Below, piece after piece: positions 1 through 64,000 of a stretch of DNA of 64,000 bases. A program made the translations under genes and the position numbers. The notes under the pieces were generated by a model. That model did not search any database, was not told the DNA's origin, and was given only the letters and a program-made list of their open reading frames with translations. Origin of the DNA: Microbulbifer sp. VAAF005 (GTDB lineage Bacteria > Pseudomonadota > Gammaproteobacteria > Pseudomonadales > Cellvibrionaceae); the NCBI RefSeq assembly GCF_030012985.1, contig NZ_CP120233.1, positions 4,769,001-4,833,000 on the forward strand, read 5' to 3'. The stretch's first letter is position 1. Every line of letters starts with the position of its first letter.

Positions 1-564
1 TTGCTGATCTGGTATTAGATTGGTTTGGCTGGCTATAACCTGTTCTTGGCTATCACTGTCTATCCACTCGTAAATGTTGCTAAAAAGCTGGCTGTAGCAG
101 TCAAGTGTAATATTTTCCTCACCATAATCTCTTTGCAGCTTCCTAAATGCAGTTTCTACGACGATGGATTCCGGATTTCTATTGGGGCGCCATAGATTTA
201 CTTCAATATCATTGATAACGCTTGCTAGCTTTACCAGCTTTGGATCTGAAACTTCGAAGGACTCTACTAGTACTTCAAATGTTGATTGGTGCTGGGTGCG
301 ATGAAAGGTTGCACCTTCGGAGTCAAAACTTGCTGATTTTTTTGGCTCAAAAGTATCGCCATGTAGGGGGTGGATAATTATTCGGCTGCCGGGATCCAAA
401 TGCTGTGAAAGTAACCATGCTGATGCCCACTTGTCTGGCCCAAGTCCATGCGTGGTGTGGTAGGTGGGTTCAGGCTCCCTGGGGGATGGGGAAATTTCAG
501 CACGGGATGAAAGAGATATTGCAGTTGTTAGCAGGAAGAAGGGTAAAAATCTTAACTTGAACAC
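1..564 (-). CDS. Exported ChrB-like chromate-resistance domain protein (3' part cut by window edge)
   Basis: I translated this minus-strand frame by hand from a GTG at 564; it stays open to base 1, so at least 188 residues are present and the C-terminus lies outside the window. Residues 1-22 form a hydrophobic signal peptide ending SLSSRA. The mature part holds GPDKWASAWLLSQHLDPGSR, then a region rich in H/F/D, then DPKLVKLASVINDIE. These match my recollection of the Chrome_Resist/ChrB C-terminal family (pattern D-K-x-A-S-A-W-L-x-x-x-x-x-D-P and D-P-x-L-x-x-L-A-x-I-x-x-D). Members occur in chromate-resistance operons, but their biochemical role is poorly defined. A second in-frame GTG at 573 is possible; 564 gives the cleaner signal peptide. 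The family call is from motif memory only. Confidence 0.6.
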   Translation of the reverse strand, partial: MFKLRFLPFFLLTTAISLSSRAEISPSPREPEPTYHTTHGLGPDKWASAWLLSQHLDPGSRIIIHPLHGDTFEPKKSASFDSEGATFHRTQHQSTFEVLVESFEVSDPKLVKLASVINDIEVNLWRPNRNPESIVVETAFRKLQRDYGEENITLDCYSQLFSNIYEWIDSDSQEQVIASQTNLIPDQQ

Positions 565-1088
565 AGAGCATTCCACTACTAAGGCACAAAAATTGCTAAT
601 TTGTATGCGGTAAAGTTTATTTGTCTTGAAAGCTTAGCAAGAATTTATTTTGTGGTGGAAGTGGTTTTTTACTGGTGCTCAGTAATAGTGAGAAGTAGTT
701 TCACTGAAATTATATTTATCCCGTCTTGCTATTTTTGTCACTATTGACAGGTGAGTAGAATTTCCTAACTTCCTTATTTCTTGCACATTGCTTGGCGTTT
801 CTTTTTGTATACTGCAGAAAATTGCGTCATCCAGCGCATTCAGTAATGTGTTGGTTGTGGTTTTACGGAAAAAGACACACAAACCTTGGTTTAGTGTGTG
901 ATGCATATAGGGTGTATGGATTACTGTTGGAAGTGCAGTTTTGAGCAAGTGGTATCAGTACCTATTTAGTTCTTTTAATTTCTGCAGAGCTTTCTTTCAG
1001 TTGACTGTGTGGATGGCCGAGTTGCTTGGCTTTCTAGCTGCCCGTTGTGCGTCGATTAGTTCAAGGTGCAAATTGGGAAGGCATGTTC
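565..1088. other. Intergenic region between the ChrB-like gene and the giant beta-helix gene
   Basis: This AT-rich stretch separates two divergent genes and must hold both promoters. An 89-codon minus-strand reading frame (679-948) begins with TTG, lacks a clear Shine-Dalgarno sequence and shows no recognisable motif, so I do not call it. The clear signal is the GGGAAGG ribosome-binding site at 1075-1081, which fixes the start of the next gene. Confidence 0.5.
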
Positions 1089-4000
1089 ATGCGCAGCTCA
1101 GCTTATAATCATTCACGGCTTTTGGTGTTTCAAAATAATGCCAGGCAGCTGTTGCAATACTTGTTTGTCTCATTGGTATGTGTTTCGGCATTTACGTACG
1201 CTGAAGTGGCAGTGGATGAGGATGTTTCTCCCTGGCAGCTTTCTATCGTTGGTGCCAGCACCGGTGATGTGATTCTAAGTGGTGATGATGCGGCATTAAG
1301 CCTAGGAATTTCAGAAATTTGTGTAGCTGAAAACCAGGTTTCCGAAGAGTTTTCCTCCAGTTCTAGTGAAGATCTCTCCTCGCTTGGGTTTCATAGCTTT
1401 GGTAGTGAAGCTCTATCGTTACGCAATGAGCGCGCCACTGTAACTGCCCAAACTGATCAAGTCCTGCTGGCCCCAACGGTGCTCAGCGATTCAGATGAAA
1501 TTACTCTCAGCGCCCTCATTAATTCATCAACGGACGCTGGAGCCGGTACTGATTCACTCACTATCTATCTGACTGATTCTGAATATGTTGGTTATGGAGT
1601 CCAGTATCAAGGCGATGGTTCAACCGGCGTATGGGCTCTGGTTCAATTTACAGATGCCGAGAGTCAATCCAATTTAGCTCAGGTGGCTGCAACTGATAAT
1701 CATCCAACAACTGGACAAACGGTTACTTTAAATCGTTCTGGCGATACGTTGACGGTTACTGTAGGAGGAAGTGATATTGGTCTTACCTATACTGTAGGTG
1801 AGGGCATTGGTGATCTTTCTCGCTACGGCATACGTTCTACCTCACTTGGCGTTAGCGACAATAATTACCTAGATGACCTAACGCTGACTTTCTCTTCTAC
1901 TGCTACTTGTCCAGCCTTGGCTGATACAGGTGAGTGGGATGATGCCTACTCTCTGCACTTTGTATATCAAGAGCTGTTGCAGCAGGGAGAATTGATTGCA
2001 CGTTTATCCAGCCATACCAATAGTGGATCTGGCATTGCTGGTATCGCCCTACGAAATGGCACGGAAGCAACTGATAAAGCCATTGCATTGGTAGTGGACC
2101 CGTCTGATAACAGTATTGGACTTTTCACCCGAGATACGGATGATACAGTCAACACGCTAATTACCACCGGACAGACTGGCGCCTTGCCCCAGTGGTTAAG
2201 ATTAGTGCGTGATGGCGACACGATTACAGCTTATATCTCTACTGATGGTGCAAGTTGGACTCAGGTAGATAGTGTTTCGATCAGCTTCGACGATATTGTT
2301 AAGGCTGGAATTGCAGTGGCAGTTACTGGCAGTGAAGCGCAAACGCTGGAATACGATAACCTGAGTGTTTTAAATGAACTATCTGGCGATATTACTTCAG
2401 ATATAGAGCTTGCTGCACATCAAACCTATGTAGTGACAGGGGATGTGGATGTTAATAGTGGGGTGACTCTAACTATTAATGAAGGCGTGACAGTCCTATT
2501 TGAGGATTATTTCACCTTTGAGGTGAACGGCAATCTCACAGCTACTGGTGAAGCAGACGCGCCGGTAATATTTACTAGTGCACAGGCCTCGCCAGCTAAA
2601 GGTGATTGGTCTGGCATTGAAGCAAAAAGCGGTAGCGTAGTGAGCTTGGACTATGTGACTTTGGAATACGGAGATCGTGCTCTTTACGCAGCCCCTGGTA
2701 GCACCTTTAGTCTCAGCAATAGTACATTACAGAATTTTTCAAAGAGCGGTATTTATGCCTACAATTCTACTGGCGTAATTAGTAATAACACCATTCAGTA
2801 TGCAGATAATGCTGGACTGTATTTGCATCTCGTTGCAGATGTAACCGTCAGTAATAATATTGTCAGTGATAATAAATACGGTATTTACATTCATGGTGCT
2901 AGTGGTGGAGTTACCACCCCAACCATTACCGACAATCAAATTATCGATAATAGTAGTTACGGCTTTTATTTATATGGTGCAGGAAATGCCAGCTACGACC
3001 CCCTTCCAGTAATTAATGGAAACAGTATTTACAGTAACGGTACCTACAACGTATATACAAAAAACTATGGAAGTGGATCAACGACAAACGTTGATGCAAC
3101 AGGTAACTGGTGGGACGCCACCGATCCTGGTTCTATTTCTCCAACAATTTATGACCATACCGATACTGGTAGTGACTCCAATCCATTTATCGATAATGGT
3201 GGGTTCTTGGATGCTGAAGATGGAGTGGCAGTAGTCAGTCATTCATTGATAGGTACCCTAACAGAAGATACTACTTTGCTTTCGGGCAATACCTACACCA
3301 TGTTAGGACACCTCTACGTTGGTTCAGGTACGGTACTAACTATAGAGCCAGGTGCGCGTATTGAGTCGGGTGGAGGCTATCGAATTGTTGTTGATGGAAC
3401 TCTAAAAGCCATAGGCACCAGTGAATCGCCAATTGTATTTACCAGTGATGAAGAGTCTGCATCCAGTGGTCAGTGGAAAGGTATTCGCGTTGACGAAGGC
3501 GGCTCGGTAGAACTGGACTATGTGACGTTGGAGTATGGAGAGTATGGTCTTTATGCGCAGTCAGGTAGTAGCTTTAGTTTGAGCAACAGTGTTGTGCAAT
3601 ATATTGAGGAAGATGGTGTTTATGCCTATAACGCCAGCGGCTCAATAATTAACAATACTATTCAGTATGCTGAAAATTCTGGGGTATACCTATACGGTGT
3701 AGCAGATGTCACCGTCAGTGATAACGTAGTTATTGATAACAAATACGGGTTTTACATTAAGGGCTATAGCGGTGCTGCTACCACCCCAACGATCACGGGT
3801 AACACCGTTACCGGTAGCAGTAGCTACGGCTTCTATTTGTATGGGGTAAAGGACGCAGGCTACGATCCACAGCCTACGATTACGGGCAACAGCATTTACA
3901 GTAACAACAGTTACGATTTATATACCAACTATTACGAAAGTGGTGTGCTTACCGTTAATGCCACGGGCAACTGGTGGAACACCACGGATCCAGGAGATAT

Positions 4001-4385
4001 TGGTCCAGAGGTTTACGATTATAACGACAGTACCTCTTATCGTCCGATAGTAGATTTCAGCGGTTTTCTGGATGCGGAAGACGGTAGTGCAGTAATCACG
4101 AATGGCTTAAGTGGTTATTTAACAGAAGATACCACCTTGGTGGCGGGTACAACTTACACCTTCGAGAGCCACGTACATGTGCAGAGTGGAGTAACTTTGA
4201 CGATAGAACCCGGCGCTCGTATTGAAGTGGGGGAAGGTTTCGTCTCAAGGTTTATGGCACTTTGGATGCACAGGGCACCAGCGATAGCCCGATTGTATTC
4301 ACCAGTGATGAGAGCGCACCCGCTGCCGGAGATTGGTATGGCATCGTGGCACAAAGTGGCGGCACGGTGGATTTGGATTATGTAA
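1089..4385 (+). CDS. Giant secreted right-handed beta-helix protein, N-terminal part (frameshifted at about 4242)
   Basis: The start is ATG 1089, seven bases after GGGAAGG; upstream in-frame GTG 1047 and ATG 1083 fit the RBS less well. A long signal peptide (hydrophobic LLQYLFVSLVCVSAFTYA) indicates Sec export. Residues about 130-430 hold two beta-sandwich modules in the style of laminin-G/concanavalin lectins (for example SDEITLSALINSS and DTITAYISTDGASW). From residue about 430 onward come parallel beta-helix rungs (PbH1/NosD style) with NNTIQYA, VTVSDN, TPTITGN and TGNWWN turns, arranged in 287-residue units. The frame is lost after EVGEGF at about 4242: compared with sister repeats one base is missing. 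Adding a G gives GFGLKVYGTLDAQ and joins this frame to the one that runs to 9985, making one protein of about 2,965 residues. The last 48 or so residues encoded here (to 4385) are out-of-frame nonsense. Confidence 0.8.
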   Translation: MRSSAYNHSRLLVFQNNARQLLQYLFVSLVCVSAFTYAEVAVDEDVSPWQLSIVGASTGDVILSGDDAALSLGISEICVAENQVSEEFSSSSSEDLSSLGFHSFGSEALSLRNERATVTAQTDQVLLAPTVLSDSDEITLSALINSSTDAGAGTDSLTIYLTDSEYVGYGVQYQGDGSTGVWALVQFTDAESQSNLAQVAATDNHPTTGQTVTLNRSGDTLTVTVGGSDIGLTYTVGEGIGDLSRYGIRSTSLGVSDNNYLDDLTLTFSSTATCPALADTGEWDDAYSLHFVYQELLQQGELIARLSSHTNSGSGIAGIALRNGTEATDKAIALVVDPSDNSIGLFTRDTDDTVNTLITTGQTGALPQWLRLVRDGDTITAYISTDGASWTQVDSVSISFDDIVKAGIAVAVTGSEAQTLEYDNLSVLNELSGDITSDIELAAHQTYVVTGDVDVNSGVTLTINEGVTVLFEDYFTFEVNGNLTATGEADAPVIFTSAQASPAKGDWSGIEAKSGSVVSLDYVTLEYGDRALYAAPGSTFSLSNSTLQNFSKSGIYAYNSTGVISNNTIQYADNAGLYLHLVADVTVSNNIVSDNKYGIYIHGASGGVTTPTITDNQIIDNSSYGFYLYGAGNASYDPLPVINGNSIYSNGTYNVYTKNYGSGSTTNVDATGNWWDATDPGSISPTIYDHTDTGSDSNPFIDNGGFLDAEDGVAVVSHSLIGTLTEDTTLLSGNTYTMLGHLYVGSGTVLTIEPGARIESGGGYRIVVDGTLKAIGTSESPIVFTSDEESASSGQWKGIRVDEGGSVELDYVTLEYGEYGLYAQSGSSFSLSNSVVQYIEEDGVYAYNASGSIINNTIQYAENSGVYLYGVADVTVSDNVVIDNKYGFYIKGYSGAATTPTITGNTVTGSSSYGFYLYGVKDAGYDPQPTITGNSIYSNNSYDLYTNYYESGVLTVNATGNWWNTTDPGDIGPEVYDYNDSTSYRPIVDFSGFLDAEDGSAVITNGLSGYLTEDTTLVAGTTYTFESHVHVQSGVTLTIEPGARIEVGEGFVSRFMALWMHRAPAIARLYSPVMRAHPLPEIGMASWHKVAARWIWIM

Positions 4386-7300
4386 CAATAGAGTACGGGG
4401 ATTACGGTCTTTATGCTGCCTCGGGCAGTACCTTTAGTCTCAGCAATAGTACCTTGCAGCACTTTGATGGGAACGGTGTTTATGCCTATAACGCTAGTGG
4501 CTCAATTAATAACACGACTATTCAATATGCAGGTAATGCTGGGGTATACCTATATGGTGTAGCGGATGTCACGGTCAGTGATAACTCAGTAATCGATAAC
4601 AAATATGGATTTTATATTAAGGGCTATAGCGGTACTGTTACCACCCCAACGATCACGGGTAATACCGTTACTGGTAGTAGTAGCTACGGCTTCTATTTGT
4701 ATGGGGTAAAGGACGCAGGCTACGATCCACAGCCTACGATTACGGGCAACAGCATTTACAGTAACAACAGTTACGATTTATATACCAACTATTACGAAAG
4801 TGGTGTGCTTACCGTTAATGCCACGGGCAACTGGTGGAACACCACGGATCCAGGAGATATTGGTCCAGAGGTTTACGATTATAACGACAGTACCTCTTAT
4901 CGTCCGATAGTAGATTTCAGCGGTTTTCTGGATGCCGAAGATGGTAGTGCAGTGATCGACAATGGCCTGATTGGCTACCTAACCGAAGATACCACTCTGT
5001 TAGCAGACACGACTTACACCTTAGTGAGTTCGCTGCACGTAAAAAGTGGTGTGACCTTGACGATCGAGCCGGGTGCGCGTATAGAAGTGGGTGGACGATT
5101 TAGCCTCAAGGTTTACGGTACCTTAGATGCACAGGGCACCAGTGATAATCCGATTGTATTCACCAGTGATGAAAGTACACCTAGTGTCGGAGACTGGTTT
5201 GGCATCGTGGCGCAAAGTGGCGGCACGGTAAATTTGGATTATGTAACAATAGAGTACGGGGATTACGGTCTTTATGCTGCCTCAGGCAGCACCTTTAGTC
5301 TCAATAATAGTACCTTGCAGCACTTTGATGAAAGTGGTGTTTATGCCTATAACGCTAGTGGCTCAGTAAGTAATAGCACCATTCAGTATGCTGAAAATGC
5401 AGGGGTATACCTATACGGTGTAGCGGATGTCACCGTCAGTGACAACGCAGTTATCGATAACAAATATGGATTTTATATTAAGGGCTATAGCGGTACTGCT
5501 ACCACCCCAACGATCACGGGTAATACCGTTACTGGTAGTAGTAGCTACGGCTTCTATTTGTATGGGGTAAAGGACGCAGGCTACGATCCACAGCCTACGA
5601 TTACGGGCAACAGCATTTACAGTAACAGTAGTTACGATTTATATACCAACTATTACGAAAGCGGTGTGCTTACCGTTAATGCCACGGGCAACTGGTGGAA
5701 CACCACGGATCCAGGAGATATTGGTCCAGAGGTCTACGATTATAACGACAGTACCTCTTATCGTCCGATAGTAGATTTCAGCGGTTTTCTGGATGCCGAA
5801 GACGGTAGTGCAGTGATCGACAATGGCCTGATTGGCTACCTAACCGAAGATACCACTCTGTTAGCAGACACGACTTATACCTTAGTGAGTTCGCTGCACG
5901 TAAAAAGTGGTGTGACCTTGACGATCGAGCCGGGTGCACGCATAGAAGTGGGTGGACGATTTAGCCTCAAGGTTTACGGTACCTTAGATGCACAGGGCAC
6001 GAGTGATAGCCCGATTGTATTCACCAGTGATGAGAGCGCACCCGCTGCCGGAGATTGGTATGGCATCGTGGCGCAAAGTGGCGGCACGGTGAATTTGGAT
6101 TATGTAACAATAGAGTACGGGGATTACGGTCTTTATGCTGCCTCAGGCAGCATCTTTAGTCTCGATAATAGTACCTTGCAGCGTTTTGATGAGAGCGGTG
6201 TTTATGCCTATAACGCTAGTGGCTCAATTAGTAACAGTACCATTCAATATGCGAATGAATATGGGGTGAATCTGATCGGTACTGCGGATGTCACCGTCAG
6301 TGGCAATATGATCATGAATAATCGTGTCGGCATTCGTATTTCAGGGTTCAGCAGTGGGGTTACCACTCCAGTTATTACTGGCAATACCATTGCTGGTAAT
6401 AGCAGCTACGGCTTTTATTTGTATGGAAGGAGGGACGCAGACTACGATCCGCAACCCGTGATCACTGGTAACAGCATTCATAGTAATAGTGGTTACGATA
6501 TATTCACTGATTATTACGAAAGTGGGGCGCTCACTGTCAATGCCACGGGCAACTGGTGGAACACCACGGATCCAGGAGATATTGGTCCAGAGGTCTACGA
6601 TTATAACGACAGTACCTCTTATCGTCCGATAGTAGATTTCAGCGGTTTTCTGGATGCCGAAGACGGTAGTGCAGTGATCGACAATGGCCTGATTGGCTAC
6701 CTAACCGAAGATACCACTCTGTTAGCAGACACGACTTATACCTTAGTGAGTTCGCTGCACGTAAAAAGTGGTGTGACCTTGACGATCGAGCCGGGTGCAC
6801 GCATAGAAGTGGGTGGACGATTTAGCCTCAAGGTTTACGGTACCTTAGATGCACAGGGCACGAGTGATAGCCCGATTGTATTCACCAGTGATGAGAGCGC
6901 ACCCGCTGCCGGAGATTGGTATGGCATCGTGGCGCAAAGTGGCGGCACGGTGAATTTGGATTATGTAACAATAGAGTACGGGGATTACGGTCTTTATGCT
7001 GCCTCAGGCAGCATCTTTAGTCTCGATAATAGTACCTTGCAGCGTTTTGATGAGAGCGGTGTTTATGCCTATAACGCTAGTGGCTCAATTAGTAACAGTA
7101 CCATTCAATATGCGAATGAATATGGGGTGAATCTGATCGGTACTGCGGATGTCACCGTCAGTGGCAATATGATCATGAATAATCTTGTCGGCATTCGTAT
7201 TTCAGGGTTCAGCAGTGGGGTTACCACTCCAGTTATTACTGGCAATACCATTGCTGGTAATAGCAGCTACGGCTTTTATTTGTATGGAAGGAGGGACGCA

Positions 7301-8380
7301 GACTACGATCCGCAACCCGTGATCACTGGTAACAGCATTCATAGTAATAGTGGTTACGATATATTCACTGATTATTACGAAAGTGGGGCGCTCACTGTCA
7401 ATGCCACGGGTAATTGGTGGAATACTACGGATACGGAATCGATTGAAGCAGAAATCATAGATTACGCTACCAGTTCCTCCAGCGCCAACTATAAGCCGAT
7501 CGTGGATTACAGTGGCTATTTAAATAGAGCTAATGGAAGTTCAGTATATGATCACTACCTCCGCTTCGATATCGACACCGATACGAGTTTGGTCGCAGGT
7601 TCCTATATTGTTGTTGACAATATAAACGTAAATAGTGGTGTGAGTTTAACCCTAGAAGCAGGAGCAGTATTGGTATTCCCTGCTGGTCACTCACTAACAG
7701 TAGAGGGAGATCTGGTAGTTAGTGGTTCCAGCTCCCAGCCGGTACTATTCACCAGTGAGGCCCAATATCCTGCGGCAGGTGATTGGCAGGGTATCGTCGT
7801 AGCAAGTGGTGGCAGTGTCAGTATTGATAATGCTTACATCCAATATGCAGAAACTGCAGTTTCTGCGACTTCACCCTCTGCGTTCAGTGTTACCAACAGC
7901 ATTATTACTGACTTTAGCGAAAGCGGAATCAGTGTTAACAATCTTGCTGGTGGCACTATTGCCAATAACTTAATCCAAAATACGGATTACACAGGTATAG
8001 GGATAGCCCTGGATACTGCATCGTCAGCAGTAACTGACAATATTGTTACTGGCTTGAATTACGGTGCATATATTACCGGGGCCTCTTCACCGAGCTTAAC
8101 GGGTAATAGTTTTATCGATAATAATTATGGTATTTACCTGAATGGTTCGGGCAGTGATGCAACCAATCCCACCCCCACGATTACCGGCAATGATCTCTAT
8201 GGTAATACCAACGGCAGCTTGTACCTTAATAACTATGGTAGTAGCTCGGCGCTGGTGTTGAATGTTACTGGCAACTGGTGGGGCAGTGCTTTACCAGAGT
8301 GGGGTGTAGATATTATCGGGGTTGATTCGCCAGAGACTGTCGTAGATCACAGTAATGCCCTTGCTGCAGAGAGCCGCGTA
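2386..8380 (+). repeat. Seven tandem 861-bp coding repeats (287 residues each) in the giant gene
   Basis: Using the GFLDAEDG turn as marker, units begin at 3201, 4062, 4922, 5783, 6644 and 7514, with a first divergent unit from about 2386. Spacing is 861 bp except 860 across the frameshift and 870 for the sixth unit. The stretch 5682-6550 recurs at 6543-7411 with only one mismatch I can find (G at 6324, T at 7185), so the fifth and sixth units are a very recent duplication or are being homogenised by gene conversion. Outer units (first, seventh) are the most diverged. Confidence 0.9.
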
Positions 8381-9985
8381 ATAACATCTAACTTAAATGG
8401 GAATTACGAATATTTCTCCCCGAATAGTGATGGCAACCAGGATACATTAGCCATTACTGCCACCTTGAGTTCAAGTAGCACTTGGAGTCTGGAAATCAGT
8501 AATAAATCCGGAACTGTTGTGAATACTTTCTCTGGAACTGGTACAGCTATTAATATCGATTGGGATGGTACTGACAGTGGCAGTACCGTATTGAATGATG
8601 GTCGTTACTATTTATTCTTGAAGGTAACTGATGCGGAGAATACCAGTTATCGCGCGGGTGCTATTTGGGTAGAGCTGGATAATACCGCCCCTATAGCATT
8701 AATGAACAATGTTAATGATGGCGATACTTTATCAACTGGGACCACGACACTGGAGATTGAAGGTAGTGCTATCGACAATTTCTTCGTTGACTACTCCGTG
8801 GATTACCAATTGAGCGGTGATATCGATAACTGGGTAAGTCTTAAGTATTCAACATCAGAGATCAGTGAAAGCACCTTGGCTGAGTGGGTACTTAACTCCG
8901 TTGATGGTACAGTTGAGGCGCCGGCCAGTGGTGACTATCAAATACGTTTGATTGCCACTGATCGGGCTGGCAATATCACCACTATTATTCGCACAATCAC
9001 CCTTGATCTACTCAGTATTACCAATGTCAGCCGCAATCAAACCACAGTGAATCCGATTGCCGATGAAAGCCTGATAATCAGCTTTGACTTGTCTGCCGGC
9101 GCTACCGTTACGTTGGATATTAAAGACGAGCAAACTGAAGAGCTGGTTCGCAGTGTGGTGGAAACCTTTGATAGTGCGGGTAGCTATTCCCTGAGTTGGG
9201 ATGGCAAGGATGACGAGGGTAATTATGTTCCGGAAGAAGCATATACCTACTTCCTGACTGCAGTGAGTGGCAGTGTGGAAGGGGTGTATGTTATTGAAGA
9301 TGGTGGAAGTACCAGCGATATCTTAATGGGAAGCATGGATACCACCATGAATGCGGTACAAAACGACTTTATGAAAACTGAAGTTACGCCCACGGCGAAT
9401 GTGCGTGTCTATATGGAGGTCACGCCAGATGGGGGAGATACTCATATTGTCTATGATAATGTCCCCATGGAGGCCGGTACCCACTATATGACTTGGGATG
9501 GTCGCACCGCTGATGGCGTACTTACTACTGGGTCTTTTTACACCTATGTGCCAGCACCTGAAGTTCTGCCCACCAACGTGGTAATTATTGACGGCATAAA
9601 CCCAAGTATCAGCGGCACACTGGACGCACCCAATATCGAAGTTAAATCCGATCCTTATTTGATGTACCACAGCTACGATCAAATCTCGAAAGTAGCTTAC
9701 TTGTTGGATCAGGACTCCTACGTAACCTTCAAACTGTTACCGCCGGATATCGGTGACCCGACAGATGCCGGAGCGATCACCTTGATCGATAACCAGCTGC
9801 AAGCCGCTAATGACAGCGATGGTGCAGTAGCCACTCACGAGGTGGAGTGGACCGGTTATGAAGAGAGCGATGGCAACGCGATTATGGTCTCGGATGAAGG
9901 TGTGTACAGTTTCTGGATAGAAGCGACTTCGGCAACTACCGGAGCCAGTACCACTTACTACGGCGCATTGCAGCTGTATCAATAA
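4262..9985 (+). CDS. Giant secreted beta-helix protein, C-terminal part with FlgD-like Ig domains
   Basis: This is the continuation of the 1089 gene in the next frame; the TTG at 4262 is only the first formal start and there is no RBS, so it is not an independent gene. Residues 1 to about 1,360 carry the remaining beta-helix units (LTEDTTLLADTTYTL, TIEPGARIEVG, DYVTIEYGDYGLYAASGS, TGNWWNTTDPGDIGPEVYD). Three or more FlgD-type Ig modules follow, each ending in a WDG motif: IDWDGTDSGS, LSWDGKDDEG and MTWDGRTADG. There is no LPXTG, autotransporter barrel or obvious type I secretion repeat, so export beyond the periplasm is unexplained. The FlgD-Ig end resembles the separate gene at 10960, which suggests a functional link. 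A beta-helix with lectin-like and Ig modules suggests a surface or matrix adhesin or polysaccharide-binding scaffold; this is inference. Confidence 0.8.
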   Translation: MDAQGTSDSPIVFTSDESAPAAGDWYGIVAQSGGTVDLDYVTIEYGDYGLYAASGSTFSLSNSTLQHFDGNGVYAYNASGSINNTTIQYAGNAGVYLYGVADVTVSDNSVIDNKYGFYIKGYSGTVTTPTITGNTVTGSSSYGFYLYGVKDAGYDPQPTITGNSIYSNNSYDLYTNYYESGVLTVNATGNWWNTTDPGDIGPEVYDYNDSTSYRPIVDFSGFLDAEDGSAVIDNGLIGYLTEDTTLLADTTYTLVSSLHVKSGVTLTIEPGARIEVGGRFSLKVYGTLDAQGTSDNPIVFTSDESTPSVGDWFGIVAQSGGTVNLDYVTIEYGDYGLYAASGSTFSLNNSTLQHFDESGVYAYNASGSVSNSTIQYAENAGVYLYGVADVTVSDNAVIDNKYGFYIKGYSGTATTPTITGNTVTGSSSYGFYLYGVKDAGYDPQPTITGNSIYSNSSYDLYTNYYESGVLTVNATGNWWNTTDPGDIGPEVYDYNDSTSYRPIVDFSGFLDAEDGSAVIDNGLIGYLTEDTTLLADTTYTLVSSLHVKSGVTLTIEPGARIEVGGRFSLKVYGTLDAQGTSDSPIVFTSDESAPAAGDWYGIVAQSGGTVNLDYVTIEYGDYGLYAASGSIFSLDNSTLQRFDESGVYAYNASGSISNSTIQYANEYGVNLIGTADVTVSGNMIMNNRVGIRISGFSSGVTTPVITGNTIAGNSSYGFYLYGRRDADYDPQPVITGNSIHSNSGYDIFTDYYESGALTVNATGNWWNTTDPGDIGPEVYDYNDSTSYRPIVDFSGFLDAEDGSAVIDNGLIGYLTEDTTLLADTTYTLVSSLHVKSGVTLTIEPGARIEVGGRFSLKVYGTLDAQGTSDSPIVFTSDESAPAAGDWYGIVAQSGGTVNLDYVTIEYGDYGLYAASGSIFSLDNSTLQRFDESGVYAYNASGSISNSTIQYANEYGVNLIGTADVTVSGNMIMNNLVGIRISGFSSGVTTPVITGNTIAGNSSYGFYLYGRRDADYDPQPVITGNSIHSNSGYDIFTDYYESGALTVNATGNWWNTTDTESIEAEIIDYATSSSSANYKPIVDYSGYLNRANGSSVYDHYLRFDIDTDTSLVAGSYIVVDNINVNSGVSLTLEAGAVLVFPAGHSLTVEGDLVVSGSSSQPVLFTSEAQYPAAGDWQGIVVASGGSVSIDNAYIQYAETAVSATSPSAFSVTNSIITDFSESGISVNNLAGGTIANNLIQNTDYTGIGIALDTASSAVTDNIVTGLNYGAYITGASSPSLTGNSFIDNNYGIYLNGSGSDATNPTPTITGNDLYGNTNGSLYLNNYGSSSALVLNVTGNWWGSALPEWGVDIIGVDSPETVVDHSNALAAESRVITSNLNGNYEYFSPNSDGNQDTLAITATLSSSSTWSLEISNKSGTVVNTFSGTGTAINIDWDGTDSGSTVLNDGRYYLFLKVTDAENTSYRAGAIWVELDNTAPIALMNNVNDGDTLSTGTTTLEIEGSAIDNFFVDYSVDYQLSGDIDNWVSLKYSTSEISESTLAEWVLNSVDGTVEAPASGDYQIRLIATDRAGNITTIIRTITLDLLSITNVSRNQTTVNPIADESLIISFDLSAGATVTLDIKDEQTEELVRSVVETFDSAGSYSLSWDGKDDEGNYVPEEAYTYFLTAVSGSVEGVYVIEDGGSTSDILMGSMDTTMNAVQNDFMKTEVTPTANVRVYMEVTPDGGDTHIVYDNVPMEAGTHYMTWDGRTADGVLTTGSFYTYVPAPEVLPTNVVIIDGINPSISGTLDAPNIEVKSDPYLMYHSYDQISKVAYLLDQDSYVTFKLLPPDIGDPTDAGAITLIDNQLQAANDSDGAVATHEVEWTGYEESDGNAIMVSDEGVYSFWIEATSATTGASTTYYGALQLYQ

Positions 9986-9988
9986 TGA

Positions 9989-10029
9989 TTAGGGCGCTAG
10001 CGGTGTTTTAGTTCACCGTTAGCGCCTAA
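9989..10029 (+). terminator. Stem-loop after the giant gene
   Basis: TTAGGGCGCTAGCGGTG and CACCGTTAGCGCCTAA form a 16-bp stem with one bulge and an 8-base loop, four bases after the stop codon. No U-run follows, so it may be an mRNA-stabilising or partial-attenuation hairpin between the giant gene and the next cistron rather than a true intrinsic terminator. Confidence 0.55.
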
Positions 10030-10072
10030 CTGACAAGTCGGCGTTAAATCAAAAAACAACCAAGAGAACAAC

Positions 10073-10963
10073 GTGAAAGCCTTACTAAAGTCCAACGTGG
10101 TCATTGTGACTTGTGCATTGCTATGGTGTGCCTGCGTTTACGCAGAAGAGGATATTGCTTACCTAGCCCCGGGCAAACAGGGGTACTGGCAGGTATGGGT
10201 AATGGATACCCAGGGCCAACAACACCGGCAACTCACCCACTCAGCCTTCGATAAAAATAGCCTTAGCTGGTTTCCCGATGGCAAGCGTTTGCTGGTAAAT
10301 GGCAGCCAGGGTGAACTGCATGAAGTGGGGCTGGCCAACGCCAAAGAATTACCAATAACAATGCCGCTAAAAGGTTTTATTGATGCGAGCCTAGCGCCGG
10401 ATGGAAAATCTGTAGTCTTTTCTCTCAGTACCTCCGACAGTGTTGACGATAACAACTTGTGGCGATTGCCATTGGATGGCAGCGACCAGCAAAAGCTCAC
10501 CAATATGCGTCATATGCAGCACGAACCCCGCTGGCATCCAGATGGCAAGACCGTGTATTTCTTGTCCGGGGATGGTGGCGAAGCCCACGATATCTGGGCG
10601 CTGGATTTAGTTTCCGGAAGCAAGCGGCAACTGACTTTTAATAGTCTTTACAATTTTGATGTTGTCGCCGACACAAAAGGCCGATTGGTATTTTCCAGTA
10701 ACCGTGCCGGCAACTACGACCTGTGGTTGCGCGAGAGCAACGGAAAACTCAAACAGCTCACCACCGATGCCGCACTGGATGCCGCTCCCAGCTGGTCCCC
10801 GAAAGGTGATGCCGTTGTATTTCAGTCTACCCGCGACGGCGCCTATAACCTGTGGAGGTTAACACTTGAGAGTGGTGAGTTAACCCAGTTGACCCAATTT
10901 ACCAGCGGTGCCCGTAAACCCCTATGGCGGCCGCAGTCCGCGCAAGGCAAGTCAGTACTATGA
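10073..10963 (+). CDS. Secreted TolB-like/PD40 beta-propeller protein
   Basis: 296 residues from a GTG start, with a signal peptide (VVIVTCALLWCACVYA). Residues 30-285 are about six PD40/WD40-like blades with the repeated pattern S-x-x-P-D-G-K followed by x-x-x-W (LSWFPDGKRLL, ASLAPDGKSVVF, PRWHPDGKTVYF, VFSSNRAGNYDLWL, PSWSPKGDAVVFQSTRDG). This is the blade signature of TolB and related periplasmic propellers, which act as protein-protein docking surfaces. It lacks the N-terminal TolB alpha/beta domain, so it is not TolB itself. It lies 87 bp after the giant gene and its TGA overlaps the ATG of the next gene (ATGA), so it is translationally coupled to the FlgD-Ig-like protein. A role as periplasmic chaperone or scaffold for the large secreted proteins is inference. 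Confidence 0.75.
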   Translation: MKALLKSNVVIVTCALLWCACVYAEEDIAYLAPGKQGYWQVWVMDTQGQQHRQLTHSAFDKNSLSWFPDGKRLLVNGSQGELHEVGLANAKELPITMPLKGFIDASLAPDGKSVVFSLSTSDSVDDNNLWRLPLDGSDQQKLTNMRHMQHEPRWHPDGKTVYFLSGDGGEAHDIWALDLVSGSKRQLTFNSLYNFDVVADTKGRLVFSSNRAGNYDLWLRESNGKLKQLTTDAALDAAPSWSPKGDAVVFQSTRDGAYNLWRLTLESGELTQLTQFTSGARKPLWRPQSAQGKSVL

Positions 10964-12096
10964 ATAAGATGTTAAAAAAAATCGGCCTCACCGCAGTATT
11001 GGCCGCTCTGGTTACGCCCTTGGCTGGCTACGGACTGTCTATTTCCGGGGTCAATATTGAATCCCGCTCGTTTGTCCCCGCCCAAGGGGAACAGTTCGCA
11101 CTGAATTACCATATTGATACGCAAGCCAATGTCACGATTAATATCTACGACGCTCGTGACCTGCTGATCAAAACGGAATACCGCGAACAGCTGGCGGCGG
11201 GCGATCACCAGTGGCAGTGGGACGGTACCGACCAGCAGGGGCGCCCGGTACCCGCAGAGGCTTATCACTACACCATCAGTGCAACAGCCGGTGAGCAAAC
11301 TGCCGAGTACGACCTGACTGATATTACCGGTGGTGAAAGTGTTGCGGTCAACGATCTGAGTTGGAATGCGGAGCAGGGCAGTGTGGATTACACCCTGCCG
11401 CAAATGGCCCGCGTCGCAATTCGGGTGGGATTAAAAAATAACGGCCCACTGCTGAATAATATTATTGACTGGGTGCCGCGTGGGTCTGGCCAACAAACAG
11501 AAGCCTGGGATGGGGAGGATGCCTCCGGTGCCCTGAATTTAAAGGGCCACCCAGCACTGGAATTAATTCTCAATGCCTTCGCCTTGCCCCGCAATACCAT
11601 TCTGGTGAGCGGGGATAAATTATCTTCTGACGCCCGTTTTGTGCAGGATATGCCGTGGGGACAAAGCCCACGACAAAAAAAGAAATCCCATCGCCCGCGT
11701 ATTCACGCCCCCGCGCAACGGGACGCATTGAGCCGGGGAGATTTCCCGCTAGAAATTTCACTGGTGGGGGACTACCGCAAAAATAGCGAAGGCACCCCGA
11801 TAGTTAGCGGCACTGTACCGGTACGCATTAATGTACAGCCGGAGCATATCGCGCAGCTGGCCTCAAAAAGGTTTGAGCCGGTGTACTTTGTCGACGGACA
11901 GTACATTTATGAGAACGAGGTGGGTTACTTCCCCACCACTTATCGCTGGGACAGCCGCAACCACAACCCTGGCGAGCACTATCTCACGGTAAATTTACGC
12001 GGCTACCTGGGCAACTTTGGTATGGCCACCCTAAAAGTGGTTATTGAAAAACCCCAAACTGAAGGCTCAGCGAACACTCTCGCTCATAAAGATTAA
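10960..12096 (+). CDS. Exported protein with FlgD-like Ig domains
   Basis: The start is ATG 10960, overlapping the previous stop as ATGA; an upstream in-frame ATG at 10924 lies inside the previous gene. 378 residues with a signal peptide (KIGLTAVLAALVTPLAGYG). Residues 30-110 are a FlgD-type Ig module (QANVTINIYDARDLL, HQWQWDGTDQQGRPVPAEAY); residues 125-200 are a second, ending in EAWDGEDASG. The following part (FALPRNTILVSGDK) parallels PEVLPTNVVIIDG in the C-terminus of the giant protein, so the two share domain order and are probably paralogous in part. A basic stretch RQKKKSHRPR near residue 240 is a likely exposed linker. The C-terminal 130 residues are unassigned. Its function is unknown; partner or regulator of the giant protein is inference. 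Confidence 0.65.
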   Translation: MNKMLKKIGLTAVLAALVTPLAGYGLSISGVNIESRSFVPAQGEQFALNYHIDTQANVTINIYDARDLLIKTEYREQLAAGDHQWQWDGTDQQGRPVPAEAYHYTISATAGEQTAEYDLTDITGGESVAVNDLSWNAEQGSVDYTLPQMARVAIRVGLKNNGPLLNNIIDWVPRGSGQQTEAWDGEDASGALNLKGHPALELILNAFALPRNTILVSGDKLSSDARFVQDMPWGQSPRQKKKSHRPRIHAPAQRDALSRGDFPLEISLVGDYRKNSEGTPIVSGTVPVRINVQPEHIAQLASKRFEPVYFVDGQYIYENEVGYFPTTYRWDSRNHNPGEHYLTVNLRGYLGNFGMATLKVVIEKPQTEGSANTLAHKD

Positions 12097-12133
12097 CTCT
12101 AATGCGAATTAGATATTCAGAAGGATGTGAACC

Positions 12134-12643
12134 ATGAAGCGAACGACGGAATTAATCCAGATTCTATCCCTGGCAATCATTGCGCTTTTTGCCAGTACTG
12201 GAGCTTACGCAGCCAAGCCGAGCGCCCATATCCAGCAGGTCTCCCAAGCTGAAGCCCAAGCGGCGGTTGAACAAAAGGATTACAAGCGGGCGCGAGCCTT
12301 GTACAACCGCCTGCTGCGGCAGCAACCGCAAAATTACCCGGCCATGATTGAATTGGCCCAGCTGGAAAAGAAGTTAGGCAAGTACGAAAAAGCCAAGAAG
12401 CACGCTTCAGTGGTATTGAAACAAAATAGAACCCATCGCCAAGCCCTGCAATTATTGGCCCAAATCGCCATTCAACAGCAGCAGTGGGCAGAAGCGGAAA
12501 CCTATTTCAGCCGCCTAATAAAAAACCACCCGGAGCACGGCCACGCCTATCTTGGCTTGGCCCAGGCTTACCAGGCACAGGGCAAGGATGAGCAGGAACA
12601 AACCGCTTTGAAAGATTATCGCCTGTGGCGTGCCGCACAATAA
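12134..12643 (+). CDS. Periplasmic TPR-repeat protein
   Basis: 169 residues with a signal peptide cleaved near residue 26 (AIIALFASTGAYA). Residues 40-160 hold three to four tetratricopeptide repeats, recognisable by A-x-x-x-L-x-x-P-x-x (YKRARALYNRLLRQQPQNYP, YEKAKKHASVVLKQNRTHR, WAEAETYFSRLIKNHPEHG). TPR domains mediate protein-protein contact. The gene lies 37 bp after the FlgD-Ig gene with AGAAGGATG as RBS and 66 bp before the RHS gene, so it fits an operon that ends in the RHS protein. It may be an adaptor or chaperone for the large exported proteins, which is inference from position only. Confidence 0.75.
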   Translation: MKRTTELIQILSLAIIALFASTGAYAAKPSAHIQQVSQAEAQAAVEQKDYKRARALYNRLLRQQPQNYPAMIELAQLEKKLGKYEKAKKHASVVLKQNRTHRQALQLLAQIAIQQQQWAEAETYFSRLIKNHPEHGHAYLGLAQAYQAQGKDEQEQTALKDYRLWRAAQ

Positions 12644-12709
12644 TATCGTCCGATTTGTACTGAATAAGAATCACACTCCTGGCCAGTAGTTGGGGGATAG
12701 GGAATACCC

Positions 12710-13036
12710 ATGAGCAGTTTTGCCAACAAAATACTAAAAACACCGCTAAAAGCCCTTGCTGGATTTAGCAAAACCTTGGAAGGCGCCCGGCGCGTCTGCG
12801 CAAGCGCGAACTCGATTCGTCCGCCCCTAGCTTCAGCGATGCTGGCTTTAACCCTGGCTATTGCTGCCAGCCCTACCCAGGCGCACACCTTTGGTGGTGG
12901 TACCGGCTCTAACAGTGATGATAGCGGTGGCGGTGATAGTGGTGTTGGGGGAGGCTGCCCCAAAGAGTCCGTTGAGGGGGGACGGTCGTACTTTTCAGCG
13001 GTCAGGAACGCCATAAAGAAACTGATATGGTGGTGA
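12710..13036 (+). CDS. RHS protein, N-terminal export segment (frameshifted at a G6 run)
   Basis: This is the true 5' end of the RHS gene. Its product starts with a long basic N-region and a hydrophobic core (ASAMLALTLAIAASPTQA) giving Sec cleavage near residue 58, then a Gly/Ser/Asp-rich linker (HTFGGGTGSNSDDSGGGDSG). After VEGG the frame breaks at the six-G run 12976-12981. In the alternative frame the sequence reads VVLFSGQERHKETDMVVKGS, the expected RHS entry motif (normally V-D-x-x-x-G, leading into the N-terminal RHS domain). Inserting one G joins this segment to the 13027 frame. The final residues SYFSAVRNAIKKLIWW are therefore an artefact of the shift. With both frameshifts bridged the whole protein is about 1,467 residues. 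Confidence 0.75.
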   Translation: MSSFANKILKTPLKALAGFSKTLEGARRVCASANSIRPPLASAMLALTLAIAASPTQAHTFGGGTGSNSDDSGGGDSGVGGGCPKESVEGGRSYFSAVRNAIKKLIWW

Positions 13037-14154
13037 AAGGCAGCTACCCGATTCAAATTATACGTAAATACAATAACCAGTCAGATTACGATAGTGCCCT
13101 GGGGTATGGCTGGGCTTTCGATCACGACTACCGCTTGTATGAGTATCCCGATGATAAAGTAATAATCCGCTATTGTGCCGGGCACCGCGCTGAGTTTGTT
13201 TACAGTGGCGGTGCCTATGTGAGCGATGTAGCTGGGTTGCGTGGAACCCTGAGTGAAGATAGCGATGGTACCTACACCTTTGCCCACAATAATGGACGTA
13301 AAGATTACTACGATGCTGAAGGCCGACTGACAGCACGGGAAAATAAAAACGGTCAGCGCCTGGAGTTTACTTACAGCAGTGAACGCTTTCCTATCGTCGG
13401 TACTTCTCTTTATTCCGTCGATCCCTCTAAGCCGATGACGGTGGCCTATAGCTACCAGTTGCAAAAAATTGAAGAGCGCCTGGCAGATGGCAGCCTGAGT
13501 GGCAACTACGTTAGCTTCAGTTACGATAGCGACACCGGCCGTGTTACCCAAGCGGTGGACCACACCGGCCGCACTATTGTTTATAGCCACGATACGCTGG
13601 ATGATAGTGAAGGTAATGCCCTAACTTCAGGCAACCTGATTAAGGTCACTGGCCTGGAAGGGCTGGTATCCACTTATAAATACGAAGATAGCAACGACGG
13701 CCACAATCTAACCTACTTCCAGGTGGGTGAAAATGCTACGCCCTATGAGGAAACCTACGATTCTGAAGATCGGGTAATCAAAGAGGTCTATGGTAATCTA
13801 ATCTTTGAGTTTGACTATGTCACCGAGGGTTATGAAACCGAAGTCACTACCACTATTACCGATGCTGATGGTAATAACCCCTATACCACTACCGAGCGCT
13901 ACGTATTTAACGAAGATGGCCGCACAGTGGAGTACGAGGACCAAGCGGGCTATCTCACGGTAAAAACCCGCGATGCCAACAACAATGTTACTCGTGAAGA
14001 GCGCTATGGCCTAGCTGATGACAATGGCGATCGTAACCTAGCGCGCGCTATCGATTACACCTACAACACTGATAACCGTCGTTTGAGTAAAGCTGTTAAC
14101 CTGGCTAGTGGTGAAATCATTACTACCAGTTGGACTTATGAGGGGGGTGGGTAG
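13027..14154 (+). CDS. RHS/YD-repeat protein, middle segment
   Basis: 375 codons from a formal GTG/ATG inside the correct frame (which is open from about 12982). The product begins with the conserved RHS N-terminal domain: YPIQIIRKYNNQSDY, then LGYGWAFDHDYRL. YD repeats then start (FSYDSDTGRVTQAVDHTGRTIVYSHD, TYKYEDSNDGHNLTYF, YEETYDSEDRVIKEVYG). YD repeats build the hollow beta-cocoon that encloses the C-terminal toxin tip. The frame ends at TSWTYEGGG plus stop after a second six-G run at 14142-14147; one extra G gives EGGWVASKEVVSSTDTATVF and leads directly into the next segment. This segment has no RBS of its own. Confidence 0.8.
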   Translation: MVVKGSYPIQIIRKYNNQSDYDSALGYGWAFDHDYRLYEYPDDKVIIRYCAGHRAEFVYSGGAYVSDVAGLRGTLSEDSDGTYTFAHNNGRKDYYDAEGRLTARENKNGQRLEFTYSSERFPIVGTSLYSVDPSKPMTVAYSYQLQKIEERLADGSLSGNYVSFSYDSDTGRVTQAVDHTGRTIVYSHDTLDDSEGNALTSGNLIKVTGLEGLVSTYKYEDSNDGHNLTYFQVGENATPYEETYDSEDRVIKEVYGNLIFEFDYVTEGYETEVTTTITDADGNNPYTTTERYVFNEDGRTVEYEDQAGYLTVKTRDANNNVTREERYGLADDNGDRNLARAIDYTYNTDNRRLSKAVNLASGEIITTSWTYEGGG

Positions 14155-14192
14155 CCAGTAAAGAGGTAGTTTCCTCGACTGATACTGCTACA

Positions 14193-17111
14193 GTGTTCCG
14201 AACCGAATATACCTTTAATTACGATAGCGATGGCAACCCTGAGACTCTGGCCAGCACCAAAAAATTAAAGGCCGACGGAAGCTATCAAACTACTAGCTAT
14301 AGCTACAATGCCCGCAATCAGTTCACTACTACCACTTATGCCGATGGTAGCCAGTATGTGCTGGAGTACGAGAGTGACAGCCTCTATCCCACCCGTGTGT
14401 ATTGGAAAGACCAAAACGGCAATACCCTGACCACCGGCGAGCAGACCTTTACCTATGACCAAGCGGGTAACCGCCTGACCGCCACTGATGCCATGGGTAA
14501 CACTACTACCTACACTTATGATGATAAAAACCGCCCGGTTCAAGTAACCAATGCTCTGAGTGAGGAAACGCACTACACCTACGAAGACAATAATTTAGTA
14601 CAGGTGGAGTCTGGGCGCAGTACCGATAGTGTCAGCCAGGAGGTTACAGCCGGACAGATTATTCTACTGAATTACGACGGCAAAAACCGTATTACCAGTA
14701 TCGGGCGCCAAGACAGTGTTGGTGCTGAAGCTACCTACCAAAGTTATACCTATGACAGTTTGGGGCGACGCCTGAGTGTGAGCGATGCGCTGGGTAATGG
14801 CAGCAGCTATGGCTACGATCTACGCGGTAACCTGACCAGTTTCAGCGATGTCGATGACAATACTACCACCTACACCTACGATGCTTTGGGCAACCGTACC
14901 CAGGTTACTGATGTCAAAAACCGCGTAACCCTGTACAGCTACGATGAGATGCACCGCCTGGTACAAACCGAGAACCAGGCCCTGAGTCCGAGCTTGGTGA
15001 CCAGTTACAGCTATGATGCAGCTGATAACCTCCTCACAGTTACCGATCCAGAAAATAACACCACTACCTACACTTACGATCGTTTACGCCGCAAAACTGC
15101 CGAGCAGCGCCCGGGGGGAGCGGTAATTACCTACAGCTATGATGAACGCAATCGTCTGGCCAGTAAAACGGGGGCTCGTGGGCAGGTACTGCAATACACC
15201 TACGAGGACTGGGGTGGGCTGGCAGGTATTGAACATTTTGCCAGTGCTACGGATTACATCGGCAACAATGCCGAACGCACCCAGGGTTTTACATATAATA
15301 ATAACGCTCGACTCACACAGACTACTGACTCGGCTATCCAGGTTGGAGCGCTCTACACCCATAGCTACGATGCCCTCAACCGCCTGGAGCAAACTGCCAG
15401 TCACTATATACCGGGAGGTGACCGTACCCTAGCTTATAGCTACAACAGCAGGGGTAGCCTTAGTGGTATCAGCCTGGATAATACTGCTGAATCCGGTGGC
15501 ACTTTAGTCAGTCATATTTTTACCTACGACGACTATAGTCGCTTAAATAGCGCCACTTTGGCTGCCAATACCCATACGCTGAATTATGACAGTGCCGATC
15601 GCTGGACAGACGTCACTTATGCCTCTGGCGTCAGTCGTACCAACACCTACAACGATGATAACACCCTGGCCAGCGCGACTCTGGTAGATGCCAACAGTAC
15701 CACTCTTGAGGCGCTTAGCTACGCCTATGATGCGGTCAACAACATCGAGGGCTATACCGATAATGACGGCACCAAGGTATTTACCTATGACGGAATGGAC
15801 CGCCTTACAGGTGCTGATTACCCAGATGCCACCGGTCTTACAGACGAACAATTCGATTACGACGGGGTAGGCAATCGTGAGGACCCGAGCGACAGTACCG
15901 TCTACGAATATAACACTAACAATCAGCTGGTCAGCCAAAATAATGAGGCATTGATTCGCAGCTATGATGATGACGGTAATTTAACGTCCATTACCGGAGC
16001 AGAAAATAAAACCTTTACTTATGACCGAGAAAATCGCCTCGCTAGCTACACGGATGGCAGTACTTCGGCCGGTTACGGCTATGGTACAAGTGGTCGGCGC
16101 TTGTACAAAACTGTTGATGGCACCACCACCTGGTTTTTATGGGGTGGTACTCAAGTAATTGCGGAATTTATCGAGGCGGACGGCTCAGCTAGCCTAAGCA
16201 AGCGATATGATTACCTGCCAGGTGCATATGCACCGCTGCAAGTAACTGATAGCAACGGCACTTATGAAGTATTTAGTGACCACCTAGATACGCCCCGGGT
16301 GCTGGTTGATGCGACGGGTCAAGTAGTCTGGCGTAGTGTGCGTACTGCATTTGGTGAAACCACTGTTGATGAAGATGTCGATGGCGATGGAACGACGGTG
16401 GTGTTTAATGTGCGTTTTCCGGGGCAGTATTATGACTCGGAGAGTGGACTGCACTATAACTATTTCCGTGATTATGACCCAAGCATTGGTCGGTACATTC
16501 AGTCTGACCCTATTGGGTTAAGTGGCGGATTAAACACCTACGGATACGCACTCCAAAACCCTCTATCCTATATAGATTTACTTGGCTTAACAGCATGCAC
16601 TTGGGGCGATACAACATTTACATGTTCCTGTAAAACACGTACTCGTACAGCGCAGGAAAATTGTAGGGCTGCTGGTGGTATTCCATTATTTCCAGATCTG
16701 TTAAAGGATGATAAATCTGAAACTGAACCTGAAAGTTGCCCAGTTGATGGAAGTGATAGTCTCCAGTCATCTCCTGGTTCCCCTGATAATGATCCAGAAG
16801 ATGAGGGAGATGAGGGAGATGAGGGAGATGACAAGGACAAAACTGAAGTAACACAATCCCCAAAGCAAGCACCAAAGCAAGGAGAGCCAGACTCCATCCA
16901 TGAGCAATTAGATTCGGACGGAAATGTTCGCTCCAGAACATTTTATGATTCAAATGGAAGATCATTTAATCGTCAAGATTACGATCATAGTCATGGAGGC
17001 ATGCAACCTCATCAGCATTCCAGGGATTTTGATGCTAGTGGACGACCGACTACAAAAGAGGTCGTTGGGCCTGTCCCAGAAGGCTATGATAGTTCGGCTA
17101 CACCTCAGTAA
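14193..17111 (+). CDS. RHS protein, main YD-repeat shell, core motif and variable C-terminal tip
   Basis: 972 residues continue the same protein (frame open from about 14148). Roughly twenty YD repeats of the type Y-D-x-x-G-N-L/R-x-x-x-x-D (YDQAGNRLTATDAMGNTTTY, YDALGNRTQVTDVKNRV, YDRENRLASYTDG). The RHS-associated core follows (FPGQYYDSESGLHYNYFRDY, then DPSIGRYIQSDPIGLSGGLN and YALQNPLSYIDLLGL), which ends the shell. The last 180 or so residues are the variable tip: a short Cys-containing part, an acidic linker with DEGDEGDEGDDKD, and a terminal domain with FYDSNGRSFNRQDYDHSHGG and PHQHSRDFDASGRP. The H/D-rich pattern recalls small polymorphic-toxin domains, but I cannot name the activity. 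A probable immunity gene follows after 14 bp. Delivery is unclear: no VgrG, PAAR or T6SS gene lies nearby, and a Sec signal is present at the N-terminus. Confidence 0.85.
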   Translation: MFRTEYTFNYDSDGNPETLASTKKLKADGSYQTTSYSYNARNQFTTTTYADGSQYVLEYESDSLYPTRVYWKDQNGNTLTTGEQTFTYDQAGNRLTATDAMGNTTTYTYDDKNRPVQVTNALSEETHYTYEDNNLVQVESGRSTDSVSQEVTAGQIILLNYDGKNRITSIGRQDSVGAEATYQSYTYDSLGRRLSVSDALGNGSSYGYDLRGNLTSFSDVDDNTTTYTYDALGNRTQVTDVKNRVTLYSYDEMHRLVQTENQALSPSLVTSYSYDAADNLLTVTDPENNTTTYTYDRLRRKTAEQRPGGAVITYSYDERNRLASKTGARGQVLQYTYEDWGGLAGIEHFASATDYIGNNAERTQGFTYNNNARLTQTTDSAIQVGALYTHSYDALNRLEQTASHYIPGGDRTLAYSYNSRGSLSGISLDNTAESGGTLVSHIFTYDDYSRLNSATLAANTHTLNYDSADRWTDVTYASGVSRTNTYNDDNTLASATLVDANSTTLEALSYAYDAVNNIEGYTDNDGTKVFTYDGMDRLTGADYPDATGLTDEQFDYDGVGNREDPSDSTVYEYNTNNQLVSQNNEALIRSYDDDGNLTSITGAENKTFTYDRENRLASYTDGSTSAGYGYGTSGRRLYKTVDGTTTWFLWGGTQVIAEFIEADGSASLSKRYDYLPGAYAPLQVTDSNGTYEVFSDHLDTPRVLVDATGQVVWRSVRTAFGETTVDEDVDGDGTTVVFNVRFPGQYYDSESGLHYNYFRDYDPSIGRYIQSDPIGLSGGLNTYGYALQNPLSYIDLLGLTACTWGDTTFTCSCKTRTRTAQENCRAAGGIPLFPDLLKDDKSETEPESCPVDGSDSLQSSPGSPDNDPEDEGDEGDEGDDKDKTEVTQSPKQAPKQGEPDSIHEQLDSDGNVRSRTFYDSNGRSFNRQDYDHSHGGMQPHQHSRDFDASGRPTTKEVVGPVPEGYDSSATPQ

Positions 17112-17125
17112 AAGGATAAGAAATC

Positions 17126-17656
17126 ATGAGTTATTTTTCATTTGGAGAAATTTTCTTTGACTCGCCTGAACATGATGTTATTTCTGTCTCCTTTGAATTG
17201 GTTCAGTTAGCATTGAGTTCAAATTTATATGTTTTACTTGGATGCAATATACCTCAGAAAGTAGTATTTGAAATGTTAGATAAAGAAAGGCAGCTGTTTA
17301 ATGACTCAATGCCATTTTTGCTAACAGCGACACCATTGTCGGATGTGTCGGATGAACTGATTTCACCCTATGCCCTTGTTGAGGATGATGATAGTTGTCA
17401 GTCTTCTTCCCTATTCTCTGGAATTAATAAAATTCGGAGTTTTTTGGAAGGGGTGATAAAAGTTGCCGAAGTTGAAGCTGTAGATATTTATTTTAGTGAG
17501 GGCTACGCTGAAGAATTTAATGTGCAATCGGGTAAGCCAGATGAGGTGTATCAATATTTGTCAGGTGAGTGCGAAAAAAATGGAGATATGCCGCAAGTGA
17601 AGTTTACCCTCAAAGGGTTGCACAATCCAAACAAAAAACAAAAAGGACAGTCATAG
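17126..17656 (+). CDS. Candidate immunity protein for the RHS tip
   Basis: 176 residues, ATG preceded by AAGGATAAGA, 14 bp after the RHS stop. No signal peptide or membrane segment: a soluble acidic cytoplasmic protein (VEDDDSCQSS, ISVSFELVQLALSS, VKFTLKGLH). It matches no family I know. A small acidic gene directly behind an RHS toxin tip is the standard place for its immunity partner, so I call it by context. The last codons, KKQKGQS and stop, are built from a REP-like sequence (AAAAAGGACAGTCATAG) of the repeat family that fills the next 3 kb, so the original C-terminus may have been replaced by insertion. Confidence 0.55.
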   Translation: MSYFSFGEIFFDSPEHDVISVSFELVQLALSSNLYVLLGCNIPQKVVFEMLDKERQLFNDSMPFLLTATPLSDVSDELISPYALVEDDDSCQSSSLFSGINKIRSFLEGVIKVAEVEAVDIYFSEGYAEEFNVQSGKPDEVYQYLSGECEKNGDMPQVKFTLKGLHNPNKKQKGQS

Positions 17657-17677
17657 ATTTGATAGGAACAAAAAAGA

Positions 17678-18209
17678 TTCTAGGACAGCCAAAGAAGGGA
17701 GGATGGAGCCAGTAACAAAACTGACTCCCTCTCTGGCGGCTCTTTCTCTTTGATTAAGAGGTAAAGAAGGCGAAATGCTGGGAATTGGTAGTTAGGTTTT
17801 GGGAATCGCTATTTTTGGATAAAAGAGCAGCTATCGAGCACTTGGAGTAGGGATAAATTAGAAGGGCGTAGCTGAGAGGAAGCGCCGGCAATCAGCTATA
17901 CCATGTACCCAGCGTTTATCGAGTTGGATGCAAGCTTGCTTTACCGCCTCCACCGATCCCACTAAGCCTTTAAAGCGACTTTCAAAATTTCGATTGAGAT
18001 ATCGCCAGTGCTTGGGTGAAATGCTGAGCCGTTCAAGGATAGGGGGCGTGTTTTCAGTAATACAGCCTCGTTTTCTGGGGTCTAAATGCCGACCACTCCA
18101 GTCTACCAACTCCAAATAGTGATCCAATTGAAAGGGTAGCCCTTTTGGCATATTCAAACGATCACCGCCGACAAATGGAAGTAAATTTTTTGGCTGCTTG
18201 CCTGAGACT
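17678..18209 (-). pseudogene. REP-associated transposase element, copy A (5'-truncated)
   Basis: The segment starts with the element end TTCTAGGACAGCCAAAGAAG and contains the 3' noncoding part plus the last about 117 codons of the transposase (stop at 17858), matching the complete copy at 18677-19955 almost base for base. Homology ends at about 18209 inside the CDS (after GCTTGCCTGAGACTG), where REP-like sequence begins. It can encode 99 residues from an internal ATG but lacks the HUH catalytic domain. Confidence 0.8.
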
Positions 18210-18290
18210 GCCGATGAAATCCTGGACAGCCATAGATTGAAGATTCGAAATCTTGGAAATGAAATTCCTGGACACCCAAAGATTGAAAAT
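18210..18290 (+). repeat. Two REP-like motifs between transposase copies
   Basis: CCTGGACAGCCATAGATTGA (from about 18218) and CCTGGACACCCAAAGATTGA (from about 18267) are direct copies of the motif GGACA-S-CCA-W-AGATTGA that also occurs at 17644, 20568 and 20657, and inverted at about 19940. The spacer contains GATTCGAAATCTTGGAAAT, a small palindrome. Confidence 0.65.
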
Positions 18291-18378
18291 TCTAGGACTC
18301 TAGGACTCTAGGACTCTAGGACTCTAGGACTCTAGGACTCTAGGACTCTAGGACTCTAGGACTCTAGGACTCTAGGAC
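18291..18378 (+). repeat. Perfect 8-bp tandem repeat, (TCTAGGAC) x 11
   Basis: Eleven uninterrupted copies of TCTAGGAC fill 88 bp. The unit equals the first bases of the transposase-element terminus (TTCTAGGACAGCC), and the array runs directly into the terminus of copy B, as if repeated end-joining or slippage had multiplied it. Confidence 0.95.
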
Positions 18379-18675
18379 AGCCAAAGAAGGGATGATTAAG
18401 AGGTAAAGGAGACGAAATGCTGGGAATTGGTAGTTAGGTTTTGGGAATCGCTATTTTTGGATAAAAGAGCAGCTATCGAGCACTTTTGGAGTAGGGATAA
18501 ATTAGAAGGGCGTAGCTGAGAGGAAGCGCCGGCAATCAGCTATACCATGTACCCAGCGTTTATCGAGTTGGATGCAAGTTTGCTTTACCGCCTCCACCGA
18601 CCCCACTAAGCCTTTAAAGCGACTTTCAAAATTTCGATTGAGATATCGCCAGTGTTTGGGTGAAATACTGAGCAG
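18371..18675. repeat. REP-associated transposase element, copy B (3' end only)
   Basis: Begins TCTAGGACAGCCAAAGAAGG, then lacks the roughly 50-bp hairpin segment present in copies A and C (GGATGGAGCCAGT to TTCTCTTT), then matches the noncoding region and the last about 55 codons of the transposase before stopping abruptly at TGAGCAG, where copy C starts. It has a few substitutions relative to A and C (for example CACTTTTGGAG in place of CACTTGGAG). Confidence 0.8.
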
Positions 18676-18676
18676 A

Positions 18677-19957
18677 TTCTAGGACAGCCAAAGAAGGGAG
18701 GATGGAGCCAGTAACAAAACTGACTCCCTCTCTGGCGGCTCTTTCTCTTTGATTAAGAGGTAAAGGAGACGAAATGCTGGGAATTGGTAGTTAGGTTTTG
18801 GGAATCGCTATTTTTGGATAAAAGAGCAGCTATCGAGCACTTGGAGTAGGGATAAATTAGAAGGGCGTAGCTGAGAGGAAGCGCCGGCAATCAGCTATAC
18901 CATGTACCCAGCGTTTATCGAGTTGGATGCAAGCTTGCTTTACCGCCTCCACCGATCCCACTAAGCCTTTAAAGCGACTTTCAAAATTTCGATTGAGATA
19001 TCGCCAGTGTTTGGGTGAAATGCTGAGCCGTTCAAGGATAGGGGGCGTGTTTTCGGTAATACAGCCTCGTTTTCTGGGGTCTAAATGCCGACCACTCCAG
19101 TCTACCAACTCCAAATAGTGATCCAATTGAAAGGGTAGCCCTTTTGGCATATTCAAACGATCACCGCCGACAAATGGAAGTAAATTTTTTGGCTGCTTGC
19201 CTGAGACTGTCGTACGAATACGCTGTTGAATCGAAGTGTAATCAGATTCTTCAGGTGTCTTGGCAATATTGGCACGGATCGGGTTGAGGTCTACATAAGC
19301 CATACAGGCGGCAAGGGCTCTTTCATCCAGTAAGGCCTGGGACTTAAAACGGCCTTCCCAAAAGCGACCTGTACACTGGTCCTCGGCATTGGCCTGGCGA
19401 GCGATAGATTCATTTAAGCAGCGCATAAACCAGCTAATATCCATTAGGCGCTCCCGCCATAGGGAAACAACTTCTTTTAGTTTGGTTACCTCACAGTGAT
19501 CGAGGGCATCGCCCTGAAGATAGCGCTGAGCTAAGCTGGAAGCCTTAAATAGCTTTTGCCAGCGAGTAATTACCTCTGTAATAGACCACTTGTTAGCCGA
19601 TTCTGTGTCAATATATAGCACTATATGGTAGTGATTACTCATTACCGCATAGGCGGCAATATCTAGAGCAAACGCCTCGGCCAACTTATACATACGGCTT
19701 TCAATCCATTCGCGCCGATGCTCATAATCTTTTCCGGATTCAGTATCTCTACCACACAGAAATGCACGCCGCACACAGCGGGAAACGCAGTGATAATAGG
19801 GTGTTGTATCCAGAGATATCTGGGCACTTCGCGGTAGAGTCATTGGCTGTACGCACAATTTGCTGTATGAACATACAGTATTTTGTGAGATTTTAATCTT
19901 TTGTCAATCAATAGGGCTGGCGGTTTATACTTTTTATTTCGTGGGTGTCCAGAACTG
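18677..19957 (-). mobile_element. Complete REP-associated (RAYT/IS200-like) element, copy C
   Basis: The low-coordinate end is TTCTAGGACAGCCAAAGAA; the high-coordinate end, read on the minus strand, is GTTCTGGACACCCACGAAA, so the ends are imperfect inverted repeats. Inside the low end, GGAGCCAGT and ACTGACTCC form a hairpin with an AACAAA loop (one mismatch), the type of structured end bound by HUH transposases. The only gene is the transposase at 18857-19843. Confidence 0.7.
18857..19843 (-). CDS. REP-associated tyrosine transposase (Y1_Tnp, IS200-like)
   Basis: 328 residues from ATG 19843 (a TTG at 19858 would add five). It opens with LPRSAQISLDTTPYYHCVSR, typical of this family. The HUH metal motif is H71-Y-H73 in MSNHYHIVLYID and the nucleophilic tyrosine is probably Y183 in MAYVDLNPIRA. 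GRFWEGRFKSQ is also a family signature. The C-terminal 100 residues (FQLDHYLELVDWSGRHLDP) are shared with truncated copy A. The enzyme cuts and joins single-stranded DNA at folded ends, and family members are associated with spreading of REP palindromes. It is intact, so it could act on the nearby REP-like motifs. Confidence 0.85.
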   Translation of the reverse strand: MTLPRSAQISLDTTPYYHCVSRCVRRAFLCGRDTESGKDYEHRREWIESRMYKLAEAFALDIAAYAVMSNHYHIVLYIDTESANKWSITEVITRWQKLFKASSLAQRYLQGDALDHCEVTKLKEVVSLWRERLMDISWFMRCLNESIARQANAEDQCTGRFWEGRFKSQALLDERALAACMAYVDLNPIRANIAKTPEESDYTSIQQRIRTTVSGKQPKNLLPFVGGDRLNMPKGLPFQLDHYLELVDWSGRHLDPRKRGCITENTPPILERLSISPKHWRYLNRNFESRFKGLVGSVEAVKQACIQLDKRWVHGIADCRRFLSATPF

Positions 19958-20237
19958 TTGGTTTCCTTCGGGAGTACGGGCATATACAGAGAAATTTTAG
20001 GGAAGATAATTCTGGATTCTCGGATGTTGCGTGAGCATAGTGGGTTGCAATGGGGAAATGATTCGAGAGTACATAAATAATCAAGAGGTGGAAGAGTGTC
20101 ATTAAGAGTAGATGCAACTGGCGAAACTGTAACTAGACCCTTCTGGGGGGCACCATACTAGCCACGATGCGGGTGGTTGCTGATTGAAAAAATTGTATGA
20201 AATTTATCAATAAGAATATTATTGGCTGGAGAGCTTC
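19958..20237. other. Intergenic region after the transposase element
   Basis: About 280 bases of AT-rich DNA. A 69-codon minus-strand frame (19908-20117) overlaps the element end and has no recognisable feature, so it is not called. A GGAGAG ribosome-binding site at about 20227 belongs to the next gene. Confidence 0.4.
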
Positions 20238-20528
20238 GTGGGTTTTTCAATATTCAACGTAGTATTTTTTGTGTTGTATTGTTATGTTTGCATGAAGAAA
20301 CCACCATTTTCAGCAGGGTGGTATAGATTTAAACTCGTTATTCTAGTATTGATATTGGGTTATTTGACAACCTACGGGATAGTTAACGTAAGTAACGCGA
20401 TAGGTGTTACCAATGAAAGTGTAATGAAGGGGGTTGTCTATTACTCTGTATTTTTATCGATTGCTTTGCTGATTTGTGCTTCGATTATCCTAAAGCAAAT
20501 AATGAATGTAATTGCAAAAATAAAGTAG
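20238..20528 (+). CDS. Small three-helix membrane protein of unknown function
   Basis: 96 residues from a GTG start with GGAGAG six bases upstream. Three hydrophobic segments: residues 2-18 (FSIFNVVFFVLYCYVC), about 31-52 (LVILVLILGYLTTYGIVNV) and about 66-90 (VVYYSVFLSIALLICASIILKQI). No family recognised. It stands alone between the transposase element and a decayed group II intron, and could be a remnant of the accessory cargo of this region. Confidence 0.55.
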   Translation: MGFSIFNVVFFVLYCYVCMKKPPFSAGWYRFKLVILVLILGYLTTYGIVNVSNAIGVTNESVMKGVVYYSVFLSIALLICASIILKQIMNVIAKIK

Positions 20529-20564
20529 AAAAAGCAGAAAAAGCGAAATAAAAAAAGAAATAAA

Positions 20565-20670
20565 AAGGACACCCATAGATTGAAGGTTCCATAGATTGAA
20601 GATTCAAAATCTTAGAAAAAGATTCCCGGATAGGTGGAGATTCTAGGACCAGAGCAAGAAAAGGACAGCC
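20565..20670 (+). repeat. REP-like motif cluster joined to the decayed intron
   Basis: AAAAGGACACCCATAGATTGA (first 20 bases from 20566), a second CATAGATTGAAGATTC, GATTCTAGGAC and a terminal AAAAGGACAGCCATGGATTG form a run of motifs shared with the transposase-element ends. The last copy runs straight into the truncated intron-encoded protein, marking the deletion junction. Confidence 0.65.
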
Positions 20671-20681
20671 ATGGATTGGCA

Positions 20682-21357
20682 TGCTTTATCGCCGCTGCTC
20701 TCCAACATTGTACTCGACTTGCTCGACAAAGAGCTGGAAAAACGCCGACACAATTTCGTCCGCTATGCGGATGATTTTGTGATTGTCGTTTCCTCTAAAC
20801 GCGCGGGTGAGCGGGTTATGGCGAGCATTAAACGCTTTGTTGAGCGCAAGCTTAAACTCAAAGTTAACGATGCTAAAAGCCAAGTAGTCCCCGTTAGTCG
20901 TTGTAAGTTTCTGGGTTTTTCTTTCCGTGGAGCAAAGCTTGTCTGGCATGATAAGTCACTGCGCCAATTTAAATACCACGTCCGTCAGATTACAGGACGG
21001 TCCCGTGGCATTTCGATGGAGAAGAAAATGAAAGAGCTTACCGTATACCTCCGTGGTTGGATCAACTATTTTGGAATAGCGCAAGGCTATCAAAAATGTA
21101 TTGATCTAGACTGCTGGATACGGCGGCGATTAAGAATGAGCTATTGGAAGAATTGGCGCAGAGTGAGAACGAAAGTTAGAAATTTACTGCGTATGGGTGT
21201 GAGTGAATCGCTGGCAGTTACCTGCGGCTCGTCCGGTAAAAGTTACTGGCGAAGCGCAAAAACTGAGGGTATTCATATTGCGCTTAATAATGAGTTCTTC
21301 GAAGAGATGGGTTTGATTTCATTGCGAGATCGTTGGGTAGAGATTCATTACGGATAG
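20682..21357 (+). pseudogene. Group II intron reverse transcriptase/maturase, 5'-truncated remnant
   Basis: The readable product starts abruptly at LSPLLSNIVLDLLDKELEKR, which in intact proteins follows the G-T-P-Q-G-G motif, so the N-terminal half and RT blocks 1-4 are gone. It keeps VRYADDFVIVV (catalytic YADD), the thumb/X domain with YLRGWINYFGIAQGY and the C-terminal part ending RDRWVEIHYG. The formal ATG at 20671 belongs to the REP-like junction. It is a different lineage from the complete intron at 23533: the C-terminal sequence and domain V differ. It cannot polymerise DNA without the missing palm motifs. Confidence 0.85.
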
Positions 21358-21358
21358 G

Positions 21359-21431
21359 GAACCGCCCATTGCGGACCCGCACGATGGGTGGTGTGGGGGC
21401 CGGTAGCTAGAAACTACCGGCTACCCGATTT
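21359..21431 (+). ncRNA. Group II intron domains V and VI of the decayed intron
   Basis: Directly after the maturase stop comes GAACCGCCCATTGCGG and ATGGGTGGTGT, which pair as a domain V type helix, then CCGGTAGCTAGAAACTACCGG, a perfect hairpin in the position of domain VI, and CTACCCGATTT as the probable 3' end. The form (GAACCGCC and GGTGGTG) resembles bacterial group II intron ends I know; exact class not determined. Confidence 0.65.
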
Positions 21432-21488
21432 AGGCATCACCCTCAACTCTATAAATTAACTCTAAAAAAATGCACCTACATCTAAACT

Positions 21489-22199
21489 CTAGCGTAACAT
21501 CTGAGCCGATAACACACCGTCACTTTTATTAGGCTTGGCGCTGATGCCTTTGATTAATAGCCAAAGACCAAATGTAATTTCAAAAAAAGCACCCGGCATC
21601 ATAAAATATCCCAAGATTTGTGGCGGATCGAGTAGTAAAATATTTGAAAAGCCATAAATGATCATTGACATATATGTGAAAATACCCCAAAGAACCAACC
21701 ACCTAGGCACGTAATTTGAAACGTAAAATAAATACATGAAAATAGTCGCGCCGATACCCATTATAATTAAAAGGACATCCCACATCGAACCACTCATTTT
21801 CACAAAAATGCTTGCCAATGTATGCAACTGTGCATCTTGGAATACATTCGAGTACTCTGGATTCTTTAGAACCACTATAACGGTCAATGTAATAACTGTT
21901 GCGACAAAGCCAAGAAGCCCTTCTCCAAATCGGAAAAGCAGTGCCAAAAAAGCTAGATTTTTGTTTATTGTTTTTGTTACTAAGTACTGTGCCCACGATG
22001 CCCAAATGACAGCTATAAACATGACAATATCTATAGTCTGAGTAAGCCTAAACTTTACCTCTACCTCATCAAACACCCCATAGGCGTAAATCCCTTTCTT
22101 GAAAAGTAGCGAATTGAACATTCCAAGGATTATGTAAATCAAGTATGCCGCGCCTAAGTGCTTCGCATATAATTTAAGTGATGATTGAGTACTCTCCAT
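21489..22199 (-). CDS. DUF4386 family membrane protein
   Basis: 236 residues with six or seven hydrophobic helices: HLGAAYLIYIILGMFNSLL, IDIVMFIAVIWASWAQYLV, FLALLFRFGEGLLGFVATV, VLLIIMGIGATIFMYLFYV, WLVLWGIFTYMSMIIYGF and GAFFEITFGLWLLIKG. The layout and motifs (LRFGEGLLG-like segment, short luminal GxMWDV loop, W-L-x-x-W-G) match my memory of the DUF4386 family, whose function is unknown. It lies alone, convergent with the decayed intron. A promoter is expected in the AT-rich region above 22200. Confidence 0.7.
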   Translation of the reverse strand: MESTQSSLKLYAKHLGAAYLIYIILGMFNSLLFKKGIYAYGVFDEVEVKFRLTQTIDIVMFIAVIWASWAQYLVTKTINKNLAFLALLFRFGEGLLGFVATVITLTVIVVLKNPEYSNVFQDAQLHTLASIFVKMSGSMWDVLLIIMGIGATIFMYLFYVSNYVPRWLVLWGIFTYMSMIIYGFSNILLLDPPQILGYFMMPGAFFEITFGLWLLIKGISAKPNKSDGVLSAQMLR

Positions 22200-23091
22200 T
22201 AATAATTGCCTTTTTAGCTTCAGATGTCTCTAACATGCCTAACATTTATATAGTAATCATTCTGATCACTATTATCCTGATTACTATCTCGGAATCAATC
22301 TAGTTGGAGAGAGATAAATTTTCATTTTAAATCAGAAGGTTATACGAATTTGGGCTAATCTTACAAAATGGAAAAACGATCATCATGACTACTATCAAGC
22401 AATATCAGAAAGCTCTTAACTTGTTGAATTATATACTATTTCAGAGTTATTTATCGTTAGTAAGAAAATAACGGTCATGATGATCGAAAATCTGACGAGC
22501 TAGCGCTTGCTAACTTTATTTGGACCTCGTGTAAGATAGGTTGAAACGGCAAAAACATACAGAAAGTGGGCTATAAACAGAGTGGAATCCTAGGAACAGT
22601 TACTCTGAATAGCTGACGATTGAGTAGTAGAAGTCTTGTGGGAAAAATCAGCTCTATTTTTGTTTGAAGTAGTAATTTATGTGGTGGTTATCTGCTTAAA
22701 AGATCAAAGTATTAAGGCGGCTAAGGAGAGGTTCTGGCTCTCCTTAGCCGAGTTTAGGGCGTGAAGCAGCTAAAAGATAGGGCTGTGTGCAGTATTGCTG
22801 CTTGACACTGATTATTGAGAGCTGGTTGAGCGGCTAGCTTCTATAGTGGCGATGTGAGTACATTATTGAACTTAGGTGAAAGCTATTTTTGAGTGTTAGT
22901 GATTTTACTATACGCAGGATGAGGATCTCGATAGATCTTGCTGGCTTTGAAAGCCTGTCAATTCAATCAAGCATGGGATTTGAAATACTGTACACAAAGC
23001 CGCTGCTTCAGCTCTTCCCGTTGTAGGGTTTACGAGCTATAGACTCATTAAGTAGTACAAAAGCAAACTTGTGATCAGTAGCTATTATTTA
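22200..23091. other. Long AT-rich noncoding region between DUF4386 and csrA-like genes
   Basis: About 890 bases with no reading frame above 60 codons and no tRNA-like fold that I can see. Its one strong structure is the perfect 13-bp inverted repeat at 22718-22750, listed separately. It may hold the DUF4386 promoter (on the low side) and the 3' untranslated part of the csrA-like transcript (on the high side). Confidence 0.5.
22718..22750 (-). terminator. Perfect 13-bp inverted repeat (possible terminator of the csrA-like transcript)
   Basis: CGGCTAAGGAGAG and CTCTCCTTAGCCG flank a 7-base loop. Read on the minus strand the stem is followed by CCTTAATACTTTGATCTTTT, which is U-rich, so a minus-strand terminator about 340 bases after the csrA-like gene is plausible. 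Read on the plus strand no U-run follows. Confidence 0.45.
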
Positions 23092-23262
23092 TTACCGCTT
23101 GTTCTTTTTAATACGAAGATAGACCTCCTCACGGTGCACGGATATTGACTTTGGGGCGTCTATGCCGATGCTTATCTGGTTTCCCTTAACTTCCAATATT
23201 GTGATTGAGATCTTTGCCCCAATTCTGAGGTTTTCACCAACTCGGCGGTTTAAAATTAACAT
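23092..23262 (-). CDS. csrA: CsrA/RsmA-family RNA-binding regulator, accessory copy
   Basis: I found this short gene by reading the minus strand: 56 residues, ATG at 23262 with AGGAACG seven bases upstream, TAA at 23092. The product begins [15 protein letters not shown], continues [20 protein letters not shown] and ends YLRIKKNKR. It keeps the CsrA RNA-binding residues L4, R6, R7 and R44 (in VHREE) and the G-x-D-A-P-x-x-x-x-V-H-R-E-E block. Differences from the usual chromosomal CsrA are N5 (normally T), N11-L-R for T-L-M and a short tail. CsrA dimers bind GGA hairpins in mRNA leaders and control translation. It sits alone in accessory DNA next to group II introns, so it is probably an extra paralogue and not the housekeeping copy. 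Confidence 0.88.
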
Positions 23263-23532
23263 ATTTCGTTCCTGCTGATTTGCAAAATAGAAGATGGCCT
23301 TCCGTAGTGGGAAGACTCAAGAAGTAATGTGTGGGATTTGAAAGAGGTGGGGCGCGAGAACGATAGGCATAGAAGAAGAAAAGGCGGGCGCAACGCTCCC
23401 AGAGCTTGAGGACACTCTCCAAGCTGCTGAATCTACTCCACTTTATTGAAGACGAGCGGGTATCTAGCGTATGATGCATATAGCCAGTGCGTCCTGAGTA
23501 TTTTTTTTTTTTTTATAAATAAAAAAAAATAC
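23263..23532. other. csrA-like upstream region and AT hairpin abutting the group II intron
   Basis: 270 bases that must include the csrA-like promoter. At 23498-23532 a GTA-T14-ATAAAT-A9-TAC palindrome forms an AT-only stem of about 12 bp that ends exactly where the intron begins (GTGCT at 23533). No gene is seen. Confidence 0.55.
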
Positions 23533-25366
23533 GTGCTATCCAGGAGATGGAGGTCGGCCCTCCGTTATCGCTTTGCAGGAAGTGATAACAAACCCCCTCA
23601 AGGTGATCGGAGTAAAGAGCTTTGGTTAGAAGCGCTTGAGGAAAAGGCGTACGAGATACGTCAGGTATGTTGTGTAGAGACGAATGCAAATGAACCACTG
23701 ATGAGGTGTCGAAAGCGTATTACCAAGATGATGTCAAAACCCGTGCACTGGCTAAGTGCGGGGATAAGCTTGGAGGTTACCTGTTTACCGACCGAGTGGC
23801 ATCCGGCATAGAGGTGGCGTGAACACACAACAGGCTTTTGGGTGGAACAGGAGAACCTGTCGTCCAGGTGTTAAGGAAGAGCGTCAAGTAGAGGCCCTGC
23901 AAGACGTTGAGTACCAAGACTGGTCACAGGGGCGGAACAACCCGTAGTAGTGGAGAAGCGGCTGTAATGGACGTGGAGCGAAGGGGTTGTCGTATTCGGC
24001 GACTAACCGTGTAATCAACCCAGATGGGGAGGAATTAACGATTAGCGCAAAGCCATTCAATATTCCCAAGCGAGCGGTTTGGGAAGCGTGGAAGCAGATC
24101 AAGGCCAATGGCGGCGGAGCGGGGATTGATGAGATAACGATAGAGCAATATGAATCGAATCTCGCCAAAAACCTGTACAAGCTATGGAATCGGATGTCAT
24201 CTGGCAGCTATTTTCCATCAGCCGTCAAACGAGTGGATATTCCGAAACTCGATGGCAGCCTGCGACCACTGGGTATCCCCACAATCGAAGATCGCATTGC
24301 ACAAATGGTGGCTAAGCAACTGCTGGAGCCAGAATTGGAGAAGGTATTTCACCCTGACTCCTACGGCTATCGGCCAGGCAAATCTGCTATAGACGCAGTG
24401 CGCCGAGCTCGACAACGATGCTGGGATAGAATCTGGGTAGTTGATTTAGATATCAAGGGTTTCTTTGACAATATTAATCACGAACTCCTGCTGAAGGCAT
24501 TAGATAAACATAATAATCATCAGTGGGTCAGGCTCTATGTACAGCGCTGGTTAACGGCTCCAGTACAACATCGGGACGGACAGCTTGAAGAGCGAACACA
24601 AGGTACTCCACAAGGGGGTGTAATCAGCCCTCTACTGGCAAACTTGTTTTTGCACTACGCGCTGGACGCCTGGATGGTGAGAACGCACAGAGATATTCCT
24701 TTTGAGCGTTACGCGGATGATGCTGTTTACCATTGTCGTAATCCTCGAGAGGCGGATCGCTTACTGGCGGCTCTAAAAGCACGCTTGACTACCTGCGGGC
24801 TTGAGGCTCATCCAGAGAAAACGCGCAAGGTCTATTGCAAGAACAGTAATCGTAAAGACTCCCACCCAGTGATCCACTTTGACTTTCTGGGCTTTCGATT
24901 TGGTCCCAGAAAAGCAAGGAATCGCCAAGGACAGATCTTCACCGCATTTAGTCCTTCAATGAGCCCTAAGGCCTTCAAGAGGATTAAGGATAAGGTCAGG
25001 CAATGGCGAGTAATAAACTGGGTGGATCGATCACTATCTGAAATGGCAAAAGTACTTAATCCCGCAATACAGGGTTGGCTGAACTACTATGGTCACTTTG
25101 GGCGGAGATATGGTGTTTATCGACTTCAGAAGTATCTTGACCAAACGCTGATGCGTTGGGCCAGGAAGAAGTTTAAGCATCTGAAGCGAAGCTGTTTCAA
25201 AAGTTGGGCCTTTATTGGAAAAGTTCGTCAACAAATGCGCGGCTTGTTTGCACACTGGAGAATGGGAAGATTGAAAATGTGCTGAATACGAAGAGCCGTA
25301 TGAATTGAGAGGTTCACGTACGGTTCTGTGAGAGGTCGAAGGGGAAGTTCCTTTGGTCTACTCGAC
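23533..25366 (+). mobile_element. Complete group II intron
   Basis: The 5' end is GTGCTATCCAGGAGATGG (consensus GTGYG-like). The ribozyme domains I-IV fill 23533-23986, and the 3' domains follow the maturase. Domain V is 25293-25326 (34 nt): GAGCCGTAT and ACGTACGGTTC close over GAATT-GAGA-GGTTC, with the AGC triad at its second to fourth bases. Domain VI follows and the likely 3' end is CTACTCGAC at 25366. All parts are present and the maturase frame is intact, so the element may be mobile. It inserted right after an AT-rich palindrome. Confidence 0.85.
23987..25285 (+). CDS. ltrA: Group II intron reverse transcriptase/maturase (LtrA family)
   Basis: 432 residues from TTG 23987 with GGAGCGAAGGGG upstream. 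Domains in order: RT-0/RT block (FNIPKRAVWEAWKQIKANGG, GAGIDEITIEQYE), LRPLGIPTIEDRIAQ, VVDLDIKGFFDNINHELL, QGTPQGGVISPLLANLFLH, catalytic YADD at 242-245, then FLGFRFGPRKAR, and the maturase/X domain with VLNPAIQGWLNYYGHF. The protein ends soon after the X domain, without an H-N-H endonuclease, so retrohoming would rely on single-stranded targets. It splices its host RNA and reverse-transcribes the intron into DNA. It is unrelated in detail to the remnant at 20682. Confidence 0.93.
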   Translation: MSYSATNRVINPDGEELTISAKPFNIPKRAVWEAWKQIKANGGGAGIDEITIEQYESNLAKNLYKLWNRMSSGSYFPSAVKRVDIPKLDGSLRPLGIPTIEDRIAQMVAKQLLEPELEKVFHPDSYGYRPGKSAIDAVRRARQRCWDRIWVVDLDIKGFFDNINHELLLKALDKHNNHQWVRLYVQRWLTAPVQHRDGQLEERTQGTPQGGVISPLLANLFLHYALDAWMVRTHRDIPFERYADDAVYHCRNPREADRLLAALKARLTTCGLEAHPEKTRKVYCKNSNRKDSHPVIHFDFLGFRFGPRKARNRQGQIFTAFSPSMSPKAFKRIKDKVRQWRVINWVDRSLSEMAKVLNPAIQGWLNYYGHFGRRYGVYRLQKYLDQTLMRWARKKFKHLKRSCFKSWAFIGKVRQQMRGLFAHWRMGRLKMC

Positions 25367-25395
25367 TTTTGATAGTGTCTGTATCAATTTGGTTA

Positions 25396-25437
25396 GCTGA
25401 CCCAGGGTGTTGGTAGCACCTTGGGTCAGCGCCTTTT
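25396..25437 (+). terminator. Strong intrinsic terminator after the intron
   Basis: GCTGACCCAGGGTG and GCACCTTGGGTCAGC form a 14-bp stem (one mismatch region) with a short loop, followed by GCCTTTT. It points along the plus strand. Since no plus-strand gene lies just upstream other than the intron, it may have belonged to the transcript into which the intron inserted. Confidence 0.75.
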
Positions 25438-25784
25438 ACTTATTCTTATATCTCGCTACCGTTCTCCTCTTGAAGGAATAGATCGTTTAGGAAATTCTGG
25501 TACTTCTCTTTAGGAGAGAGCCGAATCAAGCCCAACTAAAAATAACAAAATACTAATAGAGATCTATCGATTTTACGCATCTTTGATATGGAAACAAACT
25601 TAATTGTTTCTAACAGGATAATTTAAGCGCCTTTTATTTACCTATGCGCTAGTGTGATGAAGCTCAATCAAAGAGTTTCTCTCGTAAAATACAAACACCT
25701 GGTAGGCCAGCTTCAAACTCTTAGAATCTATGTATTAAACATAAAAAATCTGAAAAATTTTGGTAGAAATATCGTAAGTGTTTT
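25438..25784. other. Intergenic region downstream of the LysR gene
   Basis: About 350 AT-rich bases beyond the LysR stop codon. Apart from the terminator at its lower edge I see no gene, RNA or repeat in it. Confidence 0.4.
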
Positions 25785-26666
25785 CTAATGAAAACCCTGA
25801 AGGTTTAGGAATAATTGCCAAAGGTAACTTGCTACGGGGCCCATTGGATTAGAAGCTTGTCTTGCCACGCGTACTTCCAGTTCTTGCGGTTTTGGGATCC
25901 CTTCCACTGCAATGGGAGATAATAAGCCCTGTTCAAGCTCCGCTTCTATCATATGTTCTGGTAGCGTACCCCAACCCATACCTTGAAGAATAATTTCTTT
26001 TTTAGTTGGAAAATCGTTGACTCTCCATTGATCGCCCCCTTCAAGCACCCCGTAGGTTTTAGTGGATGACTTCCTACCACTGATGATCACCTGGGGATGG
26101 CGTAGCATAATCTGCCTTGGGACTTCCTCGTATTGGGTAAGTAGGGGAGAGTCGCCAGCGATCACAGAAATGAATTTCATATTCATTAGATGAATGGATT
26201 CAAGCTGGTCGTAAGTTTCAGTCCACGGAATAATAGCTATGGAAACCTGGCCTCCCTTTAATAAGTCCAGTGGCCCGAGGCCATTTTCGGAATAGACCTC
26301 CAAGTGTGTTTTTGGGTACTCAATTTTGCACTGACGGATTGCGCTGAGTATTGGGCCGACCGGTATGGCGGAAGTAAACGCAATACCTACTTCCAGTTCT
26401 TCTCCTGCGACCAGCTGTTTAGCTAAGCTCTCAAACGAGTGGGCTTCAGCTAGTACATGTTTGGATTGTTCATACAGGGCTTTGCCGTCAGCTGTGAGTG
26501 TGCTCCTGTATTGGTCCTGATCAAATAGTTGTAGATTGAGGTCTGCCTCTAATTTCTTGATGGCGGCGCTTATAGTGGGCTGTGTTCGGTGAAGTGTCTG
26601 GGCAGCAGCTTTTAGCGAGCCCCCTTCAACTATCGCCTTAAAATATCGTAATTGTTCCAAAGTCAT
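25785..26666 (-). CDS. LysR-family transcriptional regulator
   Basis: I place the start at ATG 26666, giving 293 residues, the family's normal length. The frame is open for 100 further codons upstream, but those residues are not LysR-like. The N-terminal winged helix-turn-helix reads TLEQLRYFKAIVEGGSLKAAAQTLHRTQPTISAAIKKLE in family register; residues 90-290 are the substrate-binding fold (LEVGIAFTSAIPVG). The gene is divergent from the FAD oxidoreductase at 27143 across 476 bp, a common regulator-target arrangement, so that gene is the likely target and the effector is unknown. Confidence 0.87.
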   Translation of the reverse strand: MTLEQLRYFKAIVEGGSLKAAAQTLHRTQPTISAAIKKLEADLNLQLFDQDQYRSTLTADGKALYEQSKHVLAEAHSFESLAKQLVAGEELEVGIAFTSAIPVGPILSAIRQCKIEYPKTHLEVYSENGLGPLDLLKGGQVSIAIIPWTETYDQLESIHLMNMKFISVIAGDSPLLTQYEEVPRQIMLRHPQVIISGRKSSTKTYGVLEGGDQWRVNDFPTKKEIILQGMGWGTLPEHMIEAELEQGLLSPIAVEGIPKPQELEVRVARQASNPMGPVASYLWQLFLNLQGFH

Positions 26667-27142
26667 AGTGGCGTGAGTTAAGAGAAAATATAGGTAAGTT
26701 TCTGATGCAGCATATTTGAGGATCTCAAACTGAAAATAGCCATTAACTGGCTTTCTTTTATGAAGCATCTTTTCTGTTGTGCTGACAACATGAGTAATCT
26801 GCACTCGATACCATTTGCCAGTGCTTGCAAACTGGACAGCATCAACACCGCTGATCATTTTGAATGAGTAGCTTTTTACGTAAACCAGCTCTTTGTTTTT
26901 CTTCTGCCAGCAGAAGCTGGGAGTCTGCGTGCACCTTTTTACTTCATACCTGCGCGGTATCATCACCCGATATCAATTGAACCAACACGTTAGGTAAAAG
27001 CTAACAAGAGGTTAGGTTATAGTCAATATCATTAGCTTAAGTCTAGCTTTATCCTTATCTCCCTATCAAGAAGTGACCTATTCGTGAGGCATTGCGAGCG
27101 GTCGCGCTTTATCCAAACAGTTGAACGATATTGAGGTGAGTT
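26667..27142. other. Divergent promoter region between LysR and FAD reductase genes
   Basis: 476 bases containing both start regions. A T-N11-A LysR box is not obvious by eye. The RBS TTGAGGTGAG sits just before 27143. The minus strand has a 100-codon open stretch here that I read as chance. Confidence 0.45.
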
Positions 27143-28225
27143 ATGATCAAACGGACAGACGTGTTAATCGTTGGTGGAGGCTTTGCTGGTGTTTCTGTGG
27201 CCCAAAAGTTAGCTAAGCAGGGTATGCAGGTGGTATTGGTTGACCGAAAGGACCATTTTGAAGTGACCTTTGCCACATTACGTAATGCGATAGCGCCTAG
27301 CTTACTGACTGCTAATCCACGTAAATATTATCGTGACTTTATTCAGAGCGATTTTGTTCAAGCAGATGTGGTTTCCATGGATGACCGGATAGCAAAGTCA
27401 TCGAATGGATTAGAGATCCACTTTAAGCAGGCAGTTATCGCGACAGGCAGTCGCTACCCAACCTTGCCGATAGCTAAATCCACATCAGCTTATACGATTT
27501 CCGAGCGTGAGCAAGAAATGCGGAATGAGCAAAAAATACTGGCGAAATCTCAGTCAGTTTTGATTGTAGGAGGCGGTACCGTTGGCGTGGAGCTGGCCGG
27601 GGAAATTAGCAGCGCTTTTCCCAATAAAACCGTGACGTTAGTCCATTCTAAAGATGTACTACTTGGCCATCTTAAGCCTAAAGCTCAGAACAAGGCGCTA
27701 GAACAGCTTACGGCTAAAGGCGTTAGCGTACATCTCAATACCCGGTTAGTTAAAGAAGGTGCAATTTACCGCTCTATGAATACTCAAGAAACTTTCAAGG
27801 CAGACTTGATTTATGAATGTGTAGGTATGTCGCCAAATACCGGGTTTCTAAAAACAGAATTACCCGGTGTGTTAGATAAGATGGGATTAATTAAAGTGGA
27901 CGAATATATGCGGGTTAGGGGCTATTCTAATCTTTATGCGATAGGTGATTGCTCTACTCTGGATGAAAATAAGCACGGCTATTTAGCAAACGTTCAAGGA
28001 GGTATCTTAGCGAGCGTTATCATTAATCAAGCCAAAGGTAAAAAGGTTAAGCCTTATAAAACACCTAGTTATGCCATTGTTACGCCGACCGGCACAGAGA
28101 CAGGCGTAGCTCAAATGCCCTTTGGTGTTTTTACTTCAAAGCTATTTGTTAACCTGAAACAAAAAGACATGGGGATAGGCCATATGCTTAAAGCGAGCGG
28201 TACAACTCCAGACTTACTTAGCTAG
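27143..28225 (+). CDS. FAD-dependent pyridine-nucleotide oxidoreductase (AIF/NDH-2-like)
   Basis: 360 residues. Residues 7-20 (VLIVGGGFAGVSVA) form the FAD Rossmann motif; a second Rossmann motif at about 138-155 (VLIVGGGTVGVELAGEI) binds NAD(P)H; NLYAIGDCSTLDE near residue 265 is the FAD-ribityl motif. Size and layout match single-polypeptide AIF-like and type II NADH dehydrogenase-like reductases. No redox-active CxxC pair is seen and no C-terminal membrane anchor, so the electron acceptor (quinone, ferredoxin or other) cannot be named. It is divergent from the LysR gene and probably under its control. Confidence 0.8.
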   Translation: MIKRTDVLIVGGGFAGVSVAQKLAKQGMQVVLVDRKDHFEVTFATLRNAIAPSLLTANPRKYYRDFIQSDFVQADVVSMDDRIAKSSNGLEIHFKQAVIATGSRYPTLPIAKSTSAYTISEREQEMRNEQKILAKSQSVLIVGGGTVGVELAGEISSAFPNKTVTLVHSKDVLLGHLKPKAQNKALEQLTAKGVSVHLNTRLVKEGAIYRSMNTQETFKADLIYECVGMSPNTGFLKTELPGVLDKMGLIKVDEYMRVRGYSNLYAIGDCSTLDENKHGYLANVQGGILASVIINQAKGKKVKPYKTPSYAIVTPTGTETGVAQMPFGVFTSKLFVNLKQKDMGIGHMLKASGTTPDLLS

Positions 28226-28677
28226 AACTTTTTGGTATACAGTAGAGCACCTCTAATTAAAATCTACCAGTCTCTAAGATCCTCTGAATAGACATTCTCA
28301 CTGGCCATTGAAAAATCAAGTAAGAGATAGTCCAGATACTTGCCATACCTGCCAGATGCGTATGAGGCGGCATAGGGGTGTTACAGCCATTAGTAGTAGT
28401 TTATTTACATAGTTAGGTTCCCCGTCTGGATTGATTAAAGCAAATAAGAGGGCCTTTTCTTCTTAATTTGCGGTATTGCGTATTTACGTTCTTCAACGTA
28501 ATGTTTGTGCCGAAAGCATGAGAATGTAAGAAGTGAGCCCCGGCTCTAATGGGTTTCTACTAGGTACCAGTAAGAGCTGGCGGAGGTCCCAAACTCATGG
28601 AAGGCTCCTTTTGTGTGATGAATATTTTTCATAGGCTGTAATCTCAATGGGAAATTGAGCATAGGTAGGAGGTCTGT
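28226..28677. other. Intergenic region upstream of the MerR gene
   Basis: About 450 bases without a reading frame, RNA or repeat that I recognise. GTAGGAGGTCTGT just before 28678 is a strong RBS for the MerR gene. Confidence 0.4.
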
Positions 28678-29055
28678 ATGTTTATAGGAGAGGTGTCAAG
28701 AAGGACGAATCTCACTGTAAAAGCGATAAGATTTTATGAGGAAAAAGGCCTTATTGCCGTTCCTAAAAGGCAGGGCAGATATAGAGTCTATACGGCAGAA
28801 GATGTTGAAATTCTTACTTTGATCTCAGAAGCCAAAGTACTTGGGGTGACTTTGGCTGAGTTGAAGGATGTTATTCGGTACCATAATGGAGAGGTTGATT
28901 GGGCTCGAATCAGAGTTTTCCTGAAGAAAGTAAAAAGAAAAATTGAGGCTGAATTGAAATCACTTTCTAATAAAGCTGAAAAGGTTGATCAATGTATTGC
29001 GTCTATAGATTCCTGTCATAAAAGCCTTGACTCTCCCCTTAAGGGGAGACGGTAG
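28678..29055 (+). CDS. MerR-family transcriptional regulator
   Basis: 125 residues. Residues 2-20 (FIGEVSRRTNLTVKAIRFYE) are the MerR helix-turn-helix, followed by EKGLIAVPKRQGRYRVYT, the wing. A long dimer coiled coil covers about 75-105. Two cysteines near the C-terminus, C106 and C113 (x6 spacing, CIASIDSCH), lie where metal- or thiol-sensing members carry their ligands, so a metal or oxidant signal is possible. The quinone-reductase gene starts 36 bp downstream on the same strand and is the obvious target. Its short size is normal for the family. Confidence 0.85.
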   Translation: MFIGEVSRRTNLTVKAIRFYEEKGLIAVPKRQGRYRVYTAEDVEILTLISEAKVLGVTLAELKDVIRYHNGEVDWARIRVFLKKVKRKIEAELKSLSNKAEKVDQCIASIDSCHKSLDSPLKGRR

Positions 29056-29091
29056 ACTTTTCATCATGTCTTTAAGCAATAGTATGAAGCG

Positions 29092-29664
29092 ATGAAAAAT
29101 ATCCTACTTTTAAATGGCAATCCAAAGAAGAACAGTTTTGTTAAGCAGTTGAGCGATGTCTATGAGTCTGAAGCAAAGAAACAGGCAAATGTTCGGCGAT
29201 ATAACCTGTCGGAAATGGACTTCAATTCGAATTTAGAGTTTGGGTATGATGATTATCAAGTATTGGAGGATTGTCTATCTGAATTTCAAGAGGCTCTTAA
29301 ATGGGCACAGCATATTGTTGTGATGTCGCCTATTTGGTGGGGCGGATTGCCAGGAAAGCTCAAAGGCTTGATTGATCGATCTTTTCTTCCCGGAATTACC
29401 TTTAAATTTGAGAGTGGTAGTGCAGAGCCCATAAAGCTTCTTAAAGGCAAAACATCAAGAATGATTTTGACAATGGATGCGCCTACGGAATATTTAGAAG
29501 AACAAGCAAAGCCAGTATTAGAGCAGCTTGATCGATTTACTCTTCAATACTGTGGTTTTTCAAAAGCAGAGGTTAATTTATTTGGTTCAATGATTTTGTC
29601 TGATAAGAATCAACAGGGCTCCTGGTTGAAAGTTGTTAAGGAACTTGGTGCTAACTGTATATAA
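29092..29664 (+). CDS. NAD(P)H-dependent flavin oxidoreductase (MdaB/KefF-like quinone reductase)
   Basis: 190 residues in the flavodoxin-like fold: NILLLNGNPKKNSFVKQL is the phosphate-binding start, HIVVMSPIWWGGLPGKLKGL the flavin-contact motif, and FLPGITFKFE the segment that closes the active site. Enzymes of this family reduce quinones with two electrons and protect against electrophiles; the best-known members are MdaB, KefF and YwrO. It follows the MerR gene by 36 bp and is probably co-regulated with it. The exact subfamily is not settled. Confidence 0.8.
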   Translation: MKNILLLNGNPKKNSFVKQLSDVYESEAKKQANVRRYNLSEMDFNSNLEFGYDDYQVLEDCLSEFQEALKWAQHIVVMSPIWWGGLPGKLKGLIDRSFLPGITFKFESGSAEPIKLLKGKTSRMILTMDAPTEYLEEQAKPVLEQLDRFTLQYCGFSKAEVNLFGSMILSDKNQQGSWLKVVKELGANCI

Positions 29665-29963
29665 CCTAGAACAAATCAATCTATGTTAATTACGACTTCC
29701 TATTCCGATAATTCTCTCTGCAATTGGGGGCCCGGTGTGGATTGGCAATACGAAATGAGCCGTAAGGTCAGTATATATGGAGGACAAAAGGGAGCTGTGG
29801 ATCTTCGCTGTAGAACCGCTTTTGTGCATATTTCATACAAATAGTTGGCTGATCACGCCACTTATCACAAGAATCAGGCAAAATTCATATGGACGTCAGG
29901 TGTTGTAAAGCCTGAATAGATACATTGGTTGCTTATTACTTCATATTTAAGCAAGGATATGTC
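29665..29963. other. Intergenic region before the PD40-like gene
   Basis: About 300 bases with no gene or RNA that I recognise. AAGCAAGGATATGTC just before 29964 provides the RBS for the next gene. Confidence 0.4.
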
Positions 29964-30812
29964 ATGAGGCACCTTTATATTTCAATGGCTCTACTCTCAC
30001 TCCTAACTCTGAGTGTTAACAGTTATAGTCAGGATACACCGACAGCTCTTGAAGGGCCCTATCTTGGACAGAAACCTCCTGGGTTAACACCAAAGTTGTT
30101 TGCTCCTAATCCCTCGAAAGAGTATCGGGATTGGGGTGGCTACTTCACGCCTGATATGCAGGAGTACTACGTTACAAGAAGATATCACCAAAGTGGCGAG
30201 TCTTCGAAAGTTGTATTCAAGCTTGAGGGTAATCGTTGGTATGAATCGGAAGTGGCCTGGGGTGGTTATATCTCACCTGATGGTCAAACAATGTATTCTA
30301 GAAATCGATATAGAGAGCGCACAGATAATGGTTGGTCAGAACCTAAAAGCCTGGGGCCACTATTTGAAGACTTTCGTATCATGCGCCTTACGGCTTCTGC
30401 AAAAGGAACCTTTGTATTTGATGAAGTAGGTTCAAATGGAGATGGTATTCTTCGATATTCGCATCTGCTAGATGGTAAGCGTGAAGCGCCAAAACCTTTT
30501 GGAGAGCAGATAAATACAGGCAAGTGGACTGCTCATCCGTTTATTGCCCCTGATGAGTCCTACATTATCTGGGATAGTGAAAGAGAGGGTGGATATGGTG
30601 ATAGCGATATGTACATCAGTTTTCGTCAACAAGATGGCTCATGGGGTGCGGCTATTAACTTCGGTGATAAGATCAATTCAGAAGGGGAAGATGGTGGTGG
30701 ATATGTAACACCCGATGGGAAATATCTTTTCTACTGCCGCCGTTGTACCCCGCCGAATTTTGAAATAATGTGGGTAGATGCGGAGTTTATTGAGGCCCTT
30801 AGGCCTAAATAA
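29964..30812 (+). CDS. Secreted PD40/WD40-like beta-propeller protein
   Basis: I place the start at ATG 29964, after AAGGATA, because it opens a clear signal peptide (HLYISMALLSLLTLSVNSYSQ); the frame is open 13 codons further up. 282 residues. Blades carry P-D-x-x-x-x-Y/I motifs: YFTPDMQEYYVTRR, YISPDGQTMYSRNR, FIAPDESYIIWDSEREGGYG and YVTPDGKYLFYCRR. GDSDMYISFRQQDGSW and WGAAINFGDKINSEGED are the pattern of the TolB-like PD40 family found in many secreted bacterial proteins of unknown function. It stands alone with its own promoter region. Confidence 0.7.
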   Translation: MRHLYISMALLSLLTLSVNSYSQDTPTALEGPYLGQKPPGLTPKLFAPNPSKEYRDWGGYFTPDMQEYYVTRRYHQSGESSKVVFKLEGNRWYESEVAWGGYISPDGQTMYSRNRYRERTDNGWSEPKSLGPLFEDFRIMRLTASAKGTFVFDEVGSNGDGILRYSHLLDGKREAPKPFGEQINTGKWTAHPFIAPDESYIIWDSEREGGYGDSDMYISFRQQDGSWGAAINFGDKINSEGEDGGGYVTPDGKYLFYCRRCTPPNFEIMWVDAEFIEALRPK

Positions 30813-31081
30813 AATTTACACTAAGCTACGCCTAGTTCTCTGTATCTATCATCATGTTGCTAAATTTAAATTCTTTAATGATATTTCCGGTCTTCACGAT
30901 ACATGAAGCCCCGGTTGATCCCGCAGCAACCTGTTAAGTTGTATAGAATCCTTTCACCAAGTGAGAAGGTGAGCACCACACCAAGTATGTGAGCGTTCAC
31001 CTTTATGTGTTAGCCTCTATTAGCCACAAACTACCGAAAACTTGAAACAATGTTGATAGAAATCAGGTTAGATTAAGGTTT
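30813..31081. other. Intergenic region before the metallo-beta-lactamase remnant
   Basis: 269 bases. CCAAGTGAGAAGGTGAGCAC and AAGTATGTGAGCGTTCACCTT show short direct/inverted GTGAGC patterns, too imperfect to call. No gene is seen. Confidence 0.3.
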
Positions 31082-31267
31082 GTGCAACTAGAATACGCAA
31101 TAAATATACACGTCACAAAATACCTGTTCTTTCTGATAGCCATTTCTCTATTTGGAACCGAAGTTCAGCCTGAGATATTTGTTGTAGAACATGTAGCTAA
31201 TGCCGGAGTTAAAATTAGTCCGGGAGATCGTTCAGTGTTAGTAGATTGGGGCCCCATGGTCGGTTAA
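31082..31267 (+). pseudogene. Secreted metallo-beta-lactamase-fold protein, N-terminal remnant
   Basis: 61 residues from GTG with a signal peptide (YLFFLIAISLFGTEVQPE). The end reads FVVEHVANAGVKISPGDRSVLVDW, the first two beta-strands of MBL-fold hydrolases (pattern I-x-N-A-G-V-x-I-x-x-G-x-x-x-V-L-I-D). The H-x-H-x-D-H metal site that should follow is absent; the stop comes at MVG. I read it as the 5' remnant of an exported MBL-fold gene; a real small protein is less likely. Confidence 0.45.
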
Positions 31268-31319
31268 AATTTATCAATGATAGAGATTGTCTTGTATTAC
31301 TTGAGTTGATTTAAAATGT

Positions 31320-31748
31320 ATGAATGGATTCCTTAAGTATTTTAGTCGTGTTCTCCTTACAGTTTCAGGTTGCCTATTTATTTTAGGTTTAGTTTCTGTG
31401 TTTTATGTGGAGGTCAATCCTGTATACGTCAATACAAAGGAGATTACACTATATCAAAATGGGTATACTGATCCGGTCGGAAGGTTTGGTTCTTATGCGA
31501 AGAATAATGGAGGGAATACAAACTTTGTTTTATTTAGATACAAATATACGGTAGGTAAATCGTCATATAGTGGAGCCTGGATGAAAATAGGCTCTCCCTC
31601 AACGATAGGGCGAATGCGAACTGTATATTATAATCCAGTCCTGCCAATGTTCTCAGTTCTTGAAAAGGGAATCTCCTTGTTTTGGGTAATCTTTCTTGGA
31701 ATGTTGGGGTATGGACTTCTGGAAGTTCGCAATTGGCTATATCGATAA
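31320..31748 (+). CDS. Two-helix membrane protein with DUF3592-like domain
   Basis: 142 residues. Helices at about 10-30 (LLTVSGCLFILGLVSVFYV) and 118-138 (ISLFWVIFLGMLGYGLLEV) enclose a soluble domain of about 85 residues containing FRYKYTVGKSSYSGAWMKIG and MRTVYYNPVLPMFSVL. This is the layout of DUF3592 proteins (Y-x-Y-x-V-x-x-x-x-Y-x-G ... V-Y-Y-N-P), whose function is unknown. The RBS is weak. It is followed by an exported protein but with more than 100 bp between them. Confidence 0.6.
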   Translation: MNGFLKYFSRVLLTVSGCLFILGLVSVFYVEVNPVYVNTKEITLYQNGYTDPVGRFGSYAKNNGGNTNFVLFRYKYTVGKSSYSGAWMKIGSPSTIGRMRTVYYNPVLPMFSVLEKGISLFWVIFLGMLGYGLLEVRNWLYR

Positions 31749-31854
31749 ACACAACTTGTAAGGTTAATTCTGCAGGAAGTAATTATTTACTCTTGCTTGA
31801 TTTTATACTTTTGGATATGGCATAACTTTTATAAAAATAAACTGTGAAATTATT

Positions 31855-32292
31855 ATGAAAACTATCCTTTTTGTGTGCTGCTTTATGATCTGCTTAGGTA
31901 TCAATGCAGCTGAAGTTGAAAACTGTACAAATTCTGAAATTAGCAATGAATATTTTGGGGATTTTTCAAATATTCAATTCCATGAGGAGTCTAATTTAAA
32001 AAATGTTGCTCAAGAAAACCTTATTCAATACGCTAAAGAAATTACAAAAGTTGCAAATTGGGACTATAAGCTAAGTGGCCCAGATGAGCATTACTTACCA
32101 ATTTTAATTGACTATCTTAAAAATCCAGCAGGTTTGGGTCATGAAATAGAGTGTATGTGGTTGTTGTATGAGGAGGGAGATGTACTCCGACGTTTCACTG
32201 ATGATCAAAGTAATGTATCTAGGAGTGGCTATGCCTTATTTAAAAAGGACGAGTTATCAGCTTATTTCTACAGCCAAATTATATTGCTTTAG
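31855..32292 (+). CDS. Exported hypothetical protein
   Basis: 145 residues with a signal peptide (ILFVCCFMICLGINAAEV). The mature part is acidic with NLIQYAKEITKVANWDYKL and HEIECMWLLYEEGDVLRRF and has no recognised domain. Two cysteines could form a disulfide. It lies 76 bp before the GFA gene, too far to claim an operon. Function unknown. Confidence 0.5.
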   Translation: MKTILFVCCFMICLGINAAEVENCTNSEISNEYFGDFSNIQFHEESNLKNVAQENLIQYAKEITKVANWDYKLSGPDEHYLPILIDYLKNPAGLGHEIECMWLLYEEGDVLRRFTDDQSNVSRSGYALFKKDELSAYFYSQIILL

Positions 32293-32368
32293 CAGTGTAG
32301 AAATTATAAAAGGTGATATAGATATCTCAGTTTTCGAGACTTTATATTAATAATAAAGGAGTGTCTTT

Positions 32369-32770
32369 TTGACTAAAGGTGAATGCAATTGTGGAGAGAT
32401 AGCTTATGAGATACAAGAATCCCTCACAGATTTATATATGTGCCACTGTTCAATCTGCCGTCGTTCCACAGGGAGTGGCGCTATTACTGTAGCTATTGTG
32501 CCTACCGAGAAGTTTAATTGGGTTAAAGGTAAGGAGAACCTTAAGTATTGGTCTAAGCCCGGACATGATTGGCATACAAATTTTTGCGCTACTTGCGGTT
32601 CGACTCTGCCCGGAGAGAATGATTCTTTAAATACTTACATTCCTGCAGGAAGCTTGGTGGATGGTAACGAAAATCTAAAAGTGGTTCATCATTTATGGGT
32701 TGACTCAAAGGCCTCTTGGGAAGTAATAGGTGACGCCGGGAAGCAGCATCCCAAGGGGTTTGGACCTTAA
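32369..32770 (+). CDS. GFA-family zinc-binding protein
   Basis: 133 residues from TTG with AAAGGAG upstream. Cysteines C6, C8, C25, C27, C30, C73 and C76 follow the GFA pattern (ECNCGEIAYEI, MCHCSICRRSTGSG, NFCATCGSTLPG); the first pair and last pair bind structural and catalytic zinc in glutathione-dependent formaldehyde-activating enzymes. VIPAGSLVD-like NTYIPAGSLVDG and HHLWVDSKASWEVI complete the fold. Most family members have untested substrates, so I give only the family. Confidence 0.87.
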   Translation: MTKGECNCGEIAYEIQESLTDLYMCHCSICRRSTGSGAITVAIVPTEKFNWVKGKENLKYWSKPGHDWHTNFCATCGSTLPGENDSLNTYIPAGSLVDGNENLKVVHHLWVDSKASWEVIGDAGKQHPKGFGP

Positions 32771-33073
32771 ATTATTTAACCTCCTGATTTATTGCGCTTT
32801 GTATTTTTACTCACTATTACGTGTGTAGTGACAGGGAGGTTAATTTTGGAGTGAGTTTTGTCTCTGGAACTTGGGAATACAAATCAGTTTTAGGTGTATT
32901 ACTACTGGAGTGGAAGGAAAGAATACACCGCACTCGAGACACGCTGTGAATACATCCCTGTAAGCTCCTAATCGGCATCCATACCTCATAGGGTCCCGAG
33001 CGCAGTGTATTATTTCCTTCTCCATTTTTAGTATCTCGGCTGTAATAGCCAGAGGGATAACTCATTCTTCTCT
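32771..33073. other. Intergenic region between convergent GFA and HupE-like genes
   Basis: About 300 bases. Two short overlapping minus-strand frames (82 and 61 codons) occur but neither has a good RBS or known motif. Nothing else is seen. Confidence 0.4.
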
Positions 33074-34372
33074 TCAGAAAATTGCCGAAACAAGCTCGTA
33101 TCCTCTATCTAATGTCCAAATAAAAGCAATTGCGCTACAGAGTCCAGCAACAGAATAGCGTATCCGGATTTCCCATTCCTTTCTCCACAGCCTGGCCAAA
33201 TAGGCAAGGGGCCATATGGCAAGAATTATGAGTACTTGCCCGGCTTCTATTCCCAGGTTGAAGGCCAAGAGGCTTTGCCAGATATTCGGGGAGTCAACTT
33301 GGAGTATTTCATGTAATACAAAAGAAAAACCCAGGCCATGGAGCAGGCCGAGCATGCAGGTGCCGATAAAAATTGTACTTTCGCTGCCTGTGATCTTAGT
33401 GTCTTCCCGGTGTAGTGATATCCAGGCCATATAGATTATGGATAGGGCGATACCGGTTTCTACCATAGGTACGAACCAGCTGACTGTGGGAACAAAGCCA
33501 AAGAATCCGGCTGAGAGGGTGATACTGTGACCAATGGTAAAGCCGGTAGCGCGCCACAAGAGTAGCGGTAGGCTGAGTGCACCGAGGCTTAGGCAGAGTA
33601 CAAATAACACGTGGTCCAACCCCTTCAGGATATGGGCGATGCCCTCCGCCAGAAAAGTCTTCATAGCGTCTATAGTGGAGTGGGTAATCAATAGTGGCTC
33701 TTGCATAAGACCACGTGAGCGAAAGACCTGGGTCTTACCTGGGTTGTAATCCAGTACCAGGTTGGCGGTGTCTTCCTGGTTGGGGAGGCCGGGGTTAAGA
33801 GAGCTGGATAGTTGGTATTCTCCAAGGGGAGCTTCCAGAGGGTAGAAGATCTGAATATCAACCAAGGTGTCACCCACATACAACCTTTGATTGGTATCTT
33901 CAGGTAAGTATTGCTGCAAAAATGCCTGCTGTGCCTCCTCCAGCGTTGCAAAATCCGGTTCATTTCCTATCCGATACAGGCGCACGGCTTTTACATCGCC
34001 TTTTATCTGCTTGTCAGTATTGCGGAGAAAAGTGGCGCTCTCTGCAATATTACCGAGCCCTAGAGGTGCTAGCTCCAGCTGCTGAAAATCCACATAATGC
34101 ACCAAATCACCTTGATTCAAGGAGTTTTTGGTATAGGGCGCGGGTTGTGAGAGTTTGCCAGTATAGGGGTCGCGCCCCAGTCCTGTTTTATCTGCCAGTA
34201 AATAGGGCATAGGCACTCTCATATATAGGTTGGCACCACTGGCTGTGTGCTCTATATGGAAAATCCGTACATTGAGGTTGAGAAGGAAATGCGCTTGTGC
34301 TTGCCCGCTGATGCTGGATATGAGGAGATATAGAACAATCATCGCGGGCAACTTGAGTGTGCTATTTTTCAT
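33074..34372 (-). CDS. HupE/UreJ-family membrane protein with exported N-domain
   Basis: 432 residues. A signal peptide (AMIVLYLLISSISGQAQA) precedes about 220 exported residues, then five to six transmembrane helices. The membrane part has the family motifs GIAHILKGLDHVLFVLCL, TGFTIGHSITLSAGFF, GLLHGLGFSFVLHEI and FNLGIEAGQVLI; their histidines are the expected nickel or metal ligands of HupE/UreJ transporters. Members of this longer HupE/UreJ type have a large N-terminal domain of unknown role. It lies 27 bp after the unknown 34400 gene on the same strand, so the two are probably co-transcribed. Substrate not determinable; there is no hydrogenase or urease gene here. Confidence 0.82.
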   Translation of the reverse strand: MKNSTLKLPAMIVLYLLISSISGQAQAHFLLNLNVRIFHIEHTASGANLYMRVPMPYLLADKTGLGRDPYTGKLSQPAPYTKNSLNQGDLVHYVDFQQLELAPLGLGNIAESATFLRNTDKQIKGDVKAVRLYRIGNEPDFATLEEAQQAFLQQYLPEDTNQRLYVGDTLVDIQIFYPLEAPLGEYQLSSSLNPGLPNQEDTANLVLDYNPGKTQVFRSRGLMQEPLLITHSTIDAMKTFLAEGIAHILKGLDHVLFVLCLSLGALSLPLLLWRATGFTIGHSITLSAGFFGFVPTVSWFVPMVETGIALSIIYMAWISLHREDTKITGSESTIFIGTCMLGLLHGLGFSFVLHEILQVDSPNIWQSLLAFNLGIEAGQVLIILAIWPLAYLARLWRKEWEIRIRYSVAGLCSAIAFIWTLDRGYELVSAIF

Positions 34373-34399
34373 GGCTCTAGCTATTTCTCTATTTTATTC

Positions 34400-36184
34400 T
34401 TACCGTACGGATAGGGGAGTAAATCCAGCGATTTTCCAGTGGTTATCAGACTGGATAATTGCGATATTGGCCCGGGTCTCTTGCGGTCTTTGTTCAAAGT
34501 GTCCCCAGCTTCGGTCCTCTACTACCGCCTGCCAACTTGTAATCAACCGGAATCCTTTGTTGCCATTCAGGTTAATTTGGCTGGAGTACTCGACTTTAAG
34601 ATTTGAAATAGCACTGATTGATCCCAAGCCACCACTCGTTGTTTGGGGGCGATAAATTTGTGCCAGATTTGAATAGGTACTTTCGAATCCTTCCTTGGTA
34701 ATCAGGTTTTTTAGCTTTAATTCCAGATTGATCGGTAGAGGCTCTTTAAATGCGGCTGCAACTTTTAACAGTAGCTGTTCTGTTACTTGGCCCAAGTCTC
34801 GTTTTTTAGCGGTTCCTGGGAGGTTTACCCGGTATTCTTCTGGAAGATTGAGGTACAAAGCGCCAGCTGAGATTATTATGGCGGTATAGAGAATAGTTGA
34901 ACCCTTACGGCCTATAAGTGAGTGTTTGGTGGATAGCGTCAATACAATTATCGTAATAATAAGAAATGAAAATAGGATAGCCATAGGGACCGCTAGGCTA
35001 GGGGTTTCTATTACAAGTGGATCGCTATTTGGAGGTCGGTAATCGTATAGGTAGTTGTGCCACTGAATATCAGGAAATGAGGGAATTACATGGGTGGGGA
35101 ATGCGCCTGTGGGGTCCTGAATAATGGTGGGAACGGAGTTGATTGTATCGGTGAATAGATTCCAGTCTACGGTAACACTCTGGGGCAGTGCATCGATGGA
35201 AAATTTTTCCCGGTAGCCAATCATCACTGAGCCCATTTCAATAGTGTCATTCTCTGAAATCTGTGAGTACCCGCTATTATTTGCGCGAAGAAAAACAGTC
35301 TCAATGCTGTTCGGCTGTGAGGGTGCTTGATCAATAGAAGTTGGATTTTTATTATTTAGATAGCTGCGTACTGTGTGGTGCAGGAAGGCTTTACTTTCTG
35401 GTGTTAATGGTTGCCAGGCATCGAAAGGCTGATTAGTCCACTCCAGTAAGTCCTTGGTGCGCACGAGTATCTCATGGCGTATCTGGCGGGGCTCTACGTA
35501 GAGGAAAGACATTAGTGGGTAGCGGTTATGCCGACTAATATTGGTGTTCTTAAAATGTGTATTCCATGGGTCTTTCCAGTCGATAATGAGTGGTTCAGGT
35601 TGGGATAGGTAGTGAAAGCCGCTGATAGGTGTTTGCCCGTGGCGACTGGTAAAGCCAATTGTCACGGATGCCAGCTTATCACTACCGATGGGTGGTTTTA
35701 GTTGCAGGTCTGAAAGTCCACCGATTGGATATTTCAGCTGAGTTAAAAGAATCTTTTTATCTGCCGGGAAATCCGGCATTTTTATGCCGGTGCGGGGATC
35801 GGTTTGCCCAGCAAAAGGGGAAATTCTAGGTTTTCTCTGGGCTACTCGAATTGAGATGAGTTTGTGCTTAATGCTCTTATTTCCAGAGAGTACTTGAAAA
35901 TCGAAAGATTGCTGGGTTTTTGCTGATTGTGCCAGTCGATAAATGTCTGCTGTATCTTCAATTCCTGGCCAAAATAGTTTGGCATCGTTTGCTGATATCT
36001 CGAATCTAATGTTTAGGATATTTTTTTGTATATCGATCTCCGCGATGTTGTTGGCGGTCTCAGCGCCACTTAAACTGATGAAATCAGCCTTGCTGGTTGT
36101 TGATAATGCACTGCTGAATAATATCAGGACCAGGCTGATTAGTATTTTTTTGAATGATAAATAAAATTTCGTTTTGGGAGTCAT
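34400..36184 (-). CDS. Unknown exported protein with one central membrane segment
   Basis: 594 residues with a signal peptide (KILISLVLILFSSALSTTSKA). Residues 30-400 form a soluble exported domain (NNIAEIDIQKNILNIRFEIS, LLTQLKYPIGGLSDLQLKPP). Two hydrophobic segments follow at about 405-425 (SLAVPMAILFSFLIITIIV) and 435-455 (STILYTAIIISAGALYLNL). The last 130 residues (TEQLLLKVAAAFKEPLPIN to IIQSDNHWKIAGFTPLSVR) lie after them. No family recognised. It is the middle gene of a minus-strand set with a small exported protein (36242) upstream and the HupE-like gene downstream. Confidence 0.55.
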   Translation of the reverse strand: MTPKTKFYLSFKKILISLVLILFSSALSTTSKADFISLSGAETANNIAEIDIQKNILNIRFEISANDAKLFWPGIEDTADIYRLAQSAKTQQSFDFQVLSGNKSIKHKLISIRVAQRKPRISPFAGQTDPRTGIKMPDFPADKKILLTQLKYPIGGLSDLQLKPPIGSDKLASVTIGFTSRHGQTPISGFHYLSQPEPLIIDWKDPWNTHFKNTNISRHNRYPLMSFLYVEPRQIRHEILVRTKDLLEWTNQPFDAWQPLTPESKAFLHHTVRSYLNNKNPTSIDQAPSQPNSIETVFLRANNSGYSQISENDTIEMGSVMIGYREKFSIDALPQSVTVDWNLFTDTINSVPTIIQDPTGAFPTHVIPSFPDIQWHNYLYDYRPPNSDPLVIETPSLAVPMAILFSFLIITIIVLTLSTKHSLIGRKGSTILYTAIIISAGALYLNLPEEYRVNLPGTAKKRDLGQVTEQLLLKVAAAFKEPLPINLELKLKNLITKEGFESTYSNLAQIYRPQTTSGGLGSISAISNLKVEYSSQINLNGNKGFRLITSWQAVVEDRSWGHFEQRPQETRANIAIIQSDNHWKIAGFTPLSVR

Positions 36185-36241
36185 GTGTTGCTTGAGCAGA
36201 GTTGATCAGTTGCACATTATTCGTTTTTGAAGGGGGTTAAT

Positions 36242-36727
36242 TTAGTCTGGTACTTCAAGATCAGTACCGAAGGCTATATTGACTTCCCCATAGATTTTCC
36301 CAGTCAGCTTTGTATAAATTACTTTTCCGCCATAAATAGTAGGTACGAATACAACCTCAGTAGGGGCAGCTGGTAACTTTTCGGACCCCGGCTTGGTACT
36401 GCTGGGGTCCCAGGTCGGAAATTTCACTTGCCAGTTACTGATGGCCCATTCCACTCTGAGGGCGTCGAGATCGCCAATGTGGTTGCTCCGCAAATGCTCG
36501 ACATGAAAAGTTAATTTATCACTGTTGCTCAATGCTGGCGGGAAGCGGGTCGTGGTTTGCTTTGGGTGAGGGGAGGCTATACGAGTGCCGGGCAAGTAAG
36601 CGTCCCCGATTGCCGAAGTCGTATTTTTCTTTTGTAGTTCTTGAGACCAGAGAGCGTCACTGAATCCGGATGCCAGTAACAGAAGAGTAATACTGAAAAG
36701 CTGCGATAGGGTTTTAGTCGGAATCAT
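36242..36727 (-). CDS. Small exported hypothetical protein
   Basis: 161 residues with a signal peptide (LFSITLLLLASGFSDALWS). The mature part has LTFHVEHLRSNHIGDLDALR, WAISNWQVKFPTWDP and VIYTKLTGKIYGEVNIAFG. No family known. It lies 57 bp before the 34400 gene on the same strand and looks like the first gene of the three-gene set ending in the HupE-like gene. Confidence 0.5.
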   Translation of the reverse strand: MIPTKTLSQLFSITLLLLASGFSDALWSQELQKKNTTSAIGDAYLPGTRIASPHPKQTTTRFPPALSNSDKLTFHVEHLRSNHIGDLDALRVEWAISNWQVKFPTWDPSSTKPGSEKLPAAPTEVVFVPTIYGGKVIYTKLTGKIYGEVNIAFGTDLEVPD

Positions 36728-36878
36728 CTTCTTGTATAGAGTTTACTTATGGGTTTTATGTCTTTAGGCAGCTTAGTTGATGATTCAAGTCACAATAGGA
36801 GAGTAGATTGGTATGGCGTGGAGTTTCGTTTTGAAACTTGAGTAAGTTGGTGTTGCCAGTTTTGGGGGATACGGGGAT

Positions 36879-37490
36879 TTAATTGATGACGACTAGATGA
36901 TTCGGTAGTTCATCTTTAATGGTGCTGGTGGGTATCGCTTCGTGAAGTAGATCTCCGCATTGCTCAATACAAACCAGTAATGCCTCTCCTGCTTTTCCCC
37001 GCTTCATTTGTTGCACAAAATTTTCCACTACTCTCTGCCAGTTGTCATTGGTGATGTATTGAGCAATGCCTCTGTCGGCCAGTATTTCTACATAGTGTTC
37101 GGCTTCTGAAACAAATATCAGTAGCCCGAGTCGATCCTTGGTTGCGTGTAAATCCTGCTCCAGAAATTGCCTGCGAGCTAAGTTTGAAGCTCGCCAGAAT
37201 TTTATTTTCTTTGGTACCAAGCGCATGGTGATGGGGCGCCAGCGGAATATTACTGCCAGGACAATAAATACAATCCACTGAAGCGTCACCGCCTGTTGAA
37301 GGTTGATCCAGAACGGCAGAAATTCGATCAGAGGGGATACTAACAGTGTTAGGAATGCGGCCCATAAGGTAGAGATATAAAGGTAGTTGTCCGCTTCCTT
37401 GGCGACCACAGCCATGACTTCAGCGTCGGTGCGGGACTCTACTTCCTTGATTGCCTCTGCTACCTGGCGTTGATAAGTATTGGTGAGCAT
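36879..37490 (-). CDS. TPM-domain protein (second gene of the lemA-linked pair)
   Basis: I choose ATG 37490, six bases after GGGAGG, over ATG 37496, which the RBS touches. The upstream stop and this ATG overlap as TAATG, so translation is coupled. 203 residues: an N-terminal start of the TPM domain (QRQVAEAIKEVESRTDAEVM), two helices in a hairpin (TLWAAFLTLLVSPLIEFL and QWIVFIVLAVIFRW) and the rest of the TPM fold (FVSEAEHYVEILADRGIAQY, VENFVQQMKRGKAGEALL). TPM domains are found in proteins of photosystem repair and in bacterial membrane proteins of unknown function. Paired with a YgcG-like TPM gene and lemA, as in many gammaproteobacteria. Confidence 0.8.
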   Translation of the reverse strand: MLTNTYQRQVAEAIKEVESRTDAEVMAVVAKEADNYLYISTLWAAFLTLLVSPLIEFLPFWINLQQAVTLQWIVFIVLAVIFRWRPITMRLVPKKIKFWRASNLARRQFLEQDLHATKDRLGLLIFVSEAEHYVEILADRGIAQYITNDNWQRVVENFVQQMKRGKAGEALLVCIEQCGDLLHEAIPTSTIKDELPNHLVVIN

Positions 37491-38236
37491 TACCATCCTC
37501 CCGATGCGCCCCCTCCGCCAAAACCTCCGCCGCCCCCGCTAAACCCGCCCCCAGAGCTGCCGCCGGATAGACCTCCGCCAAATCCACCTCCACCATAGTA
37601 GCCGCCGTAGCGCCCCCGCTTAAAAATGCGGCTCTGTGCAGGTGAACCCAGTGCGGCACTGCCGAAGAGGTGTAGCATGACCAGCAGAAGGAACAGGCCG
37701 ACCAGTACAGCAATTCGGCGTCCCTCTTTGGTTTCTACGGGTTCAGCGACATATTCATTTTTCGTCGCGGCGATAATTGATCGAACCCCTGCATTGATTC
37801 CGCCGCTAAAATCGCCATTACGAAACTCTGGCAGTACTTTGGTTTGGATAATATTTGCCGCCAGTGCATCGGTTAGGGCTCCTTCCAGGCCGTAGCCTAC
37901 TTCGATACGGACCTTTCTATCATTGGGCGCAATTAGGAAAAGCACTCCATTGTCTTTGTCTTTTTTTCCTAGCTTCCACTTGCGTGCCAGTTGGTTGGCA
38001 TACTCCTCTATAGTGATGCCCTGAAGCTCGGGGATGGTGGCGACAACCAGCTGATTGTCACTGTCGCGCTCATACTGCTGTATCAACTCAGTAAGTTGGT
38101 ATCTCTCATCGGCCTTTAACAACTCTCCCTGATCTACTACCCGGCCGGACAGCGCTGGAAACTGTACATCGGCCCAGGCTGTTAAGGCACAGACCAGAGC
38201 GATCAGGGTGGTTATGGTAAGACTGGGGCGGTTCAT
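37490..38236 (-). CDS. TPM-domain membrane protein (YgcG-like)
   Basis: 248 residues. Signal peptide (LTITTLIALVCALTAWADV), then a TPM domain at about 27-165: FPALSGRVVDQGELLK, SDNQLVVATIPELQGITIEE, NGVLFLIAPNDRKVRIEVGY and GLEGALTDALAANII. A transmembrane helix at about 177-195 (IAVLVGLFLLLVMLHLFGSA) is followed by a Gly/Ser-rich tail (YYGGGGFGGGLSGGSSGGGF). This is the standard architecture of YgcG-type TPM proteins. It overlaps the next gene by one base (TAATG). Confidence 0.85.
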   Translation of the reverse strand: MNRPSLTITTLIALVCALTAWADVQFPALSGRVVDQGELLKADERYQLTELIQQYERDSDNQLVVATIPELQGITIEEYANQLARKWKLGKKDKDNGVLFLIAPNDRKVRIEVGYGLEGALTDALAANIIQTKVLPEFRNGDFSGGINAGVRSIIAATKNEYVAEPVETKEGRRIAVLVGLFLLLVMLHLFGSAALGSPAQSRIFKRGRYGGYYGGGGFGGGLSGGSSGGGFSGGGGGFGGGGASGGW

Positions 38237-38271
38237 TTTGGGGTCGATGGCGCCTGTCTATTGGAAGTTGA

Positions 38272-38446
38272 GGAGCCTCTAAATAACTCCGTAATGCCTC
38301 TGCGGGTCTTGAAGGCTGCAGATGTTAGGCGCAGCTCGCCGCGAATGGCCGTAGCCCTTTGCAAGAGCTGCAACGCAGCAGCTGTGGCCTTCAAGGCCCG
38401 CCCTTCGGGGCTTGCAGAGGTATCATGGAGTTATTCAGAGGCTCCT
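38272..38446. repeat. MITE-like palindromic element overlapping the lemA 3' end
   Basis: The left end GGAGCCTCTAAATAACTCC (then GTAATGCCTCTGC) and the right end, read inverted, GGAGCCTCTGAATAACTCC (then ATGATACCTCTGC) are about 32-bp inverted repeats with three mismatches. Inside, CTTGAAGGCTGCAG and CAGCTGTGGCCTTCAAGG form a second palindrome, so the element folds into one long cruciform. About 175 bp, without coding capacity; its right part encodes the last residues of LemA. Confidence 0.75.
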
Positions 38447-39050
38447 TAACCTCAGGTGCCTTATCGGCATCTTTACTGGTGGCTTCGAAAGTTTCTCGAA
38501 GCGGCATATCCCTGTAGAGCACGGCATGCCAGATTCTTCCTGGAAAAGTGCGAATCTCGCGGTTGTAGCGCTCTACAGCCTGGATATAATCCCGGCGCGC
38601 GACACTGATGCGGTTTTCGGTGCCCTCTAACTGAGATTGCAGTGTGAGGAAGTTCTGGTTGGCTTTGAGGTCGGGGTATCGCTCTACCACCAACATAAGG
38701 CGGGATAGCGCGCTGGTTAACTGGCCTTGTGCTGCTTCGAACTGTTGCAGCTTGGCTGGGTCATTGAGAAGGTTGCCGTCAACCTGGAGAGAGCTGACTT
38801 TGGCCCTGGCCTCAGTGACGGCTTGTAGGGTTTCCCGTTCGTGGGATGCGTAAGCTTTTACGGTTTGCACCAGATTGGGAACCAAATCGGCACGGCGCTG
38901 GTATTGGTTTTGAACCTGGGCCCAGGTGGCTTTAACCTGCTCGTCATAGGTTGGGATATTGTTGACACCACAGCCGCTGAGGGTGGTTGCCAGCAGCAGT
39001 AGCAGTGAGCTCTGCCAAAAGGGCCAGCCGCTGGGGAGCGCAGAGGTCAT
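38391..39050 (-). CDS. lemA: LemA-family lipoprotein
   Basis: I choose ATG 39050, eight bases after AAGGA, over GTG 39071. 219 residues. The lipobox is LSGC with C27 (WPFWQSSLLLLLATTLSGCG). The LemA core follows: YDEQVKATWAQVQNQYQRRA, DLVPNLVQTVKAYASHERET, LQAVTEARAKVSSLQ and DLKANQNFLTLQSQLEGTENR, IQAVERYNREIRTFPGRIW. LemA proteins are long helical, membrane-anchored proteins of unclear role, commonly next to TPM genes as here. The C-terminus (KEPLNNSMIPLQAPKGGP) is encoded by the palindromic element at 38272-38446, so the original tail was probably replaced by its insertion. Confidence 0.88.
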   Translation of the reverse strand: MTSALPSGWPFWQSSLLLLLATTLSGCGVNNIPTYDEQVKATWAQVQNQYQRRADLVPNLVQTVKAYASHERETLQAVTEARAKVSSLQVDGNLLNDPAKLQQFEAAQGQLTSALSRLMLVVERYPDLKANQNFLTLQSQLEGTENRISVARRDYIQAVERYNREIRTFPGRIWHAVLYRDMPLRETFEATSKDADKAPEVKEPLNNSMIPLQAPKGGP

Positions 39051-39136
39051 GCGGAATATCCTTATTCTCACGTGAACCCATCAAGAATAGTCCGCCTGAC
39101 TCCCAGCGCTGGAGAAGGCATCACCATGGAGCCAAA

Positions 39137-39673
39137 ATGGCGTTAAAAGCAACAATATTTAAGGCCAAAGTCCAGATATCCGATATGGACAGGGATTATT
39201 ACGCCGAACATCCGCTCACTTTGGCGCGACATCCCTCGGAAACAGATGAGCGTATGATGGTGAGGCTACTGGCTTTTGCACACAATGCGGCAGAAACGCT
39301 GGAGTTTACCCGGGGATTGTCCTCCGATGAGGAAGCGGATCTCTGGCAAAAGAACTTGAGCGGGGAAATCGATCTCTGGATCGAAGTAGGGCTTCCCACT
39401 GAGGAACGAATTCGCAAAGCCTGCAACCGCTCGAAGCGCGTTATCGTATACAGTTACGGGCGCCGTGCAGCACCAATCTGGTGGCAGAAACAGGCGAGCC
39501 AATTGGAGCGCTTTGATAACCTTACCGTCTACCATTTAGCCGCTGATGCCACTGAGCAATTGGCGGCTATGGCTGAGCGCAATATGGACCTGAGTGCAAC
39601 AATTCAGGATGGTCATATCTGGCTCGCTGATAGTGACAACAACGCGGAGATTACTCCGGAAACCTGGAAATAG
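39137..39673 (+). CDS. yaeQ: YaeQ-family protein
   Basis: 178 residues from ATG 39137, with GGAG six bases upstream; the frame is open further up but those residues are not YaeQ-like. The product starts ALKATIFKAKVQISDMDRDY and has HPSETDERMMVRLLAFAHNA, DLWIEVGLPTEERIRKAC and NLTVYHLAADATEQL. These are the hallmarks of YaeQ, a family with a PD-(D/E)xK nuclease-like fold, first linked to RfaH suppression in E. coli; biochemical function is not established. It is divergent from lemA and 14 bp before yajQ. Confidence 0.9.
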   Translation: MALKATIFKAKVQISDMDRDYYAEHPLTLARHPSETDERMMVRLLAFAHNAAETLEFTRGLSSDEEADLWQKNLSGEIDLWIEVGLPTEERIRKACNRSKRVIVYSYGRRAAPIWWQKQASQLERFDNLTVYHLAADATEQLAAMAERNMDLSATIQDGHIWLADSDNNAEITPETWK

Positions 39674-39687
39674 GAGCAGACAACTTA

Positions 39688-40170
39688 ATGCCTTCTTTTG
39701 ACATTGTATCTGAAGTGGATAAGCACCAACTCACCAACGCTGTGGATCAGGTGAATCGCACTATTACCAACCGCTTCGACTTTAAAGGTGTGGATGCGGA
39801 AGTGGAGATGAGTGAGTTCTCCCTGGTAGTTCGCGCTGAAGTGGACATGCAGGTAGACCAGATGGTGGATATGCTGCGTGGCGCACTGATCAAATGCGAT
39901 ATCGATCCACTGGCGATGGATGTAGGTGATAAAGAGCAATCCGGCAAGCAGGTCAAATTGGACGTGACCCTGAAAAATGGCCTTGACAAAGAACTGTCAA
40001 AAAAGATTGTTAAGCTGATCAAAGATGAAAAGCTCAAGGTACAGGCTGCCATTCAGGGTGAGCAGGTGCGTGTTACTGGCAAGAAGCGCGATGACTTGCA
40101 GCAGGTGATCGCCTTGTTACGCGGTAAAGAGCTGGAACAGCCATTGCAGTTTAATAACTTCCGCGATTAA
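39688..40170 (+). CDS. yajQ: YajQ-family nucleotide-binding protein
   Basis: 160 residues starting PSFDIVSEVDKHQLTNAVDQ, with NRFDFKGVDAEVEMSEF, IDPLAMDVGDKEQSGKQV and the end EQPLQFNNFRD, all standard for YajQ. Two ACT-like half-domains. Family members bind nucleic acid or nucleotides, and in Xanthomonas a homologue binds cyclic di-GMP; the role in this organism is unknown. Length equals the family's usual 160-163. It follows yaeQ by 14 bp and is probably in one transcript with it. Confidence 0.95.
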   Translation: MPSFDIVSEVDKHQLTNAVDQVNRTITNRFDFKGVDAEVEMSEFSLVVRAEVDMQVDQMVDMLRGALIKCDIDPLAMDVGDKEQSGKQVKLDVTLKNGLDKELSKKIVKLIKDEKLKVQAAIQGEQVRVTGKKRDDLQQVIALLRGKELEQPLQFNNFRD

Positions 40171-40181
40171 TTGGTTTTGCA

Positions 40182-41126
40182 GTGATCAAGCGTACTCTCT
40201 TCAGTGTTCTATCCGTGCTGTTGTCGCCACTGGCGATAGCCGCAGAAATTACCCCGGCTAGGTTGCTGGCCAGCTATTGGGTTGATAGTAGTGCAGGCCT
40301 GGATATTTCCGGCTTAAGTTTTTGTTCTGGAGATCTGCTGGCAGTCTCCGATAAGAATTCTGAAGAGATCTACACGCTTGAACTTCGCGATGGCAGTGCC
40401 GACCTGGTATCACATCTTCGCTTAAACGGCCTTGGGATACCGGAGCAGGATGAGCCTATCAGCGCTTGGGAAGGCTTCAAGGAGTTGTTCCGCCCGGCAG
40501 AAGATCTGGACTTTGAAGGTGTTACCTGTAGCGATGGCCAGGTCTATCTGGTCAGTGAGCATTACAACCGTATTGCCATCGTAGATATCGAGGGAAATGC
40601 GCGCTGGCAGGAGCATAGCTGGTCGGCATTAGCCAGGTCCCGGGGGTTTCTACAGAAGACCAATGCTTCCAGCGAGGGGTTGGTGAAAGCCGACGATACT
40701 TTCTGGGTAGCCATGGAGCGCGAACCCCGTGGTTTGTTGAGGCTTAATGCAGATGGTGAGGCCAGTACACTGACTCTGCCTCAAGTAGATGGCCTGGACT
40801 TTGCCGGCCGCTCAGAGGACTTGGCGGGATTGGATTACCACGACGGCGCACTCTTTACCTTGGAGCGCAATGCCCACGCCGTGTGCCGCAGGGCACTTCC
40901 TAGCCTGGAAGCAGAGTGGTGCCTGGATTATCGCGCCCTTGAAGAATCTCCCGAGCGGGTTTATGAAGAAACCCGCTATGGAAAGGGCGAGGGGCTGGCA
41001 GTCGGAGAGCAGGGTATTTTCGTTATCCTCGACAACAATAATGTCGGCCGTGCCCAGGCGCCTGACGACAAGCGCGCGCTGTTGTTGCATCTGGCAATGC
41101 CAGGTGAGGCCAGTAGGCAGCAATAG
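40182..41126 (+). CDS. Secreted phytase-like esterase, paralogue 1
   Basis: 314 residues from GTG, 11 bp after yajQ. Signal peptide (LFSVLSVLLSPLAIAAEI). The mature part has the propeller pattern of the esterase-like phytase family: ISGLSFCSGDLLAVSDKN, DLDFEGVTCSDGQVYLVSEH, NRIAIVDIEGNARW, MEREPRGLLRLNADG, LAGLDYHDGALFTLERNA, CRRALPSLEAEWCLDY and KGEGLAVGEQGIFVILDNNN. Four conserved cysteines probably pair. Activity unproven; members hydrolyse phosphate or carboxyl esters. It is the first of three tandem paralogues (next at 41373 and 42376), roughly 50-60 percent alike by eye. Confidence 0.7.
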   Translation: MIKRTLFSVLSVLLSPLAIAAEITPARLLASYWVDSSAGLDISGLSFCSGDLLAVSDKNSEEIYTLELRDGSADLVSHLRLNGLGIPEQDEPISAWEGFKELFRPAEDLDFEGVTCSDGQVYLVSEHYNRIAIVDIEGNARWQEHSWSALARSRGFLQKTNASSEGLVKADDTFWVAMEREPRGLLRLNADGEASTLTLPQVDGLDFAGRSEDLAGLDYHDGALFTLERNAHAVCRRALPSLEAEWCLDYRALEESPERVYEETRYGKGEGLAVGEQGIFVILDNNNVGRAQAPDDKRALLLHLAMPGEASRQQ

Positions 41127-41372
41127 CTGACTCTGTTTGGTGTCGCGCTCTCTGGGAGTCGGCGCCAATCTCACTCCTTTAGTTCCCTCTGCTTCATTAA
41201 GTCTTCCCCTCTTTAAGATCTTCTCCAGCCACTAGCGCTAAAATTGTTTAGGGCAATTGGGGTAACTATGCTGTGTACCAATAGCTATTGGGACCTTACA
41301 GCTTGGTAGTGCCTGTTGGCCGCAGGGAATCTCCCGGTTCTTAAATCACTTTGGCGATAAATTGGAAGGGTC

Positions 41373-42311
41373 GTGATTAAGCGTATTTTTTTAACTATCC
41401 TAGGTGCGCTGTTGCCGTCCTCAGTATTGGCAGCTGACATTATTCCCGCCAAAAAAATAGCTCACTACTGGGTGGATGATAGTGCCGGGCTAAGCATATC
41501 TGGATTGAGCTTTTGTGATGGCAGAATGCTTACGGTGTCAGACAAGCAATCCAGGGAAATCTACCAGATAGTACTCGGAGACAGGCGCGCAACCCTGGAG
41601 CCTTATATCAAGCTCGCCGGGCTCCGGGTTCCTAAAAAAGATCGGCCGACCAATTTTTGGTATTTCTTACTGGAACTTACTCGCCCAGCCGCAGCGATGG
41701 ATTTTGAAGCCATCACCTGTGCCGATGATAAATTCTATTTGTTGAGTGAACGTTACAACCGCATAGCCGAAATAAATATGGAGGGAAAGGGGCATTGGTT
41801 AGAAAATATGTGGTCGGCCACGGCTAAAGCCCAAGGTTATATGCACGGGTACAACCTCTCCGGTGTAGGGCTACAGAAGGTGGGCGATGACTTTTGGATG
41901 GCTATAGAGCGGGATCCCCGTGCCCTGGTAAAACTCGGCCCCAAGGGAAGTGTACAGATTTTTACTCCGCCGCCAGTAAAAGGGCTGGATTTTCGTGATG
42001 AGTCGGAAAATATGGCAGGACTCTATTACTATGATGGCGCTTTGTGGACCCTGGAACCGAATGCCTATGCAGTTTGCCGCAGAGAATTACCCAGCTTGAA
42101 AGCTGAGTGGTGCCTGGATTACTGGGAACATGAAAACTCCTCTGAACTCGGCTACGAGGTATCGCGGACCGGTGGCAAGGGAGATGGTTTGGCTATTGGA
42201 GAGCGGGGCGTTTTTATTGTGTTTGACAATGATAATATCAGCCGTATTCACGACCCTCAGGATCGCAGAGCACTCTTATTACATCTGGCTCTACCAGATC
42301 AATCTGACTAA
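41373..42311 (+). CDS. Secreted phytase-like esterase, paralogue 2
   Basis: 312 residues from GTG with GGAAGGG upstream. Signal peptide (IFLTILGALLPSSVLAADI). Same motifs in the same order as its neighbours: ISGLSFCDGRMLTVSDKQ, AMDFEAITCADDKFYLLSER, YNRIAEINMEGKGHW, IERDPRALVKLGPKG, CRRELPSLKAEWCLDYWEHE and KGDGLAIGERGVFIVFDNDN. The middle helix-like insert FWYFLLELTRPAAAMDFE replaces the shorter loop of paralogue 1. It has its own promoter region (246 bp upstream) without a feature I recognise. Confidence 0.7.
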   Translation: MIKRIFLTILGALLPSSVLAADIIPAKKIAHYWVDDSAGLSISGLSFCDGRMLTVSDKQSREIYQIVLGDRRATLEPYIKLAGLRVPKKDRPTNFWYFLLELTRPAAAMDFEAITCADDKFYLLSERYNRIAEINMEGKGHWLENMWSATAKAQGYMHGYNLSGVGLQKVGDDFWMAIERDPRALVKLGPKGSVQIFTPPPVKGLDFRDESENMAGLYYYDGALWTLEPNAYAVCRRELPSLKAEWCLDYWEHENSSELGYEVSRTGGKGDGLAIGERGVFIVFDNDNISRIHDPQDRRALLLHLALPDQSD

Positions 42312-42375
42312 ATACCAATAGAGACTTTCTATTATTGGGGTTCGAATAGTTGGGTTGTGTTTAATGGGGAATGTA

Positions 42376-43311
42376 ATGATCAAGACAGTTTTCCTCGCAA
42401 TTAATTTCATATTTTTAGCATCCGTGGGAATGGCTACTGAGATTTTTTTGGCCAAAGATATTGCTGATTACTGGATAGATAATAGCTCGGGTGTAGGTCT
42501 ATCTGGTTTGAGTTTTTGTGGCCAATTAATAACGATATCTCCTAAAGAATCGGAAAAAATATATAGAATCAATTTGCACGGTCAGAGTGCGACATTAGAA
42601 AAATACCTGAAAGTTAGCGGCCTGCCTCCGCCCAAAAGGGGAGTGGCTGATAATGTTTCTCACTTTGTTATGGATTTATTGCGGCCTAAATCCGCAATGC
42701 GTTTTGGTGGAATATTTTGTAGAGACGACGGTACATTTTTATTGAGTGAACGTCACAATCGAATAGCAGAAGTGGACACAGATGGGAGTTCACGCTGGAT
42801 TAATAACAAGTGGTCATCAGCAATAGAACACCTGGGTTATTCGCTGGGATTCAACAATGGCGGGGAGGGAATAGTTGAGGTTGGCGATGACTTGTGGGTA
42901 GCTTTAGAGCGGGAACCCAGGGGATTGTTAAAGGTGGGAAATAAAGGAGAGTTTCAAGTTTTCTCTTTGCCTTCTGTAGTGGGGCTGGATTTTGGAGACC
43001 ACCCGGAGAATCTGAGAGGACTTGATTATCATGACGGCGCTCTTTTTACTCTTGAAAGCAACGCATATGCGGTATGCAGAAGAACTCTGCCGAGCTTGCA
43101 AGCTGAATGGTGCTTGGTTTACCGTGAGATTGAAGAATCCCCGGAGCGCGCCTATGAAGTATCTCGGTTGGGGGGAATGGGGTCTGGAGTTGCTGTAAAT
43201 AACCAGGGGGTATTTGTGGTTTTCAATAACAATAATATCAGTCGTGCCCGTGATCCCCAGGATCGCCGCGCGCGGTTGTTACATTTGGCTTTCCCCGACG
43301 GTAAACAATAG
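42376..43311 (+). CDS. Secreted phytase-like esterase, paralogue 3
   Basis: I choose ATG 42376, about seven bases after GGGGA, over the earlier in-frame start at 42355. 311 residues. Signal peptide (VFLAINFIFLASVGMATE). It keeps LSGLSFCGQLITISPKES, AMRFGGIFCRDDGTFLLSER, LEREPRGLLKVGNKGEF, LRGLDYHDGALFTLESNA, CRRTLPSLQAEWCLVYREIE and FVVFNNNNISRARDPQDRR. It is the most AT-rich of the three. The D-F-E motif (DFEGVTC in paralogue 1) has become RFGGIFC, so a substrate or metal contact may be altered. Confidence 0.7.
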   Translation: MIKTVFLAINFIFLASVGMATEIFLAKDIADYWIDNSSGVGLSGLSFCGQLITISPKESEKIYRINLHGQSATLEKYLKVSGLPPPKRGVADNVSHFVMDLLRPKSAMRFGGIFCRDDGTFLLSERHNRIAEVDTDGSSRWINNKWSSAIEHLGYSLGFNNGGEGIVEVGDDLWVALEREPRGLLKVGNKGEFQVFSLPSVVGLDFGDHPENLRGLDYHDGALFTLESNAYAVCRRTLPSLQAEWCLVYREIEESPERAYEVSRLGGMGSGVAVNNQGVFVVFNNNNISRARDPQDRRARLLHLAFPDGKQ

Positions 43312-43324
43312 GGGCGTAAAATAG

Positions 43325-43915
43325 GTGGTAGTTGAGAAGTTACCGGCACTGCTAGAGGAAATACGGGCTTGTCGCCTCTGTGAAGAACAGCTTCCTCTGG
43401 GGCCGAACCCAGTTTTGAGGGCCGCAGTATCTGCACGCTTACTGATCGTCGGCCAAGCCCCGGGCACCAAGGTCCACTCGACCAGTATCCCCTGGAATGA
43501 CCCCTCAGGAGATCGCCTGCGAGATTGGCTGGCGATTGAGCGGGACACCTTTTACGACGAATCCCAGATTGCCATTATTCCCATGGGCTTCTGTTACCCT
43601 GGGCGCGGCAAGGGCGGTGACCTGCCGCCGCGACCCGAGTGTGCCGCCACTTGGCACCAGCGCCTAATGGCACAACTACCCAACTTGCAACTGTCGCTGT
43701 TGGTGGGACAATACGCCCAGCGCCATTACCTCCCGCACTGGTATGGCAGTATTACCGAGAATGTTCGCCATTACCGCGATGCTCTGCCAGCGGGATACTT
43801 TCCCTTGCCGCATCCCAGCCCGCGCAATACCTTGTGGTTGCGTCGCAGGCCCTGGTTTGAGGAGGAAGTTGTGCCCGAGTTGCAACACCATGTTAAAAAG
43901 ATATTGAAGGTTTAA
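43325..43915 (+). CDS. Uracil-DNA glycosylase superfamily protein (short form)
   Basis: 196 residues. Motif 1 is [20 protein letters not shown] followed by [30 protein letters not shown] and motif 2 [18 protein letters not shown] follow. It is the family-4-like UDG superfamily type common in Proteobacteria, with an N-terminal [17 protein letters not shown] segment instead of the four-cysteine iron-sulfur set of thermophilic enzymes. It probably removes uracil or related damaged bases, but the exact substrate is unproven. It ends two bases before the ung start, so the two glycosylases form one transcript. GTG start, weak RBS. Confidence 0.78.
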
Positions 43916-43917
43916 AA

Positions 43918-44640
43918 ATGCCGGTTCCGGACAAAATAAAGATCCACCCCTCTTGGTACGATGTTTTGGGCGGGGAGTTTGACCAACCCTATATGGCCCA
44001 ATTGCGTCAGTTTTTAAAGGGGGAGAAGGCTGCCGGCAAGAAGATCTACCCAGCCGGTGGCCAGATCTTTAACGCCTTTAACTCCACACCTTTTGATCAG
44101 GTAAAAGTTGTTATCCTGGGTCAGGACCCATACCATGGCGTTGGCCAAGCCCATGGTCTGTGCTTTTCTGTGATGCCCGGAGTACGCATTCCCCCATCGC
44201 TGCAAAATATTTATAAAGAGTTGCACTCCGATATGGGTATTCCTCCTGCACACCACGGTTGCCTGCAACCATGGGCAGAGCAGGGCGTGCTTTTGCTAAA
44301 TGCCACCCTTACTGTTGAGGACAGCAAGGCCGGCGCCCACCAGGGGCAGGGTTGGGAGCAATTTACGGATGCGGCGATTCACAAGCTAGCGGAACAGCGT
44401 GAAGGGCTAGTCTTTGTTCTTTGGGGGAGCTATGCCCAAAAGAAGGGAGGCTTTATCGACCGCAATAAGCATTTAGTGTTGCGTGCTCCACATCCCTCTC
44501 CTCTATCTGCGCACCGGGGTTTCTTTGGTACCCGTCCTTTTTCCCAGGCAAATCACTGGTTGCAACAGCGTGGAGAAAAGCCTATTGAGTGGGCTTTGCC
44601 AGAGGCGGGTCAATTGAAGCGGATTGCTGTGGAGATTTAG
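43918..44640 (+). CDS. ung: Uracil-DNA glycosylase, family 1 (Ung)
   Basis: 240 residues. The water-activating motif is [14 protein letters not shown] with D70; the uracil-binding block [20 protein letters not shown] and the DNA-intercalation motif [15 protein letters not shown] with H192 are all present. Ung cuts uracil from DNA after cytosine deamination or dUTP incorporation, starting base-excision repair. Length is normal (E. coli 229). An intrinsic terminator follows directly at 44648. Confidence 0.97.
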
Positions 44641-44647
44641 TGGCTTG

Positions 44648-44682
44648 ACCCGGATAGGTGTTATCTATCCGGGTTTGTATTT
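44648..44682 (+). terminator. Intrinsic terminator after ung
   Basis: ACCCGGATAG and CTATCCGGGT form a perfect 10-bp stem with a 7-base loop (GTGTTAT), followed by TTGTATTTAT. Confidence 0.85.
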
Positions 44683-44912
44683 ATCCAGAGAGCCAAAAAT
44701 TCTATTCCTGTTATCCTTCTCTTGGCTTCTAGATAAAAAATCTTTCTATTTTTTAGTGGTTATATGCGTCAACTCTCTGCTTCGGCAGTGTTTTGTGATG
44801 AGAGTCTTTAGAGGCTTGAAAGCCAATCAGAGCTATTATCTATTTTTGGCTCTTTTGAAGTTATTTATCTGTCCGATAAAGTATCACTTGTGAAATCTAA
44901 GGTGGAATTGCT

Positions 44913-45152
44913 ATGAAAATGATGACCTGCAAGGAGTTGGGAGGCGCCTGCGATGTAGAGTTTCGTGGGAATAACTTTGAAGAGGTGGCGGAGCTTAGCA
45001 AGATGCACGGAATCGAGATGTATCGAAAAAATGATGCACAGCACTTGCAAGCTATGAAAAAAATGCAGGATTTGATGAAAGATCCAGAATCAATGCAGAA
45101 GTGGTATGAGTCAAAGAAGGCAGAATTTTTAGCTCTCCCGGATTGTAAATAG
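44913..45152 (+). CDS. DUF1059 small protein
   Basis: 79 residues with GGTGGAATTGCT upstream. It begins MTCKELGGACDVEFRGNNFE, the DUF1059 hallmark (M-T-C-K-x-L-G-G-x-C-D), then EEVAELSKMHGIEMYRKND. Conserved cysteines C5 and C13 may bind metal or pair. Function unknown. It is monocistronic between two terminator-bounded units. Confidence 0.85.
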   Translation: MKMMTCKELGGACDVEFRGNNFEEVAELSKMHGIEMYRKNDAQHLQAMKKMQDLMKDPESMQKWYESKKAEFLALPDCK

Positions 45153-45309
45153 AAAAATTAGTATTTTATGGGTAAAAATCATTTGAGCGTAAAAAATGGC
45201 GCTAAAATCGTGCTGGAATTGACTGTGGATATAGGGCTTGAGTAAATCAGAAAGTATTTTCAGTTGAGTGGTGATATATTAATTGCTCAATAATCTTCTC
45301 TGTTTTGGA

Positions 45310-45855
45310 TTAGCGGCCCTTCACAGGGTGTTTCTTTTTGGTTTCAACGGCCTTCCAAAGAGGTCGCATTAACAGCCGGGCAAACGCAAAGCCGACAAAA
45401 AACAAGTTACAGATATAGGCTAAAAAATAAGGGCCAAACTCTCTTTCGAAAAATATGCCAGTAGCGTTGAGGGTGCTGACGATAACTACCGATGAAGCGA
45501 TACTGAAAAGCCCATAGTAGGTAACTTTCATTACAATAGACACAAATTTAAAGTGTCTTTTTTTCCACAGATAGACAATAAAGCCTGTGGTGGCTATTCC
45601 CATCAAGGAGCTGCTTGTAGACCAAACATAGCCAGCATCGATACGGAAGTTCAAAAGTGCCAAAGAAAAGGCGGCGAGCAGTGCGCTGAATAGGCTGATA
45701 TAGACAATCATGGCCAGGGACACCACATGACCCCTAGAGATACTCTCTATTCTCCTTGATTGAAATGTGGCAACCATTGCCGCAAATCCTGCCAGCACTA
45801 TGGATATTTCAATAATGACAAGCAATTGATCGATTTGTACCGACAGTTTTTCCAT
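45310..45855 (-). CDS. Five-helix membrane protein, paralogue A
   Basis: 181 residues, no family recognised. Helices at about 10-30 (LLVIIEISIVLAGFAAMVA), 43-65 (VVSLAMIVYISLFSALLAAF), 75-95, 110-130 (VTYYGLFSIASSVVIVST) and 138-160 (YFLAYICNLFFVGFAFARLL). It aligns along its whole length with the 46042 gene (IVLAGFAAMVAT vs IILAGFAAIVGT; FGPYFLAYICNLFFVGFAFARLLMRPLW vs YGPYFLSFVCNLFVVGYAFSRLLMRPLW in short blocks), so the two arose by tandem duplication. Confidence 0.6.
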   Translation of the reverse strand: MEKLSVQIDQLLVIIEISIVLAGFAAMVATFQSRRIESISRGHVVSLAMIVYISLFSALLAAFSLALLNFRIDAGYVWSTSSSLMGIATTGFIVYLWKKRHFKFVSIVMKVTYYGLFSIASSVVIVSTLNATGIFFEREFGPYFLAYICNLFFVGFAFARLLMRPLWKAVETKKKHPVKGR

Positions 45856-46041
45856 CTTCCGCTATTGTCCCAAGCAGAAAGGTTAAATAGGAAAGTTGAT
45901 AACAGTATATGAGTGAAATGGAGAGCTGGTAAGTTGTTTCCCGTCTCACAATTAGCTTTATTTTAACCCGCTTGCTATATGGTTAATAATTGTTGTTAGG
46001 TGTCGGTGTCCAATGGTTGGCGCCACACTTTTAGCTGAAAA

Positions 46042-46593
46042 TTAGCCGGACGCCGCCGTTTTCTCCTTGTCGGTTCGGCCTAGTTCATTTTCTTTAACAG
46101 CTACCCATAATGGGCGCATAAGCAGTCTTGAAAATGCATAGCCGACGACAAATAGGTTGCAAACAAAGGATAAAAAATACGGCCCATACTCCCTGTTGAA
46201 AACGATCCCTAGCGCATTCATGATATTGATAATAACTACTGAGCCGGCAATGCCAAAAAGAAGGAAATAGGTAACCTTGGCAACAATTGAAACAGATTTG
46301 AGTCGTTTCTTTATCCATAGATAGCCGATAGAAAACGACGTAGCCACACTCATGGCAAAACTGCTTACTGACCACAGGGTGCGATCAGCGAGATCAAAAT
46401 TGGATAGAGTCAGGGTGAAGGCAGCCAGTAATGCGTTGATCAAACTGATATAAATAATCATCGCGAGGGATACAATTCTTCCTTTGCCAAGATTTCTGCC
46501 TTTTCTGGGTTGGAGCGTGCCAACTATTGCAGCAAAGCCTGCCAGAATAATACAGCATTCAAGAACGACAATTAGTTGGTCTAACTCCTTCAA
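46042..46593 (-). CDS. Five-helix membrane protein, paralogue B
   Basis: I place the start at TTG 46593, five bases after AGGGAGG, because this gives 183 residues, matching paralogue A; the frame is open up to ATG 46692, which would add a basic 33-residue leader. The five hydrophobic segments, loop lengths and the GPYFLSFVCNLFVVGYAF block match paralogue A. The charged tail ENELGRTDKEKTAASG is cytoplasmic if the topology is standard. Function unknown. Confidence 0.6.
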   Translation of the reverse strand: MKELDQLIVVLECCIILAGFAAIVGTLQPRKGRNLGKGRIVSLAMIIYISLINALLAAFTLTLSNFDLADRTLWSVSSFAMSVATSFSIGYLWIKKRLKSVSIVAKVTYFLLFGIAGSVVIINIMNALGIVFNREYGPYFLSFVCNLFVVGYAFSRLLMRPLWVAVKENELGRTDKEKTAASG

Positions 46594-46738
46594 TATTGCC
46601 TCCCTCACTGCTTTATTTAGCTGAAATTTTGAAGCCCAGGGAAATATCCATAAATATAGTAGCGGTAGTAAGCTGCGTTTTGAGTGGTGCAAACCTTTTT
46701 ACTTTCCAGAGGTTTTTTCTGGTTGTTAAATCATAAAC

Positions 46739-46770
46739 AAAAAAGGCGACTAAAAAGCCGCCTTTTTGAT
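46739..46770 (-). terminator. Intrinsic terminator after ygfZ (bidirectional)
   Basis: AAAAAGGCG and CGCCTTTTT bracket ACTAAAAAGC. The A-run on one side and T-run on the other make it functional in both directions; it lies 20 bases after the ygfZ stop. Confidence 0.8.
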
Positions 46771-46788
46771 TAAAAGTACTTTTCCGGT

Positions 46789-47829
46789 TTAGGCTAGCGG
46801 ATCGGCGTCTGCATCGTAGGGAAGTTCCTCGATATCCAAAGTGCGGCCATCTTTCAGGTGTAAGGTTTCACCTGCGGCCACTTTGGCGATGGTGAGTACG
46901 GCGAGTAGCTGAATGCCTTCTTTGCTATGGCAGGCTTCCACCAGATTGCCAATACTTTGCTTTCCATCTCCAAAGATCTCCATGCCCGATTCAGGGAGAT
47001 CCCCTGAAGCGCAGCTGGCCCGGTAAAGGCGACGTTTGGCGGCGCCGCGGAATTGCATACGGGCAATTACTTCCTGGCCGGTATAGCAGCCTTTTTTAAA
47101 ACTCACGCCACCGAGCAGGTGCAGGTTGGTCATCTGCGGGATAAACATCTCTGTCGTGGCGGCGTCCACCTGGGGGATACCGGCTTCAATTTGACGCATT
47201 TGCCAGCAGTCATAGCCGGTAGCTTCACACTCTGGTGATAGCTTTTGCCACAGTTGCTGGACCTTGCTGGTGGGTACCAGGATGGCTAGTTGCAGGTCGG
47301 TAATACATTGGGCAACGCAGCGCTCCCCTTCGAAGTCAAATAGCTTCACCTCGCCGACAGAGGGTTGCTCGAAGCCCAGCAGTTTGGAGGTGCGTTCTGC
47401 CACATCGCGCCCCTGCAGGCCCAACCAGTGGGTTTCATCACTGATGTCTCGCAGCTCTGTTTTGAAAAAGACGGCGTACTTGGCCAGCGCTTGCTGGGCG
47501 ATGGGGGCCAAATCCTTCGGCAACCGGAAGATGAACTCACTTTGCGAAAGTTTCAGTGCACTAAAAGCACTGATCATACGCCCCTTGGGGTTGCAGTGAG
47601 CTCCCAGGGTGCTGTGTTCATCGGGAAGGTTGATCAAGTCACAGGTGAGCTGCCCCTGTAAGAACTTCTGGCTGTCGGGTCCGGTAATGGAAATAGCTCC
47701 GATTGGGCCCAGGTCCAGCAGGTGCAAACTCTGAGGGTCTTCGCGACTAGTGAGAGGGAAGTGAGCTTTGCTGCCCTCCCAAATGGCGCCCTCGTTGCTG
47801 AGAAAATCCTGCCACTGTTGCTGATCCAT
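46789..47829 (-). CDS. ygfZ: Folate-binding iron-sulfur maturation protein YgfZ
   Basis: 346 residues with a GcvT-like fold. The hallmark K-G-C-Y-x-G-Q-E motif is at 246-253 (KKGCYTGQEVIARM); C248 is the conserved functional cysteine. GPIGAISITGPDSQKFLQGQ is the folate-site segment. YgfZ uses tetrahydrofolate to help assemble or repair iron-sulfur proteins such as MiaB. It is divergent from sdhE (47942), as in many gammaproteobacteria. Length is normal (E. coli 326). Confidence 0.95.
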   Translation of the reverse strand: MDQQQWQDFLSNEGAIWEGSKAHFPLTSREDPQSLHLLDLGPIGAISITGPDSQKFLQGQLTCDLINLPDEHSTLGAHCNPKGRMISAFSALKLSQSEFIFRLPKDLAPIAQQALAKYAVFFKTELRDISDETHWLGLQGRDVAERTSKLLGFEQPSVGEVKLFDFEGERCVAQCITDLQLAILVPTSKVQQLWQKLSPECEATGYDCWQMRQIEAGIPQVDAATTEMFIPQMTNLHLLGGVSFKKGCYTGQEVIARMQFRGAAKRRLYRASCASGDLPESGMEIFGDGKQSIGNLVEACHSKEGIQLLAVLTIAKVAAGETLHLKDGRTLDIEELPYDADADPLA

Positions 47830-47941
47830 AATCCTGCCACCTGCATTTGTATTCGGGGCATAATTTGGGGGTCCTTCGCGCCCTTTTCAAGTTTGGTGGG
47901 GCAGGGGGTATACTGCGCTTTTTATCTGGTTGGAAAGAAGT

Positions 47942-48187
47942 ATGGATCGCAACCGCCTGTTTTGGGCCAGTCGCCGTGGCATGTTGGAATTGGATCTGGT
48001 GTTGCTGCCGTTTCTGGATAATGTTTATGAGACCCTGGAGCCAGAGGATCAGCAGCGCTATATCCGCCTGCTCGATGAGCAGGATCAGGACCTGTTCGCC
48101 TGGTTCTTGCGTCGAGAAGATCCGGCTGACCCGGACTTGAAGCGCATAGTGCAGATCATCCGTGACAACACCGGACTCCAGGAATAG
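47942..48187 (+). CDS. sdhE: Succinate dehydrogenase FAD assembly factor SdhE
   Basis: 81 residues from ATG 47942 (earlier in-frame start at 47930 lacks support). The R-G-x-x-E-x-D motif is R12-G13-M14-L15-E16-L17-D18 in RNRLFWASRRGMLELD; these residues dock on SdhA. FLDNVYETLEPEDQQRYIRL and LFAWFLRREDPADPDL complete the fold. SdhE promotes covalent attachment of FAD to succinate dehydrogenase and fumarate reductase. Its end overlaps the start of the YgfX-like gene. Confidence 0.96.
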   Translation: MDRNRLFWASRRGMLELDLVLLPFLDNVYETLEPEDQQRYIRLLDEQDQDLFAWFLRREDPADPDLKRIVQIIRDNTGLQE

Positions 48188-48614
48188 CTCGACACCCCCG
48201 CTTTATGAGCGCAGCGCCCGCTTAAGTTGCGTCGTTGCGCCTTCCTTTCTTTTGCATTTGCTCCTTTTGCTGATCACCTTCCTGGCGATCTTGCTGGTCT
48301 GGTTGTGTAACTTGCCTTTAGTGTTATCAGGGCTGGCGAGCCTTTTTGTTATGGTTTACGCCGGGATAGAGTGGCGCCGGGTAAAAACTGTGAGAGGCCA
48401 TTTATCGACCCGTGAGCGAAGGTGGTTTTGGCACCCTGATGGCGCAGATCGTCGCGAATTCCAGTTTGTAAATGAGCTGGTGTTGTGGTCCTGGTTGGTA
48501 GTGATTAATGGTCGGGACAGGGCTGGGCGCCGGCTCCGCTTGGTGTTGGCCAAGGATATGCTGGCGCCGCAGGATTGGCGCAGGCTACAAGTGGCACTGC
48601 GCTATTCTCGTTAG
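48162..48614 (+). CDS. YgfX/CptA-family membrane protein
   Basis: 150 residues from GTG 48162, overlapping the sdhE end by 26 bases. Two hydrophobic helices (FLLHLLLLLITFLAILLV and LPLVLSGLASLFVMVYAGI), then the soluble part with RRVKTVRGHLSTRERRWFWH and RRLRLVLAKDMLAPQDWRRL. Position after sdhE and the helix-helix-soluble layout are those of YgfX (also named CptA, described as the toxin of a pair with SdhE/CptB); the toxin role is disputed. Sequence conservation in the family is low, so the call relies on architecture and synteny. Confidence 0.7.
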   Translation: MTTPDSRNSSTPPLYERSARLSCVVAPSFLLHLLLLLITFLAILLVWLCNLPLVLSGLASLFVMVYAGIEWRRVKTVRGHLSTRERRWFWHPDGADRREFQFVNELVLWSWLVVINGRDRAGRRLRLVLAKDMLAPQDWRRLQVALRYSR

Positions 48615-48653
48615 CTGTTCGGGATCGAAGTAGCAGGCCAGTCCATAGGCTGC

Positions 48654-50260
48654 CTAAATAAACTGACGTTGGCCGGCAAAGTTCTCTGGCACCAAAATCG
48701 TGTCCATAGCAAGTTCACGCAGCTGGGGGTAGTCGAGGGAGTAGTGCAGTCCACGGCTCTCGCGACGATCCAATGCGGAACGAATAATCAGTTCGGACAC
48801 CAGCGAGAGGTTGCGCAACTCAACCAGGTCGTTGCTGATACGGTAATTGGCGTAGAACTCTCGAATTTCTTTCTGTAGCAGTTTCACCCGGTGTTGAGCG
48901 CGCAAGAGTCGCTTGCGGGTGCGCACGATACCTACGTAGTCCCACATAAAGCGGCGCAGTTCATCCCAGTTGTGGGAGATCACCACATCTTCATCAGAAT
49001 CAGTGACTCGCGATGCATCCCAACCAGGTGATGGGCGAGGGGCTTGTACCATCCCCAGGTGCTCGTCGATATGCAGGGCTGCGGAGCGTGCATAAACCAG
49101 ACATTCTAATAGCGAGTTGCTGGCGAGGCGGTTGGCGCCATGGAGGCCAGTAAAGGTGGTTTCGCCAATGGCGTAGAGCTGATCCAGATCTGTGCGCCCA
49201 TGGCGGTCGACCATAATGCCGCCGCAGGTGTAGTGGGCTGCAGGTACGACAGGAATAGGCTCGCGGGTGATATCAATACCGTAGCGAAGGCAGTTGCTAT
49301 AGACCGTTGGGAAGTGATCGCGCACAAACTGAGGATCTTTGTGGGAGATGTCCAGGTAAAGGCAGTCTGCTCCCAGTCGCTTCATCTCGTGGTCGATAGC
49401 GCGGGCGACGATATCCCTTGGTGCCAACTCACCCCGCTTGTCGAAGCGGTCCATAAACCGGCTGCCGTCTGGAAGTTTGAGCACCGCCCCTTCGCCGCGC
49501 AAAGCCTCTGTGACCAGTAAGGCCTTGGCCTTGGGGTGATAAAGGCAAGTGGGGTGGAATTGATTGAACTCCATATTCGCCACGCGGCAACCGGCGCGCC
49601 AAGCCATCGCGATCCCATCGCCGCTAGCACCGTCTGGGTTACTGGTATAGAGGTATGCTTTGCTGGCACCACCGGTGGCCAGAACGACAGCTTTTGCCTG
49701 TACCAGCTCAACTTCATCGGTGTTTTTATCAAGCACATAGGCGCCAGCGCAGCGGAATCGGCCTTTCTGCGGATCGGGCTGGCGAATCAAGTCGATGGCG
49801 ACGTGGTGCTCAAAACAGTCGATATTTGGGCTGTTCAGTACCTTGGTGATCAGTGTGCTGTGCACCGCTCGGCCGGTGGCATCGGCGCTATGGATAATGC
49901 GCCGGTGGCTGTGCCCCCCTCTTTGGTAAGGTGGTAGCCCTCTTCTTCTCGGGTGAAGTCCACTCCCTGATCAATCAACCAGCGGATTGCAGCGGTGCTC
50001 TCTTCTACGGTAAAGCGTACTGAAGCGGGGTGGCAGAGTCCTGCACCCGCGTCTAATGTGTCTGCAATATGCGACTCAACCGAATCCATCTCATCCAGCA
50101 CTGCGGCGATGCCTCCCTGGGCGAACCAGGTGGAGCCATCTTGCAATCTCTGCTTGGAGAGCAGGGCCACGCGATACTGGGAGGCGAGATGCAGTGCCAG
50201 TGTAAGGCCTGCTGCACCGCTTCCAATTACGAGAACGTCGTAGTTTGCCTGGGCATTCAT
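48654..50260 (-). CDS. nadB: L-aspartate oxidase NadB (frameshifted at a C6/G6 run)
   Basis: As written the gene is split at 49914-49919. The N-terminal frame (ATG 50260 to 49850) gives [20 protein letters not shown], the FAD motif, and [19 protein letters not shown]. The C-terminal frame (to 48654) gives [50 protein letters not shown] and [19 protein letters not shown]. At GAGGGGGGCAC one additional G restores [20 protein letters not shown], the exact family sequence, making a 535-residue protein (E. coli 540). NadB oxidises aspartate to iminoaspartate, the first step of NAD synthesis. Since the break sits in a G6 run like those in the RHS gene, I think the gene is intact in the organism. 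Confidence 0.93.
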
Positions 50261-50325
50261 AGATTTCAATTATGTTTAAGGGTCGCGTAGTATAGCGCCT
50301 CCTGATTATTCGTCGATTTGACGTG

Positions 50326-50354
50326 GAACTTATGTCCTATTGTCATTGTCATCA
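50326..50354 (+). promoter_or_regulatory. Candidate sigma-E/AlgU promoter upstream of rpoE
   Basis: GAACTT at 50326-50331 (preceded by G, as in GGAACTT), then 17 bases, then TCATC from 50349. This fits the sigma-E/AlgU consensus GAACTT-N16/17-TC. It lies about 85 bases before the rpoE start and would give autoregulation, as known for rpoE/algU operons. Confidence 0.5.
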
Positions 50355-50438
50355 ACACAGTAAAAGAAACGCCTGCGCCGGTGGCCCCGCAGTCAAGTTT
50401 TGTGGCGCCCGCAGTGTGGCTGGATATGGGAGTTGGGG

Positions 50439-51053
50439 ATGACAGCGCATCAGGCGTCAACGAGTGACCGTGAGTTGGTGGAACGGGTACAAAAAGGGGA
50501 CAAACGTGCTTTTGATCTTCTTGTGCTCAAGTACCAACACAAAATTGTTGCTGTAGTGAGTCGGTTCATTAAGGACCACAGTGAAGTACAGGATGTAACC
50601 CAAGAGGCTTTTATCAAGGCTTATCGTGCTCTTGCCAATTTTCGTGGCGAGAGCGCTTTTTACACATGGATGTATCGGATTGCGATTAATACCGCCAAGA
50701 ACCACCTGGTTTCCCGCAGTCGTCGGCCGCCATCTTCTGATGTTGAACTGGAAGATGCTGAGTTTTACTCGGGTGCTGATCTGCTGCGCGATAACGAGAC
50801 ACCTGAGAGCCAGATGTTTCGCGACCAGCTGGAAGCGGCGGTGCATCGCGCCATTCGCGCACTGCCAGAGGATCTGCGCTCAGCGGTAACGCTGAGGGAG
50901 CTTGAGGGACTTAGCTACGAGGAAATCGCCGAGGTTATGGGATGCCCGGTGGGAACCGTGCGCTCTAGAATATTTCGCGCACGGGAGGCGATAGACCGGA
51001 CAGTCCAGGCCGTGATGGCCGGCGAGCCGGAAACACTGGGTGACAGGGGTTAA
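50439..51053 (+). CDS. rpoE: RNA polymerase sigma factor RpoE/AlgU
   Basis: 204 residues from ATG 50439, six bases after GGGAG; the frame is open to 50400 but the extra residues are not family-like. Region 2 is YQHKIVAVVSRFIKDHSEVQ, DVTQEAFIKAYRALANFRGE and FYTWMYRIAINTAKNHLVSR; region 4 is RELEGLSYEEIAEVMGCPVG and TVRSRIFRAREAID. This sigma factor directs envelope-stress genes when released from its anti-sigma factor (next gene). Divergent from nadB, as in Pseudomonas. In Pseudomonas it is named AlgU/AlgT. Confidence 0.97.
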   Translation: MTAHQASTSDRELVERVQKGDKRAFDLLVLKYQHKIVAVVSRFIKDHSEVQDVTQEAFIKAYRALANFRGESAFYTWMYRIAINTAKNHLVSRSRRPPSSDVELEDAEFYSGADLLRDNETPESQMFRDQLEAAVHRAIRALPEDLRSAVTLRELEGLSYEEIAEVMGCPVGTVRSRIFRAREAIDRTVQAVMAGEPETLGDRG

Positions 51054-51171
51054 AATTGCGGAAAATTTTCCCAGTCGGGGAAACCAACTGCTCAGACTCC
51101 GGTCATAACATGTAACCAAATATGGTGCTTGTGGGCACCAAATAAATGATTGCACAAGAGGGTTAACCCCT

Positions 51172-51876
51172 ATGTCCCACGGGAATCATCAGGAACGTCT
51201 TAACGAGTCGCTCTCGGCGCTCATGGATGGCGAAGTCAGCGAACTGGAGCTGCAACGGCTTCTGAAGGCCAGCGCGGCCTCTGAAGAGTTGGGTGAGCGC
51301 TGGTCGCGCTACCAGCTCGCGGCGAGTGTTATGCGCCGCGAACAGGTCGCACCGGTAGACACCGGTCTTGCAGCGAGTATTTCTGCCGCTATCGATGAGG
51401 AGGAGCCCCTGTCCCAAAACGGCAATGGGGGAGCTGCGGTTGCTGGCAATCTGGTTAACAATCGCTGGTGGCGCCCGCTGTCCCGTGGTGCTGTTGCTGC
51501 GACGGTGGCCTTTGCTGCCATTTTGGGTGTGCAGCAAATGACTGATTCTCCGCAGAACACCATCCAGGGTGGGAGCCAGCCAGTAGCATCGGTTGAGCGT
51601 GAAGCCCAACCAGTGGTTCAGTCTGCTCCGCAGCCTTCCGGTTTTTATGTGCCCGCTCCCTCTACGCGCTCTGTGAGCACTGCGGCTCCCCGCTTTGTAC
51701 CCGAGCAGCGCACAGGTGTTGTGGGGCAGGCTGTAATACAGCAGGCACCAACCCCCGAGTTGATGCGCCACCTGAATCGCGTAATGATTCAGCACTCAGA
51801 ACAAGCCGCTCATGTGGGCAGTCAGGGCATGGTGCCTTTTGCTCGCGCCACTTACGGCGAACAAGTTGGAATGTAG
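51172..51876 (+). CDS. mucA: Anti-sigma-E factor MucA/RseA
   Basis: 234 residues. Residues 8-70 are the RseA N-terminal sigma-binding domain (RLNESLSALMDGEVSELELQ, ERWSRYQLAASVMRR). One transmembrane helix lies at about 103-122 (LSRGAVAATVAFAAILGVQQ), followed by a Pro/Ser/Gln-rich periplasmic part (PQPSGFYVPAPSTRSVSTAA). MucA holds RpoE at the membrane until DegS/RseP-type proteases cut it. It starts 118 bp after rpoE. The periplasmic domain is longer in low-complexity sequence than in E. coli and ends QVGM. Confidence 0.92.
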   Translation: MSHGNHQERLNESLSALMDGEVSELELQRLLKASAASEELGERWSRYQLAASVMRREQVAPVDTGLAASISAAIDEEEPLSQNGNGGAAVAGNLVNNRWWRPLSRGAVAATVAFAAILGVQQMTDSPQNTIQGGSQPVASVEREAQPVVQSAPQPSGFYVPAPSTRSVSTAAPRFVPEQRTGVVGQAVIQQAPTPELMRHLNRVMIQHSEQAAHVGSQGMVPFARATYGEQVGM

Positions 51877-51877
51877 T

Positions 51878-53116
51878 GTGACGAAAGTCGAAACCAGGGG
51901 GCGCCGAATCCTCTGTGGGATTCTCAAGGCCAACGGTCTACTGTTGGCCTCCTCGCTGTTGGCTCCCATGTCATTTGCCCAGGTCGGCACAGGGGTTGAA
52001 CCCAGTGCCCCCACCACCATAAATCTCGATATGAGTACTGCTCCTGCAGCGGCCCCAGCTGTAGTGGAAGTTGCTATGACAGACGGGGGCTCGGCTGAGG
52101 TGGAAAGTCCTGCCGCAGCACTGTCCGATCCTGCAACTGTAGCCCCGGAAGGTGCTGCTGGTACCGTGCCGGCGCAAGAGGCGGTGACATCTGGTGTAGT
52201 TAATCTTAATCCGGCGAATCTCAACCCTGCAGCGCAGAGCGGCCTGGTAAGCCCGGGTGTGGCGAGTAACAACGAGGTTGAGCATTGGCTAGCCAAGTTG
52301 GCAAAGGCAGTAACTGAGCTTGAATACAGTGGTCTGGTGACCTTTGAGCATGCGGGCCTCCTGGAGACCTTGCAGGTTGTTCACGCGGTTCGAGAAGGTG
52401 AGCAGGTAGAGCGCGTGCGCTACCTCAGTGGTGAGCCTAGAGAGTTGATCAGCCACGGCAGTGCCGGAAATTGCGATGTCAGTGCTTCGCCAAGAAATCG
52501 TGCTACAGCATGGAACTCGGCGGGCCAACAACAGGCTCAGCGCGCCTACCAATTTATCTTGCGGGGTGAGGAGCGAATCGCGGATCGCGATGCTGTTGTG
52601 ATTGAGGCGCGACCGAGGGATCGCTATCGCCTGGGGCTGGTAGTGAGTCTCGATAAACAGACTGGACTGCCGTTGAAGACCATGCTGGTTAGCACTCAGG
52701 GCCGCGTATTGGAACGTTACCAGTTTGTACAACTGGATCTCGCCCCTGTAGAGGATGCCGCACTTCAGGCGGTCTCGAATAATGCCCGGCGCATCGATAA
52801 TCGGAATGAGTGTACGGCTTCACAGAGCCGTTGGCAGGTGGGCTGGTTGCCCGACGGTTTCCGGGTAGTGTCCGTCAAGCCGTTATCTGATGGCGATATG
52901 ATGGTGTTTAGCGATGGGCTGGGAGTGTTCTCTGTATTTGTTCAGCGCCTCGGTCCAGAACTTGAGGGCTTTAAAGGTCGCGCAATCCGCGGAGCCACAA
53001 CAGCCTATATGGACCGATTGGAAATTGAAGGTGTTGCTTACACTGTGACAGTGGTGGGTGAAATTCCCGAAACTACAGCTCGCCGTGTCGCCAGCTCAAT
53101 TACCGCAAAGAGCTAA
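51878..53116 (+). CDS. mucB: Sigma-E regulator MucB/RseB
   Basis: I place the start at GTG 51878, two bases after the mucA stop, which opens a signal peptide (NGLLLASSLLAPMSFAQ); the ATG at 51812 lies inside mucA. 412 residues, about 90 more than E. coli RseB. The extra residues are an Ala/Pro/Val-rich stretch at about 35-120 (TAPAAAPAVVEVAMTDGGSA). The RseB core follows: WLAKLAKAVTELEYSGLVTF, RVRYLSGEPRELISHG, AYQFILRGEERIADRDAVVI and YMDRLEIEGVAYTVTVVGEI. MucB shields MucA from proteolysis and senses mislocalised lipids or lipoproteins. Confidence 0.92.
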   Translation: MTKVETRGRRILCGILKANGLLLASSLLAPMSFAQVGTGVEPSAPTTINLDMSTAPAAAPAVVEVAMTDGGSAEVESPAAALSDPATVAPEGAAGTVPAQEAVTSGVVNLNPANLNPAAQSGLVSPGVASNNEVEHWLAKLAKAVTELEYSGLVTFEHAGLLETLQVVHAVREGEQVERVRYLSGEPRELISHGSAGNCDVSASPRNRATAWNSAGQQQAQRAYQFILRGEERIADRDAVVIEARPRDRYRLGLVVSLDKQTGLPLKTMLVSTQGRVLERYQFVQLDLAPVEDAALQAVSNNARRIDNRNECTASQSRWQVGWLPDGFRVVSVKPLSDGDMMVFSDGLGVFSVFVQRLGPELEGFKGRAIRGATTAYMDRLEIEGVAYTVTVVGEIPETTARRVASSITAKS

Positions 53117-53128
53117 GTGAGCATATAG

Positions 53129-53578
53129 GTGCTGCAAGAGCGTGGCCGGGTAGTGGCCATAGAGTCCGATGCTATCTGGGTGGAGACCACCCAGAGTAGC
53201 GCCTGTAATGGCTGTTCTACCAAAAGCAGCTGTGGGACTGGGTTGCTGGGCGATCTGTTTTCTTCTTCGACCCGCGTTAAAGTAGCTCTCAACGGTTTTT
53301 CTGCTGATAAAATCCACCTCGATGATGTGGCGGTAATTGGTATTACCGAGAATGCCCTGACCAGTAGCGCTTTGCTGGTTTACCTCGTCCCCTTGATGTC
53401 CCTGGTGCTAGTTGCACTGATTGGGGATTCGCTCTTCGCTGAGCCCGGTGCTGTAATTGGGGCCTTGATCGGTCTGGTCTTCGGTGCTTTGGGCGTTCGC
53501 TGGTACAGTAGGTCCCAGTCGCAAAACCCCACCTACACCCCGGTACTGCTGCAGATTGAGCCCTCCCAAAAGAAATAG
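53129..53578 (+). CDS. rseC: RseC/MucC family positive regulator
   Basis: 149 residues from GTG, 12 bp after mucB. Cysteines C26, C29 and C35 in SSACNGCSTKSSCGTG form the RseC cluster; two membrane helices follow at about 82-120 (LLVYLVPLMSLVLVALIG, GAVIGALIGLVFGALGVRW). RseC acts in sigma-E control and in reducing SoxR in E. coli. It closes the rpoE-mucA-mucB-rseC operon. Confidence 0.92.
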   Translation: MLQERGRVVAIESDAIWVETTQSSACNGCSTKSSCGTGLLGDLFSSSTRVKVALNGFSADKIHLDDVAVIGITENALTSSALLVYLVPLMSLVLVALIGDSLFAEPGAVIGALIGLVFGALGVRWYSRSQSQNPTYTPVLLQIEPSQKK

Positions 53579-53661
53579 TCCGCCGCCTCCGTCTTCGCCA
53601 GCTAACCCTAATCTCCCTGACCTAAACTGAGAGTTCCATTTATTGCCTGGAGGCTCTGCCA

Positions 53662-54609
53662 ATGAGGGCTCGCTGTTTTGATGAGCGCTGGCCTCTACGT
53701 ACTGCATTTGTCATCTCTCGTGGCGCTCGCACTGAGGCTCAGGTTGTGGTGGCGGAGCTTAGTGATGGTGAAATCTCTGGCGTCGGTGAGTGCACGCCTT
53801 ATGCTCGCTATGGAGAAAGTGCTGCCTCTGTTTTGCACCAGTTACAGCCAATGCTCAAAGAGGTGAGCGATGGGTTGACCCGAGAGCAATTACAGCTGCG
53901 TATGCCTGCCGGAGCGGCGCGAAATGCATTGGATTGTGCGCTGGCAGATTGGGAGGCTAAAAAAGCGGGGCGTCTACATCCGGCTCCGGATTTTCTCCCT
54001 ACCGTACAGACATTAGTTGTTGATAGTCCCGAGGCAATGGCAAGTGCTGCGAAAATTGCTGTGACGGCGGGAGCTGAGGTTCTCAAGTTGAAACTTGATG
54101 ACCAACATGTGCAAGAAAGGGTGTCGGCAGTACGCTCTGCAGCACCGGATGCCAGGTTGGTGATTGATGCCAATGAGGCATGGCGAAAAGAGACCTTGTT
54201 ACAGAGATGTCATGATTTAAGCGAGCTGGGGGTGGCGATGCTTGAGCAGCCACTTCCTGCGAGTGAAGATGAATTTTTGGAGAACTTTGAACACCCGCTG
54301 ACGATTTGTGCGGACGAGAGTTGCCATACTCGGGAAGACCTGCCGAAGTTGCTCAAACGCTATGAGATGATCAATATCAAGTTGGACAAAACTGGCGGGA
54401 TTACCGAGGCCCTGGCACTGGCAGATGAGGCGACTGAACTCGGCCTGGAAATTATGCTGGGATGTATGCTTTGTACCTCTCGGGCTATCCGCGCAGCCTG
54501 GCCCTTGGGAAGTCGAGCGAGCTTTCTGGACCTGGATGGGCCCACTTGGCTGGCCCGCGATGTGGAGTCCCCTCTGCGTTTCGAGGCAGGAAGAGTTTAT
54601 TGGTCGTAA
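53662..54609 (+). CDS. Dipeptide (L-Ala-D/L-Glu type) epimerase, enolase superfamily
   Basis: 315 residues. The enolase-superfamily residues are in place: K142-L-K144 (LKLKLDD), metal ligands D169 (VIDANEAW), E195 (MLEQPLP) and D218 (CADES), and the second lysine side K240/K243 (INIKLDKTGG). MRARCFDERWPLRTAFVISR is the capping domain start. The enzyme would convert L-Ala-D-Glu from peptidoglycan to L-Ala-L-Glu. It is convergent with an MpaA-like amidase 14 bp away; in E. coli these two functions are neighbours too (ycjG, mpaA), which supports muropeptide recycling. Confidence 0.87.
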   Translation: MRARCFDERWPLRTAFVISRGARTEAQVVVAELSDGEISGVGECTPYARYGESAASVLHQLQPMLKEVSDGLTREQLQLRMPAGAARNALDCALADWEAKKAGRLHPAPDFLPTVQTLVVDSPEAMASAAKIAVTAGAEVLKLKLDDQHVQERVSAVRSAAPDARLVIDANEAWRKETLLQRCHDLSELGVAMLEQPLPASEDEFLENFEHPLTICADESCHTREDLPKLLKRYEMINIKLDKTGGITEALALADEATELGLEIMLGCMLCTSRAIRAAWPLGSRASFLDLDGPTWLARDVESPLRFEAGRVYWS

Positions 54610-54622
54610 GTCAGCAGATCAA

Positions 54623-55300
54623 TTAGTGCTTGCAGGTAGTCTTCACTTGCCGCATCAGCTGATATTGGGGGAATTCAAGGGTAATACAGGGCAGTGTTTG
54701 TTCTGCGCACCAGGTGCCGAATGATCCTGGGGTCTGGTAACCCACATCCCCAACCAGAGGGAGCTTAAAATCGCTGGCAAGCTGCATTCCCAGAGGGCTG
54801 TTGCTGGGGTCCTCGACACAGGCAAGGGGCTCGTGAATGGAAACGGTCCAGGTCGGTCCCAGCTTTGCAAGCAGCTGGCAAAGTGCAGAGGTCTCGGGTT
54901 CAGAGGCGGCGCTATCACCTGTACTTAACCGAACATCGCGTTTTTCCGCAGCACTGTTCCACCGGTAGACATTGCCACTGCCATCCCAATTTGCAGTGGC
55001 AAAGTTGCGGTTGAGATCTACGCCGCGTGCGTTGGCCCTGGTGCCCAGCTGGCAGCCATCCGGATTGACAGCGAGGATTACGTGATGCCTCAATGAATTG
55101 GTGGCGAGGGCCCGCAACGCGCAGGATAGAGCGACGACTGCGGCGACTTCATCTCCGTGGGTACCGGCCATTATGAGGCCGTGGTGGGTACCGGTTTGCG
55201 CGGGAAAATAGAGTAGGGGGGCGCCCAAAACACTTTGGCCGTAGAGCTCAGTGGGCAGGTGAAACTGACCGCGTTCTGGGCGCGGGCGCATTTCGGACAT
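54623..55300 (-). CDS. M14-family murein tripeptide amidase (MpaA-like)
   Basis: 225 residues. Zinc ligands H48 and E51 (MAGTHGDEVAAV) and H156 (VSIHEP), catalytic E209 (ITLEFPQYQ) and the substrate-binding ARGVDLNRNFATANWDG are M14 carboxypeptidase features. MpaA cleaves the D-Glu-mesoDAP bond of murein tripeptide, delivering L-Ala-D-Glu to the neighbouring epimerase. No signal peptide, consistent with cytoplasmic recycling. Shorter than E. coli MpaA by about 15 residues. The six-C run near 55217 is in frame here. Confidence 0.85.
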   Translation of the reverse strand: MSEMRPRPERGQFHLPTELYGQSVLGAPLLYFPAQTGTHHGLIMAGTHGDEVAAVVALSCALRALATNSLRHHVILAVNPDGCQLGTRANARGVDLNRNFATANWDGSGNVYRWNSAAEKRDVRLSTGDSAASEPETSALCQLLAKLGPTWTVSIHEPLACVEDPSNSPLGMQLASDFKLPLVGDVGYQTPGSFGTWCAEQTLPCITLEFPQYQLMRQVKTTCKH

Positions 55301-55471
55301 CGTTAACTCTTTACACAGTTTTACAGTCTGTTGTAGAACTTTGGTGACTAGATCGCCACTAAGTCGTTACTGAGAGTCCCTAAGGGGCTGGACAAGCCAA
55401 GGCTCGCCCTTGAAAGGACTCGAAAATCCAATGGTTTCATATTAGAAGGGATCACTAGGGGTAACAAACCT

Positions 55472-56866
55472 ATGGTTAAACGTTGTACACAATATCTACT
55501 GGTTCTTTGTCTGCTGGTTTCCGGGGCTGCCAGTGCCCGCGGACTGCCTGAACTTACAGAGTTAATCGAAGATAACTCTCCGGCAGTCGTCAAAATCAAC
55601 ACGGTTGATCGCAACCGCACTAGTCGCAGCAGCCAGCCGCAGCTTCAACAGGAAATTCCTGATATCTTCCGCCACCTTTTCGAGCCGCGCCAGCGCCAGC
55701 AGCGCCCGGTAGCGAGTATGGGGTCCGGCTTTATCATCTCTGAAGACGGTTATATCGTAACCAATAATCACGTGGTCGATGGTGCGGACCAGGTAACCGT
55801 TACATTGACTGATCGTCGCGAATACGAGGCGCAGGTTATCGGCAAGGATGTGCGCTCCGACCTGGCCCTGTTAAAGATCGACGCGGAAGACCTGTCGTCA
55901 GTACGCTGGGGGGATTCCGAAGAACTGCAGGTAGGAGAATGGGTTGTCGCTATTGGCTCTCCCTTCGGCTTGGACTACTCCGCAAGCGCCGGGATCGTCA
56001 GTGCGATGGGGCGCAGTATCCCCAATGAGAGCCGCGAGAATTACGTTCCTTTTATCCAGACAGATGTTGCAATTAACCCCGGAAATTCCGGAGGCCCGCT
56101 GTTTAACCTGGATGGCGAAGTGGTGGGTATCAACTCTCAGATCTATACCCGCAGTGGCGGTTCTATCGGGCTCTCCTTCGCTATTCCCGCAAGCCTTGCC
56201 CAGGATGTGGTTGCCCAGTTAAAAGAAAAAGGACGGGTGGATCGCGGGTGGCTCGGAGTGGGAATCAGTAATGTCGACCGCAATATGGCGGAAGCCATGG
56301 GCCTTGGTAAGCCCGCCGGCGCCCTGATCGATCAGGTGAGCCCTGGGTCGCCCGCAGCTCAAGCGGGAATTATGCCCGGTGATATCATTTTGCGCTTCCA
56401 TGGTCAGAAGATAGGGGTTTTTGGTGACCTGCCGCACGTTGTAGGCCAGATTCGACCGGGTACACAGGCCCAGGTGGAGTTGATTCGCAATCGTAAACCC
56501 GAGCGCCTGAGTGTCACTGTCGGCACCCTGCCGGGTTCTGAAGATGAAGTGAGGCAAGTGGCAGCCAATCCCAGCTCTGGAGTGGGTGGGCGCCTGGGTG
56601 TCGTGGTTGAGGAAATTCCCGATATCCTGAAACAGCGCTGGAATGTGGAAACTGGGGTGCTGGTGAAGCAAGTGATTCCAGGCAAGCCCGGTGCCAAAGC
56701 AGGTTTGCGCAGTGGCGATATCATCGCGCAACTTGGTTTTGAGGAAGTTGGCGACATTAGTGACTACAAAACTGTCGTCAAGGATCTGCCGGAGGATGAG
56801 CTATTGCCGATTCGCTTCTTCCGCGCCGGGCAGTCCACTTTCCGTACAATTAAGATCGAAAGCTAG
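55472..56866 (+). CDS. mucD: Periplasmic serine protease MucD (DegP/HtrA family)
   Basis: 464 residues with a signal peptide (YLLVLCLLVSGAASARG). Catalytic triad H100 (VTNNHVVDG), D130 (RSDLALLKI) and S206 (NPGNSGGPLF). Two PDZ domains follow, about 255-345 (RGWLGVGISNVDRNMAEAMG, GDIILRFHGQKI) and 365-460 (RLGVVVEEIPDILKQ, GDIIAQLGFEEVGD). MucD degrades misfolded envelope proteins and feeds back on the sigma-E pathway. In Pseudomonas it is the last gene of the algU operon; here two recycling genes separate it from rseC, so it has its own promoter region (about 170 bp). Confidence 0.95.
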   Translation: MVKRCTQYLLVLCLLVSGAASARGLPELTELIEDNSPAVVKINTVDRNRTSRSSQPQLQQEIPDIFRHLFEPRQRQQRPVASMGSGFIISEDGYIVTNNHVVDGADQVTVTLTDRREYEAQVIGKDVRSDLALLKIDAEDLSSVRWGDSEELQVGEWVVAIGSPFGLDYSASAGIVSAMGRSIPNESRENYVPFIQTDVAINPGNSGGPLFNLDGEVVGINSQIYTRSGGSIGLSFAIPASLAQDVVAQLKEKGRVDRGWLGVGISNVDRNMAEAMGLGKPAGALIDQVSPGSPAAQAGIMPGDIILRFHGQKIGVFGDLPHVVGQIRPGTQAQVELIRNRKPERLSVTVGTLPGSEDEVRQVAANPSSGVGGRLGVVVEEIPDILKQRWNVETGVLVKQVIPGKPGAKAGLRSGDIIAQLGFEEVGDISDYKTVVKDLPEDELLPIRFFRAGQSTFRTIKIES

Positions 56867-57000
56867 CCGCTTTCCAGCGATTGGTGGCCCATTGGGCCAC
56901 CTAGCTCTCACCTCTGTCCATGAGTTCTGTTAGACTTGCGCCACACAGTTGGCACTATAGCCAGCTAATCATTTGATTTTGCAAGGGTTTTTATTCCGCA

Positions 57001-58806
57001 GTGGCCACAGATCTCTCTCATATCCGCAATTTCTCCATTATTGCCCATATCGACCACGGGAAATCTACCCTGGCTGACCGCTTTATCCAGGACTGTGGTG
57101 GCCTCTCCGATCGGGAGATGGCTGAACAGGTGCTGGACAGCATGGAGCTCGAGCGCGAGCGTGGGATTACCATCAAGGCGCAGAGTGTGACGCTCGACTA
57201 TAACGCGCGCGATGGTAAGACCTATCAGCTGAACTTTATTGATACCCCGGGGCACGTGGACTTCTCCTATGAGGTATCCCGCTCTCTGGCTGCTTGTGAA
57301 GGCGCACTGTTAGTGGTTGATGCTGCTCAGGGCGTTGAAGCCCAGTCGGTTGCCAACTGTTATACGGCCATTGAGCAGGGACTAGAAGTTATCCCGGTCC
57401 TGAACAAGATGGACTTGCCGCAAGCAGACCCAGAAAAGGTTGCAGAAGAGATCGAGGACATTATCGGTATTGATGCCGCCGAAGCGACCCGTTGCAGCGC
57501 CAAATCCGGCCTGGGTGTCGAAGATGTGTTGGAAGATCTGGTGCGCTTGGTGCCGCCGCCCGAAGGCGATGTGGGTGCTCCTCTGCAGGCGCTGATTATC
57601 GACTCGTGGTTCGATAGTTACCTGGGCGTTGTTTCTCTGGTGCGTGTTGTCCAGGGCACGCTGAAGACCAAGGAAAAGATTGTCACCAAGTCTATCGGTC
57701 GCGCCCACGTTGTGGACAGCGTCGGTATTTTCACGCCCAAGCGCCATGAAACCGGTGTACTTCGCGCTGGTGAAGTGGGCTTTGTAGTGGCAGGCATCAA
57801 GGATATTCACGGTGCCCCGGTGGGCGATACCCTGACCCATGCCAAGGGCGCCGATGACATCGATATGCTGCCGGGCTTCCAGAAAGTTAAGCCCCAGGTC
57901 TATGCCGGCCTATTCCCGGTCAGTTCTGATGACTATGAGGCCTTCCGGGACGCGCTGGAGAAACTTTCCCTGAACGATGCTTCCCTGTTCTATGAGCCGG
58001 AAACATCCGATGCACTGGGCTTTGGTTTTCGCTGCGGCTTCCTCGGTATGCTGCACATGGAAATTATCCAGGAGCGCCTGGAGCGTGAGTACGACCTGGA
58101 CCTGATCACTACCGCGCCGACGGTGGTTTACGAGGTTGAGCAGTCAGATGGCGAGACTGTGATGGTGGACAACCCATCGCGTCTGCCGGATGTAGGTTCC
58201 ATTGAGGAGATGAGGGAACCGATTGCCGAGGTGAATATTCTTGTGCCACAGGAGTATTTGGGTAATGTAATTACTCTGTGCGTAGAGAAGCGGGGTATCC
58301 AAAAGGATATGCAGTATGTGGGTTCCCAGGTGTCCCTGCGCTATGAACTGCCGATGAGTGAAGTGGTCATGGACTTCTTCGACCGCCTCAAGTCTGTAAG
58401 CCGTGGCTTTGCCTCTTTGGATTACAGCTTTGTCCGTTTTGAAGCGGCTAAGTTAGTGCGCCTGGATATCCTGATTAATGGTGACCGTGTAGATGCCCTG
58501 GCCTTGATCGTCCACCGCGATAACGCGCAGCAGAAAGGCCGTGCTATGGCGGAGAAGATGAAGGAGCTGATTCCTCGCCAGATGTTTGATGTGGCTATCC
58601 AGGCGGCCATTGGTGGCCAAGTAGTCTCCAGAACCACGGTGAAGGCGTTGCGTAAAAATGTGACGGCCAAATGTTACGGTGGTGATGTTACCCGTAAGAA
58701 AAAGCTGCTTGAGAAACAGAAAGCGGGCAAGCGCAGAATGAAGCAGCTGGGTCGTGTTGAAGTACCTCAGGAAGCATTCTTGGCGGTGCTGAAGGTGGAT
58801 CAGTAG
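57001..58806 (+). CDS. lepA: Elongation factor 4 (LepA)
   Basis: 601 residues from GTG 57001. G1 is [11 protein letters not shown]2/G3 [17 protein letters not shown] and [18 protein letters not shown]4 [14 protein letters not shown]. The LepA-specific C-terminal domain is [20 protein letters not shown] and ends [19 protein letters not shown] translational GTPase that can back-translocate ribosomes and aids 30S assembly. It is followed by lepB at 49 bp, the usual pair. Confidence 0.98.
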
Positions 58807-58855
58807 AGTTTAGACTCTGCGCCACGACAAAAATAAGGAATAGTAGAGAAAAGTA

Positions 58856-59623
58856 ATGGATATCAATTTACCTCTGATTCTGCTTTGGTTAGTTGTGATT
58901 AGTGGCGGAATCTGGTTGGTCGACAGCCTGTTTTTCGCCCGTCAACGGAAAAAGAAAGTTGGGGACCAGCAAGCCGACCCAATCGTCGTTGAGTATGCGA
59001 AGTCTTTTTTCCCAATTCTGGCGATCGTATTTGTTCTGCGCTCTTTCCTCGTTGAGCCCTTTCAAATTCCCTCGGGCTCAATGATTCCAACGCTGGAAGT
59101 CGGGGATTTTATCCTGGTTAACAAATATGCCTACGGCGTACGCTTGCCAGTTTCCCGTACCAAGGTTATGGATGTAGGCGAGCCCAAGCGTGGCGATGTT
59201 ATGGTGTTTTTCCCACCTCACAACAACGATACCTATTACATCAAGCGGGTGATCGGATTGCCCGGTGACAGAATAGAGCTGAAAAACAATGTGCTCTATG
59301 TGAACGGTGAGCTGGCTCGCCAAGAATTGATCCGAGCTATTCCTCCGAGCAATCCACAAACTGAGGTTATGTGGGAAGATCTCGATGGTTATCGCCACGA
59401 GATGCAGAAAAGTGTCCATCCCAGGCAGTACAGCAATTTCAGTGGTGTAGTGCCTGAAGGGCATTACTTCATGATGGGCGACAACCGCGATAACAGCCTG
59501 GATAGCCGGGAGTGGGGTTTTGTTCCAGAGAAAGATATCGTTGGCAAAGCTTTCGCCATTTGGATGCACTGGGACAAGCTGCTCAGTTTGCCCAGCTTTA
59601 AGCGTGTAGGCTCAATCCAATAA
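58856..59623 (+). CDS. lepB: Signal peptidase I
   Basis: 255 residues. Two membrane helices (LPLILLWLVVISGGIWLV and FFPILAIVFVLRSFLV), then the periplasmic catalytic domain with the Ser-Lys dyad S75 (FQIPSGSMIPTLEVGD) and K130 (YYIKRVIGLPGDRI), and box E GHYFMMGDNRDNSLDSREWG. It removes signal peptides from Sec and Tat substrates, including the many exported proteins in this window. Length is shorter than E. coli (324) but usual for Pseudomonas-like bacteria. Confidence 0.97.
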   Translation: MDINLPLILLWLVVISGGIWLVDSLFFARQRKKKVGDQQADPIVVEYAKSFFPILAIVFVLRSFLVEPFQIPSGSMIPTLEVGDFILVNKYAYGVRLPVSRTKVMDVGEPKRGDVMVFFPPHNNDTYYIKRVIGLPGDRIELKNNVLYVNGELARQELIRAIPPSNPQTEVMWEDLDGYRHEMQKSVHPRQYSNFSGVVPEGHYFMMGDNRDNSLDSREWGFVPEKDIVGKAFAIWMHWDKLLSLPSFKRVGSIQ

Positions 59624-59676
59624 TGAAACCAACCGGGCGGTGGTCCGGTGATTTATAAAGGGTAGAGGGCAAAGTA

Positions 59677-60117
59677 ATGGGTAATAAGCTCAACTTCTCA
59701 ATGCAGGGGCAGCGGGGAATGGGGTATTGGGGATGGTTGCTGGCACTGGCACTATTGGGATTTGCTCTGACTTGCGTATCTAAGATGGCTCCGGCCTATG
59801 TAGATGCTCGCTACGTTAATGAGGGGTTAAAAACCCTTGGTCAGAACCCCAACCTTGAAAATATGACTAGTGGTCAAATCAAGAAAGAATTGGGCCGTTT
59901 TTTCCTGATAAATAATGTTCGGGGTGAGCCGACCAAATCGGTGCAAGTAGTTCGAGGGGCCAAGAGTACTGTGGTAAGTATCAATTACGAGTTGCGCCAG
60001 CCATTGATGTACAACGTTGATGTTGTGATGAAGTTTAATAAGCAGCTCGACACGGCAAAGCCAGAACTTTGCTGTGATGCGCTGATCGATCTGGAGCAAT
60101 TCCGCAAACGTGACTGA
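59677..60117 (+). CDS. DUF4845 membrane-anchored protein
   Basis: 146 residues. One membrane helix at about 13-33 ([19 protein letters not shown]), then [20 protein letters not shown] and [20 protein letters not shown]. This is the DUF4845 gene that lies between lepB and rnc in many Pseudomonas-like genomes. It overlaps the start of rnc by eight bases. Function unknown. Confidence 0.9.
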
Positions 60118-60790
60118 TCTTTTATTGGAACGCCTTTGCAAGCGCCTCGGCCATGATTTTGATCAGGCCGAGCTGCTTGAGTTGGCTCTTACTCACCGAT
60201 CCCATGGGAGTCGTAATAACGAGCGCCTGGAGTTTCTCGGCGACTCGATACTCGGGTTCACTATCGGCGCGGCACTTTACGAGCAGTTCCCCAACGGGCG
60301 CGAGGGGCAGTTGAGCCGCTTGAGGGCACAATTGGTTAGCGGTGAAACCCTGGCAAAACTTGCGCGGGAGTTGGAAATTGGCGATTGCCTGCGCCTCGGT
60401 GAAGGTGAAATGAAAAGTGGTGGCTTTCGTCGGGCATCGATTCTGGCCGATGCCGTAGAGGCTCTTATTGGGGCCATCTATCTGGATGCCGGTTTGGAGG
60501 CTGCGCGCGCCCGGGTACTTGAGTGGTTTGCATTGCGCTTGCAGGGCCTATCATTAGAGACCGTGAAGGATCCCAAAACCCGCTTGCAGGAGTGGCTGCA
60601 GGCACGAAAAAAACCTCTGCCGGAATATAAAGTCGTAGATGTTTCTGGCGCTGAACACGCACAGCATTTTGTAGTGGAGTGTCGTGTCAGTGGCCTTACG
60701 CAGCCCGTAAAAGGCGAAGCCAGTAGTCGCCGTAATGCTGAAAAGACTGCGGCGGTGGAAGCCTATAAGCTCCTCACCGGGCAGGACTAA
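60110..60790 (+). CDS. rnc: Ribonuclease III
   Basis: 226 residues from GTG 60110. The RNase III signature is [14 protein letters not shown] with metal-binding E41 and D45, plus D114 and E117 in [18 protein letters not shown]. The double-stranded RNA-binding domain is at about 155-224 ([40 protein letters not shown]). It processes rRNA and double-stranded RNA. The order lepB-DUF4845-rnc-era-recO is the standard one. Confidence 0.97.
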
Positions 60791-60913
60791 CCTTACAATA
60801 GAAACGACGCGCCGGATCCATTTCCCGCATCGTAATGACAGCCCCTTGTATCACTGGGGGCGCTTCTGGCTCCGGGGCTTCCCGGAGACCTCCAACTCTT
60901 TCGGAGAAATTTC

Positions 60914-61813
60914 TTGAGCGAACAACCTTCTCGCTGTGGCTATGTCGCGATTGTCGGCCGCCCCAATGTGGGAAAATCCACACTGTTGAACCACCTGCTG
61001 GGGCAGAAACTCGCGATTACTTCGCGCAAGCCGCAGACCACCCGCCACAATATGCTCGGTATTAAAACCGAAGGTCCAAACCAGATTATTTTTGTCGATA
61101 CTCCGGGTCTGCACTCCGACCAAGAAAAAGCGATTAACCGCTATATGAATCGAGCTGCCGCCAGTGCTGCGCGGGATGTGGATGTAGTGGTGTTTGTTGT
61201 AGAGCGCACTCGTTGGAGTGAGGCAGACCAGTTGGTGGCAGATAAGCTGCGCGGTATTAAATGCCCATTAATTATCGCCGTGAACAAGGTGGATCAGCTC
61301 GAGGATAAAGCTGATCTACTGCCCCAGCTACAAGCCCTGGCTGAGGAGCATCCAAAAGCTGAAATTGTTCCCATATCAGCCTTGCGCAACGTAAATCTGG
61401 ATACTTTGGAAGAGGTTATTCTGAAGCACTTGCCTGAGGGGCAGCATTTCTTTCCCGAAGATCAAGTGACTGACCGCAGCTCGCGCTTTCTCGCAGCAGA
61501 AATTGTTCGCGAAAAGATTATGCGTCAATTGGGTGCCGAGGTTCCCTACCAAGTTACTGTGGAGGTAGAGGAGTTTGCCCAAGAAGGTAAGGTCTTGCAT
61601 ATCAGCGCTGCTATTTTGGTTGAGCGGGCGGGCCAAAAACGTATCATCATTGGAAATAAGGGCGAGCGAATCAAACAGATTGGCAGCCAGGCTAGAGAAG
61701 ATATGGAGCGCTTGTTTGATAGCAAGATAATGCTCAATTTGTGGGTGAAGGTGAAATCTGGCTGGTCTGATGATGAGCGGGCTCTGCGCAGTCTCGGTTA
61801 CAGAGACGAGTAA
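60914..61813 (+). CDS. era: GTPase Era
   Basis: 299 residues from TTG 60914 with GGAGAAA upstream. G1 [13 protein letters not shown] (residues 15-22), G3 DTPG at 62-65, G4 NKVD at 124-127, then the KH domain with [18 protein letters not shown] and [20 protein letters not shown]. Era binds the 3' end of 16S rRNA and is needed for 30S maturation. It starts about 120 bp after rnc. Confidence 0.97.
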
Positions 61814-61839
61814 TCATCAGGGCAATTTCCCCTGGACCT

Positions 61840-62592
61840 ATGAAAACGCCTCAACCGCCTCAACCCGCATATATCCTCCATTCGCGGCCCTATAAAGACT
61901 CCAGTTTGATCCTGGAGCTTTTCACTCCCGATTACGGCCGGTTGGGCTGTGTCGCCCGTGGGGCCCGCCGTGACAAGCAGCGCCGCCAACAAGCATTGCA
62001 GCCTTTCACCCCGTTGCTTGTCACATTGATGGGAGCGGGTTCACTTAAAACGCTCGGTCCAGTCGAGAATGTTGGTGTACCACTATGGCTCAAGAGCCGA
62101 GCGGTTTATGCGGGCCTTTATGCCAATGAACTGATGGTAAGGCTCCTTCCCGAGGGCGAGGCGCATTACACGCTGTTTGCAGCTTATCAGAGCCTGCTGG
62201 AATCTCTGTCTCAGCTGGAGGGACTCTCCAACGCTGAACTGGAAGGTCCGCTTCGTTGCTTTGAGTTACAACTGCTCCTGGAGCTCGGTACCTGCCCGTC
62301 CCTCAAAATTTGCGGCCCGCAAGGAGACCCTGTAAGTGAAGATGGGGTTTATCGCCTGGATGATGAGTGGGGTTTAATTCCTGTTCACCGCTCCAAAGAT
62401 GAGAGTCTGGGAGAGTGTTTTTTTTCAGGTGCCGAACTATTGGGGATGGACAGCGCTATGAATGGGGGTGTCTGGTCAGGTGAGGCTTTAGCACCTGCAA
62501 AGCGCCTTACACGATTATTGTTGAGGAAAGTATTGGGGGATAAGCCTTTGCAGAGCAGAGAGCTTTTTCGACAGGTTTACGGAAAAAAATGA
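61840..62592 (+). CDS. recO: DNA repair protein RecO
   Basis: 250 residues, 26 bp after era. The N-terminal OB fold reads QPAYILHSRPYKDSSLILEL and FTPDYGRLGCVARGARRDKQ; the helical domain contains YANELMVRLLPEGEAHYTLF and CFELQLLLELGTCPSL. RecO loads RecA onto SSB-coated DNA with RecR. It overlaps acpS by four bases (ATGA). Confidence 0.94.
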   Translation: MKTPQPPQPAYILHSRPYKDSSLILELFTPDYGRLGCVARGARRDKQRRQQALQPFTPLLVTLMGAGSLKTLGPVENVGVPLWLKSRAVYAGLYANELMVRLLPEGEAHYTLFAAYQSLLESLSQLEGLSNAELEGPLRCFELQLLLELGTCPSLKICGPQGDPVSEDGVYRLDDEWGLIPVHRSKDESLGECFFSGAELLGMDSAMNGGVWSGEALAPAKRLTRLLLRKVLGDKPLQSRELFRQVYGKK

Positions 62593-62975
62593 TTGTTAGT
62601 ATTGGCACCGATATTTGTAACTACGACCGTATTGAGGTGGCGTGGCAGCGCTTTGGTGATCGCTTTGTTGAGCGTGTTCTTAACAGTGCGGAGAGGAAGG
62701 ACTTTTATGCTATGGCTGAGCCCATCCGTGCTGCATATCTGTGCAAGCGATTTGCGGCGAAGGAGGCTGTAGCCAAGGCCTTGGGCACTGGGATTGGTGA
62801 AGGGGTTTCCTGGCAAGACATCGATGTCCGTCGCCGCAAGGGAGCTGCACCGCAGGTGGTGCTGGCGGGCGCAGCTGAGGAGAGGGCCGAAAAACTTGGT
62901 GTGGACAGAATCCACCTCAGCCTGTCTGATGAAAAAGACTCGGCCCTGGCATTCGTCGTATTTGAATCCTGCTAG
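62589..62975 (+). CDS. acpS: Holo-[acyl-carrier-protein] synthase
   Basis: 128 residues. The magnesium-binding D8 is in IVSIGTDICNYDRIE, and CKRFAAKEAVAKALGTGIG is the second family signature. AcpS transfers phosphopantetheine from CoA to acyl carrier protein. The pdxJ gene that normally lies between recO and acpS in gammaproteobacteria is absent here; recO and acpS overlap directly. Its stop overlaps the convergent kinase gene by four bases. Confidence 0.96.
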   Translation: MIVSIGTDICNYDRIEVAWQRFGDRFVERVLNSAERKDFYAMAEPIRAAYLCKRFAAKEAVAKALGTGIGEGVSWQDIDVRRRKGAAPQVVLAGAAEERAEKLGVDRIHLSLSDEKDSALAFVVFESC

Positions 62976-64000
62976 GCAACTACCTCCAGGCCAAAGAGCG
63001 CATCCAAGTCCTGTTCAGAGGCCCACTCGCGCAGCGCCCGGATCTCCCTGAGAACAGCATTGAGTTTGCGCTGGTCAAAGGCTTGGGCATCGGAGCCTTG
63101 GATAGTGCGCAATGCCTCTTGTAACACGCAAGTTGATTCTCTCAAGCGTGAAACTCCGCAATAGCAGCAGCCACCGTGCATGCGATGAGTGAGTTCGAAC
63201 ATGCCCTTGTAATCCCCAAGGTTGTATAACCTTTCCAGTTCTCTCTCATCTGAACTGAGACCGTCAATCAACATGCGCAGCATGTCCCTGGCCAGCTTGG
63301 CATCGCCGTTGGCGAGGGTCAGGCATTCGCCAATGTCTACCAGGCGCATCTCCTCAATCTTCACTTTTTCTGCGGCCTGGGGAGTGATGATCTTAAGCCA
63401 GCGCTTGATCATATGGGAGAGCTGGGCCTCGCTAACAGGCTTGCTTAAGTAGTCGTCCAGTCCCGCAGACAGCAGGCGTGCTTTTTCTTCGGCGCCGGCG
63501 TGGGCGGTGAGGGCAATGATTGGAGTACGGCGGCCGGTCTCCTGCTCACGAATCAGGCGTGTAGCTTCGATACCATCCATCTCGGGCATTTGAATATCCA
63601 TAAATACCAAGTCGAAAGCTCCCTGCTGCCAAAGCTGTAGAGCTTCTTCGCCGCTTGCTGCAATAACGACTTCTACATCTTGTGCTCGCAGAAGTTCGCC
63701 GACCAGTCGGCGGTTTGCCGCGTGGTCATCCACTGCCAGCACACGCGGTGGTGCGGGCCACGGTAGTGCCTGTACCCCGCCACTAACCCGCTGTTGCCCC
63801 TGCTGTGGTACTGCTCGTTTCAGGGATCGCAGCAAATTGTCTCGGGTGACGGGTTTGCTAAGGAAAGTGAGAGTGCGGGTGCGCAGTTGGTCGTAGCAGC
63901 GACGCAATTCAGCGGGTGGGCCCAGTACGATCACGCGGCACTGATAGGTATCAACCAGCGACTGCACTTTGCTACTGAAATTATCAAAATCACCTTTGGC
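62972..64000 (-). CDS. GacS/BarA-type hybrid sensor histidine kinase, C-terminal part
   Basis: The minus-strand frame is open to the window edge; only the last about 342 residues are visible. They hold the end of a pseudo-receiver (VIVLGPPAELRRCYDQL), a full receiver (VLAVDDHAANRRLVGELL, phospho-acceptor Asp in LVFMDIQMPEMDGIEATR, KPVSEAQL) and a C-terminal HPt domain (phospho-His in MFELTHRMHGGCCYCG). Receiver-plus-HPt with this HPt motif is the tail of GacS/BarA kinases, which act through GacA, small RNAs and CsrA/RsmA. The location beside acpS is not one I recall as standard. A csrA-like gene lies elsewhere in this window (23092). Confidence 0.8.
   Translation of the reverse strand, partial: AKGDFDNFSSKVQSLVDTYQCRVIVLGPPAELRRCYDQLRTRTLTFLSKPVTRDNLLRSLKRAVPQQGQQRVSGGVQALPWPAPPRVLAVDDHAANRRLVGELLRAQDVEVVIAASGEEALQLWQQGAFDLVFMDIQMPEMDGIEATRLIREQETGRRTPIIALTAHAGAEEKARLLSAGLDDYLSKPVSEAQLSHMIKRWLKIITPQAAEKVKIEEMRLVDIGECLTLANGDAKLARDMLRMLIDGLSSDERELERLYNLGDYKGMFELTHRMHGGCCYCGVSRLRESTCVLQEALRTIQGSDAQAFDQRKLNAVLREIRALREWASEQDLDALFGLEVVA

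Follow-up and report, generated by a model that had tools for sequence, protein, structure and literature searches.

To our knowledge, the route by which Rhs proteins bearing a signal peptide leave Gram-negative cells is not settled. A locus of Microbulbifer sp. VAAF005, lying in the 64,000-nucleotide stretch of DNA analysed here (the window), raises this question directly: does the company in which such a protein is encoded say how it reaches the cell surface? In this regard, a conserved set of genes inherited with signal-peptide Rhs proteins names candidate parts of an export route. An earlier note had described six genes on one strand with short gaps and one ATGA coupling. That arrangement holds, in that genes C to H (Table 1) follow each other on the forward strand in the order first described, with short gaps, and the end of D overlaps the ATG of E at 10960 by ATGA. 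Missed in the note were genes A and B, with which the system extends past the left edge of the window, and a second copy of the locus. A transposase and group II introns adjoin the locus.

Table 1. Features of the locus, in window positions or, where marked G000:C1, in positions of this genome.
Feature	Position	Strand	Contents
Gene A, C-terminal 192 aa only in window	1..576	-	signal peptide, ChrB_C domain, rhodanese domain
Gene A, full length, 338 aa	G000:C1:4768563-4769576		extends left beyond window
Gene B, membrane protein, partner of A	G000:C1:4767844-4768530		just outside window
Gene C, first frame	1047..4385	+	start probably ATG at 1083 or 1089; signal peptide, DUF1349/lectin-like region (below cut-off), first beta-helix repeats
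Gene C, second frame	4262..9985	+	beta-helix repeats, CHU_C/FlgD_ig Ig domains, conserved last ~340 aa
Gene D, TolB-like (PD40) beta-propeller, 296 aa	10073..10963	+	signal peptide
Gene E, FlgD-Ig protein, 378 aa	10960..12096	+	signal peptide
Gene F, small TPR protein, 169 aa	12134..12643	+	signal peptide
Gene G (RHS), first frame	12710..13036	+	signal peptide, Gly-rich linker, one N-terminal Cys
Gene G (RHS), second frame	13027..14154	+	DUF6531, first YD repeats, Cys of 'CG.R'-type region
Gene G (RHS), third frame	14193..17111	+	YD repeats, Rhs_assc_core, variable C-terminal tip from about 16506
Gene H, candidate immunity gene, small, behind tip	17126..17656	+	no known domain

Pfam and NCBIfam profiles matched in the cassette are Beta_helix/NosD, FlgD_ig, CHU_C, PD40, TPR, DUF6531, RHS_repeat and Rhs_assc_core, such that the beta-helix, FlgD-Ig, propeller, TPR and RHS domains named in the earlier note stand, whereas its lectin-like domain, DUF1349, stays below the cut-off. 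Signal sequences are discernible by eye at the start of C, D, E, F and G, and the cassette products look extracytoplasmic, with adhesin-type domains. The resemblance previously noticed between E and the C-terminus of the giant protein is borne out by hhalign (probability 99.7%, E 6e-26); indeed, C, C' and E have a C-terminal module in common, and the AlphaFold2 model of E (mean pLDDT 92.5) shows Ig-like beta-sandwich domains one after another. The propeller protein D is not a full TolB of the Tol-Pal system, as it scores 120.5 bits against a cut-off of 343 for the equivalog TIGR02800 and covers profile positions 156-417 only. No transporter was found among the window's cassette genes scanned, and nothing in the gene set was recognised as an outer-membrane channel. 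PADLOC models of anti-phage defence gave no match at E 0.001 for eight proteins (C and the first RHS fragment left out).

Whether these genes lie apart in relatives was the refuting test proposed at the outset; when it was run, the order proved to be kept across families and orders, and the idea survived. The sequence of giant protein, TolB-like propeller, FlgD-Ig protein, small protein and signal-peptide RHS protein recurs in distant Gammaproteobacteria, partly as a variant form, with carriers in Microbulbifer, Gilvimarinus, a Lysobacteraceae strain, Pseudomarimonas and Thiogranum and the variant in Photobacterium. The FlgD-Ig gene marks 25 loci, in 23 of which the RHS gene could be tested for; it lies directly downstream in 21, is rearranged in one and is missing from one. 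Gene F is absent from L044 and L045 (L numbers are loci, G numbers genomes). The genes of the set are co-inherited and keep a fixed order. Moreover, comparison of the window, relative G010 and the second copy gives dN/dS values of 0.04-0.12 for A, D, E and F, by which measure these four genes are under purifying selection. Recurrence of the order across families and orders, together with these low ratios, makes the locus more than a chance gathering. The set is scattered in gammaproteobacteria, where it links a caged, toxin-like Rhs protein with surface proteins and with a redox pair of the membrane; a literature search found no description of it.

In VAAF005 itself the two longest genes are interrupted. 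The giant ORF of about 2,965 residues that had been proposed is absent, its two parts lying in different frames, and the RHS protein, formerly taken to be uninterrupted, is spread over three ORFs. The frame shifts fall at about 4.2, 13.0 and 14.1 kb, within or adjoining short G-runs (by eye). The giant of G010 is a single ORF of 3,327 residues, and its RHS protein lies in a frame that stays open for 1,478 residues; Gilvimarinus algae and Microbulbifer litoralis are among the carriers with open frames. The second cassette copy, at about 0.58 Mb of the VAAF005 genome, is likewise frame-broken; parts of it barely differ from the window copy, the TolB-like genes being 99% alike. In this strain neither copy is free of frame changes, which may reflect decay or faulty assembly. 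That both are decaying pseudogene clusters, and the system non-working here yet working in relatives, is a substantial possibility that we place a little short of even, and it is compatible with the best explanation given below. It draws on the three interior changes of the window copy, on the additional ones in the RHS and FlgD-Ig genes of the second, on the transposase and introns as neighbours, and on a 17.8-kb control stretch which, compared with G010, has a net frame change in just two of 16 ORFs, each near the gene end. Short G-runs and near-identical copies are, however, the setting in which assemblies go wrong, and low dN/dS persists in the unbroken genes.

The RHS protein matches PF05593 with 155 bits and TIGR03696 with 81.6 bits (cut-off 32.5), and DUF6531 is found on it in the window and in L039. 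Its N-terminus and repeat body are conserved, while the C-terminal tip is swapped between loci along with the gene that follows. When the two copies of this genome are compared in bins of 50 residues, identity ranges over 42-90% in the body and 10-18% in the tip. In an all-against-all comparison of 18 tips, only those of the window and G010 resemble each other, and a further pair has 23 residues in common. Tips that differ on a conserved body form a polymorphic-toxin-like pattern. As to what the tips are, that of the window has a match to Ntox24 below the cut-off (E 0.054) and that of L042 a DUF4258 domain above it; nine of ten tips scanned with Pfam gave no family above cut-off and seven no match of any kind, and NCBIfam returned, for eight tips, the Rhs core only, below cut-off. 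Ten genes downstream of tips were scanned with no immunity domain above cut-off, one having Sel1 repeats, and across 96 related genomes H turned up in this one and G010 alone. The N-terminal region carries two or four cysteines in 18 of the 19 proteins counted (the exception, G049 C33, has three and a doubtful start), and 4-8 further cysteines are present in five of the 13 bodies read far enough. A search with the Form I N-terminal region in six genomes of that form gave strong matches in cassettes only; Form II proteins did not match this fragment strongly, and the RHS proteins are therefore not one tight clade.

Genes A and B, a ChrB_C-rhodanese protein and a membrane protein weakly like ferric reductases, follow the cassette closely. 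Full-length A, B and E are present in the same nine of 96 related genomes, and none of the three in the other 87. The pair lies directly beside the start of C, divergently in this genome and G010 and collinearly in G044, G052, L044 and G174, and precedes an open start of C at contig ends in G017 and G006 (L112, L115). It does not adjoin L042, L047 or the second copy of this genome, and G049 has an orphan pair. A loop of the catalytic type, YC[VIL]KDFRG, occurs in all ten A proteins; the B proteins have four conserved histidine columns, and that of this genome has no match to Ferric_reduct. In a plasmid locus of Thiodictyon a ChrB protein stands alongside an iron-type ABC transporter, with which metal handling fits as well as thiol chemistry.

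The explanation that we favour, at about an even chance, is that the eight genes A to H make, export and mount a Sec-exported, surface-assembled Rhs polymorphic toxin that is possibly redox-controlled, its toxicity, outer-membrane step and redox role being putative. C, D, E, F and G would all cross the inner membrane by Sec. C, with its long rod (beta-helix, IPT/TIG or other domains) and shared Ig-type C-terminus, would serve as a surface stalk or receptor-binding part, and E, an Ig chain homologous to that C-terminus, would with the propeller D and the TPR protein F assemble C and the Rhs cage in the periplasm and outer membrane. The loaded complex might then use a general pathway, perhaps the T2SS, to cross the outer membrane, after which the tip would be handed into a neighbouring cell, H giving self-protection. 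A and B would form a redox pair of inner membrane and periplasm, through the rhodanese cysteine loop of the one and the conserved histidines, as in haem-b reductases, of the other; most likely they would act on the Rhs N-terminal cysteines, setting disulfides before or during export. If functional, the co-inheritance of a redox pair and a toxin-like protein in a cage would represent a novel way of controlling a toxin. More tentatively, at perhaps half the likelihood of the general proposal, the set may be a new dedicated Gram-negative route for Rhs toxins, in which a Sec-exported cage is held on an Ig/beta-helix rod by a free propeller and TPR protein, and disulfides driven by the rhodanese/haem-b membrane pair gate the release of cargo.

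Other readings account for parts of this evidence. That the RHS protein is an ordinary T6SS effector among unrelated passengers is very improbable: this genome does have T6SS sheath genes near 2.77 Mb, and the sheath gene VipB is found in ten of 14 carriers, this one included, but it is missing from the other four, three of them at least 90% complete, and gene order is conserved across orders. The signal peptide by eye, the lack of a PAAR, VgrG or SpvB match in the RHS protein or cassette, and these four carriers support the suggestion already made that the protein uses Sec and not the T6SS, although this genome has VipB elsewhere. GspD, present in all 14 carriers, is over cut-off in 88 of 96 relatives too and hence says nothing specific about the cassette. 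A use of the YD cage in adhesion or matrix, as in teneurins, with C, D, E and F building the same surface structure and the tips recognising or anchoring, is unlikely, if less so. The extracytoplasmic, adhesin-type products, the mostly family-less tips and the downstream genes with no immunity domain fit it; tip swaps that bring a new small gene behind, spare Rhs-core-plus-tip ORF arrays downstream in G052 and G006, and the DUF4258 tip argue instead for a polymorphic toxin. Between these two in probability, and distinctly doubtful, stands a core function in extracytoplasmic redox or metal handling, by A and B or in some lineages the iron-type ABC transporter, with the Rhs cage and the Ig proteins forming a structure outside the cell that handles electrons or metal. 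The tracking of the cassette by full-length A and B in nine of nine genomes and the Thiodictyon locus speak for it. Against this, the only metal-related Pfam matches in C-G are NosD-type beta-helix ones, which reflect the repeat, and the tips vary as in toxins.

The surface-assembled Rhs toxin proposed here shares parts with several known systems. In Tc toxins (TcA with TcB/TcC) a beta-propeller is associated with an Rhs cage that encloses a variable toxin end; propeller, cage and variable end recur here, but the propeller is a separate TolB-like protein, the RHS protein has DUF6531, and no SpvB or TcA match was found in the cassette. Contact-dependent inhibition by CdiA/CdiB (T5SS) relies on a very long surface rod with a toxin tip and an immunity gene. 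A very long rod, a toxin-like tip and a candidate immunity gene are present here as well, but rod and toxin-like protein are separate; a TPS domain is found neither in the window's giant fragments nor in five other giants, and no CdiB-like partner was recognised, which speaks against two-partner secretion. T6SS Rhs effectors are cages with a variable tip, as here, but the present protein has a signal peptide in place of PAAR/VgrG, and some carriers have no sheath gene. Type IX sorting domains (CHU_C, FlgD_ig) are likewise of Ig type and lie towards the C-terminal end of large secreted proteins; in the giant, however, the CHU_C match (37 bits, cut-off 27) is internal and the T9SS type B domain TIGR04131 reaches 25.5 bits, below its cut-off of 35, which leaves the giant with no recognised C-terminal sorting domain of a type IX substrate. 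Rhs polymorphic toxins have the same YD repeats, Rhs_assc_core, variable C-terminal tip and small gene behind the tip, and a table of Zhang et al. 2012 (PMC3482391) assigns RHS repeats to proteins that take the Sec/T2SS route by default. The main text consulted mentions neither TolB nor FlgD, and the passages on export routes consulted there include no dedicated multi-gene set for export or display that has a redox pair. Set beside these systems, the gene set looks like an undescribed way to export or display caged Rhs toxin-like proteins with a variable tip.

On the + strand of the window, between 1047 and 17656, lie in order a beta-helix gene (C), a PD40/TolB-like propeller gene (D), a FlgD-Ig gene (E; 96% match to Microbulbifer sp. 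TRSA001) joined to D by an ATGA overlap, a TPR gene (F), an RHS gene (G) and a small gene (H). The six-gene unit described in the earlier note is real and conserved, but it is larger than was described there, since the adjoining pair formed by a ChrB_C-rhodanese gene (A) and a membrane protein gene (B) had been missed. Moreover, the giant C protein, claimed as a single product, is divided between two frames in the window, and the RHS gene, claimed as unbroken, is split over three ORFs.

Reading frames of the giant and RHS genes in the window
Feature	Position	Strand
C, beta-helix giant, first frame	1047-4385	+
C, beta-helix giant, second frame	4262-9985	+
G, RHS, three ORFs	12710-13036, 13027-14154, 14193-17111	+

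The same gene order, for which the earlier note had suggested a search in relatives, recurs. Among 96 relatives, E was matched at an E-value of 1e-3 in 14, of which nine (this genome, G000, with G006, G010, G017, G044, G049, G051, G052 and G077) carry it at full length with E-values below 1e-30, the remaining five matches being to a partial Ig domain of 50-87 residues (5.9e-5 to 3.9e-4). Class-wide and phylum draws, each counting this genome, gave matches at 1e-10 in 6/369 and 4/398 genomes, respectively, the latter including a partial match in G735; given so few matches in both draws, the system has a rare and patchy distribution. Microbulbifer litoralis, Gilvimarinus algae, Lysobacteraceae bacterium 2PB and Pseudomarimonas arenosa are among the carriers.

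The neighbourhoods of 25 distinct E loci were read. In Form I, a large C gene precedes D (the window, its second copy L028, G010, G044, G006, G017, G052, L041-L047 and G174, with G279 as far as read), while Form II has the order A-B-D-E-C'-F'-G (G051, G049 twice, G077, G142 and a Photobacterium plasmid); the rest are G301, which is in neither form list, G388 and a Thiodictyon plasmid. D adjoins E in 24 of the 25, the exception being G388, where the E relative (L062) stands alone without adjacent propeller, RHS or redox pair. RHS lies directly downstream on the same strand in 21 of 23 loci, G279 and G301 ending before its position; G388 has no RHS within 10 kb, and at the Thiodictyon locus RHS lies upstream at a distance of about 9 kb, with insertion sequences in the interval. 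On contig C10 of G049 the RHS is present as two ORFs. Position F is filled by a small gene in 13 of 15 readable Form I loci (missing in L044 and L045), and Pfam confirmed TPR repeats in four of its proteins (window, L042, L048/G017 and L060/G174).

Genes A and B adjoin the start of C, divergently at the window locus and in G010 and collinearly in G044, G052, L044 and G174; in G006 and G017 an open ORF that has a signal segment comes next, at the contig end, and is taken as the start of C. Full-length A (E-value below 1e-50) occurs in exactly the nine E genomes of the 96, the next best match being partial (2e-12) and the 45/96 matches at 1e-3 arising mostly via the rhodanese domain, and B, at 1e-3, is found in exactly the same nine. 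Calculated by hand, this coincidence is 1 in C(96,9), about 8e-13 for independent draws, although the nine carriers fall in five genera and their relatedness raises the true figure above this value. The association is not without exceptions: L042, L047 and the second copy have no adjacent A-B, A is seen only as a 79-residue ORF in G049 C10 and a 134-residue ORF in Photobacterium, and an extra pair in G049 C11 (L114, 8310-9967) has no cassette adjoining. The sequence ends before the A-B position in L043, L045, L046 and G279, and for A also in L041.

Protein A bears a signal peptide, with a lipobox-like Cys by eye in 4 of 10 aligned sequences, and keeps the rhodanese loop YC[VIL]KDFRG in all ten; B has four His columns with a conservation of 90% or more. 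Presumably, the loop Cys of A is catalytic and the conserved His residues of B are haem ligands. B of G077 matches Ferric_reduct just below the cut-off (3e-6) and that of Photobacterium more weakly, while this genome's own B has no such match. A further exception to the association is plasmid pTs485 of Candidatus Thiodictyon syntrophicum (L108), on which a ChrB-domain gene follows an iron-type ABC transporter and adjoins FlgD-Ig and PD40 genes, with RHS and small genes upstream, including a MafI-family immunity gene.

The resemblance of the FlgD-Ig protein to the C-terminus of the giant, as put forward in the earlier note, is borne out by hhalign (E-C probability 99.7%), and extends to C' (C'-C 99.2%, E-C' 99.1%). 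C', also a FlgD-Ig protein, is about 850-1,000 residues long, has PKD domains in the one scanned, and is split in G049 C10 and Photobacterium; the small F' protein has no Pfam match in the two scanned. The N-terminal parts of five scanned giants vary, being beta-helix alone, beta-propeller with beta-helix, or IPT/TIG with beta-helix, as would be expected if a constant base carries a rod or receptor-binding part. The Form II cassette of Photobacterium sp. GJ3 (L109; Vibrionales) lies on a 1.7-Mb plasmid replicon with a second partial RHS behind, and suggests horizontal spread.

With regard to the broken frames, the switches in C and RHS lie, by eye, within or adjoining short G-runs, and in G010 both genes are open (C a single ORF of 3,327 residues, RHS in an open frame of 1,478), with H differing in length near its end. 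A second copy (L028, about 572-592 kb of this genome) is 99% identical to the window in the TolB-like protein and 98% in the TPR protein and second RHS fragment, yet its FlgD-Ig frame is broken, its N-terminal RHS part is in another frame and its RHS tip, the variable C-terminal end, differs. In a control alignment of 46.1-63.9 kb with G010 (86% identity), a net frame change was present in 2 of the 16 ORFs called mechanically, close to the stop in one and close to the start in the other, which the alignment edge cut; interior breaks are therefore denser in the cassette. This fits either decay of the cassette or local mis-assembly of two near-identical copies. Among the window, G010 and the second copy, dN/dS is 0.04-0.08 for D and 0.07-0.12 for F; between the window and G010 only, it is 0.065 for E, 0.11 for A, 0.24 for B and 0.26 for H.

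The DNA 3' of both copies is 93-100% alike (window 17674-19959; L028 about 6.2-8.1 kb). It contains internal repeats and an ORF (18857-19858, -) with a borderline IS200-like transposase match just below the cut-off; this region is a possible agent of the duplication. Further along the window are a maturase ORF (20671-21357), shorter than that of a group II intron (RF01999 and RF00029; 23549-25366, with its own reverse transcriptase/maturase ORF at 23987-25285), and, away from the cassette, another PD40-propeller protein of 295 aa (29925-30812).

A hydrophobic signal segment is seen by eye in 17 of 18 RHS N-termini, the exception (G049 C33) having a doubtful start; in Form I proteins the next part is a Gly/Pro-rich stretch that often opens with an AHDFGG-like motif. 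When Cys residues within or ahead of the signal segment are not counted, 18 of 19 RHS proteins contain two or four Cys over roughly the N-terminal 220 residues. One of these sits in DUF6531 or close to it (in Form I, in a CG.R-type motif), and the linker supplies the other one or three. The 19 comprise 17 proteins (window fragments a and b combined), Photobacterium and G049 C33, the last with three Cys; the second copy was left out, since its broken frame prevents a count. An even number of Cys suggests that disulfides may lie close to the entrance of the cage. Of the 13 bodies whose reading extended far enough, eight lack Cys in the repeat part and five (G044, G006, G017, L044 and L045) have 4-8 there. 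The sole control, the non-cassette RHS L126 of this genome, has a single Cys among residues 1-300 and no signal segment by eye. The DUF6531 fragment was searched in eight carriers: in the six Form I genomes it matched strongly only within cassettes, in the two Form II genomes it had no strong match, and other RHS genes reached 2.6e-5 or worse.

The tips are exchanged. Between the two copies, identity of the third RHS fragment in 50-residue bins is 42-90% to residue 800 and then 10-18%. When 18 tips were compared all against all, only those of the window and G010 were alike (90%), with a 23-residue match common to L031 and L042. Ten tips scanned for domains gave DUF4258 above the cut-off in one, Ntox24 below it in the window tip, unrelated sub-cut-off matches in another and no match in seven. 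Behind the main RHS, G052 (L035) and G006 (L032) hold arrays of short RHS-core-plus-tip ORFs, which are the usual stock of spare tips.

The likeliest function, for and against which the balance is about even, is that of a polymorphic toxin system in which an Rhs protein is exported by Sec and assembled at the cell surface; the boldest reading, tentative and rather unlikely, is that the Rhs cysteines are under redox control. The T6SS sheath gene VipB is present in 10 of 14 carriers, being absent from G051, G077, G142 and G174, and none of the cassette genes was recognised as coding for an outer-membrane channel. Crossing via the T2SS is possible, though co-occurrence gives no indication, GspD being over the cut-off in 14/14 carriers and 88/96 relatives. 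In a literature search covering few subscription journals and preprints, none of the papers listed described this gene set in its title or abstract opening. The 2012 survey of polymorphic toxins, which in the portion of its text examined makes no mention of TolB or FlgD, does place RHS repeats on the default Sec/T2SS route (PMC3482391).
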